From a virus, in the IMG/VR virus record IMGVR_UViG_3300020463_000013, positions 1 through 64,000 of that record: a stretch of DNA of 64,000 bases; one strand, given 5' to 3'. Of the stretch, positions 1 to 64,000 are shown piece after piece. A program made the translations under genes and the position numbers. The stretch's first letter is position 1. Every line of letters starts with the position of its first letter. The notes under the pieces are model-generated. The model was not told where the DNA came from. It made no database searches and worked only from the letters and a program-made list of their open reading frames with translations.

Positions 1-42
1 GAGCGTTTTGGCAAGTATATTACTGCCGCACAAAGCGCCTAA
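1..42 (+). CDS. C-terminal end of an upstream gene (partial)
   Basis: Frame 1 is open from the left edge to a TAA at 40-42 and encodes 13 residues (ERFGKYITAAQSA). A rho-independent terminator follows directly, which supports this being a real gene end. The product cannot be told from so little. In T4-like marine phages the VWA/metallopeptidase gene that follows is sometimes next to a MoxR-type AAA ATPase, so that is one candidate, but nothing here shows it. Confidence 0.45.
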   Translation, partial: ERFGKYITAAQSA

Positions 43-55
43 GCCAAAAAGAGTT

Positions 56-82
56 GGGCGATCTCTCCAAAACGCCCTTTTT
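56..82 (+). terminator. Rho-independent terminator
   Basis: A 5-bp GC stem, GGGCG at 56-60 and CGCCC at 73-77, has a 12-nt loop and is followed by TTTTT at 78-82. It lies 13 nt after the stop codon at 42 and just before a sigma70-like promoter, so it probably separates two transcription units. A competing 9-bp pairing exists between 3-11 and 67-75. Confidence 0.6.
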
Positions 83-85
83 CAC

Positions 86-114
86 TTGACTTTTGTCGTA
101 AATAGTAGTATATT
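86..114 (+). promoter_or_regulatory. Sigma70-like promoter for the 145 gene
   Basis: TTGACT at 86-91 and TATATT at 109-114 are separated by exactly 17 bp. Predicted transcription starts near 121, leaving a short leader with an AGAGATAGG ribosome-binding stretch before the ATG at 145. It follows a terminator, as expected for a new unit. Confidence 0.75.
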
Positions 115-144
115 AATAGTATAAACAGAGATAGGTAGCACACT

Positions 145-1452
145 ATGTCCACTAAAGATACACAAACTAAACTAAAGCACTGGCAACCAGACCCAGATAT
201 TACACAAGAACAACTTGAAGAAATGAGAGTTGAAGTTGTAGAACGTATTGTAGTTGCAAGAGTAGGATTACTTTTACGTCATCCTTGGTTTGGAAATATG
301 GCAACACGTTTACGTATTGTTGCCGCTGATGACTGGTTAGGCACTGCGGCTGTAGATGGTCGTAACTTATTCTTCAATACACAATTCTTTAATGCAATGG
401 GCAATAAAGAAATTGAATTTGTTATTGCACACGAAATTTTGCATCTTGTGTTTGATCATTTAGGACGTAGGGATCATAGACATCCTATGTTATATAATAT
501 CTCCGCAGACTACAAAGTCAATAATACATTAGTAAGAGATAGAATTGGTGAGAAACCAAAAATTGTAGATTGTTACCAAGACTTTAAATATGAGTCGTAT
601 ACTTCAGAAGAAATTTATGACGAACTATACGAAACTGCTAAAAAGAATGGTGAAGAATTCCTTAAAGAACTTGGCGAATTACTTGACGAACATCTTGATC
701 CAGAAGGTAACGAAGGCGACAAAGGCGAAGGACAAGACGGTAAAGATAAAAATGGTAACAATGTTAGCAAGGGCAAACCTAAATATTCAAAAGAAGAACT
801 TAACAGAATTAAAGACGAAGTAAAAGAAGGCATGATGCAAGCCGCACAGAGTGCTGGTGCAGGTAATGTGCCTGGAGAAGTTGCACGTTTAATACAACAA
901 CTTACAGAACCAAAGATGAACTGGCGTGAACTTATTCGTCAGCAAATACAATCAACAATTAAAAATGACTATACCTTTAGTCGTCCTTCACGTAAGGGAT
1001 GGCACACAGGTGCAGTATTGCCAGGTATGAACTTTATGGATACTATCGATATTGCAATATCAATAGACATGAGTGGTTCTATCGGAAATAATCAGGCACA
1101 AGACTTTTTAGGTGAAATAAAAGGTATAATGGAAGAGTTCAAAGACTATAAAATTAAACTTTGGACTTTTGATACAAAAGTTTACAATGAAGAAGACTTT
1201 AGTGCAGACGATGGAAAAGACTTATTAGATTATGAAATCTTCGGTGGAGGTGGCACTGACTTTGATGTAAACTGGAAGTACATGAAAGATCAAGATATTG
1301 TACCTAATAAGTTTATTATGTTTACAGATGGTTATCCTTGGGATAGTTGGGGAGATGACAATTACTGCGATACTATTTTTGTGATACATAGTAACATGGA
1401 TAAAAATTTGCAAGCACCATTTGGTGTAACAGCTCACTATGATGCGGCATGA
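145..1452 (+). CDS. VWA-like metallopeptidase-domain protein
   Basis: The 435-aa protein has a zincin-type HEILH motif at about residues 96-100, inside a putative metallopeptidase N-terminal domain. A charged, glycine/lysine-rich linker covers about 165-225. The C-terminal VWA-like domain carries the MIDAS-type DMSGS at about 308-312 and a FTDG segment near 395. This matches the DUF2201-type architecture (putative metallopeptidase plus VWA-like domain) found in many T4-like marine phages, often paired with an AAA ATPase. Its role in infection is not established; cleavage or chaperoning of a protein partner is inferred from the domains. A strong promoter lies upstream, and its stop overlaps the next gene's ATG by 4 nt. 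Confidence 0.8.
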   Translation: MSTKDTQTKLKHWQPDPDITQEQLEEMRVEVVERIVVARVGLLLRHPWFGNMATRLRIVAADDWLGTAAVDGRNLFFNTQFFNAMGNKEIEFVIAHEILHLVFDHLGRRDHRHPMLYNISADYKVNNTLVRDRIGEKPKIVDCYQDFKYESYTSEEIYDELYETAKKNGEEFLKELGELLDEHLDPEGNEGDKGEGQDGKDKNGNNVSKGKPKYSKEELNRIKDEVKEGMMQAAQSAGAGNVPGEVARLIQQLTEPKMNWRELIRQQIQSTIKNDYTFSRPSRKGWHTGAVLPGMNFMDTIDIAISIDMSGSIGNNQAQDFLGEIKGIMEEFKDYKIKLWTFDTKVYNEEDFSADDGKDLLDYEIFGGGGTDFDVNWKYMKDQDIVPNKFIMFTDGYPWDSWGDDNYCDTIFVIHSNMDKNLQAPFGVTAHYDAA

Positions 1453-1727
1453 TTAAAGATAAACCTAATGCATTAAACTTTTTTGATATTAGAAAAATGA
1501 AGGTTCCGCCGCCTCATTTTGAATACATGGTGATGCCACAAAAGTATAATTTAGAATCTAGTCTCGATAAATGGATAACACATCATCTAAGAGGCAGGTA
1601 TTATCTAGGCACAACACTTGCCGTAGGGGAAGTAAACGGCTTAGATACAAGACTAAAAGTGGGGTTTGAAGATGCTAAAGAGTTAAGTTATTTCACTTTG
1701 GCGTGTCCACTTTTAAAGTATCATTAA
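1449..1727 (+). CDS. Conserved-type phage protein, unknown function
   Basis: This 92-aa protein starts in an ATGA overlap with the metallopeptidase gene, so the two are probably translationally coupled. It is basic and aromatic, with a PPPHFEYM segment near residue 20 and a C-terminal KVGFEDAKELSYFTLACP stretch. There is no membrane segment or signal peptide, and I see no catalytic motif. It resembles small conserved proteins of T4-like marine phages, but I cannot name a function. Confidence 0.7.
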   Translation: MIKDKPNALNFFDIRKMKVPPPHFEYMVMPQKYNLESSLDKWITHHLRGRYYLGTTLAVGEVNGLDTRLKVGFEDAKELSYFTLACPLLKYH

Positions 1728-1764
1728 ATAAAGTGCGTATATATATTATATAGGAGAAAATAAA

Positions 1765-2004
1765 ATGGCAGACAAAGCCGAAAAAGAAGTTGTACAAACA
1801 GAACAAGCACCTGCACCAGATCAGCAGGCTCAGAGTGCTGAACTTACTGTAAACGACTTATCAAACATCAAACAAATTATTGATGTTGCAAGTTCACGTG
1901 GAGCATTTAAACCTAATGAAATGATGACTGTTGGCCAGGTGTATAACAAACTTGAAACATTTTTAGCAACAGTGGCCCAACAACAACCGCCACAAGGAGA
2001 ATAA
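1765..2004 (+). CDS. Small acidic phage protein, unknown function
   Basis: This 79-aa protein has a strong AGGAG ribosome-binding site shortly before the ATG. The first 28 residues are charged and Gln/Ala/Pro-rich, likely disordered. The rest (NDLSNIKQIIDVASSRGAF followed by a helical GQVYNKLETFLATV region) looks like a small helical domain. It lies 1 nt before the next gene and probably shares its transcript. No function is recognised. Confidence 0.7.
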   Translation: MADKAEKEVVQTEQAPAPDQQAQSAELTVNDLSNIKQIIDVASSRGAFKPNEMMTVGQVYNKLETFLATVAQQQPPQGE

Positions 2005-2005
2005 A

Positions 2006-2626
2006 ATGGCATTAAAACATATTGGTAGACTACATGATACCAAAAAGAAATGTGCTGTGGTTTATAGGGTAGTCCCAGGTGAACCAAACAGTGCAGTCAT
2101 TGTGATGACAGAGAGTCTTGCCGCAGAAGAACATGATTCACTAATACAGTTAATTGAGTCACCTGCAGGACAAGACGCATACGAGCTAGGAGAAGCTATG
2201 GCAAGAGCTACTTTACCAGACGGTAGAATTATGCTTCCGGCTTTTCATTCAACAGGTAAAATGAATAAAGTTGATGCAAGTAGAGTAGAAATGATTCCTA
2301 ATTCATCTACTTCTGTTAATCTTGCAGAACTAAACAGAAATATTGCAGAGCAACAAGGAGTAAGTGTTGCCGATTTAGCACTTAAAGGACCTGACGGTAA
2401 AACAGTTCCTGATCAGACAGCTCCACAAGTTGATGCAACTGCAATGTATCAAGGTGGCGAAGTAGCTTCCGAAGACGGTGTACTAAGTGACGAACAGTTA
2501 GCAGCATCTTACCGTAGTCAGGCAGATAGGCTTTTTAAAGAAGCTAAAGCCTTACGTGAACAAGCAGAAGATCTTGTTCCTACGAAGCGTAAGAAAGCAA
2601 CTGCTGATGCCACCGAAGAAGGATAA
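2006..2626 (+). CDS. Conserved-type phage protein, unknown function
   Basis: The 206-aa protein starts 1 nt after the preceding stop, with GGAG just upstream of the ATG. Residues 1-95 look like a compact alpha/beta domain (CAVVYRVVPGEPNSAVIVM early on). Residues 95-150 are variable and polar. The last 50 residues are a charged helix, probably coiled coil (YRSQADRLFKEAKALREQ), ending in a basic/acidic tail. This suggests an oligomeric or partner-binding phage protein. No enzyme motif is seen. Confidence 0.7.
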   Translation: MALKHIGRLHDTKKKCAVVYRVVPGEPNSAVIVMTESLAAEEHDSLIQLIESPAGQDAYELGEAMARATLPDGRIMLPAFHSTGKMNKVDASRVEMIPNSSTSVNLAELNRNIAEQQGVSVADLALKGPDGKTVPDQTAPQVDATAMYQGGEVASEDGVLSDEQLAASYRSQADRLFKEAKALREQAEDLVPTKRKKATADATEEG

Positions 2627-2927
2627 ACTTTCTAGGGGTGTACAAAATGCATGGCCGGAAGTATTCAAGGACATTAAAGTTGATGTAATTCCTATAGAGT
2701 ATCTTACAAGTATTAGAGTCATTTTTAAAGACAATAAAGTTTGGGAAATTGACATGATTTCTTCTAGGGATAAATTAGGAGACGAAGCCGTTTTAGAAGA
2801 TGTGCTACAAGAATTATTCGATGAATATGAAAATAGCATTGCAAATATAGACTTTAGACTTGATACAGAACGGTTAAAACATGACATTCAAAAGCGAACT
2901 AGGGTATTTTTGAAGAAAGGCAAATGA
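2607..2927 (+). CDS. Small conserved-type phage protein, unknown function
   Basis: I take the ATG at 2607 (106 aa, MPPKKDKLSRG) rather than the longer reading from 2556, because the longer form would sit 71 nt inside the previous gene. The chosen start still overlaps that gene by 20 nt, typical for this genome. The N-terminus is basic. The middle has IPIEYLTSIRVIFKDNKVWEID, likely a beta sheet, and the C-terminus is helical and charged. No function is recognised. It is the last gene before a late promoter. Confidence 0.65.
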   Translation: MPPKKDKLSRGVQNAWPEVFKDIKVDVIPIEYLTSIRVIFKDNKVWEIDMISSRDKLGDEAVLEDVLQELFDEYENSIANIDFRLDTERLKHDIQKRTRVFLKKGK

Positions 2928-2937
2928 TTACTAAAGG

Positions 2938-2945
2938 CATAAATA
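2938..2945 (+). promoter_or_regulatory. T4-type late promoter motif
   Basis: CATAAATA at 2938-2945 matches 7 of 8 positions of the T4 late consensus TATAAATA. It lies 31 nt upstream of the tail-fibre ATG at 2977, with AGGAG in between. Similar motifs precede other virion genes in this window. Confidence 0.6.
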
Positions 2946-2976
2946 TACATAGCAGAACGAATCCAGGAGTATAGTA

Positions 2977-4137
2977 ATGGCTTTACAGATAAGACGTGGT
3001 ACCGACACAGAAAGACAAGGGATAACACCTAAAGCAGGTGAACCAATCTTTACAACAGATACAAAAAAGTTGTACGTAGGTGACGGCTCAACAGTAGGTG
3101 GTGTTATTGTAGACACAACAGGCAGTCAGTTAACAAACATAATTGAAGATATCACACCACAGCTGGGCGGAAATTTAGATTTAAATAATCAAAGCATTGT
3201 TGGAACAGGTAGCATAGCCATTACTGGACAGATTTCTGCAAGTTCAATTGATTTAAAAGGTTCTATATTTGCTGATGATTCAACCCTGCTAGTTGACGGA
3301 ATCACAGGACGTATAGTAGGTCCTGTACATGCAAATGTTACAGGTAATGTTACTGGAAATGTTACAGGTAATTTACAAGGTAACGTAGAAGGCGGTAGTA
3401 TTAAAGCCTCAAACGGTAACGTAATATTAGATCCAGGTAATGGTACAAGTACTCCAGCTACATTTTCAGGTAATGCTACTGGTAATCACGGAGGTACATT
3501 TTCTGGAAGTATTCTAGCAGATGGTGCTCTAAACGGAGACCTAATAGGTTCTGTATTTGGTGATGATAGTACTCCTATTATTGACGGAGTTAGCAACAAA
3601 ATTTTAGCGTCAACTTATAAGGCTGATGCTGCCTTTGAAAAAGAAACAGGCGAAAGAGCAAAAATTGACATTATTGCTAAACAATTATCTAATTTAAATG
3701 GTACATATGGAAACATAGATTTTACTGGTGTTGACACAGGCGGAAATACTAGAAGAGGAGGTAGATTCTTTGGCAGTGGACAAGGCTTCTTCTTTATGAG
3801 TGATAACTCAGGTGCAGGCGTCCTTGATGCCCATCCTGAAAACAGAACTATTTCTTTAAGTGATTCTGGAATAGCATACGGACTATACGCTGCCACAGCA
3901 AAATTAGATATACGCGGAGACGCAATTATTACCGGTGGACTTACTGCTGATGTTACAGGTTCATTATATTCAGATTCAAGCACACTTCTAATAGATGGCA
4001 CAACCGGAAAAATAATGGTTGCGGCTGTTGACTTAGTAGGACAAGTAGGTAACACTCCAGGCACTCCGGGTGCCATAGACAGTTGGCTAGAAGTAAAAGT
4101 AAACGGTCTTACAAAATATATAGCACTTTACGACTAA
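2977..4137 (+). CDS. Tail fibre or adhesin-like virion protein
   Basis: The 386-aa protein begins MALQIRRGTDTERQGITPKAGEPIFTTDT in two adjoining pieces, an N-terminal signature shared by many phage fibre and tropism proteins (major tropism determinant or hyaluronidase-like N-terminal repeats). The middle holds GNVTG repeats (about 123-135), and three related cassettes of the type (S/D)DSTxLxDGxTGKI occur near 100, 195 and 330. These are typical of trimeric beta-rich fibres. It has its own late promoter upstream and a hairpin terminator overlapping its stop. It marks the left border of the enzyme island. No reverse transcriptase or template repeat suggesting a diversity-generating element is seen. 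Confidence 0.75.
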   Translation: MALQIRRGTDTERQGITPKAGEPIFTTDTKKLYVGDGSTVGGVIVDTTGSQLTNIIEDITPQLGGNLDLNNQSIVGTGSIAITGQISASSIDLKGSIFADDSTLLVDGITGRIVGPVHANVTGNVTGNVTGNLQGNVEGGSIKASNGNVILDPGNGTSTPATFSGNATGNHGGTFSGSILADGALNGDLIGSVFGDDSTPIIDGVSNKILASTYKADAAFEKETGERAKIDIIAKQLSNLNGTYGNIDFTGVDTGGNTRRGGRFFGSGQGFFFMSDNSGAGVLDAHPENRTISLSDSGIAYGLYAATAKLDIRGDAIITGGLTADVTGSLYSDSSTLLIDGTTGKIMVAAVDLVGQVGNTPGTPGAIDSWLEVKVNGLTKYIALYD

Positions 4138-4167
4138 TATCATAATAAAATATATTAGACGCTTTTT
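4131..4167 (+). terminator. Hairpin terminator overlapping the fibre stop codon
   Basis: CGACTAATAT at 4131-4140 pairs with ATATTAGACG at 4152-4161, with one mismatch. It is followed by CTTTTT at 4162-4167. The TAA stop of the fibre gene (4135-4137) is inside the left arm. This closes the virion unit just before the first island gene. Confidence 0.55.
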
Positions 4168-4181
4168 CCATTAAATACAAT

Positions 4182-6104
4182 ATGATCAACGTCCAGTTAA
4201 TTAGTATATCCAGTACTTGGATGAATACTTTACCTATGACTCTTTCTTTAATGGAAGAATATAGCAAAACTGATCCTAAATTATGTGACGTAAATTTTCT
4301 ACCATATATTTTCCATACGCATCAAAAAAGTGTACTCGATTTTATGCCTTCTGAGAATATAGATGTAGCAGGAGCAACACTTTATATTTGGAATGCTAGT
4401 AGAAGTCTAAAACTCCTTAGGGAAATAAAAGCAAATAATCCTAATTGCACTACTATTGTAGGCGGTGGCAATGCACCTTACTATGATAAAGAAGCAGAAC
4501 AATTTTTAAGAGAACATCCTTATATAGATTTTATAATTCATAAAGAAGGAGAAGATCCATTAAGACAAATTTTACTCTATAAAAAGAACTTGATAGAAAA
4601 AACAGAAATTGATAGCGTATCATACTTAGAAAAAAATCATTATAAAAGACACAAGTTAGCAATATTCCAAAGTTTAGATACACCTTCTCCTTTCAAAAAT
4701 AAAAATTTTTTACGCTGTATGGATCAAGTAGATGAACTAGGATTACTTAGAGGTACAGTTTGGGAAACAAACAGAGGTTGTCCTTATAGTTGTAGTTTTT
4801 GCGACTGGGGAGGATTAGTATCACAAAAAATAAGACAGGTTCCAGATCAAAGACTTTTTGAGGAAATGGAATTTCTTGTACAAAATATGGATGAAATATT
4901 TTTTGGAGATGCTAACTTTGGTATTTTTCCTAGAGATGTAGAAATAACAAAAAAAATTGTTAATTACTATGAAACTTTAGATAATCCGCGTTTAAAAGTT
5001 ATGCATACAGGTAATGCAAAAAACACAACTGACAGAGTATATGAAATAGGAAAGTTACTAAACAAATATAACCTACAAAGATCGGGAGTAAGTTTAAGTT
5101 TACAAACATACACAGACGAAGCATTAGCCAATGTAAAAAGGACTAATATACAAAAAGAAAAATATCAAGAGCTAACATCAAAATTTATAGGTGACGGAGT
5201 TCCTGTTTACACCGATATGATTATTAATTTACCAGGCGAAACATTTAGTTCATTTTTAGATAGTTTAGAAATAGTGTTACAAGGCGATGTTACTGACATT
5301 AGAACTTTCTTATTAGAGATGTATCCTAACAGTGCAATATCACAAGAAGTAGAAAAATTTAAAATAAAAACTAGAAAAAATTTAATACTAAGAGGCGTAA
5401 CTGAAGATGAAAATGAATATACAGAACAAGTATATGAAACATATTCTATGAAATATGAAGATGCTGAACGATTAAGAAGATTAACTATTTTTATTGATAT
5501 TTTACATCAAGGAAAATATTTGTACTACATAGCAAAATACCTTAAAAATATGCATCAAATACGTTTTGTAGATTTTTATCTAGATCTATTTAAAAAGACA
5601 GAAGGCTTTATAAGTGATATTGCAAACAACGATAGAATTTTAGATAGATACAATAACGGTGTAGATATAGAAGCAACTGGAAAAACACCTTTTGATATTA
5701 AATGGGGTAATACTTTTAGAAAACAACAATTTATTTGGACTGTAATTTCAGAAAATAAGAAAACATTTTACGAAGAGATACAACAATATTCAAAAAAATA
5801 TAATGATGTTGCATTAGAAGATCTTATCTTATACCAAAACGATTTAATGATAAGTGCTGATTTTGATCCAGATACAGGAAAGATTAAAAATTACAAATAT
5901 AATTGGTATGATTATTTTAACAATAATAAAATCTTAAAACAAGAACAAAATAAATTATTCTTCTATGATACACATATAGGTACATTGTCAGAACAAATAC
6001 CTTTGAAAGATCCTAGTATCTTTATGAAATATGCGGCAGGGGGACGAAGTTATTTTACCCAAAGGCAGGGTAGTTACATTCATCAATCAATCAAACAACT
6101 TTGA
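4182..6104 (+). CDS. B12-binding-type radical SAM protein
   Basis: The 640-aa protein has a probable cobalamin-binding-like Rossmann N-terminal domain (about 1-150, with TIVGGGNAPY near 91-100). The radical SAM core follows, with C200, C204 and C207 in CPYSCSFCDWGG, the [4Fe-4S] ligands. A long C-terminal region from about 430 has no recognised motif. The family does difficult methylations, ring contractions or cyclisations; the substrate is unknown. A DxHxxG cobalamin signature is not obvious, so B12 binding is uncertain. A paralogue with a very similar cluster motif is at 10157-11740. No clear Shine-Dalgarno is seen, and its 3' end overlaps the convergent gene by 18 nt. Confidence 0.8.
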   Translation: MINVQLISISSTWMNTLPMTLSLMEEYSKTDPKLCDVNFLPYIFHTHQKSVLDFMPSENIDVAGATLYIWNASRSLKLLREIKANNPNCTTIVGGGNAPYYDKEAEQFLREHPYIDFIIHKEGEDPLRQILLYKKNLIEKTEIDSVSYLEKNHYKRHKLAIFQSLDTPSPFKNKNFLRCMDQVDELGLLRGTVWETNRGCPYSCSFCDWGGLVSQKIRQVPDQRLFEEMEFLVQNMDEIFFGDANFGIFPRDVEITKKIVNYYETLDNPRLKVMHTGNAKNTTDRVYEIGKLLNKYNLQRSGVSLSLQTYTDEALANVKRTNIQKEKYQELTSKFIGDGVPVYTDMIINLPGETFSSFLDSLEIVLQGDVTDIRTFLLEMYPNSAISQEVEKFKIKTRKNLILRGVTEDENEYTEQVYETYSMKYEDAERLRRLTIFIDILHQGKYLYYIAKYLKNMHQIRFVDFYLDLFKKTEGFISDIANNDRILDRYNNGVDIEATGKTPFDIKWGNTFRKQQFIWTVISENKKTFYEEIQQYSKKYNDVALEDLILYQNDLMISADFDPDTGKIKNYKYNWYDYFNNNKILKQEQNKLFFYDTHIGTLSEQIPLKDPSIFMKYAAGGRSYFTQRQGSYIHQSIKQL

Positions 6105-6677
6105 GATATCGTTCCAAGTAAGGTCGTGCCTAAACAACCAACGCATAATGACCCTTGGCACAGTTTTAAATCTTATTCCGTGCCAGGCATCAGTTCTAAG
6201 TATAATTGGTTTTTCATTTACCATAGACACTTCACAAACTTTTTCCAGTAGCTCCTCGTTTTCACACCATGTGCCAGTCTTGACGTTAAATTCTTTTTGA
6301 TTAGGATGATCAGCATACCATTCAACTATGCTATTATCTGCATTATATAATGGAAATACAAGCGATCCGGCATATCGTGTATCATTTCCATCTTTGTGTT
6401 TACCTACTACATATTCTCCATCAATTTTTGTAAAAAATTTGTTTCCAGCAAGTGTAAGTTTATCTTCGCTATAATGTATTATTGTAAATATGTCATGCAT
6501 TACGCCTGTATCTCTAAGCTCAATAAGTTTTTTACATTCTATAGGAATATCTTCTGAATAAATTTTTGCTTTGAAGTTATCCTCCCCTGAAAAATGATAC
6601 TGAGTAATTCTAGCGGCGGCTTCTATTTCTTTTTTATCTATGTTTAGATTGGGTATTTTAAAATATGTGTTCAGCAT
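6087..6677 (-). CDS. 2OG-Fe(II) oxygenase-like protein
   Basis: In this 196-aa protein, H94-x-D96 (GKHKDG), H166 (DAWHGIRF) and R175 (PRVIMRW) form the HxD...H...R pattern of 2-oxoglutarate/iron dioxygenases. The spacing (about 70 residues between HxD and the distal His) fits the double-stranded beta-helix fold. The likely role is hydroxylation of a small molecule, sugar or protein, with substrate unknown. It is the last gene of a leftward group; its start overlaps the GNAT-like gene and its stop overlaps the convergent radical SAM gene by 18 nt. Confidence 0.6.
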   Translation of the reverse strand: MLNTYFKIPNLNIDKKEIEAAARITQYHFSGEDNFKAKIYSEDIPIECKKLIELRDTGVMHDIFTIIHYSEDKLTLAGNKFFTKIDGEYVVGKHKDGNDTRYAGSLVFPLYNADNSIVEWYADHPNQKEFNVKTGTWCENEELLEKVCEVSMVNEKPIILRTDAWHGIRFKTVPRVIMRWLFRHDLTWNDISKLFD

Positions 6678-7179
6678 ACCATTGATAATCCTTTTCTTGA
6701 GCGTCTCTAAATGTTTTCATTCTTTCCAGCTGAGGAACAAAATTAGTAATACCTGTACGCTTGTTTATTTTTTTTGACAAAAATTTTATAAGACTGTAAT
6801 CTCTATCTGGTTCAAGAGTAAAAATAGCTCTTTCAAAACCCTTGTCTTGTAACCATTCTATTTGATGTTTAGCCATAGATGCTACAGGAGTATGACGCCA
6901 TAATGCTCCATCGTGTGATCTGGTTTTTGGATCAAACCAAGTACGTGTAAGTATACGCACAGTTCCAGGTTGAAAAAAATGATCCTGTATACAACTAAAA
7001 GCAATAATATCTTTATCCGAGTCGTCAAATACTAGAGTCCAATAATGATATTTTTTATAATTTGACTTTAATGATTCTAGCCAATGATTACTTCTACCCT
7101 GATAAGTATCATACAGATAATTTAAATAATCTTGAAATTGTGTTTCATATCCGCTTAACGGTTTTACATTATAATTCAT
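6658..7179 (-). CDS. GNAT-like acyltransferase (tentative)
   Basis: The 173-aa protein matches GNAT N-acyltransferases in length and in predicted secondary structure: strands at YWTLVFDD and IIAFSCIQ, then a strand-rich RILTRTWFDP segment, then a long helix (ASMAKHQIEWLQDKGF) and a strand (RAIFTLEP). The classic acetyl-CoA loop Q/RxxGxG/A is not clear, so the call is tentative. It overlaps its neighbours on both sides by 11-20 nt, in an oxygenase-rich leftward operon. An N-acyl group on an amino product would fit the aminotransferase elsewhere in the island, but this is only inference. Confidence 0.4.
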   Translation of the reverse strand: MNYNVKPLSGYETQFQDYLNYLYDTYQGRSNHWLESLKSNYKKYHYWTLVFDDSDKDIIAFSCIQDHFFQPGTVRILTRTWFDPKTRSHDGALWRHTPVASMAKHQIEWLQDKGFERAIFTLEPDRDYSLIKFLSKKINKRTGITNFVPQLERMKTFRDAQEKDYQWYAEHIF

Positions 7180-7867
7180 ATTTAAAATTCAGCCTTAATA
7201 GTTCACGGTGACCTTTAAACGCTGGTCGACGATGTAACATTCTACGATTATCGTATAGTAATATATCACCCTTTTTCCAAAAATGCTTTTTAAAAAAAAC
7301 TTTACCTCGATCAAGTAGATCTTCTTGATGAATTGGTTTAGTGGATGATATCATTGAACCGGGACTAAAATACAATGTAGTTTGTTTAGTCACAGGATGT
7401 TGCAAACATAAATCTCTTTCTATCACAGAATCTTTATTGTATGCTGTATATTTCTTTGGTACACCATAAGTTATTTTTATTTCTTTAAAATACTTTTTTT
7501 CAGCATCTGTTAATGAGTCATATAATTTATTACAATCTAAAAACTCTGTATAAGTATCATAATCACTTTCTTTAAAGGCTAACAATGTACCGTGATAATC
7601 TCCGGGTGTGTAAGTAAGGTCTCGATGCCAAGGCAAATATGTGTTTCCTAAAATTGCTTCTTCACTAATTTTTTGTACGTAATCTTCATCTTTGATATGA
7701 GTGTTTGATGTTATTTTTAACAACTCTCCAAAATAACTTGCTATCTTTTTTAAGGTATCGTGCGAAAAGGTATCCAAATTAATATTCACTATACCATTAT
7801 TAAAAAATTCAGTCTTTAGGATATCTATATTTTCTAAATTGTTAATTACTTGCATGTTTAAACTCAT
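7169..7867 (-). CDS. TauD/TfdA-type 2OG-Fe(II) dioxygenase, copy 1
   Basis: The 232-aa protein has H81-R-D83 (LPWHRD), and near the C-terminus DNRRMLHRRPAFKGHREL, with distal iron ligand H212 and 2OG-binding Arg at R221 or R225. These are the hallmarks of the TauD/TfdA clade, which hydroxylates small molecules. The next gene (7842-8567) is a clear paralogue with the same YHGTLLAF and DNRRMLHRR motifs, so this is a tandem duplication. The start could instead be the Met at 7855. Substrate unknown. Confidence 0.85.
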   Translation of the reverse strand: MSLNMQVINNLENIDILKTEFFNNGIVNINLDTFSHDTLKKIASYFGELLKITSNTHIKDEDYVQKISEEAILGNTYLPWHRDLTYTPGDYHGTLLAFKESDYDTYTEFLDCNKLYDSLTDAEKKYFKEIKITYGVPKKYTAYNKDSVIERDLCLQHPVTKQTTLYFSPGSMISSTKPIHQEDLLDRGKVFFKKHFWKKGDILLYDNRRMLHRRPAFKGHRELLRLNFKYEL

Positions 7868-8567
7868 ATTGAAAATTTACCCTTAAAAGTTTTCGATGCC
7901 CTTCAAATGCGTCACGCCTATGTAACATCCTTCTGTTATCCCAAAGTATCATACTACCTGGCTCCCAATGATGTTTGAAAGCTAAAGTTTCACAATGCTT
8001 AATAAATTTTTCTTTGTCAATAGGTTTGTTTGTTTCCATAAGTGTTTCAGGACTAAAATACAATGATGTTTGATTAGTTATAGGATGTGTCATTGCCATT
8101 GGCCTAGTCATTACATGTTTTTGTATAACCTTGACTTGTGTTTCTGAAATAAGTCCATCATACTTACCAGGAATACCAAAAGTACAATCGACATCGCTAA
8201 TGTATTGTTTATCTTCTTGATCTAACAATTCATAGGCTTTGTTACAATCTACAAATTCAGTGTGTGTCGGAGTATCAGACTCAACAAATGCTAACAATGT
8301 TCCATGATAATCGCCTATACTGTAACTAAAGTCGTTGTGCCAAGGCACAACAGTATTGCCAAACAGGGCGTCTTCTTGTAATAACTGCACATGTCTGTCT
8401 CCTGGTATGTGATGCTTTCCTGTTATTAATAATTTTCCAAAATAAGATGCAATTTCCTTTAGTGTAGTTGGCTCAATGTTATCAGGGTCTGTTTTAACAT
8501 GCACATATCCACTTTTAAAGTATTCTTTTACTATACTATCTTTATCTTTTATATCATTAATAACCAT
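7842..8567 (-). CDS. TauD/TfdA-type 2OG-Fe(II) dioxygenase, copy 2
   Basis: I place the start at the ATG at 8567 (241 aa, MVINDIKDKD), because AAGGAG sits 7 nt upstream. The longer reading from 8603 would lie 47 nt inside the radical SAM gene. H77-N-D79 (VPWHND) and the C-terminal DNRRMLHRRDAFEGHRKLLR carry the iron and 2OG ligands. It is a close paralogue of the next gene, sharing the SYFGxLL, GDYHGTLLAF, DCNK and LYFSP segments. The two have diverged in the loop regions, suggesting different substrates or regiochemistry. Confidence 0.85.
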   Translation of the reverse strand: MVINDIKDKDSIVKEYFKSGYVHVKTDPDNIEPTTLKEIASYFGKLLITGKHHIPGDRHVQLLQEDALFGNTVVPWHNDFSYSIGDYHGTLLAFVESDTPTHTEFVDCNKAYELLDQEDKQYISDVDCTFGIPGKYDGLISETQVKVIQKHVMTRPMAMTHPITNQTSLYFSPETLMETNKPIDKEKFIKHCETLAFKHHWEPGSMILWDNRRMLHRRDAFEGHRKLLRVNFQYEFKHASN

Positions 8568-9486
8568 ATTCATTCTCCTTGACATGATGAAAGAACGGAG
8601 CAATTTGCCAATTCTCTGTAATACGTCCTCTCATTTCATTTCCAAAATCAGGCACACCTTCATCATCTACTGCCCAGTCTACCAATCTAATAAAAACATT
8701 CTTGTATTTAAACACATATCCTTCCATGTTGTTTACTATTTCTTGTGTTTTATTTTCTTGCATATAATTTTCATCTATTTCTAATTTATCGCAAACAACT
8801 TTTTTAAAGTCCGAAAAATTATAGGTATGGTCATTTCCCATGCTTCTGCCAAGTGTAGCAATAGTTCTTAATCTAACAACAGGAGGTATTTTAATATTAT
8901 ACACATCTGCGTAGTGACACATAAGATCAACTTGATCCTTTATTGTTTTTTCGTTTACGCCTTTAGCAATAATAGTTCCTGTGTTCACTATAAATTTATG
9001 TTTTAGTAAATTTTTTAAAGCTCTGTGCTTTAGTGTAGCATACTTTCCGCTATCTAATATTTTATATATATTATCGTCTGTTGCTCCATTCATACTTAAC
9101 AACACAAGCCTTAATCCTGCTTCTTTTAGTTGCTCCACGTATTCTTCTCTGCCAAGTTTCAATCCATTTGTTGTCAAACTTACTCTATGTCCTAATTTTC
9201 TGACTTCTTGTATGATTTCAAATAAATCATCCCGCATAGTAGCTTCAGCACCAATTAATCTTACAAATGTTCTATTGGGCAGTTTACTAACAAATTCAAA
9301 TAGTTTATTTTTATCCATATCAGGAATTTCTCTGTTAGGAATATAACAGTTAGCACACTCCATGTTGCACCTATGTGTAAGGTCAACCATTATAGCGTCA
9401 AATGTATTTTGTTCTGGATTAAGCAGTTTCATTTTCAAATTTACGTTTTCTAGCTTCTGAGTCTTCAAAATATTGTTCATAATCAT
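8557..9486 (-). CDS. Radical SAM protein with GAEA in place of GGEP
   Basis: The cluster ligands are C40, C44 and C47 (CNMECANC), followed by a MoaA-like TIM-barrel core of about 250 residues. The usual GGEP motif is replaced by RLIGAEAT near residue 80. No auxiliary Cys cluster is seen in the last 100 residues, so it probably carries one [4Fe-4S] cluster. The start is uncertain: 9486 gives 309 aa but overlaps the upstream gene by 68 nt, and the ATG at 9432 (overlap 14 nt) is a good alternative. Its 3' end overlaps TauD copy 2. Substrate unknown. Confidence 0.8.
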   Translation of the reverse strand: MIMNNILKTQKLENVNLKMKLLNPEQNTFDAIMVDLTHRCNMECANCYIPNREIPDMDKNKLFEFVSKLPNRTFVRLIGAEATMRDDLFEIIQEVRKLGHRVSLTTNGLKLGREEYVEQLKEAGLRLVLLSMNGATDDNIYKILDSGKYATLKHRALKNLLKHKFIVNTGTIIAKGVNEKTIKDQVDLMCHYADVYNIKIPPVVRLRTIATLGRSMGNDHTYNFSDFKKVVCDKLEIDENYMQENKTQEIVNNMEGYVFKYKNVFIRLVDWAVDDEGVPDFGNEMRGRITENWQIAPFFHHVKENEYGY

Positions 9487-10102
9487 TAGGAAGATTATTT
9501 TTAGTAAGTTCTATAACATCTTGACTATTTTTAATTATGTTTATATACTCGTCAGTATCTCCACCTTCCCAAGGTGCTCCTAAACAAATTGTATACTTCC
9601 AATCATCAAATGTGTTTGTCATATAGTGCGGCCATCCCCCGTTCATTACAAATAAATTCCTATGATCAGCGGTTGGTTGAACATCATTATCCTTAGTAAC
9701 AAACGTAAGACTGTTAACTTCACCTTGTAGTACAACACGTAATTTATGTTGCCTTGTATTAAAGGACTGTTTACTACAGTCTATATGTACAGCAAGACTG
9801 TCGTTAGGCGGAGTCTTAAGCAAAATTATTCTACCCTTTTTATCTAACCAAGGAAATACTTTTTGTTCAAAAAAATCAATAGTATCTTTATCAGCATATT
9901 CAGTCCAATCCAGATCAGTTTTTCTATTATTTTGTGATCCTGATTTAGTTGTTGCTCCGCCAGGCGTGTACAACGGAAGCATTCTTACTTCTCTATAAGT
10001 ATCCCAAAACCACGTATCATCATTAATTTTTTTGTAGTGATCTAGCGATTGTTTATAGCTTTCAAAAACTATTGGTAATTTAGCGTATAAAATGTTATCC
10101 AT
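9419..10102 (-). CDS. Aspartyl hydroxylase-like 2OG-Fe(II) oxygenase
   Basis: I take the ATG at 10102 (227 aa) instead of the TTG at 10123, because the TTG would fall within a few nucleotides of the predicted transcription start. H106-I-D108 (AVHIDC) and H159 (GGWPHYMTN), with TICLGAPWEGG after it, resemble the aspartyl/asparaginyl beta-hydroxylase-like group. It is the first gene after a strong leftward sigma70 promoter (10132-10160) and leads the oxygenase/radical SAM group down to 6087. Substrate unknown. Confidence 0.65.
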   Translation of the reverse strand: MDNILYAKLPIVFESYKQSLDHYKKINDDTWFWDTYREVRMLPLYTPGGATTKSGSQNNRKTDLDWTEYADKDTIDFFEQKVFPWLDKKGRIILLKTPPNDSLAVHIDCSKQSFNTRQHKLRVVLQGEVNSLTFVTKDNDVQPTADHRNLFVMNGGWPHYMTNTFDDWKYTICLGAPWEGGDTDEYINIIKNSQDVIELTKNNLPNDYEQYFEDSEARKRKFENETA

Positions 10103-10131
10103 AAAATATTTAGCGACTCTCAATTTATTTA

Positions 10132-10160
10132 ATTATAACAAAGGCATGTGTCAAAGTCAA
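10132..10160 (-). promoter_or_regulatory. Near-consensus sigma70 promoter
   Basis: On the minus strand, TTGACT (10160-10155), a 17-bp spacer and a perfect TATAAT (10137-10132). It overlaps the last codon and stop of the upstream radical SAM gene (10157-11740) and drives the oxygenase gene starting at 10102. Confidence 0.8.
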
Positions 10161-11740
10161 CCTATATCTGCATATCTTTTACTAAAATCTGTATGATCTA
10201 AGGCAAAAAAGTACACGTCTGGTGATACGTAGCAATTATGTTTTTCACTATAAATGCCAAAAATCTTAGTATCTAATATGTGACTTGCTTCAACTTTCAT
10301 ATGGTTGTGTATATTCTTACATACTGTTTCATTTAGTAGAGAGAAATCATTTTCTGCGGCACTTTTTTTATAAACTTCTGTAAAAGCAAAACACGTAAGG
10401 ATGTCTGCTAAATCTTGTTCACCGCTTCCTGTTACAATATTAGATTTGGACCATCCTGGTATTCCATTATCAATAGAATTGTGTATGCCTTCTATTGTTG
10501 AGAACTCTTCCTTAGTTTCGTTTAAAATAGTTAGAGGTTCAAATTTGACTTTATACTTTTCCTGGTATTCAACATTAGACGCAGGACTATTAGGAATAAG
10601 TTCCCAAAAGAAACATATAATCCATTTGATGCCAGCCTTCTTAAATTCAAGCATCTGATTAAATTGTTTTTCAATAGTTTGACCAGGTAAGCCTACTATT
10701 ATTTCTGCTACAATATTGATATCTGGATTTTTTTGATTAAACTCTTTTAACAATGTTTTTTGTTCTTCCCAGGGTATTTCTGGTCTGTCAATATTTTCAA
10801 GCACATCTTCATGTATATCTTGTAAAGATATTTTGATGTTGTTAGGTCTTGAGTGTGTGCTGTTTACCATTAGATCGAACATCTTAAACACTCTGTCTTT
10901 GTGTAGTTTGGCCAAGTTAGAGATAAAAAATCTCCCCCTGTTTACAGCATATTCTGTAATTTCTATATCTTCTTCATATATTCCCCAATTAGCATCAGTG
11001 GGCACAACCATTACAGGCAGTGTAAATAGGAAGTCTAATTCTTCTTTCCAACTTGATTTTTTACGTTTGACTTTATGATGTAGTCCACTAGACCAATCGC
11101 AGAAACTACATTTGTACGGACAACCTCTAGCACGTTCCCAACGTAGTTGTAAAAATTTTACATCTGTGTTATTTTTTACTTCTTCTACATGCTTTTTAAT
11201 TATATCTTTTTCGCTCATTATAGAACTTATTTTATTGTATTCTTTGTCATAAAATATTTTATGAGGATAAACTTTATCTTTAGTAACAGTGTTTACTCCA
11301 TTTTGTATCTCACTGTTGTCAAGTATGCTATCTAAAATTTTAGCAAATGCTTCTTCTCCATCACCGTATACAGCATAATCAATGTAATTATGCTCTTTAA
11401 AATATTTCTTGTCTGTCAAAGCAACAATATCAGGACCTCCAACAATTATTTTAATATTAGGATTTTTTTGTTTTACTTTTTTAGCAACCTGATATGTAAA
11501 ATCGCTGTTCCAAACAAATACAGATAAACACAGAATATTAATTTTTTCTTTTGTTATTATTTCTGTTATTTGATCAACAGTGTAGAAAGGTTGCCATAGT
11601 TGATCTGTCCATTCAATCCTATCATGATTGATGGCATTAACATATCGATAATAAGATTTAAGCATCCAATAATTTGGATTAATGCTTATAAAATTAATAT
11701 ATTTCGATGTAAGGTATAAATTTACAAACTTTAGTTTCAT
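10157..11740 (-). CDS. B12-binding-type radical SAM protein
   Basis: The 527-aa protein has a Rossmann-like N-terminal domain (about 1-150; IKIIVGGPDIV near 97-106 and YAVYGDGEEAF near 122-132, typical of B12-binding radical SAM proteins). C207, C211 and C214 follow in CPYKCSFCDWSSG. The GGPD and GDGEE segments match the cobalamin-binding domain family better than the paralogue at 4182, though the DxHxxG His loop is not obvious. Likely chemistry: methylation or a related radical rearrangement, substrate unknown. An AATAAATA motif at 11749-11756 is only 9 nt from the ATG, so I doubt it is its promoter; transcription from the upstream gene is likelier. Confidence 0.82.
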   Translation of the reverse strand: MKLKFVNLYLTSKYINFISINPNYWMLKSYYRYVNAINHDRIEWTDQLWQPFYTVDQITEIITKEKINILCLSVFVWNSDFTYQVAKKVKQKNPNIKIIVGGPDIVALTDKKYFKEHNYIDYAVYGDGEEAFAKILDSILDNSEIQNGVNTVTKDKVYPHKIFYDKEYNKISSIMSEKDIIKKHVEEVKNNTDVKFLQLRWERARGCPYKCSFCDWSSGLHHKVKRKKSSWKEELDFLFTLPVMVVPTDANWGIYEEDIEITEYAVNRGRFFISNLAKLHKDRVFKMFDLMVNSTHSRPNNIKISLQDIHEDVLENIDRPEIPWEEQKTLLKEFNQKNPDINIVAEIIVGLPGQTIEKQFNQMLEFKKAGIKWIICFFWELIPNSPASNVEYQEKYKVKFEPLTILNETKEEFSTIEGIHNSIDNGIPGWSKSNIVTGSGEQDLADILTCFAFTEVYKKSAAENDFSLLNETVCKNIHNHMKVEASHILDTKIFGIYSEKHNCYVSPDVYFFALDHTDFSKRYADIG

Positions 11741-11764
11741 TGCTTGCGTATTTATTCGTCACTA

Positions 11765-12475
11765 TTATCTATACTTCAAATGGCTGAGTATTCTATTGAC
11801 GTTTAACCAATCTTTTCTAACATTCATTACAACCATATCACAAGCATCTTGTTGTGCATGTAACCGATGAGACTTACGTGTGTCTACATAATATACATGA
11901 TTAGGCAACGCATCTACTCGTTGTCCATTTACTTCCCATGCTAACCCGTCAAGATTAGCCTCGCCTAAAAAGGCGATAAGTCTAATAGTATCTCTCTTTA
12001 AATACATGTGGTCTCTATGCCAAGGATAAAATCCTCCAGCATTTAATCTAATAAAAAAAGACCTACCCATATCATAATAATCAAAAACAGATTTCATACA
12101 AGTAAATTTATTAGCAGCTTCAGTTGGAAAGCTGAATTCATATTCTCTTGGTTTGTATCCTAGTTTAGCATGAATGTGCGATAAGCCTGTAACACTTGTT
12201 GGATCATCACCTTCTAAACCGTATAGCAAAACTGATTCGCGATTGTTCATTATTCCTTCTCTAGGTTGAAAAGGTGTAAACCAGTCATTGTCTAAAAAAT
12301 GTTTGACATTGGTTTGGTATTCTTTTTGATCTATAGAGAAGTCTAACGGTTCCCAATCACCTATCACTTGTAATTGTAACTCACAAGCTATATCCTCTTC
12401 GCTTGGATATAACTTATCTGTAATTTGATCATAGATAGCAGGAACATCAGATATTGCATATTTTGGATCGGCCAT
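11765..12475 (-). CDS. 2OG-Fe(II) oxygenase-like protein
   Basis: In this 236-aa protein, H153-R-D155 (YPWHRDH) follows an FFIRLNAGGF strand, and the distal H203 sits in DTRKSHRLHA. This fits a 2OG-Fe(II) dioxygenase fold, and the total length is right for the small phage enzymes. AGGAAA lies 6-8 nt before the ATG. It is the first leftward gene of the divergent promoter region, and TTGACT-17-TAACAC at 12507-12535 is its likely promoter. Substrate unknown. Confidence 0.7.
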   Translation of the reverse strand: MADPKYAISDVPAIYDQITDKLYPSEEDIACELQLQVIGDWEPLDFSIDQKEYQTNVKHFLDNDWFTPFQPREGIMNNRESVLLYGLEGDDPTSVTGLSHIHAKLGYKPREYEFSFPTEAANKFTCMKSVFDYYDMGRSFFIRLNAGGFYPWHRDHMYLKRDTIRLIAFLGEANLDGLAWEVNGQRVDALPNHVYYVDTRKSHRLHAQQDACDMVVMNVRKDWLNVNRILSHLKYR

Positions 12476-12487
12476 TAATTTTTCCTG

Positions 12488-12516
12488 TTGACATTTTTAT
12501 GTATTTGTGTTAATGT
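12488..12516 (+). promoter_or_regulatory. Sigma70 promoter of the rightward island operon
   Basis: TTGACA at 12488-12493 and TAATGT at 12511-12516 have exactly 17 bp between them. Transcription would start near 12523, inside the inverted repeat at 12517-12564, and read the operon from 12586 to 25782. Confidence 0.78.
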
Positions 12517-12535
12517 ATTTACACAGTGAAGTCAA
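12507..12535 (-). promoter_or_regulatory. Divergent leftward sigma70-like promoter
   Basis: On the minus strand, TTGACT (12535-12530), 17 bp, TAACAC (12512-12507). The -10 is weak but the spacing is ideal, and it faces the gene starting at 12475. It overlaps the rightward promoter, so the two would compete for polymerase. Confidence 0.5.
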
Positions 12536-12564
12536 GACCATGACTAATCACGAGCTGTGTAAAT
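12517..12564. repeat. Perfect 10-bp inverted repeat in the divergent promoter region
   Basis: ATTTACACAG at 12517-12526 is the exact reverse complement of CTGTGTAAAT at 12555-12564, with 28 bp between. A smaller GTCA/TGAC hairpin (12531-12534 and 12541-12544) is nested inside. It lies on the start site of the rightward promoter and across the leftward one. It could be a two-site operator for a dimeric regulator, or a leader hairpin ahead of the TAGGAA ribosome-binding site of the 12586 gene. Confidence 0.7.
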
Positions 12565-12585
12565 TAAATATGCTGTAGGAATTAA

Positions 12586-13425
12586 ATGATTAACATTGTT
12601 GTGACAAGTAAACCAGTTGATGGACTTTTGTATTACAGTTACGAATATTGTGACTTACTAAACAAAGCTGGTTATCCTGCACAGGTTGTAATAGTAAGAC
12701 ATAGAAATTTTAGCGAAGAACAATACATAGAGGCTATCAAAACAAAATACACAACCTATGAGAATGTATTCATTGATAGTTATATTGATCACATCGACGA
12801 ATCTACACTGATACTAGGGCGTAGTATGATGACACTTAGTTGGCAAAGTTTCAACGACTACAACGAAATACAACAAGAAACACTTAAACAACTGTTTGGT
12901 GGAAAAGTAATCAGCGTATACTCAGAAAATCATCCAACGCTTTATCCTAAAGCATTAGAATTTTACAAGCCTCAACAAGTAGTTGATCTATGCGACACTG
13001 AAGTGTATCCTAACGGTGTAGGAGATCACTTTGAAAAACGTATAAATTTTGAAATTTATAAACCTCATGTAGATGATATTCAATTTAAATATTTGTTTTT
13101 TGGAACTAACGACAAATATTATGCGGCAGCAGAAAAGGCACTTGCAAATTTTCCTGATTATGGCATCTTGACATATGACGCAAAGTATGTTAATATAAAC
13201 TATAATAATGTATTTGTGCCAGTTAAAAATGTGTTAGGCATTTTTGATACATACATATACACAAAGGAGACTTTTGATCCTGCGCCAAGAATTATACAAG
13301 AATGTAAATACTTTAACAAGGATATGATTTATCTTAGAGACAAAGATATTGTTGATGGCGGAAGTGTGTATTGGAATAGAAATATCGAAAAGCCAGATAT
13401 TTCACCTATAGTGAGAGCGTTATGA
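12586..13425 (+). CDS. GT-B-like glycosyltransferase (tentative)
   Basis: The 279-aa protein opens with a Rossmann-like INIVVTSKPVDGLLYYS and ends with a segment (TYIYTKETFDPAPRIIQE, then YFNKDMIYLRD and DGGSVYW) resembling the donor-binding half of GT-B glycosyltransferases in phages, where a Glu contacts the sugar nucleotide. It is shorter than typical GT-B enzymes. TAGGAA lies just before the ATG. It is the first gene of the rightward operon and overlaps the kinase-like gene by 4 nt. Confidence 0.45.
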   Translation: MINIVVTSKPVDGLLYYSYEYCDLLNKAGYPAQVVIVRHRNFSEEQYIEAIKTKYTTYENVFIDSYIDHIDESTLILGRSMMTLSWQSFNDYNEIQQETLKQLFGGKVISVYSENHPTLYPKALEFYKPQQVVDLCDTEVYPNGVGDHFEKRINFEIYKPHVDDIQFKYLFFGTNDKYYAAAEKALANFPDYGILTYDAKYVNINYNNVFVPVKNVLGIFDTYIYTKETFDPAPRIIQECKYFNKDMIYLRDKDIVDGGSVYWNRNIEKPDISPIVRAL

Positions 13426-13889
13426 AGAAATATTTAGACCATCGCTCGGAGTGCATGAAAGATAAAAGTGTTAAAACATGGATAAAACTTTATAGGCATT
13501 TCCAAAATATGGAACAATCATTAGTAAGGATACAAAGTTTTAATGAAGACGAACTTTGTTTTGAAATGGAAGATATACAAGGATTTTGTTTGAACGATAA
13601 TGAACGTATTGCACAATTGACAAGGAAACAAAAAAGAGATATTATTTCACAAGTAATATGTTTGTGGGGTAAAATGCAAACTTGGACAGTGCCTACTGAT
13701 GTTCACTATATTTTTATGCATCGTGATTTTTGTATTAACAATCTTATGTATGATGAATTTAATTCTATAGTAAAACTAGTAGATCCAGATTCATTTGCTA
13801 TGACACCTCCTGCACTAGGGGGGAGTGCTATCTATCATGGACCTTTTATTGATACGCTATATATAATGAAACTATGGGAAAGACTATGA
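13422..13889 (+). CDS. Small APH/choline kinase-like protein
   Basis: The 155-aa protein has H100-x-D102-x4-N107 (HRDFCINN), the catalytic loop of aminoglycoside phosphotransferase-like kinases. VDPDSF at 120-125 supplies the metal-binding Asp. It is far shorter than usual (about 250 aa or more): the ATP-binding N-lobe is largely missing. So it may be a minimal kinase, a partner-dependent catalytic lobe or a binding protein. The upstream gene overlaps by 4 nt, so the two products may work together. Phosphorylation of a sugar or amino alcohol is a guess. Confidence 0.6.
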   Translation: MKKYLDHRSECMKDKSVKTWIKLYRHFQNMEQSLVRIQSFNEDELCFEMEDIQGFCLNDNERIAQLTRKQKRDIISQVICLWGKMQTWTVPTDVHYIFMHRDFCINNLMYDEFNSIVKLVDPDSFAMTPPALGGSAIYHGPFIDTLYIMKLWERL

Positions 13890-14236
13890 AAATAAAACCT
13901 AAATGTTTAGCGTTTAACACAAGAGACAACAAAGGAGCCGCATATACTTCAGATGGATTTATGCTCCCTTGTTGTTGGATGGACGATCCTCCTGTGTATA
14001 GATATGTCAAAGCATGCGGTCTAAAAGATGAAGAACTACTTTTGTCAAACAATAAAAGTTTAGATGATATTTTTACATCAGATCAATGGGAAAACTTTTT
14101 TCAAACTTTACTAAACAATCCTGAAAGTGCTTCATATATGTGTAAAAAGAAATGTGGAGTAGATATAGATAAGGATAAAGTAAGAGAAGAGGAACGCAAA
14201 GAAGTCAAGGAGCAAGCAAATGGCGCGGATTACTGA
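13886..14236 (+). CDS. Stand-alone SPASM-like Fe-S domain protein
   Basis: I use the ATG at 13886 (116 aa), which makes an ATGA overlap with the previous stop. Cysteines C7, C29, C30, C86 and C90 follow the pattern C-x(~20)-C(C)W-...-C-x3-C. The same layout occurs in the N-terminal 120 residues of the radical SAM proteins at 17476 (C48, C66, C113, C116), 20104 (C315, C333, C379, C382) and 28467 (C37, C56, C98, C101). It therefore looks like a detached auxiliary cluster module. The radical SAM core gene overlaps its end by 17 nt, which suggests the two form one split enzyme. The C-terminal 25 residues are charged. Confidence 0.65.
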   Translation: MKIKPKCLAFNTRDNKGAAYTSDGFMLPCCWMDDPPVYRYVKACGLKDEELLLSNNKSLDDIFTSDQWENFFQTLLNNPESASYMCKKKCGVDIDKDKVREEERKEVKEQANGADY

Positions 14237-15008
14237 TGATTATGTAGTCATGCAAAAACGTTGTCGTCCTAATATTGACGCTTCTCATAGATGTATTTTT
14301 AGATGTCCTCAATGTATTAGGCAAAAGACTTCTAGTCAGGAACAAATTCGCAGGAGTTTTGATCTAGAAGAAGATCAATTTAAAAAAATATTAGATTATT
14401 ATGATTTTGGAATAACTTTTTGCGGACAAATTTCAGATCCTATATATCATCCAAAATTTTTAGACTTATTAAAAATGTGTGATGGACAAGGAAAAGCAGT
14501 ACGAATAGCTACAGTTGGTAGCGGCAAAAAAGACGAATGGTGGGAAGAAGCATATAGTTATGGTGTAGGAGAAAATGCTTGGTACTTCGGAGTTGATGGC
14601 ATTGATGAAAAAAGTGAACTTTACCGTATTGGGTCAAAGTTTACTGATGTTTGGCAACGTATGAAGCAAGGTAGAGACGCAGGACACACTATTGTTTGGC
14701 AATATATTATTTTTGGTTATAACGAACACGAAGTTGACGAAGCTATTGAAATAGCAAAACAAGAAGATTTTGCTTTACTATTAGTTAATACTAATAGAGG
14801 ATTTAATCCTGATAGTCCATTGCTAAGGAAAAATGTAAACTTTAAACTTACATCACCAGATAAAAAACATTTACAAGAAAGAGTAAAAAAAGAATATTGG
14901 GGACATAAGTCCGAAGCGTTAGAAAGATGGCACAGATTTGGTTCTAAACGTCATACAAAGTTTGGATCGCCTGCGATCGATCCTATAAAGGATTACAAAA
15001 ATGTTTAA
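14220..15008 (+). CDS. Radical SAM core protein, paired with the 13886 gene
   Basis: The 262-aa protein has C25, C29 and C32 in CIFRCPQC only 25 residues from the start, so it is almost all radical SAM core. Instead of a GGEP motif it has TFCGQISDPIYHP near 60-72, a variant SAM-binding strand. No C-terminal SPASM or twitch cysteines are present. The gene before it encodes a separate SPASM-like Cys module and overlaps it by 17 nt, so a two-subunit enzyme is likely. Substrate unknown. Confidence 0.8.
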   Translation: MARITDDYVVMQKRCRPNIDASHRCIFRCPQCIRQKTSSQEQIRRSFDLEEDQFKKILDYYDFGITFCGQISDPIYHPKFLDLLKMCDGQGKAVRIATVGSGKKDEWWEEAYSYGVGENAWYFGVDGIDEKSELYRIGSKFTDVWQRMKQGRDAGHTIVWQYIIFGYNEHEVDEAIEIAKQEDFALLLVNTNRGFNPDSPLLRKNVNFKLTSPDKKHLQERVKKEYWGHKSEALERWHRFGSKRHTKFGSPAIDPIKDYKNV

Positions 15009-15756
15009 CCAAGATTTAATAGGATCAGAATTCGCAGATGTTACTGTCAAATGGGATGGCGGCAATGATACAAATAAATTTTATTTTCAGAAAAAAAGAG
15101 AACTAGGACTTAGTTGGTATTACTTTGATAAAAAAATTACTTACAAGTATAATAAAAATGGATTTAGAGCACCAGAATTTGACACTATAGACTGGGCAAA
15201 CAGCATAGTGGTTATAGGTTGTAGCAACATATGTGGTATAGCAAACTTAATTGAAGATTCGGTGCCTAGTGTACTACAAGACATTACAGGCATACCTACT
15301 GTAAATTTAGGAATAAGTGGATCTGCTATAGATCATGCTTGCTGGAATAGTTTAGTACTACATGAACACTATCCTCATCCTAAGGCAATAGTTCAATGTT
15401 GGTCAAGCACACGTAGATACACAGACTTCTTACCAGTAGGACAGGTAAATGCAACTTATCCTATTTTTGGCGACAGTATGTGTCCCAGTAATGTGCAACC
15501 ATGGAAGGCGCATTATTGTGTGAAGCACAGTTGGGAATTAAGATCTAAGTTTTATGTCCACGCAGATAGAGTGCTATGGAAAAATAAAACAGCATATTTT
15601 GAATCAACTTTTTTTCCGCATAGTGCAGAACAGTTAGAAGTTCCTTTAGTCGAAGAGGTAGACAAAGGAAGAGATTGCAATCATCCAGGATACAAATCAT
15701 GTAGATTAATGGCCGAATTGATTGCAGATAATTTAGCAAAGCAAGGTGTAAAATGA
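15001..15756 (+). CDS. SGNH/GDSL-type hydrolase
   Basis: The 251-aa protein has the nucleophile S75 in VIGCSNICG, block III-like NLGISGSAID near 105-115, and D225-x-x-H228 in DCNHPGYKS. These are the SGNH esterase/acetyltransferase residues. It overlaps the genes on either side by 8 and 4 nt. SGNH proteins in glycan pathways add or remove O-acyl groups. It is only distantly related to the three tandem SGNH genes at 25779-27822, which carry GCSHT(Y/F)G-type blocks. Confidence 0.75.
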   Translation: MFNQDLIGSEFADVTVKWDGGNDTNKFYFQKKRELGLSWYYFDKKITYKYNKNGFRAPEFDTIDWANSIVVIGCSNICGIANLIEDSVPSVLQDITGIPTVNLGISGSAIDHACWNSLVLHEHYPHPKAIVQCWSSTRRYTDFLPVGQVNATYPIFGDSMCPSNVQPWKAHYCVKHSWELRSKFYVHADRVLWKNKTAYFESTFFPHSAEQLEVPLVEEVDKGRDCNHPGYKSCRLMAELIADNLAKQGVK

Positions 15757-16832
15757 TATCATACGACGGTTGGGATAGAGAATACCAAGAAAATAGATCA
15801 GCGTACTTAGACATATTTGACGGTTTTATGTCTCAGTTAAATTATGAAAACAATGAAGAATTTGAAAACAATTTTGCAAGACGTATAGGAAAAAATTATT
15901 GTGTAAGTGTTGCTAGTGCTACAGATGCACTTCATTTTGCATTACTAGCTCACAACATAGGTTTTGAAGACGAAGTGTTAGTAACTGATTTTAGTTGGAT
16001 AAGCAGTAGTGCTGTTGTGAGTCTAGTTGGAGCTACTCCTGTTTTTTGCGATATAGATCTTGATAGCTACCATATGTCTCTTGAAAGTATAAAACGTATG
16101 TATTCGGATAAGGTAAAAGCAATTATATATCCACACTTGTTTGGTAACATGACTGATACTTCTGAAATCCGGCAATTCTGTAAGCAACATAATATTCTGT
16201 TTATTGAAGATGCTGCACAAAGTCTTGGTAGTAGTCTACACGGTAATAAAGCAGGTACTATCGGCGATATAAGTGTGTATAGTTTTAACAGCAACAAAGT
16301 CATAGCAGGTGTGAATGGCGGTGGAGTAGTGCTAACTGATAATGAAGATGTTGCGAAGCGTATAAAGATGATACGGAGACATGGTAAAGACAAAGACTTT
16401 AGTATGTTAGGTTATAACAGCCGCATGTACGTATTAAATGCTTTAGTAATAAATCAAAGATTGAAACATGCAGATAGAAATCAAGAGCGTAGACAATCTA
16501 TAGCAAATACATATAACAATGCCTTTGATGGATTGCCATTGATAACACAAAAAATGTCTAACGGCCTAAACCATAATTATCACAAGTATGTTGTGCGTTT
16601 TGAGGATAAAGATACTAGAAAGCGTGTGAAAGATGCTTTAAAAGCTTCTATACACTACGAAACACCTTTGAGCCGTAATACTATGTATAATGACATATAC
16701 TACCGCAGTGACGCTTGTACAGCTAGTAATCATGCTTCTAGGACTGTATTATCGTTGCCAATACACGCTTGGCTTCAACAAGATGAAGTGCAGAGTGTTA
16801 TAGGTACAGTCAAAGATGCTATACAAAAATAA
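15753..16832 (+). CDS. DegT/DnrJ/EryC1/StrS-family aminotransferase
   Basis: The 359-aa protein is full length for the family. The PLP lysine is probably K182 (SFNSNKVIAG, followed by NGGGVV), and the pyridine-binding Asp is D153 (FIEDAAQSLG). These enzymes transaminate keto-sugars or keto-cyclitols to amino products, using PLP and usually glutamate. It begins in an ATGA overlap and its end overlaps the ATP-pyrophosphatase gene by 17 nt. It is the strongest sign that the island makes an amino sugar or amino cyclitol, although NDP-sugar dehydratases are not seen in this window. Confidence 0.9.
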   Translation: MISYDGWDREYQENRSAYLDIFDGFMSQLNYENNEEFENNFARRIGKNYCVSVASATDALHFALLAHNIGFEDEVLVTDFSWISSSAVVSLVGATPVFCDIDLDSYHMSLESIKRMYSDKVKAIIYPHLFGNMTDTSEIRQFCKQHNILFIEDAAQSLGSSLHGNKAGTIGDISVYSFNSNKVIAGVNGGGVVLTDNEDVAKRIKMIRRHGKDKDFSMLGYNSRMYVLNALVINQRLKHADRNQERRQSIANTYNNAFDGLPLITQKMSNGLNHNYHKYVVRFEDKDTRKRVKDALKASIHYETPLSRNTMYNDIYYRSDACTASNHASRTVLSLPIHAWLQQDEVQSVIGTVKDAIQK

Positions 16833-17469
16833 ATTTGGTACTGTAAACATTTTGCAGGACGAAGTATTTTATAATAACAAGACAATAGGCATTTCTATGT
16901 CAGGAGGAGCAGATAGCACAATGCTGTGCTATTTACTAGCAAATACAATACAATCACGGAATCTAAATATAGAAATACAACCTTACAATGGATATGATAT
17001 TTCAGTGCCTGCTGACTCAGCTGGCCTTCCTAATATTATTTCTTTTATACAAAACAAGTTTCCTAGTGTAAAGTTACATTGGCCTATTGCTTGTGTATAT
17101 GAGACAAAAGGTGCTGATATAAAAAATACATACATACGTCCTTTAATAGAAAGATTGTGTGAAAATAAAATAGTAGACGAAGTCATACAGGCAGTCTGTC
17201 TTGGTCCTCCAAAAGATGTGCAAGAAGGATTTGTTGGAGAAGACTATTTCCGTAGGCCAGGGTATGCTCTATGGGAAGAAGTTGCCGAAGCAAAAAACCA
17301 TGCACCTTTTGTAAATGTAGATAAAAGATTTATAGCACAATCGTATATAGATTTAAACATATTAGAACTTTTAGACTATACTAATTCGTGCGTCAGGCCA
17401 GGAGGAGATTGTGGCAAGTGTTGGTGGTGTCAAGAACGTGCATGGGCTATACAAGAAGCAAATAAGTAA
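16816..17469 (+). CDS. QueC-like N-type ATP pyrophosphatase
   Basis: The 217-aa protein has the PP-loop SGGADS at 29-34 and a Cys cluster C192, C199, C202, C205 (SCVRPGGDCGKCWWCQER), like the QueC zinc site. These enzymes adenylate a carboxylate or amide and add ammonia or sulfur. It is the free-standing counterpart of the N-terminal 250 residues of the 20104 gene, and lies directly before the free-standing counterpart of the rest of it (17476). No QueD, QueE or FolE is seen, so a deazaguanine pathway is not indicated here. Confidence 0.82.
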   Translation: MLYKNKFGTVNILQDEVFYNNKTIGISMSGGADSTMLCYLLANTIQSRNLNIEIQPYNGYDISVPADSAGLPNIISFIQNKFPSVKLHWPIACVYETKGADIKNTYIRPLIERLCENKIVDEVIQAVCLGPPKDVQEGFVGEDYFRRPGYALWEEVAEAKNHAPFVNVDKRFIAQSYIDLNILELLDYTNSCVRPGGDCGKCWWCQERAWAIQEANK

Positions 17470-17475
17470 AGTAAC

Positions 17476-18828
17476 ATGACAGATAAATTAGCTAAACATA
17501 TTACAAAAGGTGGCCCAGGAGATGCTTATCTAGGAGATGGAAAAGTAGACACTAGTTCTTGGTTTCAAGAATTTCCTTTGTTAGAAGATCAAATTAGAAA
17601 TCAAGATATATGGTTTTGTAGTGCGCCTTTCCAATTATTGTATACCAGTACAAGAGGTGAACTCCAGCCTTGCTCTTGGGCTATAGAAGGATACGGACCA
17701 AATATAAAAGATGTGAAACTTACCGATTATTTTACGCACGACGAAACACTTAACAAAATGCGTAAAGAAATGACTACTCCTGGTAGCGATTTAGAAACTT
17801 GCAAAACAATCTGTAAAAACTGTTTGTATCAAGAAGCAGAATATGGAAGATCGAGACGGCAAGCCTCACTCAAAATACAAACTAACGACAGGGGTATATG
17901 GCCTGGTATTAGAAATGCAGTTGATGTATACAAAAAAACAGGCAAAGGCAGAATTACAGAAAGAATATTTGAAGTACAAGTAAAAGCCTTTGGCAATCAA
18001 TGTAATCTTGATTGCTATATGTGTATACCTTATGATTCTAGCACAAGACTAAAAACAATTCATTCGAAAGACTTACAGCAAGAAAACATATTTTCTGAAT
18101 ATGCTAAAACACCTATTCAAAATTTTAAAAAAGACAAGCTCGAAGATGTAATTGATCAAATTGTTGCTGTAGCTCCCTATATACGTAACCTAAAATTTAT
18201 TGGCGGCGAACCACTGGTGATGAAACAGTTTTATGATTTATTAGAAAAAATAGTGGCTACAGGATATGCTGATGGTATGTTTGTTAAATATCAAACAAAC
18301 ATGACTGTGCTTGAATTTGAAAAAATAAAACTTACAAAGTTTATTCCAGAATTTGAATTGTTTGAATTTACTATATCACTTGACGGAATGGGAAAATGGA
18401 ACGATTATATTAGACGTAGATCTAGTTGGGAAAATATTTCAGAAAACATTAATACTGTGTTAAAATATCCTAATGTTAGAGTAAATATTAATGGAACAAT
18501 TTCTTTTTTAAGTGTGTTAAGGTTTTATAAACTAATAGAATGGTTTGAACAAAATGATGACAGACTTGAACAAGTAAATTGGTCAAACATAAGAGGACCA
18601 GCTAAATTGTGTGCAAATGTGTTACCTGAAAAAATAAAACAAAAACTTATTCCATTATACAGTAATTTTCCAGATATTGTAAATGTTTTAAAACAAGATT
18701 CGGGTGGAATCGATTATCAGGACACTTTAAAATATTTGTTAATGATAGATAATCATTACAGAGGAACAAAATGGGAGATGGAACTGTTTGACGTGTTTCC
18801 AGAACTAGAGGAGCATTACAATGAGTAA
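17476..18828 (+). CDS. SPASM-like/twitch radical SAM protein
   Basis: The 450-aa protein has an N-terminal Cys module (C48, C66, C113, C116) that probably holds an extra Fe-S cluster. The radical SAM core C176, C180, C183 (GNQCNLDCYMC) follows, with FIGGEP near 240. In usual SPASM enzymes the extra cluster is C-terminal, so this N-terminal order is unusual. The C-terminus ends in GTKWEMELFDVFPELEEHY, shared with the 20104 protein. It is probably a peptide or small-molecule modifying enzyme, acting with the ATP-pyrophosphatase 6 nt upstream. Confidence 0.85.
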   Translation: MTDKLAKHITKGGPGDAYLGDGKVDTSSWFQEFPLLEDQIRNQDIWFCSAPFQLLYTSTRGELQPCSWAIEGYGPNIKDVKLTDYFTHDETLNKMRKEMTTPGSDLETCKTICKNCLYQEAEYGRSRRQASLKIQTNDRGIWPGIRNAVDVYKKTGKGRITERIFEVQVKAFGNQCNLDCYMCIPYDSSTRLKTIHSKDLQQENIFSEYAKTPIQNFKKDKLEDVIDQIVAVAPYIRNLKFIGGEPLVMKQFYDLLEKIVATGYADGMFVKYQTNMTVLEFEKIKLTKFIPEFELFEFTISLDGMGKWNDYIRRRSSWENISENINTVLKYPNVRVNINGTISFLSVLRFYKLIEWFEQNDDRLEQVNWSNIRGPAKLCANVLPEKIKQKLIPLYSNFPDIVNVLKQDSGGIDYQDTLKYLLMIDNHYRGTKWEMELFDVFPELEEHYNE

Positions 18829-19525
18829 AATGGAGAAAAAACTTTTAAAGCTGTTAGATAGTAGAAAGCATGTGTGGGGGTTTGATACAGAAAATATTCC
18901 AGAACAAAGCCTAGTGAACGAATGCTTAACTAAAGCATGGAAAGTTACACCATCAAAAAATAATTTTATGCCCTATCATGTAAATGTAATAGGGCCTGGT
19001 CCTGAAAATCAAATACTAAAAGATAAGATACATGGGCTATCAAAACTAAACAAGAGAAGAACAAATATAAGGCACAATGTAAACAACATCGAAAATTACG
19101 ACGAAGACGGAAGTAATCCTAATTTTTTATTCTACAATACAGCTCCTTATGTTTTAATTTTTAGTCAGAGAGCTGCCAAACCTAATCCGTTTATAGAACA
19201 AACTATTGTACATCTAAATGACATATATGAACAGATGCATGAAGATCTGTTCGATGATATTGCAGGCACTACCTGTATTGAAATTGGTATGTTTATGCAG
19301 AATGCTACTGCGTTCTTGTTGGAAAAAGGAATAGATACTACTTACATAAAATGTTATCCATTTGAATATTCGCTTTGGAAGCCAGATTTTCCTTTTTTAG
19401 GTGGACCTGTTATGCTTATTGCAGGATTAGGATATAGCAAATCATCAAGGAGAGAGGGTATGAACGAAAAACAATCCAAAATGGATTATAAGCCAGAACC
19501 AGAAGAGATAATAAAGTATATATAA
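18821..19525 (+). CDS. Nitroreductase-family flavoprotein
   Basis: The 234-aa protein shows DSRKHVWGFD near 13-22 and TPSKNNFMPYHV near 43-55, like the FMN-binding R(R)SxR and PSxxNxQP motifs. A CIEIGMFMQNATAFLLEKG helix follows near 150, then a GGPVMLIAGLGY strand. These match nitroreductase-type FMN enzymes, which reduce or oxidise substrates using NAD(P)H. It has a good AGAGGAG ribosome-binding site inside the previous gene's end. It may reduce or desaturate an intermediate, or in this setting serve the radical SAM step; the substrate is unknown. Confidence 0.8.
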   Translation: MSKMEKKLLKLLDSRKHVWGFDTENIPEQSLVNECLTKAWKVTPSKNNFMPYHVNVIGPGPENQILKDKIHGLSKLNKRRTNIRHNVNNIENYDEDGSNPNFLFYNTAPYVLIFSQRAAKPNPFIEQTIVHLNDIYEQMHEDLFDDIAGTTCIEIGMFMQNATAFLLEKGIDTTYIKCYPFEYSLWKPDFPFLGGPVMLIAGLGYSKSSRREGMNEKQSKMDYKPEPEEIIKYI

Positions 19526-19526
19526 A

Positions 19527-20093
19527 ATGAAATTAAAGAAACTAGTATTATTAATAGATTTTCATGGACATCCTCAGTGGGACAATAACGATCATGATAA
19601 TAACCTACGCTATGCACATTTAAGAGAAATGATGTTTAGAACTAAAGGAGAATGGATTGTTATGTCAGACCATCATCCTAAGGATGAAGCTATTCAAGAA
19701 ATACGCAAGTTGGTAAAAATTGAGGGTAAACATCCTTGGATAGATATAGACTATGATGAGCTCAAGGAACCTTGTCCTCCTCCTGTACAAATAATAGAAA
19801 AAGTAAAAAGAGAAACGGATCAACCTTTTGTAAAGAATCATATTATAATAGGTGGATGTAACACAGCAGGTTGTGTGTTAGACGCAAGGTGTTATTCTGC
19901 AGTCGCCTGGGCTAAACTTGGTTGGAATGTTAAAGTACACTTACCATTATGTGCAGACTATCAAAAATTTGGAACTACTGCCGCAGAACGTAATATGTTT
20001 GCTTATGCCGCATTTGACCAAACAATTAAGAATCACGGGCTACATAATAATGTAATGATGACTGCTGGACGTAGCGGTTTAGAATTGAAATAA
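19527..20093 (+). CDS. Isochorismatase-like cysteine hydrolase
   Basis: The 188-aa protein has D11 in LLIDFHGH and C116 in GGCNTAGCVLDARCYSAVAWAKLGW, the pattern of the isochorismatase/nicotinamidase fold (Asp-Lys-Cys triad). The third residue, a Lys, is not fixed; K103 or a nearby one could serve. Typical activities are amide, ureido or vinyl-ether hydrolysis. Being next to two ATP-pyrophosphatases and a carbamoyltransferase, amide or carbamoyl hydrolysis is possible, but this is inference. It starts 1 nt after the previous stop. Confidence 0.7.
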   Translation: MKLKKLVLLIDFHGHPQWDNNDHDNNLRYAHLREMMFRTKGEWIVMSDHHPKDEAIQEIRKLVKIEGKHPWIDIDYDELKEPCPPPVQIIEKVKRETDQPFVKNHIIIGGCNTAGCVLDARCYSAVAWAKLGWNVKVHLPLCADYQKFGTTAAERNMFAYAAFDQTIKNHGLHNNVMMTAGRSGLELK

Positions 20094-20103
20094 AGGTAAA
20101 ATT

Positions 20104-22392
20104 ATGAAAATTACACACGGTGATCAGACAATAGATTTATTTCCAAATGAAATACCTGAAGTTTGTCCTATAAGTTTATCAGGAGGTTTAGACTCAGCAA
20201 GTCTTATGTACTTAGTGTCAACCCATTTTCCGGACATACAACTTATACCATATACATGTTTAGATCTAAACGCACCTAAAGATGCTGATGCTGCCAAAGA
20301 AATTGTAGAATGGATGCAAAAAAAGTTTCCAAAAAACAATATCCCCGACATTGAAATATATCCGTTCAACGATAAGAACGAAGATTATGTAACGTTTGAG
20401 CAATGTGATGCTACAATAGAAAAATATCCCCAATTCAAAGGTATGCGTCGCCGTCAAGTATCAAAAATTATCCAGGTTGATCAAATAAGTTGGCAAATGA
20501 TGAAAAGGTTTCCAGGATGTATTAGATTAGACGGTATGACAAGGAATCCGCCTAAAGAAGAAATGGAGGCAGGAAATTTTTGGCACAAGGCAGAAAGACG
20601 TAGAGACAAAGAAGCAGAATACATAGAACCTTGGAGGCCAAACAAAAAACATCCTGCTTTAAGTATCTATCAACCTTATTGCAATGTAGATAAAAAATTT
20701 GTAGCAGGTGTATACATAGAAAATGACCTAATGGACGATTTGTTTCCTATGACAAGATCATGTGTTGGAACTAGTCCTAAACTTACAAAAGATTTTACCG
20801 TAGAATGCAAAGAGTGTTTTTGGTGTGAAGAAAAAGCCTGGGCTTTTGACTGGGATGTTGATGCACTTCCTATAACTTGGTCTGAACCTCCGTCACATCT
20901 AACAAAAGGTGGACCTGGAGATAAAAGCAGGCCAGGTAATGTAAGTACAGCCACTTGGTTCAATTATATGGACGAAACAGGTAAAAAAAAAGCCCGAGAA
21001 AAAGATAGTATTGTAAGCCTTGCAAAATCTCAAGAAATATTTTTTTGTGATATTCCATTTAATCAAATCTATTCAGAAATAGATGGAAATTACGGAGCAT
21101 GCTGTTTTGCTAGAAAAAGTGGCGTAATGGTAGACGAAGTTTCTTTAGAAGATTGGATGGAAAACAGTGAGTACATGAATTCAATTAGGAAAGAAATGCT
21201 TACTCCTGGATCCGACCTTAAGGCTGTAAAAAACTATTGTGAAAGATGTGTATCAGACGAAGAAAGGTATGGACGAAGTAGACGCACTAATTGTCTAAAA
21301 ATACACACAAATGATCCACCTTTCTGGAACAAGATAGAATCCAAAGTTAGTAAATTTAGAAAGACTGGCAAATTTTATATACGTAATTCTAAATATACTG
21401 AGTTACATGGATTACCATTTGAACATAGCGAGCGTATATTTGAAATTCAGTTAAAAATTTACGGATCTGAATGTAACCTAGATTGTTATATGTGTGATTA
21501 TTCAAATTCAACTACACGTATGAAGAGTATGGAAAAAGGTGTAATTACTCCTGAAATTTGGGGATCAGAATATGCAAATAAACCAGATGGATATTTCAAA
21601 GATGTATTGAGAGATAAAACAAAAGGTAATATTGAACAAATTATAGAACTAGCACCTTACACAAGAAGTATAAAACTTATAGGTGGTGAACCTTTGATTA
21701 TGAAAAAGCAATACGAAATGCTTAACGCCCTAGTAGAAGGTGGCCATGCTGACAAAATTAGATTAAAATACCAAACTAATCTCACAGAAACAAAAGCCGG
21801 TAAACATAATCTGTTAAAGTATATTCCAAAGTTTGACCATGTTGCTGTAGTAGCATCCGTTGATGGAATAGGTAAAACTATAGAATATATGCGGAGACGT
21901 ACTGATTGGAATAAAGTTGTAAAAAATATCGAATTGTGTAATCAATATGATAATGCTGTAGTAGACTTTAATGCACTTGTATCTTTTCTAAGTGTTTTAA
22001 GATTTTATGAAGTAATAGACTGGTGTAAAGAAAATCCTGTGATAGATCAACTTAACTGGGCTATGCTAGAATATCCATATCCATTACGCCCCAATAATTT
22101 ACCTAAACCAATTAAAGATGAACTTATTCCTAAGTACAAAGACTGGCCGGATATTGTTGCTATACTTGAAAAACCAGCTGATCCAAATGTTGACCTTCAA
22201 GATATTTTTGAATATTTGATACTACAAGATCTATACTATAAAGGAACCAAATGGGAAATGAATTTGTTTGATGTATTTCCTGAGCTAGAACCTTATTACA
22301 AACCAAGGAAGATGACAAAACAAAGAACACGTACGATTGCATCTTGGAATAAGCAACAGATTGAATCTGATGCTGAAGAAATTTTAATGTAA
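20104..22392 (+). CDS. ATP pyrophosphatase fused to a SPASM-like radical SAM enzyme
   Basis: The 762-aa protein has two parts. Residues 1-250 are a QueC-like ATP pyrophosphatase (SGGLDS at 26-31; Cys cluster C220, C235, C238, C241). Residues 265-762 match the separate 17476 protein end to end: the LTKGGPGD start near 266, Cys module C315, C333, C379, C382, the core C457, C461, C464 (CNLDCYMC), LIGGEP near 545 and the GTKWEMNLFDVFPELEPYY end near 725. It has an extra 30-residue basic tail. AAAGGT lies 7 nt upstream of the ATG. The fusion joins exactly the products of 16816 and 17476, strong evidence that they interact. Confidence 0.87.
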   Translation: MKITHGDQTIDLFPNEIPEVCPISLSGGLDSASLMYLVSTHFPDIQLIPYTCLDLNAPKDADAAKEIVEWMQKKFPKNNIPDIEIYPFNDKNEDYVTFEQCDATIEKYPQFKGMRRRQVSKIIQVDQISWQMMKRFPGCIRLDGMTRNPPKEEMEAGNFWHKAERRRDKEAEYIEPWRPNKKHPALSIYQPYCNVDKKFVAGVYIENDLMDDLFPMTRSCVGTSPKLTKDFTVECKECFWCEEKAWAFDWDVDALPITWSEPPSHLTKGGPGDKSRPGNVSTATWFNYMDETGKKKAREKDSIVSLAKSQEIFFCDIPFNQIYSEIDGNYGACCFARKSGVMVDEVSLEDWMENSEYMNSIRKEMLTPGSDLKAVKNYCERCVSDEERYGRSRRTNCLKIHTNDPPFWNKIESKVSKFRKTGKFYIRNSKYTELHGLPFEHSERIFEIQLKIYGSECNLDCYMCDYSNSTTRMKSMEKGVITPEIWGSEYANKPDGYFKDVLRDKTKGNIEQIIELAPYTRSIKLIGGEPLIMKKQYEMLNALVEGGHADKIRLKYQTNLTETKAGKHNLLKYIPKFDHVAVVASVDGIGKTIEYMRRRTDWNKVVKNIELCNQYDNAVVDFNALVSFLSVLRFYEVIDWCKENPVIDQLNWAMLEYPYPLRPNNLPKPIKDELIPKYKDWPDIVAILEKPADPNVDLQDIFEYLILQDLYYKGTKWEMNLFDVFPELEPYYKPRKMTKQRTRTIASWNKQQIESDAEEILM

Positions 22393-22404
22393 ATAAGTTT
22401 ATTA

Positions 22405-22433
22405 TTGACAAGCATTGTCAATTATGTTATATT
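22405..22433 (+). promoter_or_regulatory. Sigma70 promoter with a palindrome at the -35
   Basis: TTGACA at 22405-22410 and TATATT at 22428-22433 have exactly 17 bp between. TTGACA-agcat-TGTCAA (22405-22421) is a perfect 6-bp inverted repeat, so an operator may cover the -35. It probably gives extra expression of the last three genes of the rightward operon. Confidence 0.75.
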
Positions 22434-22468
22434 ATAATTGAACTTTGGAAAAAGGAACAAAAAGGTTT

Positions 22469-23320
22469 ATGACTCCTACACTTAAAGAGTTAAAAGGATC
22501 TGAGTACAGGACTGTAGATTTTTATCTATCAAAAAGTTGCAACAAAAGTTGTCATTACTGTACTGCTTGGACTCTACAAATGAGAAATCTAAATGTAGAT
22601 ATGGACTTAGTCCGTACAATTCTACAAGGCCTTTCACCTTATAAAACAAGGATTTGTTTGCTAGGCGGCGAGCCTGGCCTTACAAAGAATTTAGATGAAG
22701 TAATTGCAGAAATTAAGAAACACGACAATCTTATTCCGCAAGTACTATCCAACAGTTTAGTTCGTAAGTTTTATCCACATATATTAGAAGATAGAGATAT
22801 AATTTATATTGAACATCTTGTGCTAGATTTTTATGAAGACAAAATTGAAAAACTAGGAAATTATCCTTTTCTTCCAAAAAACGATCTTAATAACTATAAT
22901 TTAATTATTGAGACACCGGGATATTTTAAATATAGAGACATGTTTGATTTGTCAGAAATAGATCACGAAAACACAGAATTTAAAGAATACAATTCACGTT
23001 CTCCAGACTTTTTTACAGATCATGAACTAGTACAGGCACCTGAATTTGATAGACGTGTTTGTGCTAAATTTCCGCAAGTGCCTGTGTTTGATTTTGAAAT
23101 ATGTAAAATTAGACATTGTAGTAGAAAAGCAATAAATGGTTCACGTGAGTTTGATATCACTGTAGATAACATAACAAAAATGATGAATTATGATTTGTTT
23201 GAATTTGAAAAATATTGTACAAAGTGTATGGACATTATTCCTAAACGTCCAAAAATGCGTAGAGATGAAATTGCAGGTAGAATTTCAAACGAAATAAACC
23301 TTTTAGATATAATGGCTTAA
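22469..23320 (+). CDS. Radical SAM protein
   Basis: I take the ATG at 22469 (283 aa) over a TTG at 22445, which lies only a few nt after the predicted transcription start. AAAAGG is just upstream. C24, C28 and C31 (SCNKSCHYC) are the cluster ligands, with CLLGGEPGL near 70. The C-terminal third has C-x-I-x-H-C (KIRHC) and CTKC near 250-260, which could hold an auxiliary cluster. Likely acts with the carbamoyltransferase that starts 2 nt later. Substrate unknown. Confidence 0.78.
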   Translation: MTPTLKELKGSEYRTVDFYLSKSCNKSCHYCTAWTLQMRNLNVDMDLVRTILQGLSPYKTRICLLGGEPGLTKNLDEVIAEIKKHDNLIPQVLSNSLVRKFYPHILEDRDIIYIEHLVLDFYEDKIEKLGNYPFLPKNDLNNYNLIIETPGYFKYRDMFDLSEIDHENTEFKEYNSRSPDFFTDHELVQAPEFDRRVCAKFPQVPVFDFEICKIRHCSRKAINGSREFDITVDNITKMMNYDLFEFEKYCTKCMDIIPKRPKMRRDEIAGRISNEINLLDIMA

Positions 23321-23322
23321 TT

Positions 23323-24831
23323 ATGGATATTTTTGCAGTAGCAGTAAACATTCACGATCACAACACATATGATGGTAAAGTGCATTTTCTTGCAGAAAGA
23401 CACACAAGAGAAAAACACAACCTAAACAAAAGCAACCCACACGACCCTACACCAAGTAGAGAGTTTTACAAATCCTATATAGAACCCGGTTATCACACAG
23501 ATAATAAGATATTTGCATTTACTGTAAGTAATTTAGGACAAGAATTTGTAATTGACTACTTAGAAAATACACTTAATGACAAGAGTTTCTTAGAATTTAA
23601 TCCTACAAAACTATGGGATTATTACAAAACAAAAGATTATTATTACATAGATCATCACCAAAGCCATGCGGCATATGCATTTTTAAGTAGCGGTTTTACA
23701 GAAAGCGATATACTTGCTATAGACGGAAGAGGCTGGCAGTTTAATTGTGTGTTTATAGATAAAGAAGGTAATATAAACGACATAAGCGATAAAGTTTCGA
23801 TAGGCGGATTGTGGAATAGGCTTTCTCAAGACTTAGGATTTGGTTATCTTGGTGCTGGCAAGACTATGGGTTTAGCAGGATATGGAAAATTTAATTTTGA
23901 TGTATACGAAATGGTACACAAATATTTGAAAGATCCTAACCATAAACTCCCTCGCGGTAGTAGAGATATTTTAGAAAAGGTTGCTAGAGAAGACATTGCA
24001 TTTACTCTACAAAAATATACTATAGACTTAATTAAAAAATACGTTTACCCTTTAAAGACAAGCGAAAATATTTGTATAGCAGGTGGTGTAGCATACAATG
24101 GTTATATGAATGAAGAATTTACAAAACATTATACCAATGTTCATGTACCACCTGCGGCAGGCGATGAAGGGCAAGCGTTAGGCACATACATGCATGCCGA
24201 CTATATGTTAAATAAAAATATTCATATGCCAACTGTATATTCAGGAGAGAAATATACAGTTGATGAAGATATATTTAAAGACTTACAGTTTGAGAAAATG
24301 CCATTTGTAGAAATTTGTTCATTAGTAGCAGAAGCAATTGACAATGGACAAATTGTAGGTTGGTATCAAGGTTGTAGTGAGAGCGGTAACAGAGCTCTTG
24401 GTAATAGAAGCATACTTGCTGATCCTAGAGCAGATTATGTGCAAAAACAAATTAACGATACAATTAAATTGCGTGAAGACTTTCGTCCATTTGCACCAAG
24501 CGTACTCGAAGAGCACTATCAAGAATACTTTGATACTAACCAACCTAGTCCTTACATGAGTAGAATAATGCCTGTAATAAAAGATTCAATCCCAGGAGTT
24601 ACTCATGTCGATGGTACTGCAAGAATACAAACTGTAAACAGAAAATTTAATCAAAGATATTATGATCTAATTAAAGCATTTTATGATAGAACAGGAATAC
24701 CTATGTTGTTAAACACAAGTTTTAATTGTCAAGAACCTATTGTTGAAACACCAAAAGATGCAGTGGATACATTTAAAAAATGTGGGCTACATTTACTGAT
24801 TATAGATGATTATGTAGTGAGAAAAAAATAG
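23323..24831 (+). CDS. NodU/CmcH/TobZ-type carbamoyltransferase
   Basis: The 502-aa protein shows HHQSHAAYAF at 111-120 (metal-binding His of the Kae1-like ATPase-fold domain), LAIDGRG at 131-137, GAGKTMGLAGYGKF near 185-200, GGVAYNGYMNEEF near 250, GNRALGNRSILADPR near 355-370 and a C-terminal LNTSFNCQEPIVETP carbamoyl-transfer domain. It makes carbamoyl-adenylate from carbamoyl phosphate and ATP and transfers the group to a hydroxyl or amino acceptor. This supports an O-carbamoylated sugar, nucleoside or natural product. It starts without an obvious ribosome-binding site, so coupling is likely. Confidence 0.93.
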   Translation: MDIFAVAVNIHDHNTYDGKVHFLAERHTREKHNLNKSNPHDPTPSREFYKSYIEPGYHTDNKIFAFTVSNLGQEFVIDYLENTLNDKSFLEFNPTKLWDYYKTKDYYYIDHHQSHAAYAFLSSGFTESDILAIDGRGWQFNCVFIDKEGNINDISDKVSIGGLWNRLSQDLGFGYLGAGKTMGLAGYGKFNFDVYEMVHKYLKDPNHKLPRGSRDILEKVAREDIAFTLQKYTIDLIKKYVYPLKTSENICIAGGVAYNGYMNEEFTKHYTNVHVPPAAGDEGQALGTYMHADYMLNKNIHMPTVYSGEKYTVDEDIFKDLQFEKMPFVEICSLVAEAIDNGQIVGWYQGCSESGNRALGNRSILADPRADYVQKQINDTIKLREDFRPFAPSVLEEHYQEYFDTNQPSPYMSRIMPVIKDSIPGVTHVDGTARIQTVNRKFNQRYYDLIKAFYDRTGIPMLLNTSFNCQEPIVETPKDAVDTFKKCGLHLLIIDDYVVRKK

Positions 24832-25782
24832 ATGTTTGATCGTGAAGAATTTTATAAAATAAGAAATATCGTAAGCCTAAATAATAATCAAAATATAGAT
24901 GTCGTATATGATGTAATGACATCGTTATCTTTAGATGAAAAATACAGGGCATGTTCACACCTAATAAAAAATGCAACAGACTTACAATCGTTAGACAACA
25001 ACTTTGATGTGCTTGTAAAGTCAATTGAAAGACAAGATAAAATTACTTTTTATACTACAATGCTAGATATAATAGGAAATAATATTGATGACAACTTACT
25101 AACAAATGTTTTGAAAGTTATTAAAGATGATCCGTCATTAGAAAAAGATATATATGATAGCTTTAGCACCAATCAGATGTCAGCAAAGACTGCACTGCTA
25201 GATGCTGTGGATAATTTAAATATATTAGACAAATCATCTATAGTTGTAATATGGGGTATTTGGTATGGAAGTATTTTAATTCCTAAACTAGCAAACAAAG
25301 TAAAAAAAATAATCGGTATTGATATAGATGAGCGTCCTTTATACATTTCAAAAAATAGAATATTTCCTAATTATGAAAATATAGAATATATTTGCGACGA
25401 TGTATTTGAAACATACAGAGATGCATATTTAAATACCAAACTAATAATAAACACAAGTTGCGAACATATGAAGCCTATGAAAGACTGGCCTTGGTTTAGG
25501 TTTAGTTCTATGGCAACAGATGCTGTACATCCTAAAGGATATGCAGATGACAAACCACACAGAAGAAAAGTTTATCAATCAGCAAAATTATCAAGCGACT
25601 GTTACTTTGCTTTTCAATCAAATAATATGTTCGATATAGAAGGCCATATAAACTGTGTTAGTAGTTTAGAAGAATTTAAACAGCAATTACCTGAAAGAGC
25701 AGAAGTGTTATACGAAAATGAAGTAGCTGACACTCGCGGCACAAGATATATGCTAGTCGGAAAATTTAATCATTTAGTTTAA
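24832..25782 (+). CDS. SAM-dependent methyltransferase-like protein
   Basis: The 316-aa protein has a helical N-terminal region (about 1-130) and a Rossmann half at about 135-215. VVIWGIWYGSILIP is the glycine-rich loop (G-x-W-x-G rather than GxGxG), KIIGIDIDERP is the acidic strand, and CDDVFE is motif III-like. A LIINTSCEHM segment near 200 resembles the proton-acceptor region of class I methyltransferases. It ends 4 nt inside the 3' end of the convergent SGNH gene. Target unknown, perhaps the product of the preceding carbamoylation step. Confidence 0.65.
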   Translation: MFDREEFYKIRNIVSLNNNQNIDVVYDVMTSLSLDEKYRACSHLIKNATDLQSLDNNFDVLVKSIERQDKITFYTTMLDIIGNNIDDNLLTNVLKVIKDDPSLEKDIYDSFSTNQMSAKTALLDAVDNLNILDKSSIVVIWGIWYGSILIPKLANKVKKIIGIDIDERPLYISKNRIFPNYENIEYICDDVFETYRDAYLNTKLIINTSCEHMKPMKDWPWFRFSSMATDAVHPKGYADDKPHRRKVYQSAKLSSDCYFAFQSNNMFDIEGHINCVSSLEEFKQQLPERAEVLYENEVADTRGTRYMLVGKFNHLV

Positions 25783-26486
25783 AATATGTTTCCAAGGTAA
25801 TCAAGCAGTGTTGTATGCACTTGTTCTGCCATGTTAGCATGTGCTTTTAATCCAGGATGCATGCCGTCTAATCCATAATCATCTATCATAGTTAAAGTAT
25901 GAACATCTACTTCAAACCATTTAGGTAAATCATTTGGTAACAGACTTGTAATTTGAAATGGTCCTACTGGTCTTACAAAATTAAAATGCCAATTTTGTAT
26001 TCCTTTACTATCTAAATATCTTTTTGCATGATCTATATTTTGTAAAGTTTCATATTCTAAATTTCTTTGCCAAAAAAAGTCTTTGTAATATTTGTTGTTA
26101 ATATTAAATCTCTCAATATGCATTTGTGCATTATATCTTCTAATATATTTTTTTTTGGTATAAGATGGACTTATTTGAAAAATTGTGTCTTTTGTAAAAA
26201 AACATGTGCGGTAAATATTTGTCCATAAAATAACTACAAAATCTGTTTCTTCTAATTTAGAATTGAGAATAATTTCAGTGATTTGTTTGTTAGATGCTCC
26301 ACAACAAGATAAATTTTCCAATGGCAATTTAATTTTTTTTGCTAACAATGCTGGCCAGGCATCTTTGCTTGGAGGGGAATCGCGAAGTTTTCTATATTTC
26401 TTTTTATCAGAAAAAAACTCTTGTGCCGAATCAGGTAAACTTTTGCCATATGTATGACTACACCCAAAAGCTACAAGTCTGTTCAT
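25779..26486 (-). CDS. SGNH hydrolase, tandem copy C
   Basis: The 235-aa protein has FGCSHTYGKSLPD at 7-19 (nucleophile S10), CGASNKQI (block III Gly/Asn) near 60, and DGMHPG (D207-x-x-H210). It is one of three tandem paralogues and the most diverged. Start and stop overlap the neighbouring genes by 4 nt. In glycan clusters such proteins are O-acyltransferases or esterases. There is no signal peptide, so it acts in the cytoplasm. Confidence 0.78.
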   Translation of the reverse strand: MNRLVAFGCSHTYGKSLPDSAQEFFSDKKKYRKLRDSPPSKDAWPALLAKKIKLPLENLSCCGASNKQITEIILNSKLEETDFVVILWTNIYRTCFFTKDTIFQISPSYTKKKYIRRYNAQMHIERFNINNKYYKDFFWQRNLEYETLQNIDHAKRYLDSKGIQNWHFNFVRPVGPFQITSLLPNDLPKWFEVDVHTLTMIDDYGLDGMHPGLKAHANMAEQVHTTLLDYLGNIF

Positions 26487-27160
26487 ATTTGCTCCTCTAT
26501 CCTTGCAAATATATTTTCCGCTAAATCAACATGTGCTGACACACCAGGATGCAATCTATCTGCTCCGGTATCTTCTAATAAATCTAAATTTTGTATTGGA
26601 GCAGAAACCCATGCATCCATTTCTTTTGTAAATTTAGATGTTATAGGTCGTATGCCTTTTCTTTCAAAAGTAAAATGAAAATTTTTAATTCCTTTTTTTA
26701 ACAAGTAATTGTAAGAGTGATCAATACTTAGTTGTGTTTCATATCTTGAATTTTCTTCTGTATGGAAAAGTTCGTAATATCTATAATTATAAAGTCTACG
26801 CCATCTAGGATTTTGCTTAAACTTTTTTATATAACCTGGAGTAAGTTGTTTGAACTGTAATCCTTTTTCGTCAATTGGTTCATCTTGCAAAAAACAACTT
26901 CGACTATGATGCGTCCATAAAACAAAAACAACATCATCCTTTTCAAAATTTGTGTTAACTATATTGTAATGAATTTGTTTGTTAGATGCTCCACACGAGC
27001 CTAGATTTACACATTCCATATCTAACTTTTTTGCTAAAAGGTTAGGCCACGCAAACTGGCTTGGTGGTGGCATTGGAGCGTCTAAACTTTTTGTAGTCAA
27101 ACAATCTGGCAATGATTCCCCATATGTGTGGCTACATCCAAATGCTAAAAGTCTGTTCAT
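26483..27160 (-). CDS. SGNH hydrolase, tandem copy B
   Basis: This 225-aa protein has the nucleophile S10 in FGCSHTYGES, CGASNKQI near 60 and D201-x-x-H204 (DRLHPG). The LPDCLTTKSLDAPMPPPSQF region is like that of copy A, so A and B are the closest pair. The shared WTHHSRSCF and NFHFTF segments also group them. ATGA overlaps on both ends show strict co-translation of the triplet. Confidence 0.8.
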   Translation of the reverse strand: MNRLLAFGCSHTYGESLPDCLTTKSLDAPMPPPSQFAWPNLLAKKLDMECVNLGSCGASNKQIHYNIVNTNFEKDDVVFVLWTHHSRSCFLQDEPIDEKGLQFKQLTPGYIKKFKQNPRWRRLYNYRYYELFHTEENSRYETQLSIDHSYNYLLKKGIKNFHFTFERKGIRPITSKFTKEMDAWVSAPIQNLDLLEDTGADRLHPGVSAHVDLAENIFARIEEQI

Positions 27161-27822
27161 AATTGTTTCTCTATCATTACATGCATTTTTTCTGCAATAT
27201 CTACATGTGCTAATAAGCCGGGATGATATCCGTCTTGTCCAACATCTTCTATTAAATTTAAATTATTTACTGGTGCAGTAAACCAACTATATGTGTTGAA
27301 TATCTTAGATGATATAACCTTACCATCAAAAGTAAAATGAAAATTTTTAATTCCTTTAGCTTCTAAATGTTTGTAAGCATGGTCAATACTTATTTGTGAT
27401 TCATATCTCGTATTTTCGTTTGTGTGATAAAGTTCATAATAGCCCTGATTATAAATTCTTCGCCATTTAGGAATATTACTACGTTTTTCTATCCAACCCG
27501 GCAAAAGTTTGTTAATTATAGGCTTTCCGTTTGATGCAGTAGTATCTGCAATAAAACAACTACGATTATGATGTGTCCATAAAACAACAACAATATCATC
27601 TTCATCGAAATCTGTTTCTACTATTCTTAAGTGAATTTCTTTGTTAGATGATCCACTGCTACTTAAATTTACACATTCTCTACGTAATTTTTGAGATAAA
27701 ACTTTAGGCCATGCAAACTGACTAGGAGGTGGCATTCTATCTTTCGCATTTCCTGTAGGCAAACAATCAGGAAGGCTTTCCCCATAAGTATTACTACATC
27801 CGTATGTTAAAAGTCTTTTCAT
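27157..27822 (-). CDS. SGNH hydrolase, tandem copy A
   Basis: This 221-aa protein has S10 in YGCSNTYGES (His of the usual GCSHT changed to Asn), SGSSNKEI near 60 and D197-x-x-H200 (DGYHPG). The change in the nucleophile block may alter activity. It overlaps the glycosyltransferase gene before it by 29 nt. Each copy keeps S, G, N and D/H residues, so all may be active, probably on different acceptors or acyl groups. Confidence 0.78.
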   Translation of the reverse strand: MKRLLTYGCSNTYGESLPDCLPTGNAKDRMPPPSQFAWPKVLSQKLRRECVNLSSSGSSNKEIHLRIVETDFDEDDIVVVLWTHHNRSCFIADTTASNGKPIINKLLPGWIEKRSNIPKWRRIYNQGYYELYHTNENTRYESQISIDHAYKHLEAKGIKNFHFTFDGKVISSKIFNTYSWFTAPVNNLNLIEDVGQDGYHPGLLAHVDIAEKMHVMIEKQL

Positions 27823-28474
27823 ATTCTTTTCTTAACCAATCAAAGTCGTTTATTAGCCGAAGGTTAGACCCGCTAGAAAAGCCAAACTCCATACCAGCGG
27901 TAGCGCCTGCCAAAGCGTATTTGCCAAATGGTCTATCGTGTCCCACGGTTGTCCAAGTTTTAAGTCTTTCATCTGTTTCTCCTTGTTCTTGTCTATCTAT
28001 TGTTTTACTTGCTAATTTAGCACATTCTCTAAATGCACTACGCCAAGTATTCCACTCATCAGTGTTGAAGGATGTAATGTTACTTACAATATCAAAAGCT
28101 ACAAAATTTTTACTCAGACTAGTTGTCATATCTGTGCTAGTTGTATCCATATCTAATACAAGAGATTTTGGCAATAGTTTTAATCCACCATATCCATAGT
28201 TTAAATTATTTATGGGATTTATACTTTGCCATACATATACAGTATTATATGAAATACATAAATTTTCATCGAACTTAAAAGTAGGTAATATATCTGCATC
28301 TCCGTCAATCACATAAAACATTTTTGTGTCGCAAATTTGTGCGGCTTTTTTGTGTGCATTGTGTATACCTTTTATTCCATGAACACGTTTAATAAAAGGA
28401 ATTTGTTTTTGTAATTTTAGAAAACGTTGTTCACAGTCAGGTTCCTGATAACTTAAAAATACTACATCAAACAT
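27794..28474 (-). CDS. GT-A-like glycosyltransferase, DGD type, copy 2
   Basis: The 226-aa protein opens MFDVVFLSYQEPDCE. VIDGDAD puts D57-x-D59, a metal-binding DxD candidate, near residue 57. It shares VFLSYxEP, KRVHGxxG, AHKxA and DGD with the 29861 gene, so they are paralogues. GT-A enzymes use NDP-sugars and a divalent metal. Donor and acceptor are unknown. It lies between the twitch radical SAM gene and the SGNH triplet, a typical glycan-decorating neighbourhood. Confidence 0.65.
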   Translation of the reverse strand: MFDVVFLSYQEPDCEQRFLKLQKQIPFIKRVHGIKGIHNAHKKAAQICDTKMFYVIDGDADILPTFKFDENLCISYNTVYVWQSINPINNLNYGYGGLKLLPKSLVLDMDTTSTDMTTSLSKNFVAFDIVSNITSFNTDEWNTWRSAFRECAKLASKTIDRQEQGETDERLKTWTTVGHDRPFGKYALAGATAGMEFGFSSGSNLRLINDFDWLRKEYEKTFNIRM

Positions 28475-29864
28475 TTACAAATGCCCATTCATTAAAAGAA
28501 GGAACAAGTAAAGGAAATGTAGTTTCGAAATTTGTACCTCTTCTTTTATCATATTCTGTAATATATTGTACAAAATTATATCTTGTTAGTTCTAATTCTT
28601 TAGGATCAGAAATATCTTGAAGTTCGCATATACTGTCGTATATTCTTTTTAACTTTATATTTTCTACAATTCTATCAATAGGGATTTCATCTGTTGCTTT
28701 AAGCACATAATAGTCTAACAGTTTTCTTGGAGCAATACGCATATCTAAAAATTTAGGATTTCTCACATATGCAAAATCCATTGATATATCTGCTCCAGTC
28801 GAATTCCTTAGTTTGTTTATATCAGGAATCATCAAATATAAAGAAGTAACACTTAACACATTCACTGCACACATAATACTAAGTCTTACTTTACGACAAC
28901 GTTTTAATAATTTTCTTAAATTATTTAACCATAGATTATAATCCATTCCAAAACGTATGTAATCATTTTGATCTCCTTTAGCTTCAGCACTAGTAAAGAT
29001 TGTAATTTCCTTGACAGAATTTGTATCTAGTAATAGATTTAATTTTTTTGTAAAAATTTTCCAGATATTACCAGGTGGGCAAGCATTTGTGTTAATTGCA
29101 AACTTTAAATTAGGCTGTGGATTTTCCAGTAGATAATCAATTACTTTTGATGTATGTTTGCTTAGTAATGGTTCGCCACCAGTAATACGAAAATCATGCA
29201 TGTGTTTTACAGCTTCCGGAAACCATTTCCAGAAAGCTTCAATATAAGGATTGTGTTCTTTTTCTAAATATTGTACTTCATCAGGATTAATAAATCCAAA
29301 TTCTCTGTTGTTGCCTTTATAATCTATAAACTTGTATGTGCCTTTTTGTTTAACTTCTTCTGTCCATTTACTACTAAATGCTGGTCCGCAATATGCACAT
29401 TTAAAATTACACACATTACTAAAACTTACTTCAACGTATTTAGGATAAATGTCTTCTGTTCCATCAGAATTAATTATTTCTTCTAAGTATGGCAAACTCC
29501 AAGAAGAAATGCTTTTTGTAACCCTATCACTAAAATGATCGCTGTTATCTTCTATACGCCAACAATAATCACATTCTACGGGACGCTCGCCATTAAGCAT
29601 CTCTCGTCTACGTTCTTTTTTAAATTCTGTATTATGTAATGCGCCAGGGTCTTTTTCTAGCTCATCTAATTTTATTTTATGTGCACCTACATGATGACAA
29701 CTATGTGTAATACCACTTCCTAAATGTGTAGTAACCTGTGTCCATTTGGCAAGACAAAATCCCGGACCTTTGGAATCTAATTTATCTTTTAAAAATTGTA
29801 GATTATCTGGGTCATGTATATCAACTCTGTTGTCCAGAAATCTTTTAAAATCTTTTTTGCTCAC
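28467..29864 (-). CDS. Twitch-type radical SAM protein
   Basis: The 465-aa protein has an N-terminal Cys module C37, C56, C98, C101 and core ligands C152, C156, C159 (VCNFKCAYCG), then RITGGEP near 227. It shares the module order with the 17476 and 20104 proteins but is more distant in sequence. The FCLAKW...HSCHH...CDYCWR pattern suggests an auxiliary cluster bound by the N-terminal module. Substrate unknown; its neighbours are two glycosyltransferases. Confidence 0.83.
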   Translation of the reverse strand: MSKKDFKRFLDNRVDIHDPDNLQFLKDKLDSKGPGFCLAKWTQVTTHLGSGITHSCHHVGAHKIKLDELEKDPGALHNTEFKKERRREMLNGERPVECDYCWRIEDNSDHFSDRVTKSISSWSLPYLEEIINSDGTEDIYPKYVEVSFSNVCNFKCAYCGPAFSSKWTEEVKQKGTYKFIDYKGNNREFGFINPDEVQYLEKEHNPYIEAFWKWFPEAVKHMHDFRITGGEPLLSKHTSKVIDYLLENPQPNLKFAINTNACPPGNIWKIFTKKLNLLLDTNSVKEITIFTSAEAKGDQNDYIRFGMDYNLWLNNLRKLLKRCRKVRLSIMCAVNVLSVTSLYLMIPDINKLRNSTGADISMDFAYVRNPKFLDMRIAPRKLLDYYVLKATDEIPIDRIVENIKLKRIYDSICELQDISDPKELELTRYNFVQYITEYDKRRGTNFETTFPLLVPSFNEWAFVNV

Positions 29865-30742
29865 CTAAATCTCCTAGAAGGAGGAGAATATACTGTTTTA
29901 AAAAATTTACTTTGTTCGTTATCTAATGCAGTTGTACTAATAGGAAGTCCTAGATCTTGTAATACTTTGCCATATTCAGCGATCATTTGTTCTACAGGTT
30001 TGTTTTTAATTTTTTCCCAATATTCATTAAGCCATTTAAAATCTCTTGTTACGGAATGATCCCAGTCTGTAGCTAATATCTTTTGGCAACCATCCCTAGC
30101 ACCCATAATAGTATACAAGCCATTGTTAACATCTGCACCAACATTTAACCAAACAAGTAATCTATGATAATTTTGCCACCAAGTGTCATTTTCAAGATCT
30201 TCTACTTTGGTACCCCTATTAAGTGACATCTTTACACCTTCTCTAAAACCTGCTCTCCAGGCTTGATGTGGTGTTGAACTTATAATACTAGTTGAAAAGT
30301 TTTCATTTAGTTGGTAGTAGTTGTCAAAATAACAAAACTCTATAAGTGTATCATCAGACCCGTCTGTATTTTCATGTGTCTTCATGTTAGCAACAAAGTC
30401 TTTGGTCCACATCTTTAAACTTCCGTTGCCATATTTCAAACCATTCACATCAATATTACCACACCAACTAAACTGGTAATCATCATTTACACCTAATATA
30501 TCTAGATCTAACACAACATTTAAAAATTCTGGATCTATTACAGTATCACCATCAACTGTGACGAAGTGTTTAGTTTCTGATAAGTCTGCACAGGCTTTAT
30601 GTGCGGCATCAGAACCTTCTACTCCATGCACTCTTTTAGCATAAGGAACTTTAGTAAGTAAATCCGCATAATTCTTTTCCGCATTAGGCTCATCATATGA
30701 AAGAAAAACAATATCACAGTCTTGTACTTTTATTTTATTCAA
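29861..30742 (-). CDS. GT-A-like glycosyltransferase, DGD type, copy 1
   Basis: The 293-aa protein has VTVDGDTV with D64-x-D66 as the probable metal-binding DxD. VFLSYDEP near 12-19, KRVHGVEG and AHKACADL match the 27794 gene. A longer C-terminal half (about 200-293) includes a helical and basic end (SPPSRRFR). It overlaps the radical SAM gene by 4 nt. Donor and acceptor unknown. Confidence 0.65.
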   Translation of the reverse strand: MNKIKVQDCDIVFLSYDEPNAEKNYADLLTKVPYAKRVHGVEGSDAAHKACADLSETKHFVTVDGDTVIDPEFLNVVLDLDILGVNDDYQFSWCGNIDVNGLKYGNGSLKMWTKDFVANMKTHENTDGSDDTLIEFCYFDNYYQLNENFSTSIISSTPHQAWRAGFREGVKMSLNRGTKVEDLENDTWWQNYHRLLVWLNVGADVNNGLYTIMGARDGCQKILATDWDHSVTRDFKWLNEYWEKIKNKPVEQMIAEYGKVLQDLGLPISTTALDNEQSKFFKTVYSPPSRRFR

Positions 30743-31247
30743 TTGTTTCTCCTATAAGATGATAGTAGCTTTGCATGTCTGGTTGTGTGATAATTTTACA
30801 ATCAGAAAAATATTTTGCATCAAATTTTAAAGTTTTATCAAAAAAATCTTCAAATCTACATTCCAAAGTACACAACAATTTGTTAGAATTATTTACATCA
30901 GTAACAAAAAACTTTTTATAAGTCTGAGATGGTGGAAATTTATCCTTAAAAGTATGTGTAATGCTAAAACTTTTTTGTTTATGGTCTTGAATTATGTATA
31001 TACTATTTGCAATACGTTCGGTCGTTTTGCTTATTGTAAAAATGTTTGCAGATACACTTTCTTTTTTGTCTTTTTTTTCTAATACATAATCTTGTTTTTT
31101 TACTACTATGTAATCATCAATGTTCTCAGTACATTCAGCAAACTTCGTATACATTTCTGCACTTATTTCTAAGTATTCGAATTTATCATCAAGTTCATTA
31201 GTAATCTTAACTACTTTACCTTCAGTATTATAACCTACATATAACAT
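30735..31247 (-). CDS. Phage protein of unknown function
   Basis: This 170-aa protein starts in a TAATG overlap with the 31247 gene and its end overlaps the next gene by 8 nt. It opens with YVGYNTEGKVVKI and is charged, with many Lys, Asp and Phe. No enzyme motif, membrane segment or repeat is seen. Its place in a glycosyltransferase operon suggests a helper or small binding protein, with no direct support. Confidence 0.6.
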   Translation of the reverse strand: MLYVGYNTEGKVVKITNELDDKFEYLEISAEMYTKFAECTENIDDYIVVKKQDYVLEKKDKKESVSANIFTISKTTERIANSIYIIQDHKQKSFSITHTFKDKFPPSQTYKKFFVTDVNNSNKLLCTLECRFEDFFDKTLKFDAKYFSDCKIITQPDMQSYYHLIGETIE

Positions 31248-32053
31248 TATTTTAAATGCTCCAACAATTTGTCTGTAAGAAATTCGTCTTCTACATAATG
31301 TAACACACCTTTTTGTGTAAAATTACCCAAATATATATAGTCGTCTAAATATATATCAAGATAATCTGTCCATTTTTCAGGAACATTCTCCCAATGCTGT
31401 GCGTGTGGTTTCATATGTGTGAAAGTTAATGGTGTTTTTATGTCAGGTAAACCTAAAATCTTGTAAGCAATAGCACAATTAAGATCAAAACTTTGCCATG
31501 TTTGTTTTTTCTTAGGAGAAAACATGCGATAAAACTCTTGCCAGTTTTTAGAAATTATTTCAACTAGGGTAAAAAATTCTTTTGCAATATCACACTTTTT
31601 AAAATAGTAAAGTCCGCTATATAAATTTGGTAAATTATTTGCAACAAATGTTTTTCTATAATAATTAGTTGTTACAGCATCACCTCTATAAGTTATTACA
31701 TCTGTTGTAAAAGCAATAGCATGATTGTAACATCTGTACCACCAATCTTTTATATTTTCTAAAATAAGCATATCAGCATCCATTACAATAGTATATTCAT
31801 ATGGCGATAAATGATATATTTTCCATCTATTTTCTATTTTCCAATCACTATTCTTAGCAAGATTGCCCCATGGTATAGGAATAATCTTATCAAATGCATG
31901 CATGTATTCATCCGGAACAGCATCATCTGTAATAAGACTGACATTTTCATTATTGTGTTTATGAATACTTATTGCTAGAGCATATGCTTGTTTTATATAA
32001 TCTGTTTTATGATTATTTTCTGCGAGTATACAAAATCCTCTATTCATTTGCAA
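31247..32053 (-). CDS. GT8-like glycosyltransferase, copy 2
   Basis: The 268-aa protein opens GFCILAENNHKTDYIKQAYALA and has VMDADML near 91-97, with D92-x-D94 as the metal-binding DxD. NLYSGLYYF near 140 and a C-terminal THMKPHAQHW (a likely second metal or UDP-binding His site) fit a GT-A fold of the GT8 type. The first Met could instead be at 32047. It is a paralogue of the 32040 gene. The substrate is not known. Confidence 0.65.
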   Translation of the reverse strand: MQMNRGFCILAENNHKTDYIKQAYALAISIHKHNNENVSLITDDAVPDEYMHAFDKIIPIPWGNLAKNSDWKIENRWKIYHLSPYEYTIVMDADMLILENIKDWWYRCYNHAIAFTTDVITYRGDAVTTNYYRKTFVANNLPNLYSGLYYFKKCDIAKEFFTLVEIISKNWQEFYRMFSPKKKQTWQSFDLNCAIAYKILGLPDIKTPLTFTHMKPHAQHWENVPEKWTDYLDIYLDDYIYLGNFTQKGVLHYVEDEFLTDKLLEHLK

Positions 32054-32879
32054 AATCCTTGTCGATATATCTATCTAAACTAAATTTATTCATAACGTGT
32101 ATATCAGAACCTTTAATACTTGCTGGTATAACATCTCTTTTATCCTGTAACAATATACTAAATGTGTCATCATTTATATCTAACAGCGTGTCTCTGTCAG
32201 TAATCATATACAATGTAGGCATAACTTTAGGCCAAGCTACAGTTTTATGGTTTGATAAAATATGCATAGCAATACTAAATGCAAAATCATTTCTATAAGT
32301 ATTTGACACAATGTTATATAACAGTTTATAATAACTCCAATTGTCTCTAATAAATTGTATAAGATTAAAAAGTGTTTGTGTTTTATAATTTTTTGTAAAA
32401 TAAAACACTGTTGCCCAATACATAGGAATACTTGTGTTGCTTACAAGTAATTCGGGTGTGTTATCTCTAGTTGTATTCAAATCAAAAGCATATCGATTGA
32501 TCATAAAATCGTAGCGGCTGTCAAAACAATTTAACACAGATGCACTACTGAGAATAAAATCTGTATCTATTACAAGAGTTTGATCATAAGGTGTAATATC
32601 AAAACACGAAGCTCTAGAAAAATTCTTCCAAGTAGCATCTATATAAGATTCTCCATCATAAAACTTTTTTTGTTGTGTTTCACTAGATGCTTCTGTGGTA
32701 ATAATTTTATCAATGTATTTTGTGTAGAATTTATATTTTTCTAAATGCTGAGAACTATCTGTAACAAGTGTAACATCTAAATTTGTATATTTTTTTACAC
32801 GTTTAGCACAAAAAATTGCTTGTTTTATATAATCAACCTGTTCATTATTATTAGCAAAAAGCAGTACGCCTTTGGTCAT
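32040..32879 (-). CDS. GT8-like glycosyltransferase, copy 1
   Basis: The 279-aa protein opens GVLLFANNNEQVDYIKQAIFCA, similar to copy 2, and has VIDTDFI near 104-109 with D105-x-D107. The distance of about 100 residues to the DxD matches GT8-type sugar transferases. A late VMNKF near 265 may replace the His/Lys donor site. ATGA overlap with the 32876 gene. Two diverged copies suggest two sugar-adding steps. Confidence 0.6.
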   Translation of the reverse strand: MTKGVLLFANNNEQVDYIKQAIFCAKRVKKYTNLDVTLVTDSSQHLEKYKFYTKYIDKIITTEASSETQQKKFYDGESYIDATWKNFSRASCFDITPYDQTLVIDTDFILSSASVLNCFDSRYDFMINRYAFDLNTTRDNTPELLVSNTSIPMYWATVFYFTKNYKTQTLFNLIQFIRDNWSYYKLLYNIVSNTYRNDFAFSIAMHILSNHKTVAWPKVMPTLYMITDRDTLLDINDDTFSILLQDKRDVIPASIKGSDIHVMNKFSLDRYIDKDFANE

Positions 32880-33220
32880 TGATCTAATAACCCTTTAACA
32901 GTTTTATCATTTTTAAAATTTTGATATTTAATGATATAATTATTTGTACTTTGCACATATACATCGACAATGTTATCAATAAATTCTTGTGCATTTTCTA
33001 TTTCTACCGGAGTTTTATTGCTATCTAACAGAACCAAAGGCTTTTCCTTTGCAAGCATAAAATTACAAAATGAAATTAGTTCGGGAGTAACTTCAAAAGC
33101 ATAACCATTTTCATAATGATAACATGTATCTTGATATTGCTTGTAAAGGATATTTTTTTGATTGTCCAGAGTTTGAGAATAATTTGCAAACTCTAATGCT
33201 TTTTGTAACTGTGATTCCAT
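32876..33220 (-). CDS. Small conserved-type phage protein, first gene of the leftward island operon
   Basis: This 114-aa protein has a strong AGGAGG ribosome-binding site 5 nt before the ATG and a sigma70 promoter (33240-33268) just upstream. It looks alpha-helical (QKALEFANYSQTL... YKQYQDTCYHYENG). I recognise it only as a type seen near tail genes of T4-like marine phages. It may belong with the virion genes rather than the island pathway. Confidence 0.65.
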   Translation of the reverse strand: MESQLQKALEFANYSQTLDNQKNILYKQYQDTCYHYENGYAFEVTPELISFCNFMLAKEKPLVLLDSNKTPVEIENAQEFIDNIVDVYVQSTNNYIIKYQNFKNDKTVKGLLDQ

Positions 33221-33239
33221 ATAATCCTCCTATAGTGTA

Positions 33240-33268
33240 AGTATACAGGAAGCTCTTATAAAAGTCAA
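33240..33268 (-). promoter_or_regulatory. Near-consensus sigma70 promoter
   Basis: On the minus strand, TTGACT (33268-33263), 17 bp, TATACT (33245-33240). It drives the operon from 33220 down to 25779. The short leader then has AGGAGG. Confidence 0.8.
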
Positions 33269-33271
33269 GTA

Positions 33272-34114
33272 TTAAAATGTGGCTTGGTTTGTGAAACTAG
33301 GTGCGTTTAAAGATACATTTGAACCAGATGCTCTTAAGTATTGCACATTACTAGTAAGTGTACCGTCTACGTTTTCATCGTATTGTGGATTGGCACCTTT
33401 ATCATCATTAAAATATATTCTAAATTGAATGGCGCCGGATTGATTTCTTGCTTGTACAGTATAATCGTTAGCCGCATACACACCTGAACCAGTTTTTGTA
33501 AATATTTGTTGGTAGCTTCCAGTTAAATCTTGTTGACCAATACTAGTATCTGTGCCTGATCCTGTAGAAGTTGTTTGTGTGTAATTCATAATTATAGTAC
33601 CCATGTTAGACAACATGTTACGCCAGTCAATATTAATTGAAGAAGAACCTCCAGACTGACTTGCAGTGAATCTAATTTGGCCACCTGCATTAAAAAACTG
33701 TGTTCTAGCAGTGTCAGAACCAAAAGACACAAGCACTCTATGTTCTAGTGTTCCGTTCCAAGCACTAGTTCTGTTATCTGATATTCCGGCGTCTATAGTA
33801 AACTGTCCGGCTCCTATTAGGTACTTGTTAGTTTCAACCGTTGTCATTACACCAGCATAATCATTCAAGTGTGAAGCAAGAATTGTATCTCCTTCGTCAA
33901 CATCAATAATAGTAGGATTAGAACCTTGTTGATGTGCATATGCTTTAGATATATCTGTTCTTAGGTTATCTAATTGTTCATCAGTGATTGTATTACCAAC
34001 TGCAACCTGTCCACTTAACAAACTTTGACCATAGTCTGTATTCATTATTGTATTGATTCGGCTTTGTACTGTATTATAATCATTTGCTGTAATTATTGCA
34101 TTTTGGACGGGCAT
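33272..34114 (-). CDS. Virion structural protein, probably tail-associated
   Basis: The 280-aa protein is Ser/Thr/Gly/Asn-rich, with few Cys and many short strands, like phage tail or fibre proteins. The N-terminal 100 residues (ITANDYNTVQSRINTIMNTDYG, then helix-type TDEQLDNLRTDISKAY) are more helical. The rest is beta-rich (GGQIRFTASQSGGSSSINIDW). It has both a consensus sigma70 promoter and a T4-late motif upstream. It is the right border of the island. Confidence 0.65.
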   Translation of the reverse strand: MPVQNAIITANDYNTVQSRINTIMNTDYGQSLLSGQVAVGNTITDEQLDNLRTDISKAYAHQQGSNPTIIDVDEGDTILASHLNDYAGVMTTVETNKYLIGAGQFTIDAGISDNRTSAWNGTLEHRVLVSFGSDTARTQFFNAGGQIRFTASQSGGSSSINIDWRNMLSNMGTIIMNYTQTTSTGSGTDTSIGQQDLTGSYQQIFTKTGSGVYAANDYTVQARNQSGAIQFRIYFNDDKGANPQYDENVDGTLTSNVQYLRASGSNVSLNAPSFTNQATF

Positions 34115-34135
34115 ATAAATCTCCTATGTTGTTCT

Positions 34136-34164
34136 ATTATAGTACAAAAAATAATTGATGTCAA
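34136..34164 (-). promoter_or_regulatory. Perfect consensus sigma70 promoter
   Basis: On the minus strand, TTGACA (34164-34159), exactly 17 bp and TATAAT (34141-34136): all 12 consensus positions match at ideal spacing. Transcription would start near 34129, ahead of TAGGAGA and the ATG at 34114. It would serve the 280-aa gene and possibly the island operon beyond. Confidence 0.9.
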
Positions 34165-34183
34165 CACTTTTATTAACTATGTA

Positions 34184-34191
34184 TATTTATA
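34184..34191 (-). promoter_or_regulatory. T4-type late promoter motif, perfect match
   Basis: TATAAATA on the minus strand (34191-34184) is an exact match to the T4 late consensus. It lies 70 nt upstream of the 34114 start, overlapping the end of the 499-aa fibre gene. Confidence 0.6.
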
Positions 34192-35686
34192 CCTTTAAAA
34201 CACATTCGATAAGTTTTTCCGAGTCGTCATTGCTTGATTCTAAAGCAATACCTACCATAGCGGTTGTTTGTATTGTAGAACAAACACCATCGGCCCATGC
34301 ATATATAGCTTGCCCTTTTTCAACAACACCCTTTACTTTGACAGGTACACGCCCTTTAAGTGCAATGTATTGTCCATCAGCATCACTATTCATCATTAGT
34401 CCAGGGTCTGTTGATACAACACCTATACAAATATCGCTTGCCTTTGCAGGAGCAACTTCGTGATCTTCATGTGTGCATACTGCTACTGCTGTGCCTGGTT
34501 GTAAATCACCTTCGGATGTATATTTTTCTGCAAGGTCAGCAAATCTAGAACTTGTTGCAACACCGTCAAATATGTTTGCATTAATATTTCCACTTGCACT
34601 TCTACAAGCAATAGTGTTTGGTAGTGTCGTCGTTACAGATGCTTGTCTGTAACTTGCTCCATCAACTTGTAAAGTGTTTGCTTGTGTGGCCGTCCCAGTA
34701 AATGTTGTAGCAAATACGTTGTTAAATGCGGCTGAAGAAGAACCTATTGTAACTGTTTGCAAACTATTGTCTGACTGTAATCCTGGAAGTAAAGCAAGTG
34801 TAGCATCTGCTTGTACTCGTAAAATATTCTGTGTAATACCGCTAAGAGGTTTTGCACTTAGTTTAATAGTTTTACCTACTTCGTTTGCAATACTACCTTC
34901 ATTATCATTTATAATTTTAATTTTTAGATCACTACTGTCACCTATAGCAATACCTACATCTGCAAAACTTGTTAAAGTAGTAAATGATGCAGAACCTGTT
35001 TGCACAAAGTTTGCCGCTTCAACACCACCTAGCTTGTCAGCATTTGTTGCTGTACCATGAAATCTATGAGCAGTAGTTGTAACACCATCTGCACTATTTT
35101 GCGTATTTTTAAGAGTTACACCTCTTCTAATTACATCAAAACCTGTAATGGCATTTTCAGCGTCAGTTGAATCTATAGTAAATTGTATAGCACTTATTGC
35201 AAATATTACTTCGTCATTTACAGTTGCCGCTATGATAGATCTATTTGTTCCGCCATCATCTCGCACAGTCTTTGATTGCATTTGGGTAATACCAGATCCT
35301 GCATCCTGTGGACCAATTAAAATAAAATCTGTTCCGTTATAGGCATATAATTGTTCGTTACCAGTATCCCACCAAAAGTCGCCTGCTTTTAAGCCAGCGG
35401 GGGCACTTGCACCGACTTCAGCACCACCTGTGGTACGCCATTTTGTTCCATCATAAAATTTTAGCTTACTATTTCCGCTATCAAACCACATCTGTCCTGA
35501 AATTGCTTTAGGTGGAGCATTAGCACCACTAAAGTTTTCTAGCAAAAATACAAAATTTTCATTTTGTATTTCACCGTAACCTGCATAGTTTTTACCAACT
35601 AATTTAAGGTCTGTAGTTTGATCTAAAGTACCGTCTTCGACTGTACTCAGTGTTGCATTGTTGTATCTGTTTATCGTATATGCCAT
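34187..35686 (-). CDS. Tail fibre-like protein, DLAEKY-type C-terminus
   Basis: The 499-aa protein shares its N-terminal 130 residues with the 638- and 673-aa genes: MAYTINRYN, a GQMWFDSGNSKLKFYDGTKW repeat, then a second FWWDTGNEQLYAYNGT repeat ending LIGP. The C-terminal 115 residues start RFADLAEKYTSEGDLQPGTAV and look like a compact C-terminal cap found at the end of several phage fibres. It probably trimerises at the distal tail. Late promoter 24 nt upstream. Confidence 0.75.
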   Translation of the reverse strand: MAYTINRYNNATLSTVEDGTLDQTTDLKLVGKNYAGYGEIQNENFVFLLENFSGANAPPKAISGQMWFDSGNSKLKFYDGTKWRTTGGAEVGASAPAGLKAGDFWWDTGNEQLYAYNGTDFILIGPQDAGSGITQMQSKTVRDDGGTNRSIIAATVNDEVIFAISAIQFTIDSTDAENAITGFDVIRRGVTLKNTQNSADGVTTTAHRFHGTATNADKLGGVEAANFVQTGSASFTTLTSFADVGIAIGDSSDLKIKIINDNEGSIANEVGKTIKLSAKPLSGITQNILRVQADATLALLPGLQSDNSLQTVTIGSSSAAFNNVFATTFTGTATQANTLQVDGASYRQASVTTTLPNTIACRSASGNINANIFDGVATSSRFADLAEKYTSEGDLQPGTAVAVCTHEDHEVAPAKASDICIGVVSTDPGLMMNSDADGQYIALKGRVPVKVKGVVEKGQAIYAWADGVCSTIQTTAMVGIALESSNDDSEKLIECVLKV

Positions 35687-35709
35687 TTCTTATAACCCCT
35701 AATACAATG

Positions 35710-35717
35710 TATTTATT
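35710..35717 (-). promoter_or_regulatory. T4-type late promoter motif
   Basis: AATAAATA on the minus strand (35717-35710), followed by C. It lies 24 nt upstream of the 35686 start codon, the same spacing as at the gp6 gene. Confidence 0.6.
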
Positions 35718-35720
35718 CGT

Positions 35721-37637
35721 TTATGGTGTATATGTTGTCGTGCTTGTATGTGTCCATGCTCCTCCAGATACAGTATACACCATAGTGTATCTATTGGGAG
35801 TCAGTGTAGCTGAACCACTTGCTGTACTAAACGTTACATCTTGTACAACAGACTGTGCGTTTACCACATTATTTTTATCAACACTAACTGTAGATTTGCT
35901 CATAGCCGCATTAATGTTAATACCGCTAACCGTTGCAGAACTATAGTCAACAGCGTGAATAACAGCTTTTGCACCATTAGTCAACGTTTTTGTTCCAGCT
36001 GTGTACATTGCTGTAAGTATAGCAATTACATCGTTAACAGGTCCGTTACCTGTACCAGGCGGATTTGGTCCTGTTAAGCCTGTGATATCTAAACTAAAAA
36101 CTATAGGTTCAGTTTCGATTGCATTATCAGCATACCCTTTTGTAACTACATGACTATCAGCTGTAGGTGTTGCAACACCTGTAATTTTTTGTGAATTGAC
36201 AGCTATGTCTCCACTTGTTGATATTGATAATCCTGTACTAGATGTGATAGTACTGCCATCTATATTCACATCATCAACGTCTAATTGTGTAAGTGTACCT
36301 AACCTTGTTACTCCTGTTGCTTGTGTAACAGTGTTATGTAGTTCTGTTTCGGAAAGTTTTTTTACACCCTTAATAAAATAAGCCGGATTACCTAAATAAT
36401 CTGTTGATGCAATATCAACGTTTTGGTTAAATGTCCAACTTTTTGTTGCATTTCTCCAAACTAAATCTTTAGATCCAGTTTGACTATTTAAAACCATTCC
36501 ACCATTGTCTATTGCGGCATCAGTAGGCAACGTACTATCACTAGTTATTGCTAACTGTAACTGTTTTCCTTCAATACTAAAATTAGAAACATCAAATGCA
36601 AGTGTTGAACCTTTAACAGTTAAGTTTCCGCCAACTTCAAAATTGCCGCTGATTACTCCGTCTCCGGTTATGTCTATCGCCGCACTAGGATCTGCATTGA
36701 AAAATCCTATAAATTTATTTGTTGAATCTATAGTCAAAGCACTGCTTGTAGAGTTTCCTACACGTATCCTAAAATCAATATCTGTACCACCTAGTTGATT
36801 TTCGAACACTGTTGTATTTCCGTCAACTTTAATAGCATGGTATTTACTATCACCAACACCTATTGCAAGTCCGCCACTGTTTTTTACAAACAAGCTACCT
36901 GTCATGTTTTGGTTGCCAGTTGTAGCTACAAATTTTGTAAAATCATATTTTGTTCCGGCACCATCTACTAATGCTTCAGCTGTATCTGCTGTACCGTTAT
37001 ATTTGTAAACTTCACCTGTAGGATTTACAGGATTAAAACCAATTTTAATTAACTGACGTTGTGGTGTTTGTGTATCATTAGCATCAACAGGATAACCTTG
37101 TATTTCAAAATTGTTTCCTGGACGAAATTGTACACGCGAATGAACACCTGCAAGCACTCCGCCTACAAATAATTTTAATACAGTTCTTGTAACGTTTCCG
37201 TCGTCTACTATGCTATCTGCTTCAAAGCCGGTTTTACCTTGACGCTGTGTATACATTGGTCCTACAAGAACTAAATCAGTGCCATCATAAAAATATAACC
37301 TATTTTTTGCATCATCAATCCATAAATCTCCAGCAACCATATTGTTTGGCTCTTGGTTACTTACAATTGGTCCGCCGGCAACTTTCCAGTCAGTGCCGTT
37401 AAATAATTTTAATCTTGCATCTGATGTATCGTACCAAAGCTGTCCTTTCAAAGGATTTGTAGGAGCACTAGAGCTTGAAAAATTTTCAAGAATTTTAATA
37501 TAATTTTCATTTATAAATTCACCAAATCCTTTGTAGTTTCTTCCAACAAGTGTTATATCTGTACTTGTATTGTCAATAGCACCGTCTACAAGTGTAACTA
37601 AAAGTGTTCCGTCGGTTTTATTTAAGATATAACTCAT
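35721..37637 (-). CDS. Tail fibre-like protein
   Basis: The 638-aa protein has the shared fibre N-terminus (SYILNKTDGTLLVTLVDGAI, the GQLWYDTSDARLKLFNGTDW repeat, a LWIDDAKNRLYFYDGTDL repeat and LVGP). The middle and C-terminal regions are beta-rich and different from its paralogues. The last 40 residues are Ser/Thr-rich and end in TSTTTYTP. It starts in a TAATG overlap with the 673-aa gene. It probably binds a host surface structure. Confidence 0.75.
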   Translation of the reverse strand: MSYILNKTDGTLLVTLVDGAIDNTSTDITLVGRNYKGFGEFINENYIKILENFSSSSAPTNPLKGQLWYDTSDARLKLFNGTDWKVAGGPIVSNQEPNNMVAGDLWIDDAKNRLYFYDGTDLVLVGPMYTQRQGKTGFEADSIVDDGNVTRTVLKLFVGGVLAGVHSRVQFRPGNNFEIQGYPVDANDTQTPQRQLIKIGFNPVNPTGEVYKYNGTADTAEALVDGAGTKYDFTKFVATTGNQNMTGSLFVKNSGGLAIGVGDSKYHAIKVDGNTTVFENQLGGTDIDFRIRVGNSTSSALTIDSTNKFIGFFNADPSAAIDITGDGVISGNFEVGGNLTVKGSTLAFDVSNFSIEGKQLQLAITSDSTLPTDAAIDNGGMVLNSQTGSKDLVWRNATKSWTFNQNVDIASTDYLGNPAYFIKGVKKLSETELHNTVTQATGVTRLGTLTQLDVDDVNIDGSTITSSTGLSISTSGDIAVNSQKITGVATPTADSHVVTKGYADNAIETEPIVFSLDITGLTGPNPPGTGNGPVNDVIAILTAMYTAGTKTLTNGAKAVIHAVDYSSATVSGININAAMSKSTVSVDKNNVVNAQSVVQDVTFSTASGSATLTPNRYTMVYTVSGGAWTHTSTTTYTP

Positions 37638-39658
37638 TATGCATTCCTACCTGTGTAAATGATATATTTCATTGCTATATAAGGGTTCATTACATCAAGT
37701 GGATTACCGTCGCCACCATCAAGCACACCACCACTTGTCAATAGACGCTGGCTGTTTTGTGCAGATGCAACATCAAATGTGGATCTTTCTGAACCAGTAG
37801 GTACTGTATCTCCGGTGTTTATTTCACGTGTTGCAAAAAACTGTTCGCCTGATGATGCTCTTAAATCGTGTTCATGCTCTGGCAAATTTTCTGGAGTAAT
37901 AGTTTTATTTTCAGCACCACCTACACCGCCTAGTGTGTCTGCAGAATTGTCTAAAACTCTATTTGCACTTATACCGTTCATATTATCTAAACCTAACGGA
38001 AATCTACCTCTCAAATCAGGCACTGCAAATTTACCAACTTCTGGAAGATCTTTAAAGGAAAATCCAATTGCTTCATATAATTGTTGATAATCAGCTATAA
38101 GATATTCAGTACCGTCACACAGTAACCAACCTAATGGTGTTGCAACACCTGCATAAGGCACTACCACTCCAGGAGGATTAACAGCCACAGCTTTTAAAAG
38201 GTTACGTCTTGATATTTTTTTAAGTCCGGTATCACCGGTTGTTCTGTTTATTAATAATTCATCATCAACTTGAGATTCTGTAACTGCTGTTTTATTTGAT
38301 ACAATAGTATTGCTTATGCTTGTTGTGAAAGTTTTTACACTTCCGCCTACTTGTCCGTCAAATACAAAATCGTCTGCACTTATATCACCTGTAAGTCTGA
38401 ATGTAGTAGAGCTGGTAAGTTTGTCTGCAGATCCTGCTCTACCAGATACTGTACCGCTGACATTACCTGTTAAGTTTCCAATAAAAGTAGTCGAATAAAT
38501 TGTTTTGTATTTGTTTAATGCCGCACCTATGTTTCTAACATTATTTTGATCAGGTTCTACATTACGTGTCTTTAATGTGTTTTCAAGTTCAGTTTGACCG
38601 CCAACGAATAAATTTTTAGCAATACCTACTCCGCCTTTTATAATTGCACTACCAGTGCCTATTGTAGTTGCGTCTGTAACATCATTTATTTTTAACACTC
38701 CACTTTGTTGAATGTTACCTGTAACATCAAGTGCTTCTTCTGGTGCTTCGTTATTAATACCTACTCTTAAATTACTATCAACTCGCACTACTGTTTTGCT
38801 TGTTCCAGCATTTCTTACACGTAAATCAATATTTGATCCTGCAACTTGATGCTGTATAATTCCTGCATTGCCCTCAATTCCTATATTCATTTCTGAATTG
38901 ATGCCGTAATTAACTCCGCTGTTGTTTTGAACATTTAATCCGTTTAATGTTGTACTTACTACATCACTACGTAAGAAGTTACCAGCACTTACATTTACAT
39001 TATTAACAATAAGCGACTCTGCTTTTTCAGCTGTTCCATAAAATTTAGCTGCACCGGTGCCTGTAATATCTCTAGTACTAAGTGTGACACCTGGTTTTAT
39101 TACAGTAAATCCAGGAATAACTGTTTTAGGTATAAATTCATCTGTTGCAATAATTGCAACCGGCTGTGCGTTTACTTCAATTTGTACTATGTTATATACA
39201 GCGTTATCAGTACCAGTAACTGAAACTGGAACAGGGCCGGTATTTAATCCATCACTAAACGTCGGACCTACCAATACCCAACCAGATCCACTAAACAAGT
39301 ATAATTGTTGATTGTCTGTATCTGTCCATAAGTCGCCAATTTGACTATTAGCCGCCTCAGGTTCAGTATTAGCTCTTATTATTCCGCCTACAGGTACCCA
39401 ATCTGGTAAATTGTAAACTTTAAGTTGCTCTTTACCGGGTGTACTATCGTACCATATTTGTCCTTCTACAGGATTTGCAGGTTGAGTAGCACTTGCAAAA
39501 TTTTCTAATAAGTGTAAAAAGTTTTCTGCTATAGCTGTACCATATGCAGTAGTATTTCTACCAGGTATTTTTAAATCTGTAACTGTGTTGAGAGTATTAT
39601 CCTCAATGGTAATAGTGCCTTTGTTGGCTTGGTCTGTATATGCAATAGTATAAGCCAT
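37637..39658 (-). CDS. Tail fibre with phage tail-collar domain
   Basis: The 673-aa protein has the shared N-terminus (AYTIAYTDQANKGTITIEDN, GQIWYDSTPGKEQLKVYN, LWTDTDNQQLYLFSGSGW). Close to the C-terminus is VVPYAGVATPLGWLLCDG, followed by FAVPDLRGRFPLGLDN, the tail-collar-domain signature found in T4 gp12-like short fibres and many receptor-binding proteins. It probably caps a fibre. It is the first of three tandem fibre genes. Confidence 0.82.
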   Translation of the reverse strand: MAYTIAYTDQANKGTITIEDNTLNTVTDLKIPGRNTTAYGTAIAENFLHLLENFASATQPANPVEGQIWYDSTPGKEQLKVYNLPDWVPVGGIIRANTEPEAANSQIGDLWTDTDNQQLYLFSGSGWVLVGPTFSDGLNTGPVPVSVTGTDNAVYNIVQIEVNAQPVAIIATDEFIPKTVIPGFTVIKPGVTLSTRDITGTGAAKFYGTAEKAESLIVNNVNVSAGNFLRSDVVSTTLNGLNVQNNSGVNYGINSEMNIGIEGNAGIIQHQVAGSNIDLRVRNAGTSKTVVRVDSNLRVGINNEAPEEALDVTGNIQQSGVLKINDVTDATTIGTGSAIIKGGVGIAKNLFVGGQTELENTLKTRNVEPDQNNVRNIGAALNKYKTIYSTTFIGNLTGNVSGTVSGRAGSADKLTSSTTFRLTGDISADDFVFDGQVGGSVKTFTTSISNTIVSNKTAVTESQVDDELLINRTTGDTGLKKISRRNLLKAVAVNPPGVVVPYAGVATPLGWLLCDGTEYLIADYQQLYEAIGFSFKDLPEVGKFAVPDLRGRFPLGLDNMNGISANRVLDNSADTLGGVGGAENKTITPENLPEHEHDLRASSGEQFFATREINTGDTVPTGSERSTFDVASAQNSQRLLTSGGVLDGGDGNPLDVMNPYIAMKYIIYTGRNA

Positions 39659-39661
39659 TTA

Positions 39662-40276
39662 TTATCCCTCGTTAAATCCTGTTAAACTTTGCACTCTCAC
39701 AGTATAATCAATCTGTACAAGTCTGTTTAAACTTTTTTGTACAGGATGAAATACAACATGTGTAAGTAATCTACCATTACCATCTTCAGCATATGCTTTC
39801 AATCCTAGTTCGTCAAATACATACAATGAATTTTGATCTGTTGCTGTATCAAATGCATCTTGGCCGGAAGGTTCACCGTAATCTAACAAACATGTTACTA
39901 ATACATCTGTGTAGTTCGTTCCGCTGATATGTCGTGTTTCAATCTTATTACGTACAGGATCAATATTAGATACACTTCGATCATCTACAACTTTTGTAAA
40001 TGTTTGATTGTACAAACTAGCATTTGTACCTGTTGAATTAGGAGTTAGATACGTAATAATGCCTGTAGGATCAACACTAGTACCACCATTTCCAAATGCC
40101 ATTTCGTGTATCCATCCATTTCCGCTGTTGCCTAAACTTTCAGCAAGTGACAAACTAATATTTTCGTAATGTATAGCATTACGCTTGTCAATAATGACTT
40201 CACCACTTTCTGGATCATGGATTTTGATGTGTCCTTGTATGTATACACCTTGATGTTCGTTTATTTTATCTGTCAT
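39662..40276 (-). CDS. Virion structural protein, baseplate/fibre region
   Basis: The 204-aa protein starts MTDKINEHQGVYIQGHIKIHD, has a conserved-looking EMAFGNGGTSVDPTGIITYL segment near 55-80, and a C-terminal beta-rich VVFHPVQKSLNRLVQIDYTVRV. This type sits between the giant protein and the fibres in T4-like marine phages, perhaps in the gp8-9-10 region. I cannot assign it to a T4 gene. AGGAAA and a late motif lie upstream. Confidence 0.6.
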   Translation of the reverse strand: MTDKINEHQGVYIQGHIKIHDPESGEVIIDKRNAIHYENISLSLAESLGNSGNGWIHEMAFGNGGTSVDPTGIITYLTPNSTGTNASLYNQTFTKVVDDRSVSNIDPVRNKIETRHISGTNYTDVLVTCLLDYGEPSGQDAFDTATDQNSLYVFDELGLKAYAEDGNGRLLTHVVFHPVQKSLNRLVQIDYTVRVQSLTGFNEG

Positions 40277-40292
40277 TTTGTTTTCCTACATG

Positions 40293-40300
40293 TATTTATC
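40293..40300 (-). promoter_or_regulatory. T4-type late promoter motif
   Basis: GATAAATA on the minus strand (40300-40293), inside the last codons of the giant gene and 17 nt upstream of the 40276 start codon. Confidence 0.55.
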
Positions 40301-43300
40301 GCGGCAAGTCAGTTGTTGAATTTCTTAAGAAACGAGCTATATTTCCTTTTGCTTTACTTAGCTGTGTTCCTGGATCAGTCCAAATTCTTCCTTGCTTTCT
40401 TATTATAATTACTTTTGTATTTTCTGGTGCAGGTTCAGCAAGTGTAAGTGTTGTTCCTGAAATAGTAAATTCAGGTGCAAGTGTTACATCTCCTTCTGGT
40501 GAATCCATTTGAGGAGCACTTACAGTATTACCATTTCCGTCAACTGTTTCAAACTGATAACTGCTTATGCTGTTTTTACGCATACGCTTACCTGCAACAA
40601 AAACTTCAAACTCATTTACGCTATTAGGTGTCCAATCTAATTGGAACTGTGTGCTTGTGCCATCGCCGTCAAGTGTCAATGTAATAGTTTCATCTTTGTA
40701 TGGCATGTTTTGGTCAGTGCCTTGATGATAAACTTCTGTACCTTCTTTATATACATCTTTTGCACCAGTACCTAATGTTGCTCTACGAATTTGCTTTAGT
40801 ATATTTTTATCTCGTACAAAATATTCTATACGCTCACCTTCAATAAAAATAACACTAGGAGTATCCGGGTTTGCACCTGGTTGTGGAAGTTTATCTCCAT
40901 TCTCAACTTCTATAGTTTTATCCCATGGATACAAATCTCTTACAAGCAGTATGTCTTCTTTGCCAGTAAGGCGTTTGTAATGAGTTCTATTTAATATATC
41001 TTTGAATTGCCTCCAACCAAACTTTTGTATTAACGGTGTTTCAGCAAAATGTATTATATCTATTGTATCATTTTCTGATAAATCATATGCAATTTTTAAA
41101 TATTTTTTGTTATCAGTAATGTAATAATCTATACTAGGAGATAAAAGCACTCCATTTTTTGCTACCCATACATACTGTGCATCAGTAGCAGGTTTGCGTA
41201 ATTCTATCAGTCCGTTGCGTAAATGTCGTAATTGATACCAATTTTCTGATCCTACTGTTAGCTTAGTACGTTCAACAACATCAAATTCTTGCCTTTCAAT
41301 TCCTTGTGACTTATTGTTTGTAAATGTATATACAGTAATAATATCACTTGATTCATAAACATTATCCATGTATATAGTTCCAGGTGTGCTTGCAAATTCA
41401 CCTGCACTATCCCAATAACCATAAGCATACTGTCCGTCTTTAATTGCGTACACTCTTAGTGTGTCGCCATCTTTGCCTACTCCAGGTAAGAGTGTTACAG
41501 TTGATCCTGACTGTTGATCTAATATCACTCTAGGTTCTCCTGTTGCAGGATCTATATCGTTTTCATCACGTATTGTACTATCGAACTCGCCTGCACTTAC
41601 AAAGTTCCATTGTTCACCATATGTAAGTTCTATGTCATTCAAATATACAAGTAGATCTTGATGGTTAAATGCTCCTAAAGGCACTTGCCATAAGTCTAAC
41701 CTATATTCTCTTATATCTGTAACATCAAAATGTTGACTGTAACCTGCTGACAAAATTGTGTTGTTTACTTTTACTATTGTGTTATGTTGGCTAGGTGTTG
41801 CACTAAACGGAGTTGTCTGTAATGTAAATGCAATAGAACTACCATCTCCTATAAATTCGTCAATTTGAACGGAGCTAAAGTTTTTCGTTGTTCCTTCAAA
41901 TATTCCAAAGTTTATTATTTTATCAGCTATTGGAGGAGTAGCAAATCTTATAACTACATTTCCAGGCACATCATAACTACTATCATCGCTTTTAATTAAA
42001 AGAGTATCTTGCTTTTCTCCGTCAATAGTTGCATAATGTGTCATATTGTCTGCATAACGTACATTTGTTAAAAAGTCTAAAGTACTACCATCTGCAACAA
42101 ACGTTCCATAATCTAAAACATTTGTACCTGAAACATCTAAAGTTATTATATTGACTTTTATATTTGCGCCTGGGGCAACATCCATTATTATACTTTTTCT
42201 ATCTGTGGAAAAAATGTAATCATCTTTTGTTTTTATTACATCACCAACTTTTACAAATATATTGTTATTGAATGCAACATTTTGATCAAGGCTAAATGTT
42301 TTGTTTGTACCATCACCTACATAATTAAAACTACGTATGTTACTTGCGCCTCCAGTAGGTCTTTCATATACCTGTATATCAACTGTATCTAATACTTGTC
42401 CTGGTATAATTTCTTCAGGTCCTTTAGATGTAGTAGGAGTAACAAAACCATCACCGTCTACGCTAATATCTTCAGCCTTTAATCCAGTGGCTGTACTGTA
42501 TGGTAAGTCGCCTCCTTCTATTAAAGTATCGTATCCATTTGGGTCTGCTAGGAAACTACCGTCACTTGTCTTTTTGCGAATCACAAGTGTGTCTCCATCA
42601 GCTACTTTGATTCCGTAATTATCTAGGTAGAGTATCTTAGTAATGCCATCGCCTACAAGTGTCTCCATTATAGCATTAGGATTCTCAATAAATGTACTTC
42701 CATCGTAGTTTGGATCATCTATACGTATGTTATTTTTGTATACATTATATTCAACACCATTTTCTAATGGTTTTGATACTTCGATAATAGTTGTACTTCC
42801 GTCAAAGTTAAATACTTCATCTTCATAAGTTTCATCGTAGGTATCCCATTTACCGGTAAACCAACCTTCAGCATCAAAACCGCCCTGATTTTCAAACCCA
42901 AAACTCTTGACTTCAACACCGCCATAATCTACACCGTCCATTACTTGTGCTATATCTTTGCCTAGCATTCCGGTTGTAGGATCGTAAAGTAAATTTACCC
43001 TATCCTGTGCAACTAATAGATCAGGATCTTTTTTGTATTCAATTACTATTGCTTTTGTATTAGCAGGAGGAGTGTCTAAAGTAATTCTTCCTTTGAATCT
43101 TACGTATGTTTTTGTGTTATCTTGAAAGTTTGTATAAGTGTACTGGCTTGGTAAAAGCTCTACACCGCCAACAGTAATTTTAATATTTGCAGGCTTTACA
43201 TCTATTGGCCATTTTAAGTCATATATGTACTTGCTTCCTGACCCTATAAAATTTTCTGATTCGTTTAATTTAGTTATAATAAAACTACTGCTTATTCTAT

Positions 43301-46300
43301 CAAATTTTACACGAGTTAGAAAGCTTCTTACAGTCTCATGTCCGATCACTGCACTGATACGTGCATCTATTCCTCCAGGATTACTACCGTTTATATCAAG
43401 TGTAGGCGCACTTATGTAACCACTACCAGAGTCTAACACATCAATTTTAACAATTTTTCCGTTGACTCCAAGATAAGTTTTAAATTTAGCACCTGTGCCA
43501 CCACCACCAACTGCTGAAATTACAGGAGGTTCGCTATATTTTGTTCCGCCATCGTATATATTAACACTTTTTATTTCATAACTTGCATTATCTAACCAAT
43601 GTCTATACGGATATGTAGTAATATCACTTTCTGTACCAACAATCATATCTTCTATAACTTGAGATGGATGAGGTTGTATTCCTCTGCCTTCTACATATCT
43701 TGGAGCTAAGTCAAAATCAGTAATTACTGTATTTGTTGGTTCAATTCTTTCATAGCTAGACAAATATTCACGCAATTTTGTCTTGAAAGGTTTTACTTCT
43801 TCTAAATAATCTTCATAACTTGGTAAATTATCGTTGTTGAAAGTAATATCTTCTCTAAGAGATCCTACATTGTGCTGTGCTTTCACAAAACTTGTTTTAA
43901 ATGCCCAATCAATATAAGGTTGTTCACTAAAAGCATATCTAACACTAGCAAAGAATAATTTATTATACTCGTGTTCAAGTTCTACTGTGAGTAAATCATC
44001 TCTTAAAACCTCTAATATTCTACGCTGTTCAACAGTAGGTTGTGCATCATAAAATTGTACGTCGAAACTAATGGTATCAAAACCGTTAAGGTTAGCAGTT
44101 ACATCATATAATCCTCTTTTAAATTGTATTGTGCCATTTTGTCTACCTATTGTTTTATAATTTACAGTATAATCAGTGGTGCTTTGCTCATCTATCTTTT
44201 GTAATAATAGCCAGCCTCCTGAACCAATACTACTAATTTTTACAACATCACCTATATTATCATTTAGTTCAGTCAATTGGTATGAGAAATCCACTAAATG
44301 ATCTATTTCAGTAGTTTCGCTTGCTCCTGACATGTACCAATCAGCGTACTCCCAATATAATGTTGCGTTATAGGCTTGGCTTTTAATTCTATTCCAAGTG
44401 CTGGTTTCAGTAAGTCTTTCATAAATTGACCATTTACCATTAATAGTTTCGTCTGCTTTTACTAAAGCCGCAAATTTTCGTACTTCTATAGTAGTAGTAT
44501 CTTCATAATTTTCACCTTGATTATTAACCACTACATTTGTAACCTGGCCAGCATTATCTATAGTAAATGTAAAATCTGCGCCTTCGCCACTGGCGCCTCT
44601 TATAGTGTATGTAGGTGCAACTAGATACCCCCTGCCTGGATCTGTTATAGTAACACGCACTATTTTTCCATTTTCGATCACAGGAGTCAAAATTGCTTGT
44701 TTACTTTTTGCTACGCCGATTAAATCAATTTCTGCAAAACTTTCAACAGTTGTATCATACAATCTTGTAATGGCGCTTGGAAAATCTTCTTTATAATTTA
44801 GTCCAGTTAAATTTTTGTTTTCAACGATAAGATTTTCTTTTAGCACACCGTTTACACGTTCAATAAGTTGTTTCATTGCTTCTATGTTATTAACAAACAA
44901 ACTTTGTCTTGGATTATTTAGAATACCGTATTTTTTCTTAGCTCCTAGTGTGTTATCAGGTACAGGTCTATTTCTAGTATCATAACCAATTAAACTATCA
45001 AACCATTTGCGTTCAATATCTCTATTAGGCTTGCTACTTGCAAGTCCATCTGTAAGGATTTGATATTGATTATGAACATTTGAATCTTGATTTTCTAAAG
45101 TATAATATTGTACACTAATTGCAACTTCTTTACCTTCTATAAGTGTATCACAATTATTAACAGCAAACTGATTGTTACCAAAAAACGAAACATATCTGTA
45201 TCCGTATGAGTAAGGATCTGCAATAAGTTGTGCTGTGTTAAAAGCACTCTCTGTCCTAAAATCGTTATTAGGAATAGTTTTTTTATCTTTGATCCAATAA
45301 AAGTATTTGTCTGTAAAACTTTGACTAATACTATCATATACCTTTTTTGTTACATAGTTTGTAGTTGTTTTTGCCTGGCCACTAATACCTTGAGATAATC
45401 CATCATTAGTGTCTGCTTGTTCATTCCATTGTTCAGGCGTAAGAGTTGTTTCTACCCATTCGTAAACATCTATAGATGCGCCACTAAACAGTTTATTCCA
45501 GTTATTTGTACTATATGTAATGTCATTTTGATATGGATTTAAGAATTTTGCATTTGTTAAATCCCACCATAACTGTCCTACTTGTTCTTGACCCCATGTA
45601 TTTAATTTTTGTACTACAACATTTGTGCCGGTAGTATATGTAGCTGGATCGTAATATGTCTTATATCTAAGTTCTTGTTCGGCTACACCTGCAATTTTAC
45701 CTTGTAGCACATCAATATAGTCTAAGTAAGCAAGAAGTTTCTTTGTTTTTTTATTATATAAAATAACTTTTTTAATTTTTGCAACATCTACAGGATCTTT
45801 TGGAGTTCTTATATTGTTATAAACGTTTCCTTGTACTCTATAATCTACAAATGCTCCTACCTGGCCACCTGTTTCTAATCTTGGCAATCCTACATATACA
45901 TGGTTTCCGGTTGCTTCAACGTTTCTACCAAAATAATCTACATTAGCATTGTTAAATTGTATAGTATCTGCATACAGCAGTTTTCCATTTAAATTTTCAT
46001 AAACATATACAACGCCATCGTCTACATTAGTCCTTCTAAATTTAGTGAAACTATTATCGAAAGTAGTAGGCAACCCTGTTGGTTGGCTTGTAGGATCGTT
46101 AACATATGTAGACCCTTCTTTCTTTTGGCTGTACACATCGATTGTTGATTCAAAAATACTATCTGCATTTTTACTTCCTATAGCAAGTATATCGCCTGTG
46201 TAAGAAATTGCTGTACCAAATTGTTCAGCTCTTTCATTTTTTGGACTATAAAGTTTTTGATCTAATTCAAATTTACCTTGGACTTGTCTATAAATGTAAA

Positions 46301-49300
46301 CTATTCCTTGATCTGCATCTTTTTCGTCATCATAAGGCGCACCAATAGCAATGCTCATTCCGTCACTAGATATAGAAACGCTATCTGCAAATCCTATAGT
46401 TTTATTAGGTGCTTCAATAAGTTGATCAAATTCAAAAAATCCGTTGTTAATTCTGTAGACAACAACACCATTTGGCTTATCTGCGTTATATGTCACACTT
46501 GCTAAAAATACATCACCGTTTGCATTAACATCAATTGTTTCCCCAAACACTCCTAATTCTTGTTGATCTAACACTGTGCTTCCGTCTGTGCTATCATTTA
46601 TAACAGAGAACAATGTATCATTAGGTAAAAATCCTATGTAGTCAACTAGATCATTTGTGCTTGTCCAATTTGCACTATCAAAAACTCCTGCAGGTAAATT
46701 TGTACGTGCAACTAACAAATTACCACCTAGATATACAATATCGTTTTCTCTGTATGTTCTAGTTTCACTAAATTCGCCTTTAAATTTTTTATTCTTTGCA
46801 GAATCCCAATTAAAAGTAACATTATTTTCAATACCATTTTTATATTGATATACTTTACCATTAGCGCCTTCTTGTGATGCATACACAAATAGCCTATATA
46901 CGTCATTATTTTTTGCACCTTTAACAGTAGTGCCTAGGAATTGATTACTAGCTCTGTATTCGTTTATATAGTAACCTACAGCATCATAGCTTCCTGAAGG
47001 CCTACGTTCAAATATACTAAACATTCCCTCATAAAGTCTTTCACTTAAATTATTTTCAGCCGCTTGATCCACCGGAATATTGTATACTTCTTCCCAGTCA
47101 TTGCTGTCAGGACCTGGTATGTTAGGTTGTCTTGGTATACCGCTTACTTCGGCACTATCGTAGAACCAATATTCTGCACCCAATAATGTATCACTATCTT
47201 GTAAAGTAATATTGTTATCAGCTTTAAACACTATAAATTTACCAATTCCAAAAGGTGCATATTGAAAGCCAACTGAATCAATTTGACCAAATACACGATT
47301 TGTTTGATAGATTGGATTTGCTCTACCAGCATCTCCTATAAATTCTATTTCGACGTTGTCTCCAAAATCATTACCTAAACTAAATGTACCTGTAGTGTTT
47401 TTAACAAAAATTGTTCCGTTAAGTCCGTCCCTTTGATAAAATACTACATCAGCTTCTGCACCTGTGCCTAAATCTTTTACACGTAGCACATCGCCGCCAC
47501 CTAAAACTTGCGGTTCAAAAACATTGCCTAAACTATCAAATTTTGTAAAATTAAATTTAATATACCCATCCCAAACATCGTGTACAGTTTGTAGTTTATT
47601 TGTAATTGTTTGAGATAATCCTATATCTGTAATATTTTTATAACTACTATCAGACCAACGAGGTAATTGATCCATATATAAGTTTATACTTTCACTAGGA
47701 TTAATGTTATCAGTAAGCGATTTAGGTGCTTTTACTATATACAGATCGCTAGGAATAATACTAGTTACACCTCCTGCACCAGGTGCACCTTGATTTGTTA
47801 ATGTTTGAATAAAACTTCCGATTGAATTTTCACTGTTAATAGTACTATCATCGTCAACATCTAAAACATTAAAATATCTTCTGTTTTGATTAGTTTGTCC
47901 GCTAGGTGTAAAGTCTTCGTAAATTAAACCTCTGCCTCTATCTTCGCATGCACTTTCTGTTGGTCCTGTATTATACGCTTGTAAACTATCTATTACCCAA
48001 TAGCCGCCCCATTGTGCAGAATAATCAGATGCATCGTTATGTAATTTTTTTACATATTCACCAACAAAATCTCCGTTTCTTAAAAACAAACTTCCTTCAG
48101 TTGGAAATGTTCCGTTCACGTCCTTGACATAAATTGTTACCCTAGCATCTTCGTTATATTTGTATGCTACTGTGCCTATTGCTCCTGATGTTTCAATTAT
48201 ATCTCCTATGACAGGAACATTTGTAGCCGCGTCAACATATAGAACAGCATCTACTTTATAAAGTATTTGGTGTTCACCTGTTAAGAATTCGGTAGTAACA
48301 ATTGGATTGTAAATACTGTTAAATGGAGCAATGTCTTGAATACTATTTTTATTTTGATAAGCATTAGATCTTTGATTCCATTTTAAACTAATTGTATCTC
48401 CTACTTTTGATCCTTCATATTGGTTAAATGGTGCTCTTATAATTACGTGATCTGTAGCAGTGCTAGTAAATGGATAATTTCCTGAAGCAAGTACTACAGG
48501 AGCATCATCTGTTTCATCTGTCAAACCTAAAGCAATTCTAATCTGTGTCACACTTGTAAAACTATTAAAATCAATAGAATCTTCTGCACCTGTTATTCCT
48601 ACATTTGCTCTCCATAAACTATTGTCATAGCTTACAATATCATTCTTTAAATAATTTGTTGTTGTAATAAATTCATCTTGATATCTTGTTTTGACTTTAG
48701 ATGCAGACGGAGATCCTACGTAAATATATTTTCCGTCTTCACTTATATCTACACTTGCGCCAAATCTCTCGCCGTCCATAGCCGCACCGGCTAATGGAAT
48801 AAGTTCTGCTATAAGTATAAAATTATTACTTTCACTTGCTCTATTGTATACATTCACTTGTCCGTTGGCAAAATCTGGCATGCCTACAGCAATTACAGTA
48901 TTACGTTTGTTTACTGCAATACTACTTGCAAAATTTTGCAAGGCACTATCAGTGCCATTTTTATTTTCGATAGTCTGTGCCAAAGTATAATTTCTTGCAT
49001 TTTGCACAACTGACCATTTGTTGTCAGCACCAGAATCTATCCATAATATATCGCCGTCTTCTAAAGTACTTTGTGCTATAGTGTTAGCTTCGTCAACATT
49101 AGATGCACGTACTTTTACAAAATTTGTTACATAGCCTACTGTTTGTTCTATATCTTCTATATCTTCGTCACTAAGTAAGACTATCTTATCGCCAGTAACT
49201 TCTTTTACTTTGTAAAATCCTTCTATACCTTCAACGTCAAATATTCCTATTATGTCATCAGCTTTTACACCTGTATAAGTAGACTTTAGATTGACTGTAA

Positions 49301-52300
49301 ATTCGTCTGTGCCTGACGTAATACTTGTAATTGTGTTATCTGTATTAGAATATTTGTATACACTCCAAGATAAATTATCAGTACCTACCCAGACATAATC
49401 TCCCTGCCGTAAATTATCAAAATCTAAGTTTAAAATATCATCGTATGTTTGTGATATAACTTTTACATCTTCAAAATCAACATAACCTGCATTTTTTACA
49501 TAAGTTGAATCAACATACTTGGTTGGAAATGGAGCGTGATTATAATCATCACTTTTTTGATACACGTCATAAGGTGGTATTTTAAAAATTAAGTCTGTGC
49601 TTGCAGGATCAATTGAATTTACTAATTCAATTGGTTGCGGTGAAAGCCTAAATTTAGATTCGTCTAATGTATAATCAACTTCTTGGAAAGCATCAACAGC
49701 ACCATACTGGCCGTCCTTGATAGCCCATTCTTCGTAAAATTCTAAACTATCTTTGTCTGCACTTGCCAAGGCATCAAACATTTTACTTAAAGCATTTTTT
49801 GTACCTTTATCTTGTAACATGCCCTGGTAAAATTTGTATTGACTTACATCATCATTTACAATATTTTCTAAATACTTTCTTTTTTGATAGCCAATTAAAT
49901 GCTGTGCTAATCTTTGTTGTTCTACATCAAAATTATCGCTGTCTAAATCATAAAAATCTGTAAACTGTATAGCTTTGTAGTCCCAGTTTGAATACAATCC
50001 ACCAATAGGCTTATCAGTCAATCTATTCCATTGATTGTCTATAAATGTTTCGGTTCCTGGAACTTTTTTATCTGCTGAATAATAAAATTCTTTGTGCTTT
50101 ACAATATCGCCAATATCATAATCGTTCCAAGGCATCCATTCAGTAATTTTTGCACCATCATAAAAGAATCCAGGTATACTTATACTACCATTCCATTCAT
50201 CTGTTCTATAACCTGCAACTTTTATTCTTTCCTGTCTGTAGCCAGGTTCTTGATCATAAATTACATCACCAAATACTGTTCTATTATCTAGTAATACCAC
50301 ATGTTCTTTTTGTACTAATGGGAGAGTAGCCGCGTATATTCCGTCTGCTGTGTTTCTTGTTTGCATATAAAATTCATTTGGATTTTCTCTACCAATTGCT
50401 AAAAATTCTGAGTTTAATTTTTTTCCGTCTGCTTTTATTATGCTATAGCCGTATATTGTTTCGTATACATTAGATACAACGCTATAGTCACTTACAAATT
50501 TTAAGTACTGAGCTGCAGGAGATACCGTTAGAAGTGTTCCATTATCCCAGCGTTGTGTTGTCCAAAACATGAATTGTTTTGCACTATATCTCCAATCTTG
50601 CACTACTGCTTCATTACCTTCATAGTTGTCAAACACAAAGCCTTGATTTTCTAACCAAGCACCATAGGAAACTAAAAAGTCTACTACCTCCTGAATTGAA
50701 TCAAAAGTAGTACCGTACGCAACTTCTTGTACAATATTTTTATTAAATAATTTTGCAAAACTAGCTCTTACGCCGCCATCCATAGGAAGTTCTGCTAATT
50801 TAGTAGTTTTATCTCCATCAAGAGTAGCGGCACTAGTATGAGATTCTGTTACTCTATAGTAAGCATTTTGAAACTCTACTATATAACCTTTTTCATAATA
50901 TTTGTCAGAAGCCCATTTTAAGAAATCTTCGCTTATTCCACCTACAGTAATAACTGGATCTTTTTGCTGTTTAATTACTGGGTGTGTTTTAAATGTTGCA
51001 CTAGTATTACTGTAGCCTTTTACAGTATATCCGCCTATTACTTTTTCTATAATTACACCAGAATATGCAACAGTTTTTATAGGAGTGCTAGTGTTTAAAA
51101 TAATTTGATAATTTTCTTCTGGAACAAATACGTTACCTTCATTTGTAGGACTTCTGCTGTCCAAAATTAATTTAAATTTTGCTTTTTCTGTAAAAGCTCC
51201 TAATTTAAATCCAATGTTATTTTGTATTGATGAAATATTGTTTTTGTAGTCAGCGTAACTTGTTGTCACGTCCAAGAACATGTAGTCAGCTATGTAGTTT
51301 ACAAATCCGCTTGTGTATGTTTGTGTAGTATCTGTTACAGATGTAGGATACACAAGTTTATCTAATTCTAATTGTTTGCTAGTATCCTTATACACTATTA
51401 TATCTGCAACGTCTCTAATTTGTCTTTGCCTATCAAATGCTGTAGCAAACATTCTCGAAGGAGCATTTAGAATTAAACTTGAAATAAGACTAAAAGCATA
51501 CTCACTAGATCTGCGCCATGCAGATTCTACAGGTGCACCGTCGCCAAACTTAAAATTGTCTTCTATTCCTGTGCTAGTAAAACCAGTTGCATATCCACTA
51601 GCTAATGGACTTAAAAGTGCGCCATTTGCATCTGTAGGTATATGTTGTGTAAGATTGGGCCTTACGTATTTTTTAACAAATTTTGGAATTGTGTTAGGCT
51701 GTGCTATTTTGCCTTGTTCTATATCTTGCCACATTACTAAGTTATCACGGGTATATGGTGCAGGTCCGTAATTTGTTTCCCACCAAGTAGGTTTAACAGT
51801 AAAGCCTAACATTTCCCACGGATGGCTATGTGGGCGGTCTGTATCATATGCCATCATATATACTTGACGCCAGTAACCAGGCAAAACTTTTCCTGTAGGA
51901 CTTTGCATTGATTCATAGTTAAAAGAAAAAGTGTCAGATCTTACAAAATTATTTTTTGTATACTGCGTATCTGCAATACTTGTCCATTCAATAAAATCAG
52001 TAAGCATGCCTTTATCTACTGCATCTTTAGGTGAATAGCTATCTCTTGCATCGCCTTCGACATAATCTGTTAGATCAAATATTGTTTCATCATAACTTAT
52101 TTTTATGTTGTTGTATATACGTGTCTCTAGTTCAATTATGAGATTATCTCTAAAATCTCCATAGGCTTTTACAATACTACCATCGTGTCCTTGTATTACA
52201 TCTACAGGTGTTCTGTATGTTGTATCTAAAAACTTTTCAGGCTGATATGCAGGATACAATCCTAATTTTGTAGGTGTAGCAGGTACATACGATCCATTTG

Positions 52301-55199
52301 TATTTTCATACTCGTAAATAGTTACAATATCGTCTTCAGCTTTAGTCGCTGTAATCACAGCAAAACCTTCGTCATTAAATGTATAATCTTTTCCGTGTGT
52401 TAATTGAACACCATTCAGATATACTGTGACTGCTTTTTTATCTAAAACAGTTTTATCAAATGTCCTTGTCAACGCAAAAAATGTATTGTTTACATCTTCT
52501 ATTACATATCTTAATTCTTTTGATGCTCCTAGAGGCACCATATCACTAAAGAAAAACGGCTGTGTTTCAGTTTTACTTTTGTTTATTTCTGCAAGAATTA
52601 GATCAACATGAGTCTTCACATCACCTTCAAATCCTAAAGTCTCTGCTACTTGAATAAATCTTCTCTTAAATTTTCCATACTCTTTTCTAGCAAACTTTAT
52701 TGAATTAATTACATTACTTTCACTGTTTGTTAAATGATATAATGAATGGTTTATTAATCCGCTATGTTTTACAAATCTATTTCCAAATTGACTAACTTGT
52801 CCTAAGTCACGTAAATTACTAGTGCCTGGAAATTGTCCTTCGAAATTATCTATTTCTTCTACAATAGTGCTTACATGATCATTAACTTCTCCCAAAGTAA
52901 ATTCTGTGACATTTTTGTTTAAAGGATTTCTTTCGAAGTTGATAGGAAATTCATATGTTCCATTATTATTTTTGCTTGTGCTAGATTTTGTTTTTATAAG
53001 TATAACATCATCTACTGATAAACTTTTTGTAAAAACAATCTGTAATGTGTTATTGACGTCTTTAGTTGTTGTGAAATCTACACCCATTTTTTGTATTGTG
53101 TTATTTTTATAGACACGTAACCATAAATCTGTTAAGGTTGCACTTGCATCATAATGATCTATATCAAATTCTGTTTGTGTACCATCATATACATATTGAC
53201 GTTCTACTTTTTGTGTACTTAAAGTATCTGCCTTTTTATATCCTGTAACAAATTTAAAATTATCTATTTCGCTAAATTTCTTTAAAAATGTTATGTCTGA
53301 TTTTACATCTACTAAACTATTTTGTGTTTGGTAAGTAAATATTTGTCCTAGTAAATTAAAATCAAATAATATATCACCACTGTTAGTAATATTCCTGTAT
53401 GATAATGGAAATCCTAATTCTGTGTCATTTGCTCCCGTTCCTTGTTTGTAGGAAAATAATTTGTTACCTGAAAAGTTGCTTGCATCATAAACTGTTTTGT
53501 CGCCATAGCTTACGCCGTCTTTATCAAAAAGATCAAATAATGGACTTATATTCACATCAGTTTTATCTTGACCGTTTTTCCATTGTGTGCCATCAAAGTA
53601 AAACATTTTACCTTTGTATACATCGCCTTGCCTTACTAATACAGTTTCATTTAAAATAGGATCTGTATCTGTTTCATCTATTAAAGCAATTTGTGTAACA
53701 CTGTTAAAGACAATAAATTTTACCTTAAATATTTTTCCGTATACACGCTCGTCTTGATCTCCTAAAAATAGTATTCTCATACCTTCTGAAAGATCAATAT
53801 TATCTATATTATATCCTGTTGCGCCTTCAATTACGGATCTTACATCAGATGTAAAAATATCTACTAGATCTACATCTAACTTGTTCTTAGTACCAAAATC
53901 AAATAATTTTATACCTGCTTCAAATTCTATAATAGGCCTACTCGCTCTATTTGTTTGATTTACTTCAACAGGTTGATTGTTTATTGCGGCACTCTTTTCA
54001 ATTACATCTCTATGAAACCATCTGTTATATCTGCTCCATAGGTTACCGTCTATAGCACTTCTATCTATAACCACATAATCTCTTGTTAAAGGATAACCAA
54101 TACTTTGACCAAATGGTAATCTATCAAAAGCGCCGTCATCAAAAGGATTTGTTATATTTGCAGTAAAAGTTGTAGGTACATCCAAAGCATCTTCTTTTAC
54201 AAGTTTTATTTTATCGCCGACGCCTTCAACATAATATTCACCCTCTGCATATGTACTTGGTGTTACATTACCAATAAAATAAATTTTCATTCCATTTGAT
54301 AACTCAAACCCATTACCTGTTTTGTAAGTCTTTTTTCCTACTACTTCTGCATCAACATCAATTTTAGTTGCTTCTTCTATATTGTATACTTCGATAACTC
54401 CACTACTACCTAAATCGTTATCGCTCATATAATAGATTACATCTGGTGTGCTTTGATCTAATTTAAATTCTATTATTCCTTTATCAGTTGCATCTGATGA
54501 ATCTTGTATAATATTATAAGCTGAATCTTCTACACGCTTACTTCTAAATACTAAAGGCAAACCAGGTGCATCAACTTCAAACCTATATGTAATTCCTCTA
54601 TATAGTTTCAATGTAGGATTAGGAGTTTTTCCGTCTGGTGAAAATATATACGATTTATTATCTAATGCATCTTGTGCAGTGACAGTGTAAGTGCTTACAA
54701 CATCAATAGTCTGTCCTGCAACAGGCACACTTTGCGGTCCTGTAGGAAGCCAATAGTATTCTCTAAAATTAACAAACTTATCCCAATTTACATGCGGATC
54801 CCAAGCATAATATTCTTGGGCATTTAGTTTATCATGATTAACATTTGCACCGTTAAAGTTTCCTATTTGATTTATATAATCGTTGTAATCTTTATAGTAT
54901 GTTAAATTGCCTAATGTATCTTTAATTAAACTTGCTGGTTCAAATTGATAATCTTCTCTTTGTTTAGAAACATCACCGACATAATTATCAGATGCTTGAA
55001 ATGCATTTGTAATTTTTCTACCATAATACCCGTTAACTTTTTCAGCTACGCCAGGTTGAATCATTTGGTCAAATGTTGCACTTAAAAATTTTCTGTTAAA
55101 TCTTGATCTAAAATATTTAGGTAAGTGATTTAAACTAGACCGTTTTATAGGATTTCCTGCAGGAAGTGCAGGATCATTTTGATTGTCATCGTAAGACAT
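40296..55199 (-). CDS. Giant virion protein in the gp7 position
   Basis: This 4967-aa protein starts in a TAATG overlap with gp6, the position of baseplate wedge gp7 in T4 (about 1030 aa). About 170-280: cupredoxin-like beta-sandwich (LYRGITYRFEVDAPG). About 2080-2170 and 2880-3110: FG-GAP/beta-propeller-like repeats (GERFGASVDISEDGKYIYVG; FGTAISYTGDILAIGSK). About 3540 and 3900: glycine-rich GY...P repeats. Many copies of a GDGTxTxF...VxxNGVxL module recur from about 660 to the C-terminus. It is not split, and no enzymatic motif was seen. Its role in the baseplate or in large fibres is inferred from synteny and composition. Confidence 0.8.
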   Translation of the reverse strand: MSYDDNQNDPALPAGNPIKRSSLNHLPKYFRSRFNRKFLSATFDQMIQPGVAEKVNGYYGRKITNAFQASDNYVGDVSKQREDYQFEPASLIKDTLGNLTYYKDYNDYINQIGNFNGANVNHDKLNAQEYYAWDPHVNWDKFVNFREYYWLPTGPQSVPVAGQTIDVVSTYTVTAQDALDNKSYIFSPDGKTPNPTLKLYRGITYRFEVDAPGLPLVFRSKRVEDSAYNIIQDSSDATDKGIIEFKLDQSTPDVIYYMSDNDLGSSGVIEVYNIEEATKIDVDAEVVGKKTYKTGNGFELSNGMKIYFIGNVTPSTYAEGEYYVEGVGDKIKLVKEDALDVPTTFTANITNPFDDGAFDRLPFGQSIGYPLTRDYVVIDRSAIDGNLWSRYNRWFHRDVIEKSAAINNQPVEVNQTNRASRPIIEFEAGIKLFDFGTKNKLDVDLVDIFTSDVRSVIEGATGYNIDNIDLSEGMRILFLGDQDERVYGKIFKVKFIVFNSVTQIALIDETDTDPILNETVLVRQGDVYKGKMFYFDGTQWKNGQDKTDVNISPLFDLFDKDGVSYGDKTVYDASNFSGNKLFSYKQGTGANDTELGFPLSYRNITNSGDILFDFNLLGQIFTYQTQNSLVDVKSDITFLKKFSEIDNFKFVTGYKKADTLSTQKVERQYVYDGTQTEFDIDHYDASATLTDLWLRVYKNNTIQKMGVDFTTTKDVNNTLQIVFTKSLSVDDVILIKTKSSTSKNNNGTYEFPINFERNPLNKNVTEFTLGEVNDHVSTIVEEIDNFEGQFPGTSNLRDLGQVSQFGNRFVKHSGLINHSLYHLTNSESNVINSIKFARKEYGKFKRRFIQVAETLGFEGDVKTHVDLILAEINKSKTETQPFFFSDMVPLGASKELRYVIEDVNNTFFALTRTFDKTVLDKKAVTVYLNGVQLTHGKDYTFNDEGFAVITATKAEDDIVTIYEYENTNGSYVPATPTKLGLYPAYQPEKFLDTTYRTPVDVIQGHDGSIVKAYGDFRDNLIIELETRIYNNIKISYDETIFDLTDYVEGDARDSYSPKDAVDKGMLTDFIEWTSIADTQYTKNNFVRSDTFSFNYESMQSPTGKVLPGYWRQVYMMAYDTDRPHSHPWEMLGFTVKPTWWETNYGPAPYTRDNLVMWQDIEQGKIAQPNTIPKFVKKYVRPNLTQHIPTDANGALLSPLASGYATGFTSTGIEDNFKFGDGAPVESAWRRSSEYAFSLISSLILNAPSRMFATAFDRQRQIRDVADIIVYKDTSKQLELDKLVYPTSVTDTTQTYTSGFVNYIADYMFLDVTTSYADYKNNISSIQNNIGFKLGAFTEKAKFKLILDSRSPTNEGNVFVPEENYQIILNTSTPIKTVAYSGVIIEKVIGGYTVKGYSNTSATFKTHPVIKQQKDPVITVGGISEDFLKWASDKYYEKGYIVEFQNAYYRVTESHTSAATLDGDKTTKLAELPMDGGVRASFAKLFNKNIVQEVAYGTTFDSIQEVVDFLVSYGAWLENQGFVFDNYEGNEAVVQDWRYSAKQFMFWTTQRWDNGTLLTVSPAAQYLKFVSDYSVVSNVYETIYGYSIIKADGKKLNSEFLAIGRENPNEFYMQTRNTADGIYAATLPLVQKEHVVLLDNRTVFGDVIYDQEPGYRQERIKVAGYRTDEWNGSISIPGFFYDGAKITEWMPWNDYDIGDIVKHKEFYYSADKKVPGTETFIDNQWNRLTDKPIGGLYSNWDYKAIQFTDFYDLDSDNFDVEQQRLAQHLIGYQKRKYLENIVNDDVSQYKFYQGMLQDKGTKNALSKMFDALASADKDSLEFYEEWAIKDGQYGAVDAFQEVDYTLDESKFRLSPQPIELVNSIDPASTDLIFKIPPYDVYQKSDDYNHAPFPTKYVDSTYVKNAGYVDFEDVKVISQTYDDILNLDFDNLRQGDYVWVGTDNLSWSVYKYSNTDNTITSITSGTDEFTVNLKSTYTGVKADDIIGIFDVEGIEGFYKVKEVTGDKIVLLSDEDIEDIEQTVGYVTNFVKVRASNVDEANTIAQSTLEDGDILWIDSGADNKWSVVQNARNYTLAQTIENKNGTDSALQNFASSIAVNKRNTVIAVGMPDFANGQVNVYNRASESNNFILIAELIPLAGAAMDGERFGASVDISEDGKYIYVGSPSASKVKTRYQDEFITTTNYLKNDIVSYDNSLWRANVGITGAEDSIDFNSFTSVTQIRIALGLTDETDDAPVVLASGNYPFTSTATDHVIIRAPFNQYEGSKVGDTISLKWNQRSNAYQNKNSIQDIAPFNSIYNPIVTTEFLTGEHQILYKVDAVLYVDAATNVPVIGDIIETSGAIGTVAYKYNEDARVTIYVKDVNGTFPTEGSLFLRNGDFVGEYVKKLHNDASDYSAQWGGYWVIDSLQAYNTGPTESACEDRGRGLIYEDFTPSGQTNQNRRYFNVLDVDDDSTINSENSIGSFIQTLTNQGAPGAGGVTSIIPSDLYIVKAPKSLTDNINPSESINLYMDQLPRWSDSSYKNITDIGLSQTITNKLQTVHDVWDGYIKFNFTKFDSLGNVFEPQVLGGGDVLRVKDLGTGAEADVVFYQRDGLNGTIFVKNTTGTFSLGNDFGDNVEIEFIGDAGRANPIYQTNRVFGQIDSVGFQYAPFGIGKFIVFKADNNITLQDSDTLLGAEYWFYDSAEVSGIPRQPNIPGPDSNDWEEVYNIPVDQAAENNLSERLYEGMFSIFERRPSGSYDAVGYYINEYRASNQFLGTTVKGAKNNDVYRLFVYASQEGANGKVYQYKNGIENNVTFNWDSAKNKKFKGEFSETRTYRENDIVYLGGNLLVARTNLPAGVFDSANWTSTNDLVDYIGFLPNDTLFSVINDSTDGSTVLDQQELGVFGETIDVNANGDVFLASVTYNADKPNGVVVYRINNGFFEFDQLIEAPNKTIGFADSVSISSDGMSIAIGAPYDDEKDADQGIVYIYRQVQGKFELDQKLYSPKNERAEQFGTAISYTGDILAIGSKNADSIFESTIDVYSQKKEGSTYVNDPTSQPTGLPTTFDNSFTKFRRTNVDDGVVYVYENLNGKLLYADTIQFNNANVDYFGRNVEATGNHVYVGLPRLETGGQVGAFVDYRVQGNVYNNIRTPKDPVDVAKIKKVILYNKKTKKLLAYLDYIDVLQGKIAGVAEQELRYKTYYDPATYTTGTNVVVQKLNTWGQEQVGQLWWDLTNAKFLNPYQNDITYSTNNWNKLFSGASIDVYEWVETTLTPEQWNEQADTNDGLSQGISGQAKTTTNYVTKKVYDSISQSFTDKYFYWIKDKKTIPNNDFRTESAFNTAQLIADPYSYGYRYVSFFGNNQFAVNNCDTLIEGKEVAISVQYYTLENQDSNVHNQYQILTDGLASSKPNRDIERKWFDSLIGYDTRNRPVPDNTLGAKKKYGILNNPRQSLFVNNIEAMKQLIERVNGVLKENLIVENKNLTGLNYKEDFPSAITRLYDTTVESFAEIDLIGVAKSKQAILTPVIENGKIVRVTITDPGRGYLVAPTYTIRGASGEGADFTFTIDNAGQVTNVVVNNQGENYEDTTTIEVRKFAALVKADETINGKWSIYERLTETSTWNRIKSQAYNATLYWEYADWYMSGASETTEIDHLVDFSYQLTELNDNIGDVVKISSIGSGGWLLLQKIDEQSTTDYTVNYKTIGRQNGTIQFKRGLYDVTANLNGFDTISFDVQFYDAQPTVEQRRILEVLRDDLLTVELEHEYNKLFFASVRYAFSEQPYIDWAFKTSFVKAQHNVGSLREDITFNNDNLPSYEDYLEEVKPFKTKLREYLSSYERIEPTNTVITDFDLAPRYVEGRGIQPHPSQVIEDMIVGTESDITTYPYRHWLDNASYEIKSVNIYDGGTKYSEPPVISAVGGGGTGAKFKTYLGVNGKIVKIDVLDSGSGYISAPTLDINGSNPGGIDARISAVIGHETVRSFLTRVKFDRISSSFIITKLNESENFIGSGSKYIYDLKWPIDVKPANIKITVGGVELLPSQYTYTNFQDNTKTYVRFKGRITLDTPPANTKAIVIEYKKDPDLLVAQDRVNLLYDPTTGMLGKDIAQVMDGVDYGGVEVKSFGFENQGGFDAEGWFTGKWDTYDETYEDEVFNFDGSTTIIEVSKPLENGVEYNVYKNNIRIDDPNYDGSTFIENPNAIMETLVGDGITKILYLDNYGIKVADGDTLVIRKKTSDGSFLADPNGYDTLIEGGDLPYSTATGLKAEDISVDGDGFVTPTTSKGPEEIIPGQVLDTVDIQVYERPTGGASNIRSFNYVGDGTNKTFSLDQNVAFNNNIFVKVGDVIKTKDDYIFSTDRKSIIMDVAPGANIKVNIITLDVSGTNVLDYGTFVADGSTLDFLTNVRYADNMTHYATIDGEKQDTLLIKSDDSSYDVPGNVVIRFATPPIADKIINFGIFEGTTKNFSSVQIDEFIGDGSSIAFTLQTTPFSATPSQHNTIVKVNNTILSAGYSQHFDVTDIREYRLDLWQVPLGAFNHQDLLVYLNDIELTYGEQWNFVSAGEFDSTIRDENDIDPATGEPRVILDQQSGSTVTLLPGVGKDGDTLRVYAIKDGQYAYGYWDSAGEFASTPGTIYMDNVYESSDIITVYTFTNNKSQGIERQEFDVVERTKLTVGSENWYQLRHLRNGLIELRKPATDAQYVWVAKNGVLLSPSIDYYITDNKKYLKIAYDLSENDTIDIIHFAETPLIQKFGWRQFKDILNRTHYKRLTGKEDILLVRDLYPWDKTIEVENGDKLPQPGANPDTPSVIFIEGERIEYFVRDKNILKQIRRATLGTGAKDVYKEGTEVYHQGTDQNMPYKDETITLTLDGDGTSTQFQLDWTPNSVNEFEVFVAGKRMRKNSISSYQFETVDGNGNTVSAPQMDSPEGDVTLAPEFTISGTTLTLAEPAPENTKVIIIRKQGRIWTDPGTQLSKAKGNIARFLRNSTTDLPR

Positions 55200-58100
55200 T
55201 AGTAACTATATCCTCCGCCGCCTGATGATCCGCCGCCACCACTTGATGATCCGCCACCACCGCTACTACTTGAACTACTAGAACTACTAGAACTGCTTGA
55301 ACTGCTTGAACTACTAGAAGTACTTGTTCTATATGAAGAACTAGCAGTAGCAGAAGTTGTTGTAGTTGTTGCTGAGCTCATTATACCTGTATTTGTTGTA
55401 GTGCTTTCATTTATTACATTACCGGCTGCTTTCAATCTACTTGCTGTAATAGCATCAATTATATCTATATCAGTAACTTGTGCACCACTTATAAATATTT
55501 CATCGCTTTCTGATTTTATTTCGTATAAGCTACCAAAAGTTTGAGTATCGTCTTGAGGTACAATTACAAATGTTGTCAAGTCAGGCGAAAGTTGAGTCAT
55601 TACATATGCACTTAGTTCACTAAAATAAAATGTTTCTCCAAATTCCCAATTTTCTAAACTAAAGAATTCGTTGATTGCACTAATTACTCTTGATTTTACA
55701 TCATTGTCGTTAATAACTTTGTCTGGATTTTTTACTATTTTAAATTGTGCTTGCAAATCACTACTCGCTTTATCCCCAAATAAAATTTTGTATTTTACAG
55801 GATGGTAAATTATTTCATCACTAATACTTTTTACTTCATTCAATTTAGCACCAAAATTTTGAAACAGTGCATCACTGCTAGGCGGTAAAGGTTTTGCCTG
55901 TACCGATCCATCTAGATATTGCCTAAAAGCAGTATCAAAACTTCTAGTAAGTATGTAAGTGTCTACAATGTTACTTGCACTTGGGTCGATTCTAGTGCTT
56001 GAGTCGGCTGCATGTACATAGTGAAATTTTAAATCATCTCTTCCAACTTGTGCTTTGTATTCGTCTGTCAAATTAAGTCTGCTTGTACTTTTATCAAGCA
56101 CTTTAAAGACTTCCTCTTCAACTAGATAAAAAACTTGTCCATCATCATATGCACTTAATGCACCAACTGCTGTTTCATTTTGTTTTAATTGTATTTTCAA
56201 AATATCGTTAGTAACATAATTAAAATCTTCAACACCGTCAGCAGATTTAATCTTACGTAAGAATACAAATTTCTGTAAAGGATTTGTAACTTCGTCTACT
56301 ATTTCATCAAAAATTTGTGGATCGTCTACAACTCCGTCATCATCGCTGTCAAAAAATGCTACTTGTATTTTCTTAGAGTTGACATATCCTTCTGCATCTC
56401 TAAATTCTTCTTTTATTTCCCAGTCAAAGTCAACTGTGAAATTCTCTATACTATCTGGTTTTTTGTTGATGCTTAGTACACTAATCTTATCTTTGATTGT
56501 TTTGCCAGTTAAGTTATTGTAAATTTTATCGCTTGAATCATAATAAAATTTAACTTCTTTATCACTTTCAAAAACGTATCTACTTCCACGATATGTTATT
56601 GTATATTTTTCTCCGTCAGTCTGAAAAAGTAATAACCAACTAGCATCAAGTTTTTGTCCACTGACATCGCCTGTCTTACCTATACTAAATGCAGTATTAA
56701 GTCTTAAATTTTCTTCTGTAATTAATTTCCACTCGCCGCTTACTCTGTCAAATCTTAATCCAAATGCATTGTACGCTGATACTTGATCAATTATTTGTGT
56801 TTGTACTTCGTCTGTAATTTCTGATGCTATAAAAGGTCTAATCTCTACTAACTGTGCATCGCTTGGAATAATATCATTAAGTTGAACTGCGCCTATACCA
56901 TTATCATCTGTAGTTGTACCGTCTCCGTTTACTGATACAATTTTTGTCCATTTATATAAAACTGCTTGTGGATGATCTGCTGCGCCTGTCATTAGCCCAT
57001 GACTATTGTCTGCCATAAAATGTTTTCCTGCCGGCGGAATAAATTTAACGAGTGATCCAGGTTTAACAAATTGTAATGTTGAACTTGTAAATGTACCTAG
57101 TTGTATTTTTACACCAGCTGTGCTTTCAAAAATTCCTGTTGTTGTATTAGTTTCATCTGTTTTTGCATTCCAAATAATATTTAGATCTGTCACATCAATT
57201 TTAGGAAAAGTATTAGTATAAAAATTCTTTATTAGAGTGCTTCTTAAAATAGGTTGAATTGTATTGTTGATTGCACCACTAATGTCAGTTGTGGTTGAAA
57301 ATGTAAACATTGATTTAGAATTTAAAAAATCTTTGTATAACACTCCGTCTGTTGCAAATATATTTGTTTTACTATATTTTCCTGTGGCATCTAACAAATC
57401 AAAATATCTGGATATTCCGCTTGCTGTTCTGTTAACACTTTTTGTCTTAACAATTTCTTGAGAAATAGTAAGAGGCACAATTTGATAATCTTCACCAGTG
57501 ATCATTCTATTTTGAGTATAATAAGTTGCTGGTGCATTATTCTTAATACTTTCGCTAGTTTCAGAAACTGTTGCATTATCTACTGTGTATTGTAACGAAT
57601 ATATAAATGTTAGAGTTTCAACACTACCTGTCTTAGCAATATAAGGAATTTTTATACTAATACCTTTCATTTCATCAGGTGTAATAACCATACGTTGATT
57701 TTTACTACTTCTGTAATATGCTCTAAAAGTTCCTTTAGGTAGATTACCAAAAACTCCATCTGAAAATACTATGCTTATTCTATCTTCAACTCTAGTCAAA
57801 ACACTATAGAAGTTCCTAATGCTTTTACTTAAACTATTATAAATTACATTATTTCCTTCGGTGGCCGCAACCTTGGACCATAATTCTGTTTCTTGTCCGT
57901 TGCTATCTAACTTATACAACCATACATCAGTATCATTTACATTTACTGCATCAATTGCAACTACTTGATTGGTTGTTGGATTTGTAATAGTGAATGGACC
58001 TTGGTCTAAAGCTCCTTGACGGAAGTGGCTAAAAAATCCAGTATTTGTACTTCCGTTTCCTCTGCCGTCATTTCTGTATAACAATGCAAAGTTGTTACCT

Positions 58101-58792
58101 GGAAATGGTGCTTCTTCTTCAATCACACCGTCACCTATATCTGTACTAACTATTTCAAATCTATTGTTACCGCCATTTACTGCTTTATTAAAGCTAAACA
58201 CAGGTACATCTTGATTAGTGCTGTTGAACCTATACTGTTCTGTGGGAACTCCTGCCACAGTATCTTTTTTAAATGGTCTACCAAATGTACCATTTACAGG
58301 CAGTGCCGCGTTCATAATAAGAATAAACTGTTCATACCAATCAGGATTAGATGGGTCATTCCAAAGTATAGCTTGATTTTCTAAATTAGTATTATTACTA
58401 TCTATTACTTCTTCTGTAGTTGATACACTTTCAACTTTTAATAAACCGTTTGCCGCTTGATTACGCTTAGGATTATAAGATAGTAAACGTGCAAGACGTA
58501 GTACGCTTTCTCTACGCTCAGCAAGTTCAAGGAAATTTTCTCTAGCATTTAAATCTGTACGAAATGCAAGATTTTGTCCTAGATATGCAATCATATCTAT
58601 TAACGCAATGTATTCACTTGATTCTATGTAGTCATTAAAATCCTCAGGATAGTTTTCTCTGAGGTAGTTTATCATGGTGCGTCTTAAATTATCAAAGTCA
58701 TAACTTTGAAAATCTGCATTTCTGTAGCTTTGGTAGACTCTCTTCCAATCTTCTGCTACAAGTAATCTATTTTGTCTATCTGTTGACGACAT
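55199..58792 (-). CDS. Baseplate wedge protein, gp6-like
   Basis: The 1197-aa protein is nearly twice the T4 gp6 length (660 aa). The N-terminal 110 residues (VYQSYRNADFQSYDFDNLRRTMINYL in two adjoining parts, then YIESSEYIALIDMIAYLGQNLAFRTDLNARENFL) match the gp6/J-like baseplate family. The middle and end are larger and contain acidic DSDDDGVVDDP, calcium-binding-like. It ends in a Ser/Gly tail (about 1135-1197). gp6 forms the wedge ring with gp25, whose gene is just upstream. A late motif lies 24 nt upstream. Confidence 0.85.
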   Translation of the reverse strand: MSSTDRQNRLLVAEDWKRVYQSYRNADFQSYDFDNLRRTMINYLRENYPEDFNDYIESSEYIALIDMIAYLGQNLAFRTDLNARENFLELAERRESVLRLARLLSYNPKRNQAANGLLKVESVSTTEEVIDSNNTNLENQAILWNDPSNPDWYEQFILIMNAALPVNGTFGRPFKKDTVAGVPTEQYRFNSTNQDVPVFSFNKAVNGGNNRFEIVSTDIGDGVIEEEAPFPGNNFALLYRNDGRGNGSTNTGFFSHFRQGALDQGPFTITNPTTNQVVAIDAVNVNDTDVWLYKLDSNGQETELWSKVAATEGNNVIYNSLSKSIRNFYSVLTRVEDRISIVFSDGVFGNLPKGTFRAYYRSSKNQRMVITPDEMKGISIKIPYIAKTGSVETLTFIYSLQYTVDNATVSETSESIKNNAPATYYTQNRMITGEDYQIVPLTISQEIVKTKSVNRTASGISRYFDLLDATGKYSKTNIFATDGVLYKDFLNSKSMFTFSTTTDISGAINNTIQPILRSTLIKNFYTNTFPKIDVTDLNIIWNAKTDETNTTTGIFESTAGVKIQLGTFTSSTLQFVKPGSLVKFIPPAGKHFMADNSHGLMTGAADHPQAVLYKWTKIVSVNGDGTTTDDNGIGAVQLNDIIPSDAQLVEIRPFIASEITDEVQTQIIDQVSAYNAFGLRFDRVSGEWKLITEENLRLNTAFSIGKTGDVSGQKLDASWLLLFQTDGEKYTITYRGSRYVFESDKEVKFYYDSSDKIYNNLTGKTIKDKISVLSINKKPDSIENFTVDFDWEIKEEFRDAEGYVNSKKIQVAFFDSDDDGVVDDPQIFDEIVDEVTNPLQKFVFLRKIKSADGVEDFNYVTNDILKIQLKQNETAVGALSAYDDGQVFYLVEEEVFKVLDKSTSRLNLTDEYKAQVGRDDLKFHYVHAADSSTRIDPSASNIVDTYILTRSFDTAFRQYLDGSVQAKPLPPSSDALFQNFGAKLNEVKSISDEIIYHPVKYKILFGDKASSDLQAQFKIVKNPDKVINDNDVKSRVISAINEFFSLENWEFGETFYFSELSAYVMTQLSPDLTTFVIVPQDDTQTFGSLYEIKSESDEIFISGAQVTDIDIIDAITASRLKAAGNVINESTTTNTGIMSSATTTTTSATASSSYRTSTSSSSSSSSSSSSSSSSSSSGGGGSSSGGGGSSGGGGYSY
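55203..55330 (-). repeat. Serine/glycine tract repeat in gp6
   Basis: The last part of gp6 is encoded by tandem near-repeats: a 9-nt unit of AGT, TCN and AGY codons gives about 20 consecutive Ser. Then GGY/GGN runs give GGGG alternating with SS or SSS, ending in YSY. Both Ser codon families alternate in a regular pattern, typical of replication slippage. Confidence 0.85.
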
Positions 58793-58815
58793 TTTTACTT
58801 CCTTGTTCTATACAG

Positions 58816-58823
58816 TATTTATT
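58816..58823 (-). promoter_or_regulatory. T4-type late promoter motif
   Basis: AATAAATA on the minus strand (58823-58816), followed by C, 24 nt upstream of the gp6 ATG with AAGGAAG in between. Confidence 0.6.
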
Positions 58824-58849
58824 ATGATTGGAAAAGTACGTACTTTATT

Positions 58850-59299
58850 TTATCCTAAAAATCCTGCATTTTGATCAAATTGCAAGCGTAAATTTTCAGA
58901 TATATTATAGGGCAAATATGACAAGTCAACTTCGATTTGCAAACCACTTTCATATTGGTCAATGCTTACATTTGTTACTTGTACTCTTGGATCATAATTT
59001 ACTATAGTTGTTACATTGTTAACTATTGCTTCTTTTAGTTGTTCTGTAAGAGGATCAAATAAAACGTCCCAAATAATTGTACCAAATTCAGGATCAGATA
59101 ATTTTTCTCCTTGACGAATATGAAAATGATTCAATATGTCTTGTTTTATTAATGCAAGATCATATAGAACTGTTTCATTGTTTTCTGGATTAACAGTTGA
59201 TATACCTCTGTATGCACGACTAGATACACCATATTGAGTGCTAGTTCCTGTACCTTTTACTTCGATTTGCTTATATAACTGTTTTTCTTTTGTACTCAT
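58850..59299 (-). CDS. Baseplate wedge protein, gp25-like
   Basis: This 149-aa protein has the gpW/gp25 family features: YDLALIKQDILNHFHIRQGEKLSDPEFG in two adjoining parts, and DVLFDPLTEQLKEAIVNNV. The family core normally has an EPR-type segment; here it is DPRVQVTNV near 107. It is close to T4 gp25 length (132 aa). gp25 joins gp6 and the sheath initiator in the baseplate. Confidence 0.88.
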   Translation of the reverse strand: MSTKEKQLYKQIEVKGTGTSTQYGVSSRAYRGISTVNPENNETVLYDLALIKQDILNHFHIRQGEKLSDPEFGTIIWDVLFDPLTEQLKEAIVNNVTTIVNYDPRVQVTNVSIDQYESGLQIEVDLSYLPYNISENLRLQFDQNAGFLG

Positions 59300-59307
59300 A
59301 ATACTAT

Positions 59308-61839
59308 TTACCTTGCCCCTTTAACGTCTTGTTTGTTAGTGTTTACCGGAGGCAAAGGTTCTGCTTTAACATTTGTACCGTCTGGCTGTAATTCTAGACT
59401 TGCAAGTCTAGGATATCCACCATTTATTAATTTGTAAACATAACCACTTCCTGTTTTTCTACGTTCTGGAGTTTCATTAGCTTTGTCAGCGTATCCTACT
59501 GCTACTTCAAACTGTTTTGCAAGACTACCAAGGTTATTACTGTCCCAACTAATTTTTTTTGATTGCAAATAAGCAACAGCAATATCTGTTGCAACTACTG
59601 GATCATTTGCAAGATCAGGATTTTCAACTATCTCAGGATGTCCCGATTTCTTACCATAAGTGCTATAGTTGGCCTTAAAGGTAATTTGTATCATTCCGCG
59701 TCCGCGATATTTGTACCCTTCATTACTTGCATTTCCTAATCTATTTCCGTATACAGTGTTACCTATAGTTGCAGGTTTACGTGCTATCCTATCTGCAATA
59801 TTTCTAACTTGTGATCTAGTAACCATCTTTGTGCCTTTGCCAGAGATATTAAATTCTTTTTTAGCGGCTAATTTTAATCTATAACTAAAGACAGCTACTA
59901 ATGCATCACTACTGTAATTTAAATTTTCGCTTCTTGGTTCAAAGTTACACTCATGACTAATTTGCGCCATTGCCATTGCAACTGCTTCAGCGTTGCCTCC
60001 GTCCTTAGCACTTTTAGTTTCATCTAATCCTAGTTTAGTACAAAGTTGATTTACAAAGTATCTTTCCATTTTCTCAGGAGCCGCAGGTTTGTTTGGTTGC
60101 TTTCCTATTTCTCCTTCTTGTCCTGGTACAATACCATCACTTGTAATTTCAACTGTTTTTCCATTTCTTGTTTCTGTCTTTGCATTTACAGCGGCATTTG
60201 TTTCGTCACTCTTTTCTGCATTTTCTGTTTCAACAGGCGGAGTTGTGTTCCTGTTGACATAACTAGGTGCTTCACTTGCAGAAGTGTTTGTAGCTGTAAA
60301 AATAGTAGGGTCTAAATGTTCATGTCCTAACCAAGGTTCGTGCTCTGGTAGACGAACAGGGAACAGTGCATCGGTTGCTTTTTTTGCTTTAGGTGAAACT
60401 TCTGCATCTTCTGCTTTTGCTGCAGGTTCAGATGGATTAAGGTCTATAGTCGATCCTGTAATTTTTGTTGCGCCAGTTGTATGAATATCTAACTTACCCT
60501 CTTGAAATATACGTGTATCTGTTCCAGTTTTAATATCGAGTTTGGTTTTAGTTTGAATACTAGTTGCTTCTTCAACTTTAATATCTAACGACATTTCTGT
60601 TGTAAGTTTTCCATTTTCTGTGACACTAATGTTAAGATCTTTACCAGTGCTTATATTAGCATCATCACCTATAATCATATTAAGTTCAGCACCTACTTCA
60701 AAATTCATATCTATCCCGGTTTTAATATCTGTCTTTTTTCCGGATGTAATTTTAGTATTATCACCTGCATTTAAATTAAAACTTTTTCCTGCATACATGT
60801 TAATATCTCTATCAGCAGAAATATTTAGATCTAGTTCGGTGTGTAAACTAATACTGTCTCTGCTATACACATCAATTTTTCCCAAACTTGTAAGTTCTAT
60901 CCAAGCACTGCCTTTTGCATTACCTATGTAAATTAGGTCTTCTGAATTATGTAAAAGTATTTGATGTCCTGTACGTGTACGCAGTCTAACAAGTTCGTTG
61001 TGCGGCACATCTGCAAAACCTTTTTTGTCTTTATCTTCTTCAACACTAATATATTCAGCTTTTGTTTCGCTTGCATAACCTGTACGTAAAATTGCAGGAT
61101 CGCCGTCGTCCATTACAAATGTTGATCCGCCAAGCCTGTTAAAATATCGTTGTGATCCTCCTGCTCTAGGATCACCATATTTTGCTCTTGGTGCACCATC
61201 TCGTCTGTCTTCTGGTCCTGGAGTACTCCAACCAAATACCATACTAGGCACTTCACGTCTAGCACTAGAAGTAGTTGTACCTCTAATACTGTCATCGAGC
61301 AAACCTTGCGTCATATAATTAAATTCTGCATCCTCAGAATAAGGCTTGATAAATTTAGTTGGATTTTTTCCTGCACCCGATTCTAATTTTTTATTGTATT
61401 CGCCTACAGGATATGGTTTAGAAGTATCTTTATCATTATAAAAACTGCTTGCCATTCCTGGTAACATAAAGTTCATGTACTCATCTTGTACACAACCAAT
61501 CCAGTATCCTCTACTTCTATTTCCTTCAGCAAAAATTACAAGCACTTGTGTACCTATGTCTGGTGGTATCGCCCACATACCATAACTCTTTTGTGTGTAT
61601 TTGTATCCTTTATTTTTTGTAAGTCCTGCATAAGGAGTTACACCATAAAAAGGCGACATATATTTTACAGTGATTATTTCACCAGTACCTTGAGTGCTGT
61701 TACCGCTACTTACAATTTTTAGAAGTTCAACTTCTAATGTACCCATGTATTTTGCATCTAGATGATTTATTACTTTTGCAAGATATGGTCCTGGATCGCG
61801 TACCTGTTTAGAAGTACCGGATCTACTTTGTTCAGACAT
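59308..61839 (-). CDS. Baseplate hub with lysozyme domain, gp5-like
   Basis: The 843-aa protein has an OB-fold-like N-terminus (about 1-140, with YLAKVINHLDAKYMGTLEV), then a central domain with a long DINMYAGKSFNLNAG-type beta-helix repeat (about 330-480) forming the spike stem. The C-terminal domain (about 585-790) has AQISHECNFEP with a probable catalytic Glu near 629 and GRGMIQITFKANYSTYG near 710, the pattern of GH19 chitinase-like lysozymes. T4 gp5 instead has a T4-type lysozyme inserted between OB and helix. Here the lysozyme is at the C-terminus and of a different fold. It would open the peptidoglycan during injection. Confidence 0.85.
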   Translation of the reverse strand: MSEQSRSGTSKQVRDPGPYLAKVINHLDAKYMGTLEVELLKIVSSGNSTQGTGEIITVKYMSPFYGVTPYAGLTKNKGYKYTQKSYGMWAIPPDIGTQVLVIFAEGNRSRGYWIGCVQDEYMNFMLPGMASSFYNDKDTSKPYPVGEYNKKLESGAGKNPTKFIKPYSEDAEFNYMTQGLLDDSIRGTTTSSARREVPSMVFGWSTPGPEDRRDGAPRAKYGDPRAGGSQRYFNRLGGSTFVMDDGDPAILRTGYASETKAEYISVEEDKDKKGFADVPHNELVRLRTRTGHQILLHNSEDLIYIGNAKGSAWIELTSLGKIDVYSRDSISLHTELDLNISADRDINMYAGKSFNLNAGDNTKITSGKKTDIKTGIDMNFEVGAELNMIIGDDANISTGKDLNISVTENGKLTTEMSLDIKVEEATSIQTKTKLDIKTGTDTRIFQEGKLDIHTTGATKITGSTIDLNPSEPAAKAEDAEVSPKAKKATDALFPVRLPEHEPWLGHEHLDPTIFTATNTSASEAPSYVNRNTTPPVETENAEKSDETNAAVNAKTETRNGKTVEITSDGIVPGQEGEIGKQPNKPAAPEKMERYFVNQLCTKLGLDETKSAKDGGNAEAVAMAMAQISHECNFEPRSENLNYSSDALVAVFSYRLKLAAKKEFNISGKGTKMVTRSQVRNIADRIARKPATIGNTVYGNRLGNASNEGYKYRGRGMIQITFKANYSTYGKKSGHPEIVENPDLANDPVVATDIAVAYLQSKKISWDSNNLGSLAKQFEVAVGYADKANETPERRKTGSGYVYKLINGGYPRLASLELQPDGTNVKAEPLPPVNTNKQDVKGAR

Positions 61840-64000
61840 TACAATGTACCTCTAATTCTATTGACTACTTTTTGCTCAGAAGGTTTTGCTTTACTGCCTG
61901 TACTTGCGGCCGCATCTGCAGGACCGTCAACACCAGCTGTGCTTGCACCTTGGCCTCCTGACTTATTAGCAGCGGCTGCATCAGCAGGACCGTCTATGCC
62001 TGATTTTGCATCATTAAGATTATTTTCTTCGCCACCGCTTTTCATAGATCCGTTTCCTGAACTAGAAGGGGAAACTTTTGTATCTGTATCTTGATTAGGT
62101 CTTCTCATTAATCTAAGATTTTGCGTAAACTGTCCACCACTAAAGCTATTTTCTACAAACAATACTTGATATACTCCGCTAAATGCACCTACTGGTTCTG
62201 TGCCTAATCCAGGAAAAGTCATCCAGTTTTCTCCTGTATCGATAGGTGTTCTAAAATTTAAAGTCACATCAACTTCGCTACGCTGATATTCAATAGTTCC
62301 GTCTTTAGTTAAATTAATAGTTGCAGGATCTTGTTCAGCATTATAGTTGCCCATCCCACTATCTGCAATATAATATGGATCACCCATAATTTGTAAATCA
62401 ACCATTACTAAATCTACATCACTATTTACGATTGCATCATTATATTGTCTTGCAACCTGGTTTTGCGTATGAGTTTGACCTCCACCACCTCCGCTATCAT
62501 TTTCAGGACCAGTTGTATCTATTGTAGGAGATGTACCTGTGGTACTGTTTGCCTCATTACCTTCTGATGATACTGTGGGTTGATCATCGTTGCCAGCGGC
62601 TGAATTGTTTTGTCCTGAAAGTTTGCTGTCAGCATTAAGCTGGCCTTTGTCAGCACTAAGCCCCATAAAAAAAGCATAATTTATATCTATGTTAAAATCT
62701 AAAATATCTTTGTTTACACCGGTATAAATGTAATTGTATTCTTTACATGTTTCTTGCCTAACTTTATCAAGTCCAGGAGTTGCTGTGTTTCTGTTTGCAG
62801 TTTTTGATACATGCACTTTGTATGGTATAACTTGATACACATAAACTTTTGGATAGGTTCCTTTTACATTTACTGCTTCGGGTTCATCAACAAGATATAC
62901 ATTTACTTCAATTCTGAACCAATCTACCATTCCGTTTGCATCTGGATTTTCTACATTCTCGGCTAATTGTCTACCATAGTCGCTCAGTATAAGAATTTCT
63001 TCAATTATATCTTGTATTTTTGAACCTTGTTTAAATGTAAACTTTCTTCCTTCATCGCTGATAGATAAACTTCCTCTGCTGAATACTCCTGGTTTGTCTT
63101 TTACTTCTGTAAATTTTGGTCTTCCAAAAGGAACTTCGCCTCCGTCTAGGAAACTTTTTACCATTTTACTTTTGCCTATGTCATTGATGTTAATTTCGTT
63201 TTCTGCGTTTTCTTTTATTTTTTCACCAAATTCGCTTCTTTTCAGAACAAAGCCTTTTATGTTTTGTAGTTCTCTTTCTGCTATTTCTAGCATTTCGTCA
63301 TCTTCTATGTCGCCAAATGCAAGTTTTATAGCTTTATCCTTATTTGCTTCAGAAAACTCTCTAACTTGCTCTCCTGCTTGACTTAATTTTGATTTAGTAG
63401 TTGCACCTTGTTGATTGTCTATTGCTCCTAAAAGTACATCTGTTACACTAGATAATTCTTGTGGAAATGCAATTACATACTGATCTCCTCTAGGTGTTTG
63501 TTTTGCTTCTTCGTTACGCACTTCTCTGTCATTAAGCACTGTTGATAAACTACCAGGACCACTTTGTAATAATTCACCTATTGTTGTTCCGGATAAACTT
63601 ATATCTGTTTTTACTTTTTGCACTTGATCCGTTAATGCACTTTCGTGGTAAGGTATTGCTTGCACTGTATAGTTACTTCCGCCTTCTGTAACTTTAAAAG
63701 ATACGTCTACAAAATTCAAAGGAAAAATACGTCTAGCTTTTGCTGGACGCATGTAATTACCATTATCATCAAAACCTACAAATTCAACACTTAAAACATA
63801 AGGAGCTCCAATATAATTTTTATGTCCTGCTTGCTTAGCCGCTAGATTAAGTGTTTGTAAAAACATGCCCATACTGTAAGGTTCTTGAACAGTAAAATCT
63901 ATGCTTGTTGCATTCGTTTGTTTTGTATCTGCACCCGGTGCAATAAGTGTGTTGATTGTTACTTCGTCAATAAAATATTCTACAGCACCTGTAGTTTCAA
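61839..64000 (-). CDS. Baseplate- or hub-associated structural protein (partial)
   Basis: An internal Met lies at 63872, but the frame stays open to the right edge (translating to ETTGAVEYFIDEVTIN and SIDFTVQEPYS before it), so the true start lies beyond the window. At least 719 residues are seen. It contains beta-rich segments, a low-complexity Gly/Asn/Thr region near 435-470, and a C-terminal duplicated block DGPADAAA (two copies). The position just before gp5 fits a baseplate or hub protein, but I could not match it to a T4 gene. Confidence 0.65.
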   Translation of the reverse strand, partial: ETTGAVEYFIDEVTINTLIAPGADTKQTNATSIDFTVQEPYSMGMFLQTLNLAAKQAGHKNYIGAPYVLSVEFVGFDDNGNYMRPAKARRIFPLNFVDVSFKVTEGGSNYTVQAIPYHESALTDQVQKVKTDISLSGTTIGELLQSGPGSLSTVLNDREVRNEEAKQTPRGDQYVIAFPQELSSVTDVLLGAIDNQQGATTKSKLSQAGEQVREFSEANKDKAIKLAFGDIEDDEMLEIAERELQNIKGFVLKRSEFGEKIKENAENEININDIGKSKMVKSFLDGGEVPFGRPKFTEVKDKPGVFSRGSLSISDEGRKFTFKQGSKIQDIIEEILILSDYGRQLAENVENPDANGMVDWFRIEVNVYLVDEPEAVNVKGTYPKVYVYQVIPYKVHVSKTANRNTATPGLDKVRQETCKEYNYIYTGVNKDILDFNIDINYAFFMGLSADKGQLNADSKLSGQNNSAAGNDDQPTVSSEGNEANSTTGTSPTIDTTGPENDSGGGGGQTHTQNQVARQYNDAIVNSDVDLVMVDLQIMGDPYYIADSGMGNYNAEQDPATINLTKDGTIEYQRSEVDVTLNFRTPIDTGENWMTFPGLGTEPVGAFSGVYQVLFVENSFSGGQFTQNLRLMRRPNQDTDTKVSPSSSGNGSMKSGGEENNLNDAKSGIDGPADAAAANKSGGQGASTAGVDGPADAAASTGSKAKPSEQKVVNRIRGTL

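Follow-up and report, generated by a model that had tools for sequence, protein, structure and literature searches.

Hypervariable host recognition clusters (HRCs) with radical SAM (rSAM) cassettes have been described in pelagimyophages, where they form islands amid virion genes together with tail fibres and GT8 glycosyltransferases (Zaragoza-Solas 2020, PMC7029224). Jumbo cyanophages such as S-SSM6a carry a sugar and amino-acid modification cluster of 8-12 genes, thought to decorate a polysaccharide or to yield a metabolite (Iyer 2021, PMC7824862), and mycobacteriophage virion glycosylation provides a precedent for glycosylated phage virion proteins (Freeman 2023, as cited in PMC12619734), the excerpts of its description giving no comparable multi-enzyme tailoring island. 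The locus examined here, in a 64-kb stretch of phage DNA (the window), is an island of about 30 chemistry genes, a conserved core with swappable parts, adjoining the tail-fibre genes of a large T4-like phage (Table 1). An earlier note, made from the sequence alone, had found the cluster unfamiliar, but comparable islands had already been published (PMC7029224, PMC7824862).

The island shares with the HRC its large size, its non-syntenic, hypervariable character, its place in a structural region with tail fibres and the exchange of cargo between relatives. It differs in that the HRC is bounded by VrlC and gp14, whereas the slot in the window lies between g1-g4 and I27 with the fibres, in another T4-superfamily lineage; neither VrlC nor the neck gene gp14 was recognised in the window's flanks (Pfam and PHROGs on the proteins scanned, the giant F6 aside). 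The excerpts of the HRC description give no conserved core cassette, empty site, cross-lineage sharing or aminotransferase (PMC7029224). Nor is the carrier a pelagimyophage (Kyanoviridae). Compared with Mosig, a pelagimyophage isolate that infects SAR11, on Pelagibacter ubique HTCC1062, its portal is just 28%, its gp46 24% and its gp47 26% identical, and its portal and gp6-like wedge are closest to those of the jumbo phages Phosso, PA5oct and SCTP-2. By these markers it is a large T4-superfamily phage of a lineage other than the pelagimyophages. With the S-SSM6a-type cluster the island has in common a carbamoyltransferase, a methyltransferase and 2OG oxygenases (here I22, the putative methyltransferase I23, I4, I5 and I9), the cyanophage carbamoyltransferases being just ~33% identical to I22; a halogenase and HAD phosphatases set the cyanophage cluster apart, and rSAM enzymes are not mentioned for it (PMC7824862). 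No Pfam match to an amino-acid halogenase or HAD phosphatase was found among I1-I33.

The enzyme block at 4182-33220 consists of real open reading frames, which over 29 kb run almost without gaps, as the earlier note had described; intergenic bases amount to 488 in 39.5 kb. Its picture of virion genes on both sides holds on the right, but on the left a single fibre-like gene, g4, is followed by non-virion genes. g4 is retained at the island edge in the related contigs G011, G009 and G010. The two edges share no direct or inverted repeats of at least 14 bases, so that a transposon-like boundary, which we had considered, is without support, and the window contains no tRNA genes or Rfam families.

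Table 1. Coordinates, strand and supporting evidence for features of the island and its flanks in the window
Feature	Description	Coordinates	Strand	Evidence
g1-g3	Left flank; g1 DUF2201 metallopeptidase/VWA, CobT-like	145..2626	+	Pfam and PHROG matches
~106-aa gene	Last left-flank gene common to empty-site phages	2604..2927	+	tblastn 40-44% to L228, L221, L235
g4	Fibre-like, Mtd_N domain; left edge of insert	2977..4137	+	Pfam PF18454 9.5e-13
I1	B12-binding rSAM, KedN5-like	4182..6104	+	NF033712 best match, far under family cut-off
I2-I9	Left arm: 2OG-type oxygenases I2, I4, I5, I7, I9; rSAM I6; B12-rSAM I8; I3	6087..12475	-	Pfam, profiles, motifs
I10	Core GT-B-fold glycosyltransferase (predicted)	12586..13425	+	AlphaFold2 pLDDT 88.5; Foldseek PimA E 1e-5, prob 1.00, TM 0.44-0.48
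I11	Short APH-kinase-like fragment	13422..13889	+	Below Pfam cut-off
I12, I13	Cysteine-rich small protein and rSAM, recurrent pair	13874..15008	+	Pfam; the two recur together in the cargo at several loci
I14	SGNH-type	15001..15756	+	GCSN and DCNHP motifs; weak DUF6473
I15	Core DegT/DnrJ/EryC1/StrS aminotransferase	15753..16832	+	Pfam E 6e-86
I16-I20	Swappable cargo: ATP-pyrophosphatase, N_Twi rSAM, nitroreductase, I19, ATP-pyrophosphatase-rSAM fusion	16816..22392	+	
Promoter before I21	Sigma-70-like, TTGACA-17-TATATT	22405..22433	+	11/12 matches, intergenic gap
I21	Core rSAM enzyme	22445..23320	+	Alignment A1, mean column identity 70%
I22	Core O-carbamoyltransferase, TobZ/GdmN-like	23323..24831	+	Both Pfam domains; closest structures
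I23	Core putative methyltransferase	24832..25782	+	Weak Rossmann methyltransferase profile match
I24-I26	Three tandem SGNH-type proteins	25779..27822	-	Mutual identity 37-56%; motifs
I27	GT-A-like; I29 paralog; retained at empty site	27794..28474	-	
I28	N_Twi rSAM, absent at empty site	28467..29864	-	NF033640 309.6 bits vs cut-off 170
I29	GT-A-like glycosyltransferase (predicted), fixed beside fibre genes	29861..30742	-	AlphaFold2 pLDDT 86; Foldseek RmlT, SunS/ThuS E ~1e-4, TM 0.32-0.37
I30	Same place in some relatives	30735..31247	-	
I31, I32	GT8-type glycosyltransferases fixed beside fibre genes	31247..32879	-	I31 glycogenin-like GT8 profile 1e-7; I32 its paralog
I33	Small protein fixed beside F1	32876..33220	-	68/80 I29 loci
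F1-F5	Fibre/virion module right of island	33272..40276	-	PHROG tail/virion matches F2, F3, F4; F1, F5 by position and conservation
Promoter before F1	Perfect sigma-70-like, TTGACA-17-TATAAT	34136..34164	-	
Late promoter at F1	TATAAATA (T4 late promoter)	34191-34184	-	

Five genes constitute the core, found in the fixed order I10, I15, I21, I22, I23 across related viral contigs. I22 lies immediately 3' of I21 in 73 of 80 I21-centred loci, I15 and I10 lie upstream of I21 in 59/62 and 48/54 of the loci with room for them, and I10 precedes I15 in all 61 loci. The aminotransferase reported earlier is borne out by I15, closest to sugar aminotransferase families, and the carbamoyltransferase by I22, in which Carbam_trans_N (72.3 bits) and Carbam_trans_C (217.9 bits, 8.5e-65) both exceed their Pfam cut-offs; like the TobZ/GdmN/NovN O-carbamoyltransferases it has both domains, its closest solved structures are GdmN, the novobiocin carbamoyltransferase and TobZ, and it differs from NodU in falling far under that equivalog cut-off. 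The methyltransferase I23 stays putative, and the predicted GT-B fold of I10 had been overlooked. Around the core, two regions are exchanged even among close relatives, the left arm (I1-I9) and the cargo that separates I15 from I21 (0-7 genes in relatives, differing in kind): the left arm is replaced in the sister contig G011 and retained in contig 3300020430_001657 (L248). The earlier note took the enzymes for one pathway-like unit, to be dismissed as an accidental assortment if the set never recurred; the core does recur, its order kept across many phages and also in a second lineage, but the complete set is not fixed. Strong mosaicism, as in relative L101, where the identity of neighbouring genes to the window spans 28% to 97%, might suggest unrelated auxiliary genes piled up by chance in a recombination hotspot, but with a core order fixed over many loci and two lineages, and with motifs intact in all eight rSAM proteins, this is very improbable.

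The second lineage is that of Mosig, the only one of 50,697 phage records with orthologs of I10 and I21; its core, likewise amid tail-fibre genes, is 53% (I10), 54% (I15), 54% (I21), 56% (I22) and 44% (I23) identical to that of the window. In its published form the Mosig culture also contained phage Lederberg. I21 has 307 viral relatives; among ~85,000 genomes of bacteria and archaea, just 2 carry an ortholog, each on a contig that is collinear with a phage. Borrowing from SAR11 hosts as the main source is rejected, since the 297 genomes of that order yielded one ortholog, on a short contig collinear with Mosig. As a unit the island is absent from the bacterial genomes searched and, to judge from these searches, phage-specific; the near confinement of the core to viral sequences suggests a pathway evolving in phages rather than one borrowed piecemeal from hosts.

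All eight rSAM proteins of the earlier account (I1, I6, I8, I13, I17, I20, I21 and I28) match Pfam Radical_SAM, I21 and I28 slightly below the cut-off as whole proteins and above it as open frames, and each has an intact CxxxCxxC motif. Viral records with such islands contain up to 15 rSAM matches, an unusual concentration for viruses. I1 and I8, with B12-binding and rSAM domains, find their best match in NF033712, the KedN5 family of B12-rSAM C-methyltransferases, as relatives and not members (202 and 116 bits against a curated cut-off of 700). I17 (289 bits), I20 (274 bits) and I28 exceed the curated cut-off of NF033640 (N_Twi_rSAM), and I28 has no relatives among the 50,697 phage records. 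Peptides are frequent substrates of twitch-type rSAM enzymes, an activity that would leave room for direct protein modification and tells against the explanation we favour below. A fibre protein might itself be modified in a RiPP-like manner by the rSAM and 2OG enzymes, the nitroreductase and the methyltransferase, with glycosylation as a side activity, in keeping with eight rSAM enzymes (three in the twitch-domain family), a separate cysteine-rich partner (I12), a beta-hydroxylase-type oxygenase (I9) and the adjacency of all of these to fibre genes; DegT, the carbamoyltransferase and the GT-B transferase are, however, sugar-type enzymes, and we regard this as improbable.

Among the remaining cargo, three of five proposed 2OG oxygenases are sustained, I4 and I5 by Pfam TauD above cut-off and I9 by a profile match to beta-hydroxylase (1.2e-8), and I7 and I2 are candidates by their HxD motif only. 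The four putative SGNH hydrolases (I14, I24, I25, I26) all retain GCS[HN] and DxxHP motifs, with weak Pfam support in which only I25 (DUF6071) exceeds its cut-off. Both ATP-pyrophosphatase domains stand, I16 having an SGGADST loop and the N-terminus of I20 being homologous to I16 (27% identity). Sequence-profile searches of the PDB with I10, I16 and I25 gave no match. A nitroreductase, I18, had escaped notice. With a TobZ/GdmN-type carbamoyltransferase, a KedN5-like B12-rSAM, this nitroreductase and the 2OG oxygenases resembling antibiotic-tailoring enzymes, the product might be a small molecule in free form that resembles an antibiotic, a toxin or a cofactor and acts in the host or is released at lysis, and a related suggestion exists for S-SSM6a (PMC7824862). 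Such a molecule seems distinctly unlikely: Pfam recognised neither an exporter nor an enzyme that would build a scaffold (PKS, NRPS or terpene synthase) among I1-I33, and the fixed place beside fibre genes would go unexplained.

Of the four GT-A-like transferases claimed, I31 is upheld and I32 follows as its paralog, whereas I29, with I27 as its paralog, is a predicted fold; the assignments of I29/I27 and I10 carry low TM-scores (0.32-0.48). I31 accompanies I29 in 74 and I32 in 71 of 80 I29 loci, and I29 has no relatives among the 50,697 phage records. These genes persist at an empty site in relatives, where the fibre genes and I33-I32-I31-I29-I27 abut ThyX, the 106-aa gene and g3-g2-g1 (g1-g3 border it in L210, L214, L221, L228, L235 and others), with no rSAM-type genes. 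The empty state forms one clade on the I29 and I31 trees (SH-aLRT 96 and 99%), on which the core state requires at least four changes on well-supported branches. I29 has itself recombined, being 83% identical in relative L168, where F1 is 47%, and is thus not a pure virion marker. F1 is longer in some empty-site phages, but its length was discarded as an indicator of that state, the rows being related and some being two-gene sums. In the three nearest relatives F1-F5 are 78-98% identical (last 100 residues 76-99%), and these relatives have just 17-33% of cargo genes in common with each other.

The main rival to a virion-bound product is modification of the host surface, in which the island would remodel the O-antigen or capsule glycan on the surface of the infected cell and block co-infection by other phages, host machinery exporting the sugar made and tailored by core and cargo. 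This is the published reading for pelagimyophage islands bearing GT and rSAM genes (PMC7029224) and for jumbo cyanophage sugar clusters (PMC7824862); it would also suit the sigma-70-like promoters within the island and, at the same locus in sister phages, a DAHP_synth_1 gene resembling KdsA with a UDP-sugar dehydrogenase. Against this reading, no flippase, polymerase or other membrane or export protein was recognised among I1-I33, transmembrane-like hydropathy occurs in none of them except the borderline rSAM I28 and in 4 of 76 cargo clusters, the glycosyltransferases remain with the fibre genes where the island is absent, and the cassette sits amid fibre genes in two distant phage lineages. 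We consider host-surface modification unlikely, although a serious contender; between attachment and export, which the earlier note had left side by side, the lack of a recognised membrane or export gene leans toward a soluble or virion-bound product.

At the level of sequence, the case consists of enzyme families with intact motifs, core order, cargo exchange, the empty site, cross-lineage sharing and near-absence from the bacterial genomes searched. The reading we prefer, at a probability of about 0.45, is that a modular, phage-specific cluster in a fibre-side hotspot makes a variable sugar-type decoration, most likely placed on the virion. The island would have been inserted in a hotspot that adjoins the tail-fibre genes in a large phage of the T4 superfamily; its core would produce a carbamoylated amino-sugar-like unit, tailored differently in each phage by the products of the exchangeable genes (rSAM enzymes, nitroreductase, oxygenases, ATP-pyrophosphatases and SGNH proteins); and I27, I29, I31 and I32, beside the fibres even without the island, would attach the unit or its sugar base to a virion protein, most likely a fibre. 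Precursors, none of whose sugar-nucleotide synthesis genes were recognised among I1-I33, would be host-derived or encoded in the unsequenced remainder of the genome. Particle chemistry could thus change while the fibre protein stays constant. The glycan, amino-sugar or natural-product-like decoration of the earlier note agrees with family content and with glycosyltransferases fixed beside fibre genes, and other islands of the kind contain genes of UDP-sugar dehydrogenase, epimerase and cytidylyltransferase-like types; as to the product itself, we infer that it is sugar-based, with the fibre as acceptor and a role in host recognition or defence evasion.

It is a more tentative and rather doubtful proposition that this T4-like lineage varies its virions by chemistry and not by fibre sequence, a phage-specific, swappable, rSAM-rich pathway adding different small-molecule or sugar decorations to nearly constant fibres. 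If true, these phages would have an equivalent of the variation that bacteria show in O-antigens or flagellin glycans, and the data suggest that some phages diversify by chemistry in addition to protein sequence. Were the virion the acceptor, the ways in which phages recognise hosts and evade immunity would gain a chemical layer; were it the host surface, the chemistry of superinfection exclusion would be specified in abundant marine bacteria. The presence of the core in the isolate Mosig makes product and acceptor directly testable.

Regarding expression, the window contains only two T4 late promoters of the form TATAAATA, one of them at F1, too few for mapping late units. The sigma-70-like promoters within the island would equally suit early expression and host-directed action.

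The source of the window, a linear IMG/VR record of 78,386 bases, is a phage of the T4 superfamily, as established by the presence of portal, gp46, gp47 and gp6-like wedge genes; its portal and wedge are nearest to their counterparts in Phosso, PA5oct and SCTP-2, all of them jumbo phages, and one relative, a contig of 261,806 bases, matches it in the arrangement of the island. The island consists of 33 tightly packed genes (I1-I33), around which only 488 of 39,514 bases are intergenic. The earlier note's inventory of these genes was correct in outline. The cluster motif is intact in all eight radical SAM (rSAM) proteins, and family assignments are firm for the DegT aminotransferase I15, the carbamoyltransferase I22, the TauD oxygenases I4 and I5, and three NF033640 rSAMs. 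Profile-level support was obtained for a nitroreductase (I18), a GT8 transferase (I31) and a beta-hydroxylase (I9), while I2, I7, the four SGNH proteins, I27/I29 and I10 were assigned mainly through motifs or predicted folds. Two rSAM proteins are of the B12-binding type, implying a host that provides cobalamin, a possible clue to what that host is.

A search with I22 retrieved 80 viral loci, most carrying portions of the island (counts here and below reflect the best 80 per search and include overlapping assemblies, so that not all loci are independent phages). Among loci centred on the rSAM gene I21, fetched as a check independent of I22, I22 directly follows I21 in 73 of 80; where the contig extends far enough, I15 lies upstream of I21 in 59/62 and the GT-B gene I10 in 48/54. 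I10 precedes I15 in all 61 cases, and the stretch between I15 and I21 holds from 0 to 7 genes, all taken from one shared pool. Only a single close contig (L248, 86-97%) has almost the whole left arm (I1-I9); in the sister contig G011 it is replaced, and the flanking gene g1 of that contig is 91% identical. The earlier note had proposed that a set never recurring would be an accidental assortment; the core (I10, I15, I21, I22 and the methyltransferase I23) does recur, and only the full set does not.

Loci fetched with the transferase gene I29 revealed an empty site. In this minimal state, F2-F1-I33-I32-I31-(I30)-I29-I27 abuts ThyX, a 106-aa gene and g3-g2-g1, the latter four genes also forming the left flank of the window's island; ThyX has no match within the window or the record's 60-78 kb part. 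No rSAM-type gene was present at the locus in 11 minimal-state loci. Their whole records mostly contain one weak, below-cut-off rSAM match elsewhere (five in G015), against 3 to 15 matches in filled-site records. From this comparison, I27, I29, I31, I32 and I33 are part of the fibre module, and the insert is I1-I26 plus I28. In the I29 and I31 trees the empty state forms a single clade and the core state must have changed four times or more along well-supported branches; the weaker F1 tree forces at least one change. These trees do not separate gain from loss, and I29 itself has recombined.

Among isolates, only the Pelagibacter phage Mosig EXVC030M has orthologs of I10 and I21, likewise amid tail-fibre genes. 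Window and Mosig share 44-56% identity across the core, but only 24-28% in portal, gp46 and gp47, a contrast suggesting that phage lineages have shared the cassette horizontally. Scans for exact peptide patterns, which divergent bacterial relatives could escape, found I21 orthologs in two genome contigs only, both collinear with Mosig and one bearing VrlC; across 297 genomes of the SAR11 order, the sole ortholog-level match was a short contig already among these two. Within the reach of these scans, the cassette is phage-specific. In the three nearest relatives, F1-F5 are 78-98% identical, C-terminal 100 residues included (F6 and the fibre-like g4 left out; g4 is 68% identical in G011), whereas only 17-33% of cargo genes are common between them. 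Such conserved fibres with exchanged cargo fit variation by chemistry.

Judging from gene families, the product is probably sugar-type: I15 is related, below cut-off, to PseC and LegC; the O-carbamoyltransferase I22 is nearest to GdmN, novobiocin carbamoyltransferase and TobZ; I10 is a GT-B transferase; and sister islands hold a UDP-sugar dehydrogenase, an epimerase and a KdsA-like gene. The substrate, product and acceptor of the pathway are ones we infer. The product might be placed on the virion or on the host surface. I27, I29, I31 and I32 adjoin fibre genes in nearly all I29-fetched loci, and none of the island's products was recognisable as a membrane or export protein. Host-surface modification has been suggested for the hypervariable host recognition cluster of pelagimyophages, which carries glycosyltransferases and rSAM cassettes (Zaragoza-Solas 2020, PMC7029224), and a jumbo-cyanophage cluster contains carbamoyltransferases, a halogenase and 2OG enzymes (Iyer 2021, PMC7824862). 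The conserved core, empty site and lineage sharing appear in neither paper, as far as the excerpts extend; their novelty is provisional, since the comparison covers open-access literature. Sigma-70-like promoters (11 or more matches) are commoner in intergenic gaps than by chance placement (3 of 8 sites, P 3e-5, an enrichment inflated by AT-rich gaps); they fit transcription by host polymerase, and are compatible with either a virion or a host-surface product. In empty-site phages, a MoxR-like AAA ATPase gene, read by eye, adjoins the CobT-like gene.

Coordinates of features in the window and in related viral loci
Feature	Source	Position	Remark
Enzyme island I1-I33	window	4182-33220	
B12-binding rSAM proteins	window	4182-6104; 10157-11740	
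Fibre/virion genes F1-F5	window	33272-40276	
F6	window	40296-55199	single open frame, 4967 aa; fibre genes on one side, gp6-like wedge on the other
CobT-like DUF2201/VWA gene	window	145-1452	
CobT-like DUF2201/VWA gene	L228	13707-16048	
ThyX-type thymidylate synthase	L228	11521-12186	at empty site
DAHP_synth_1 (KdsA-like)	L168, sister phage	6083-6856	among fibre-side glycosyltransferases or in island
Uroporphyrinogen decarboxylase	L168, sister phage	7851-8792	among fibre-side glycosyltransferases or in island
Porphobilinogen deaminase fragment	L170, sister phage	20607-20867	among fibre-side glycosyltransferases or in island
Fifteen radical SAM matches	G007:C1 (record of L203, viral, 169 kb)	16551-53399	16.5 to 53.4 kb
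242-aa protein	L008	16566-17294	3' of portal gene; transferase-like by eye
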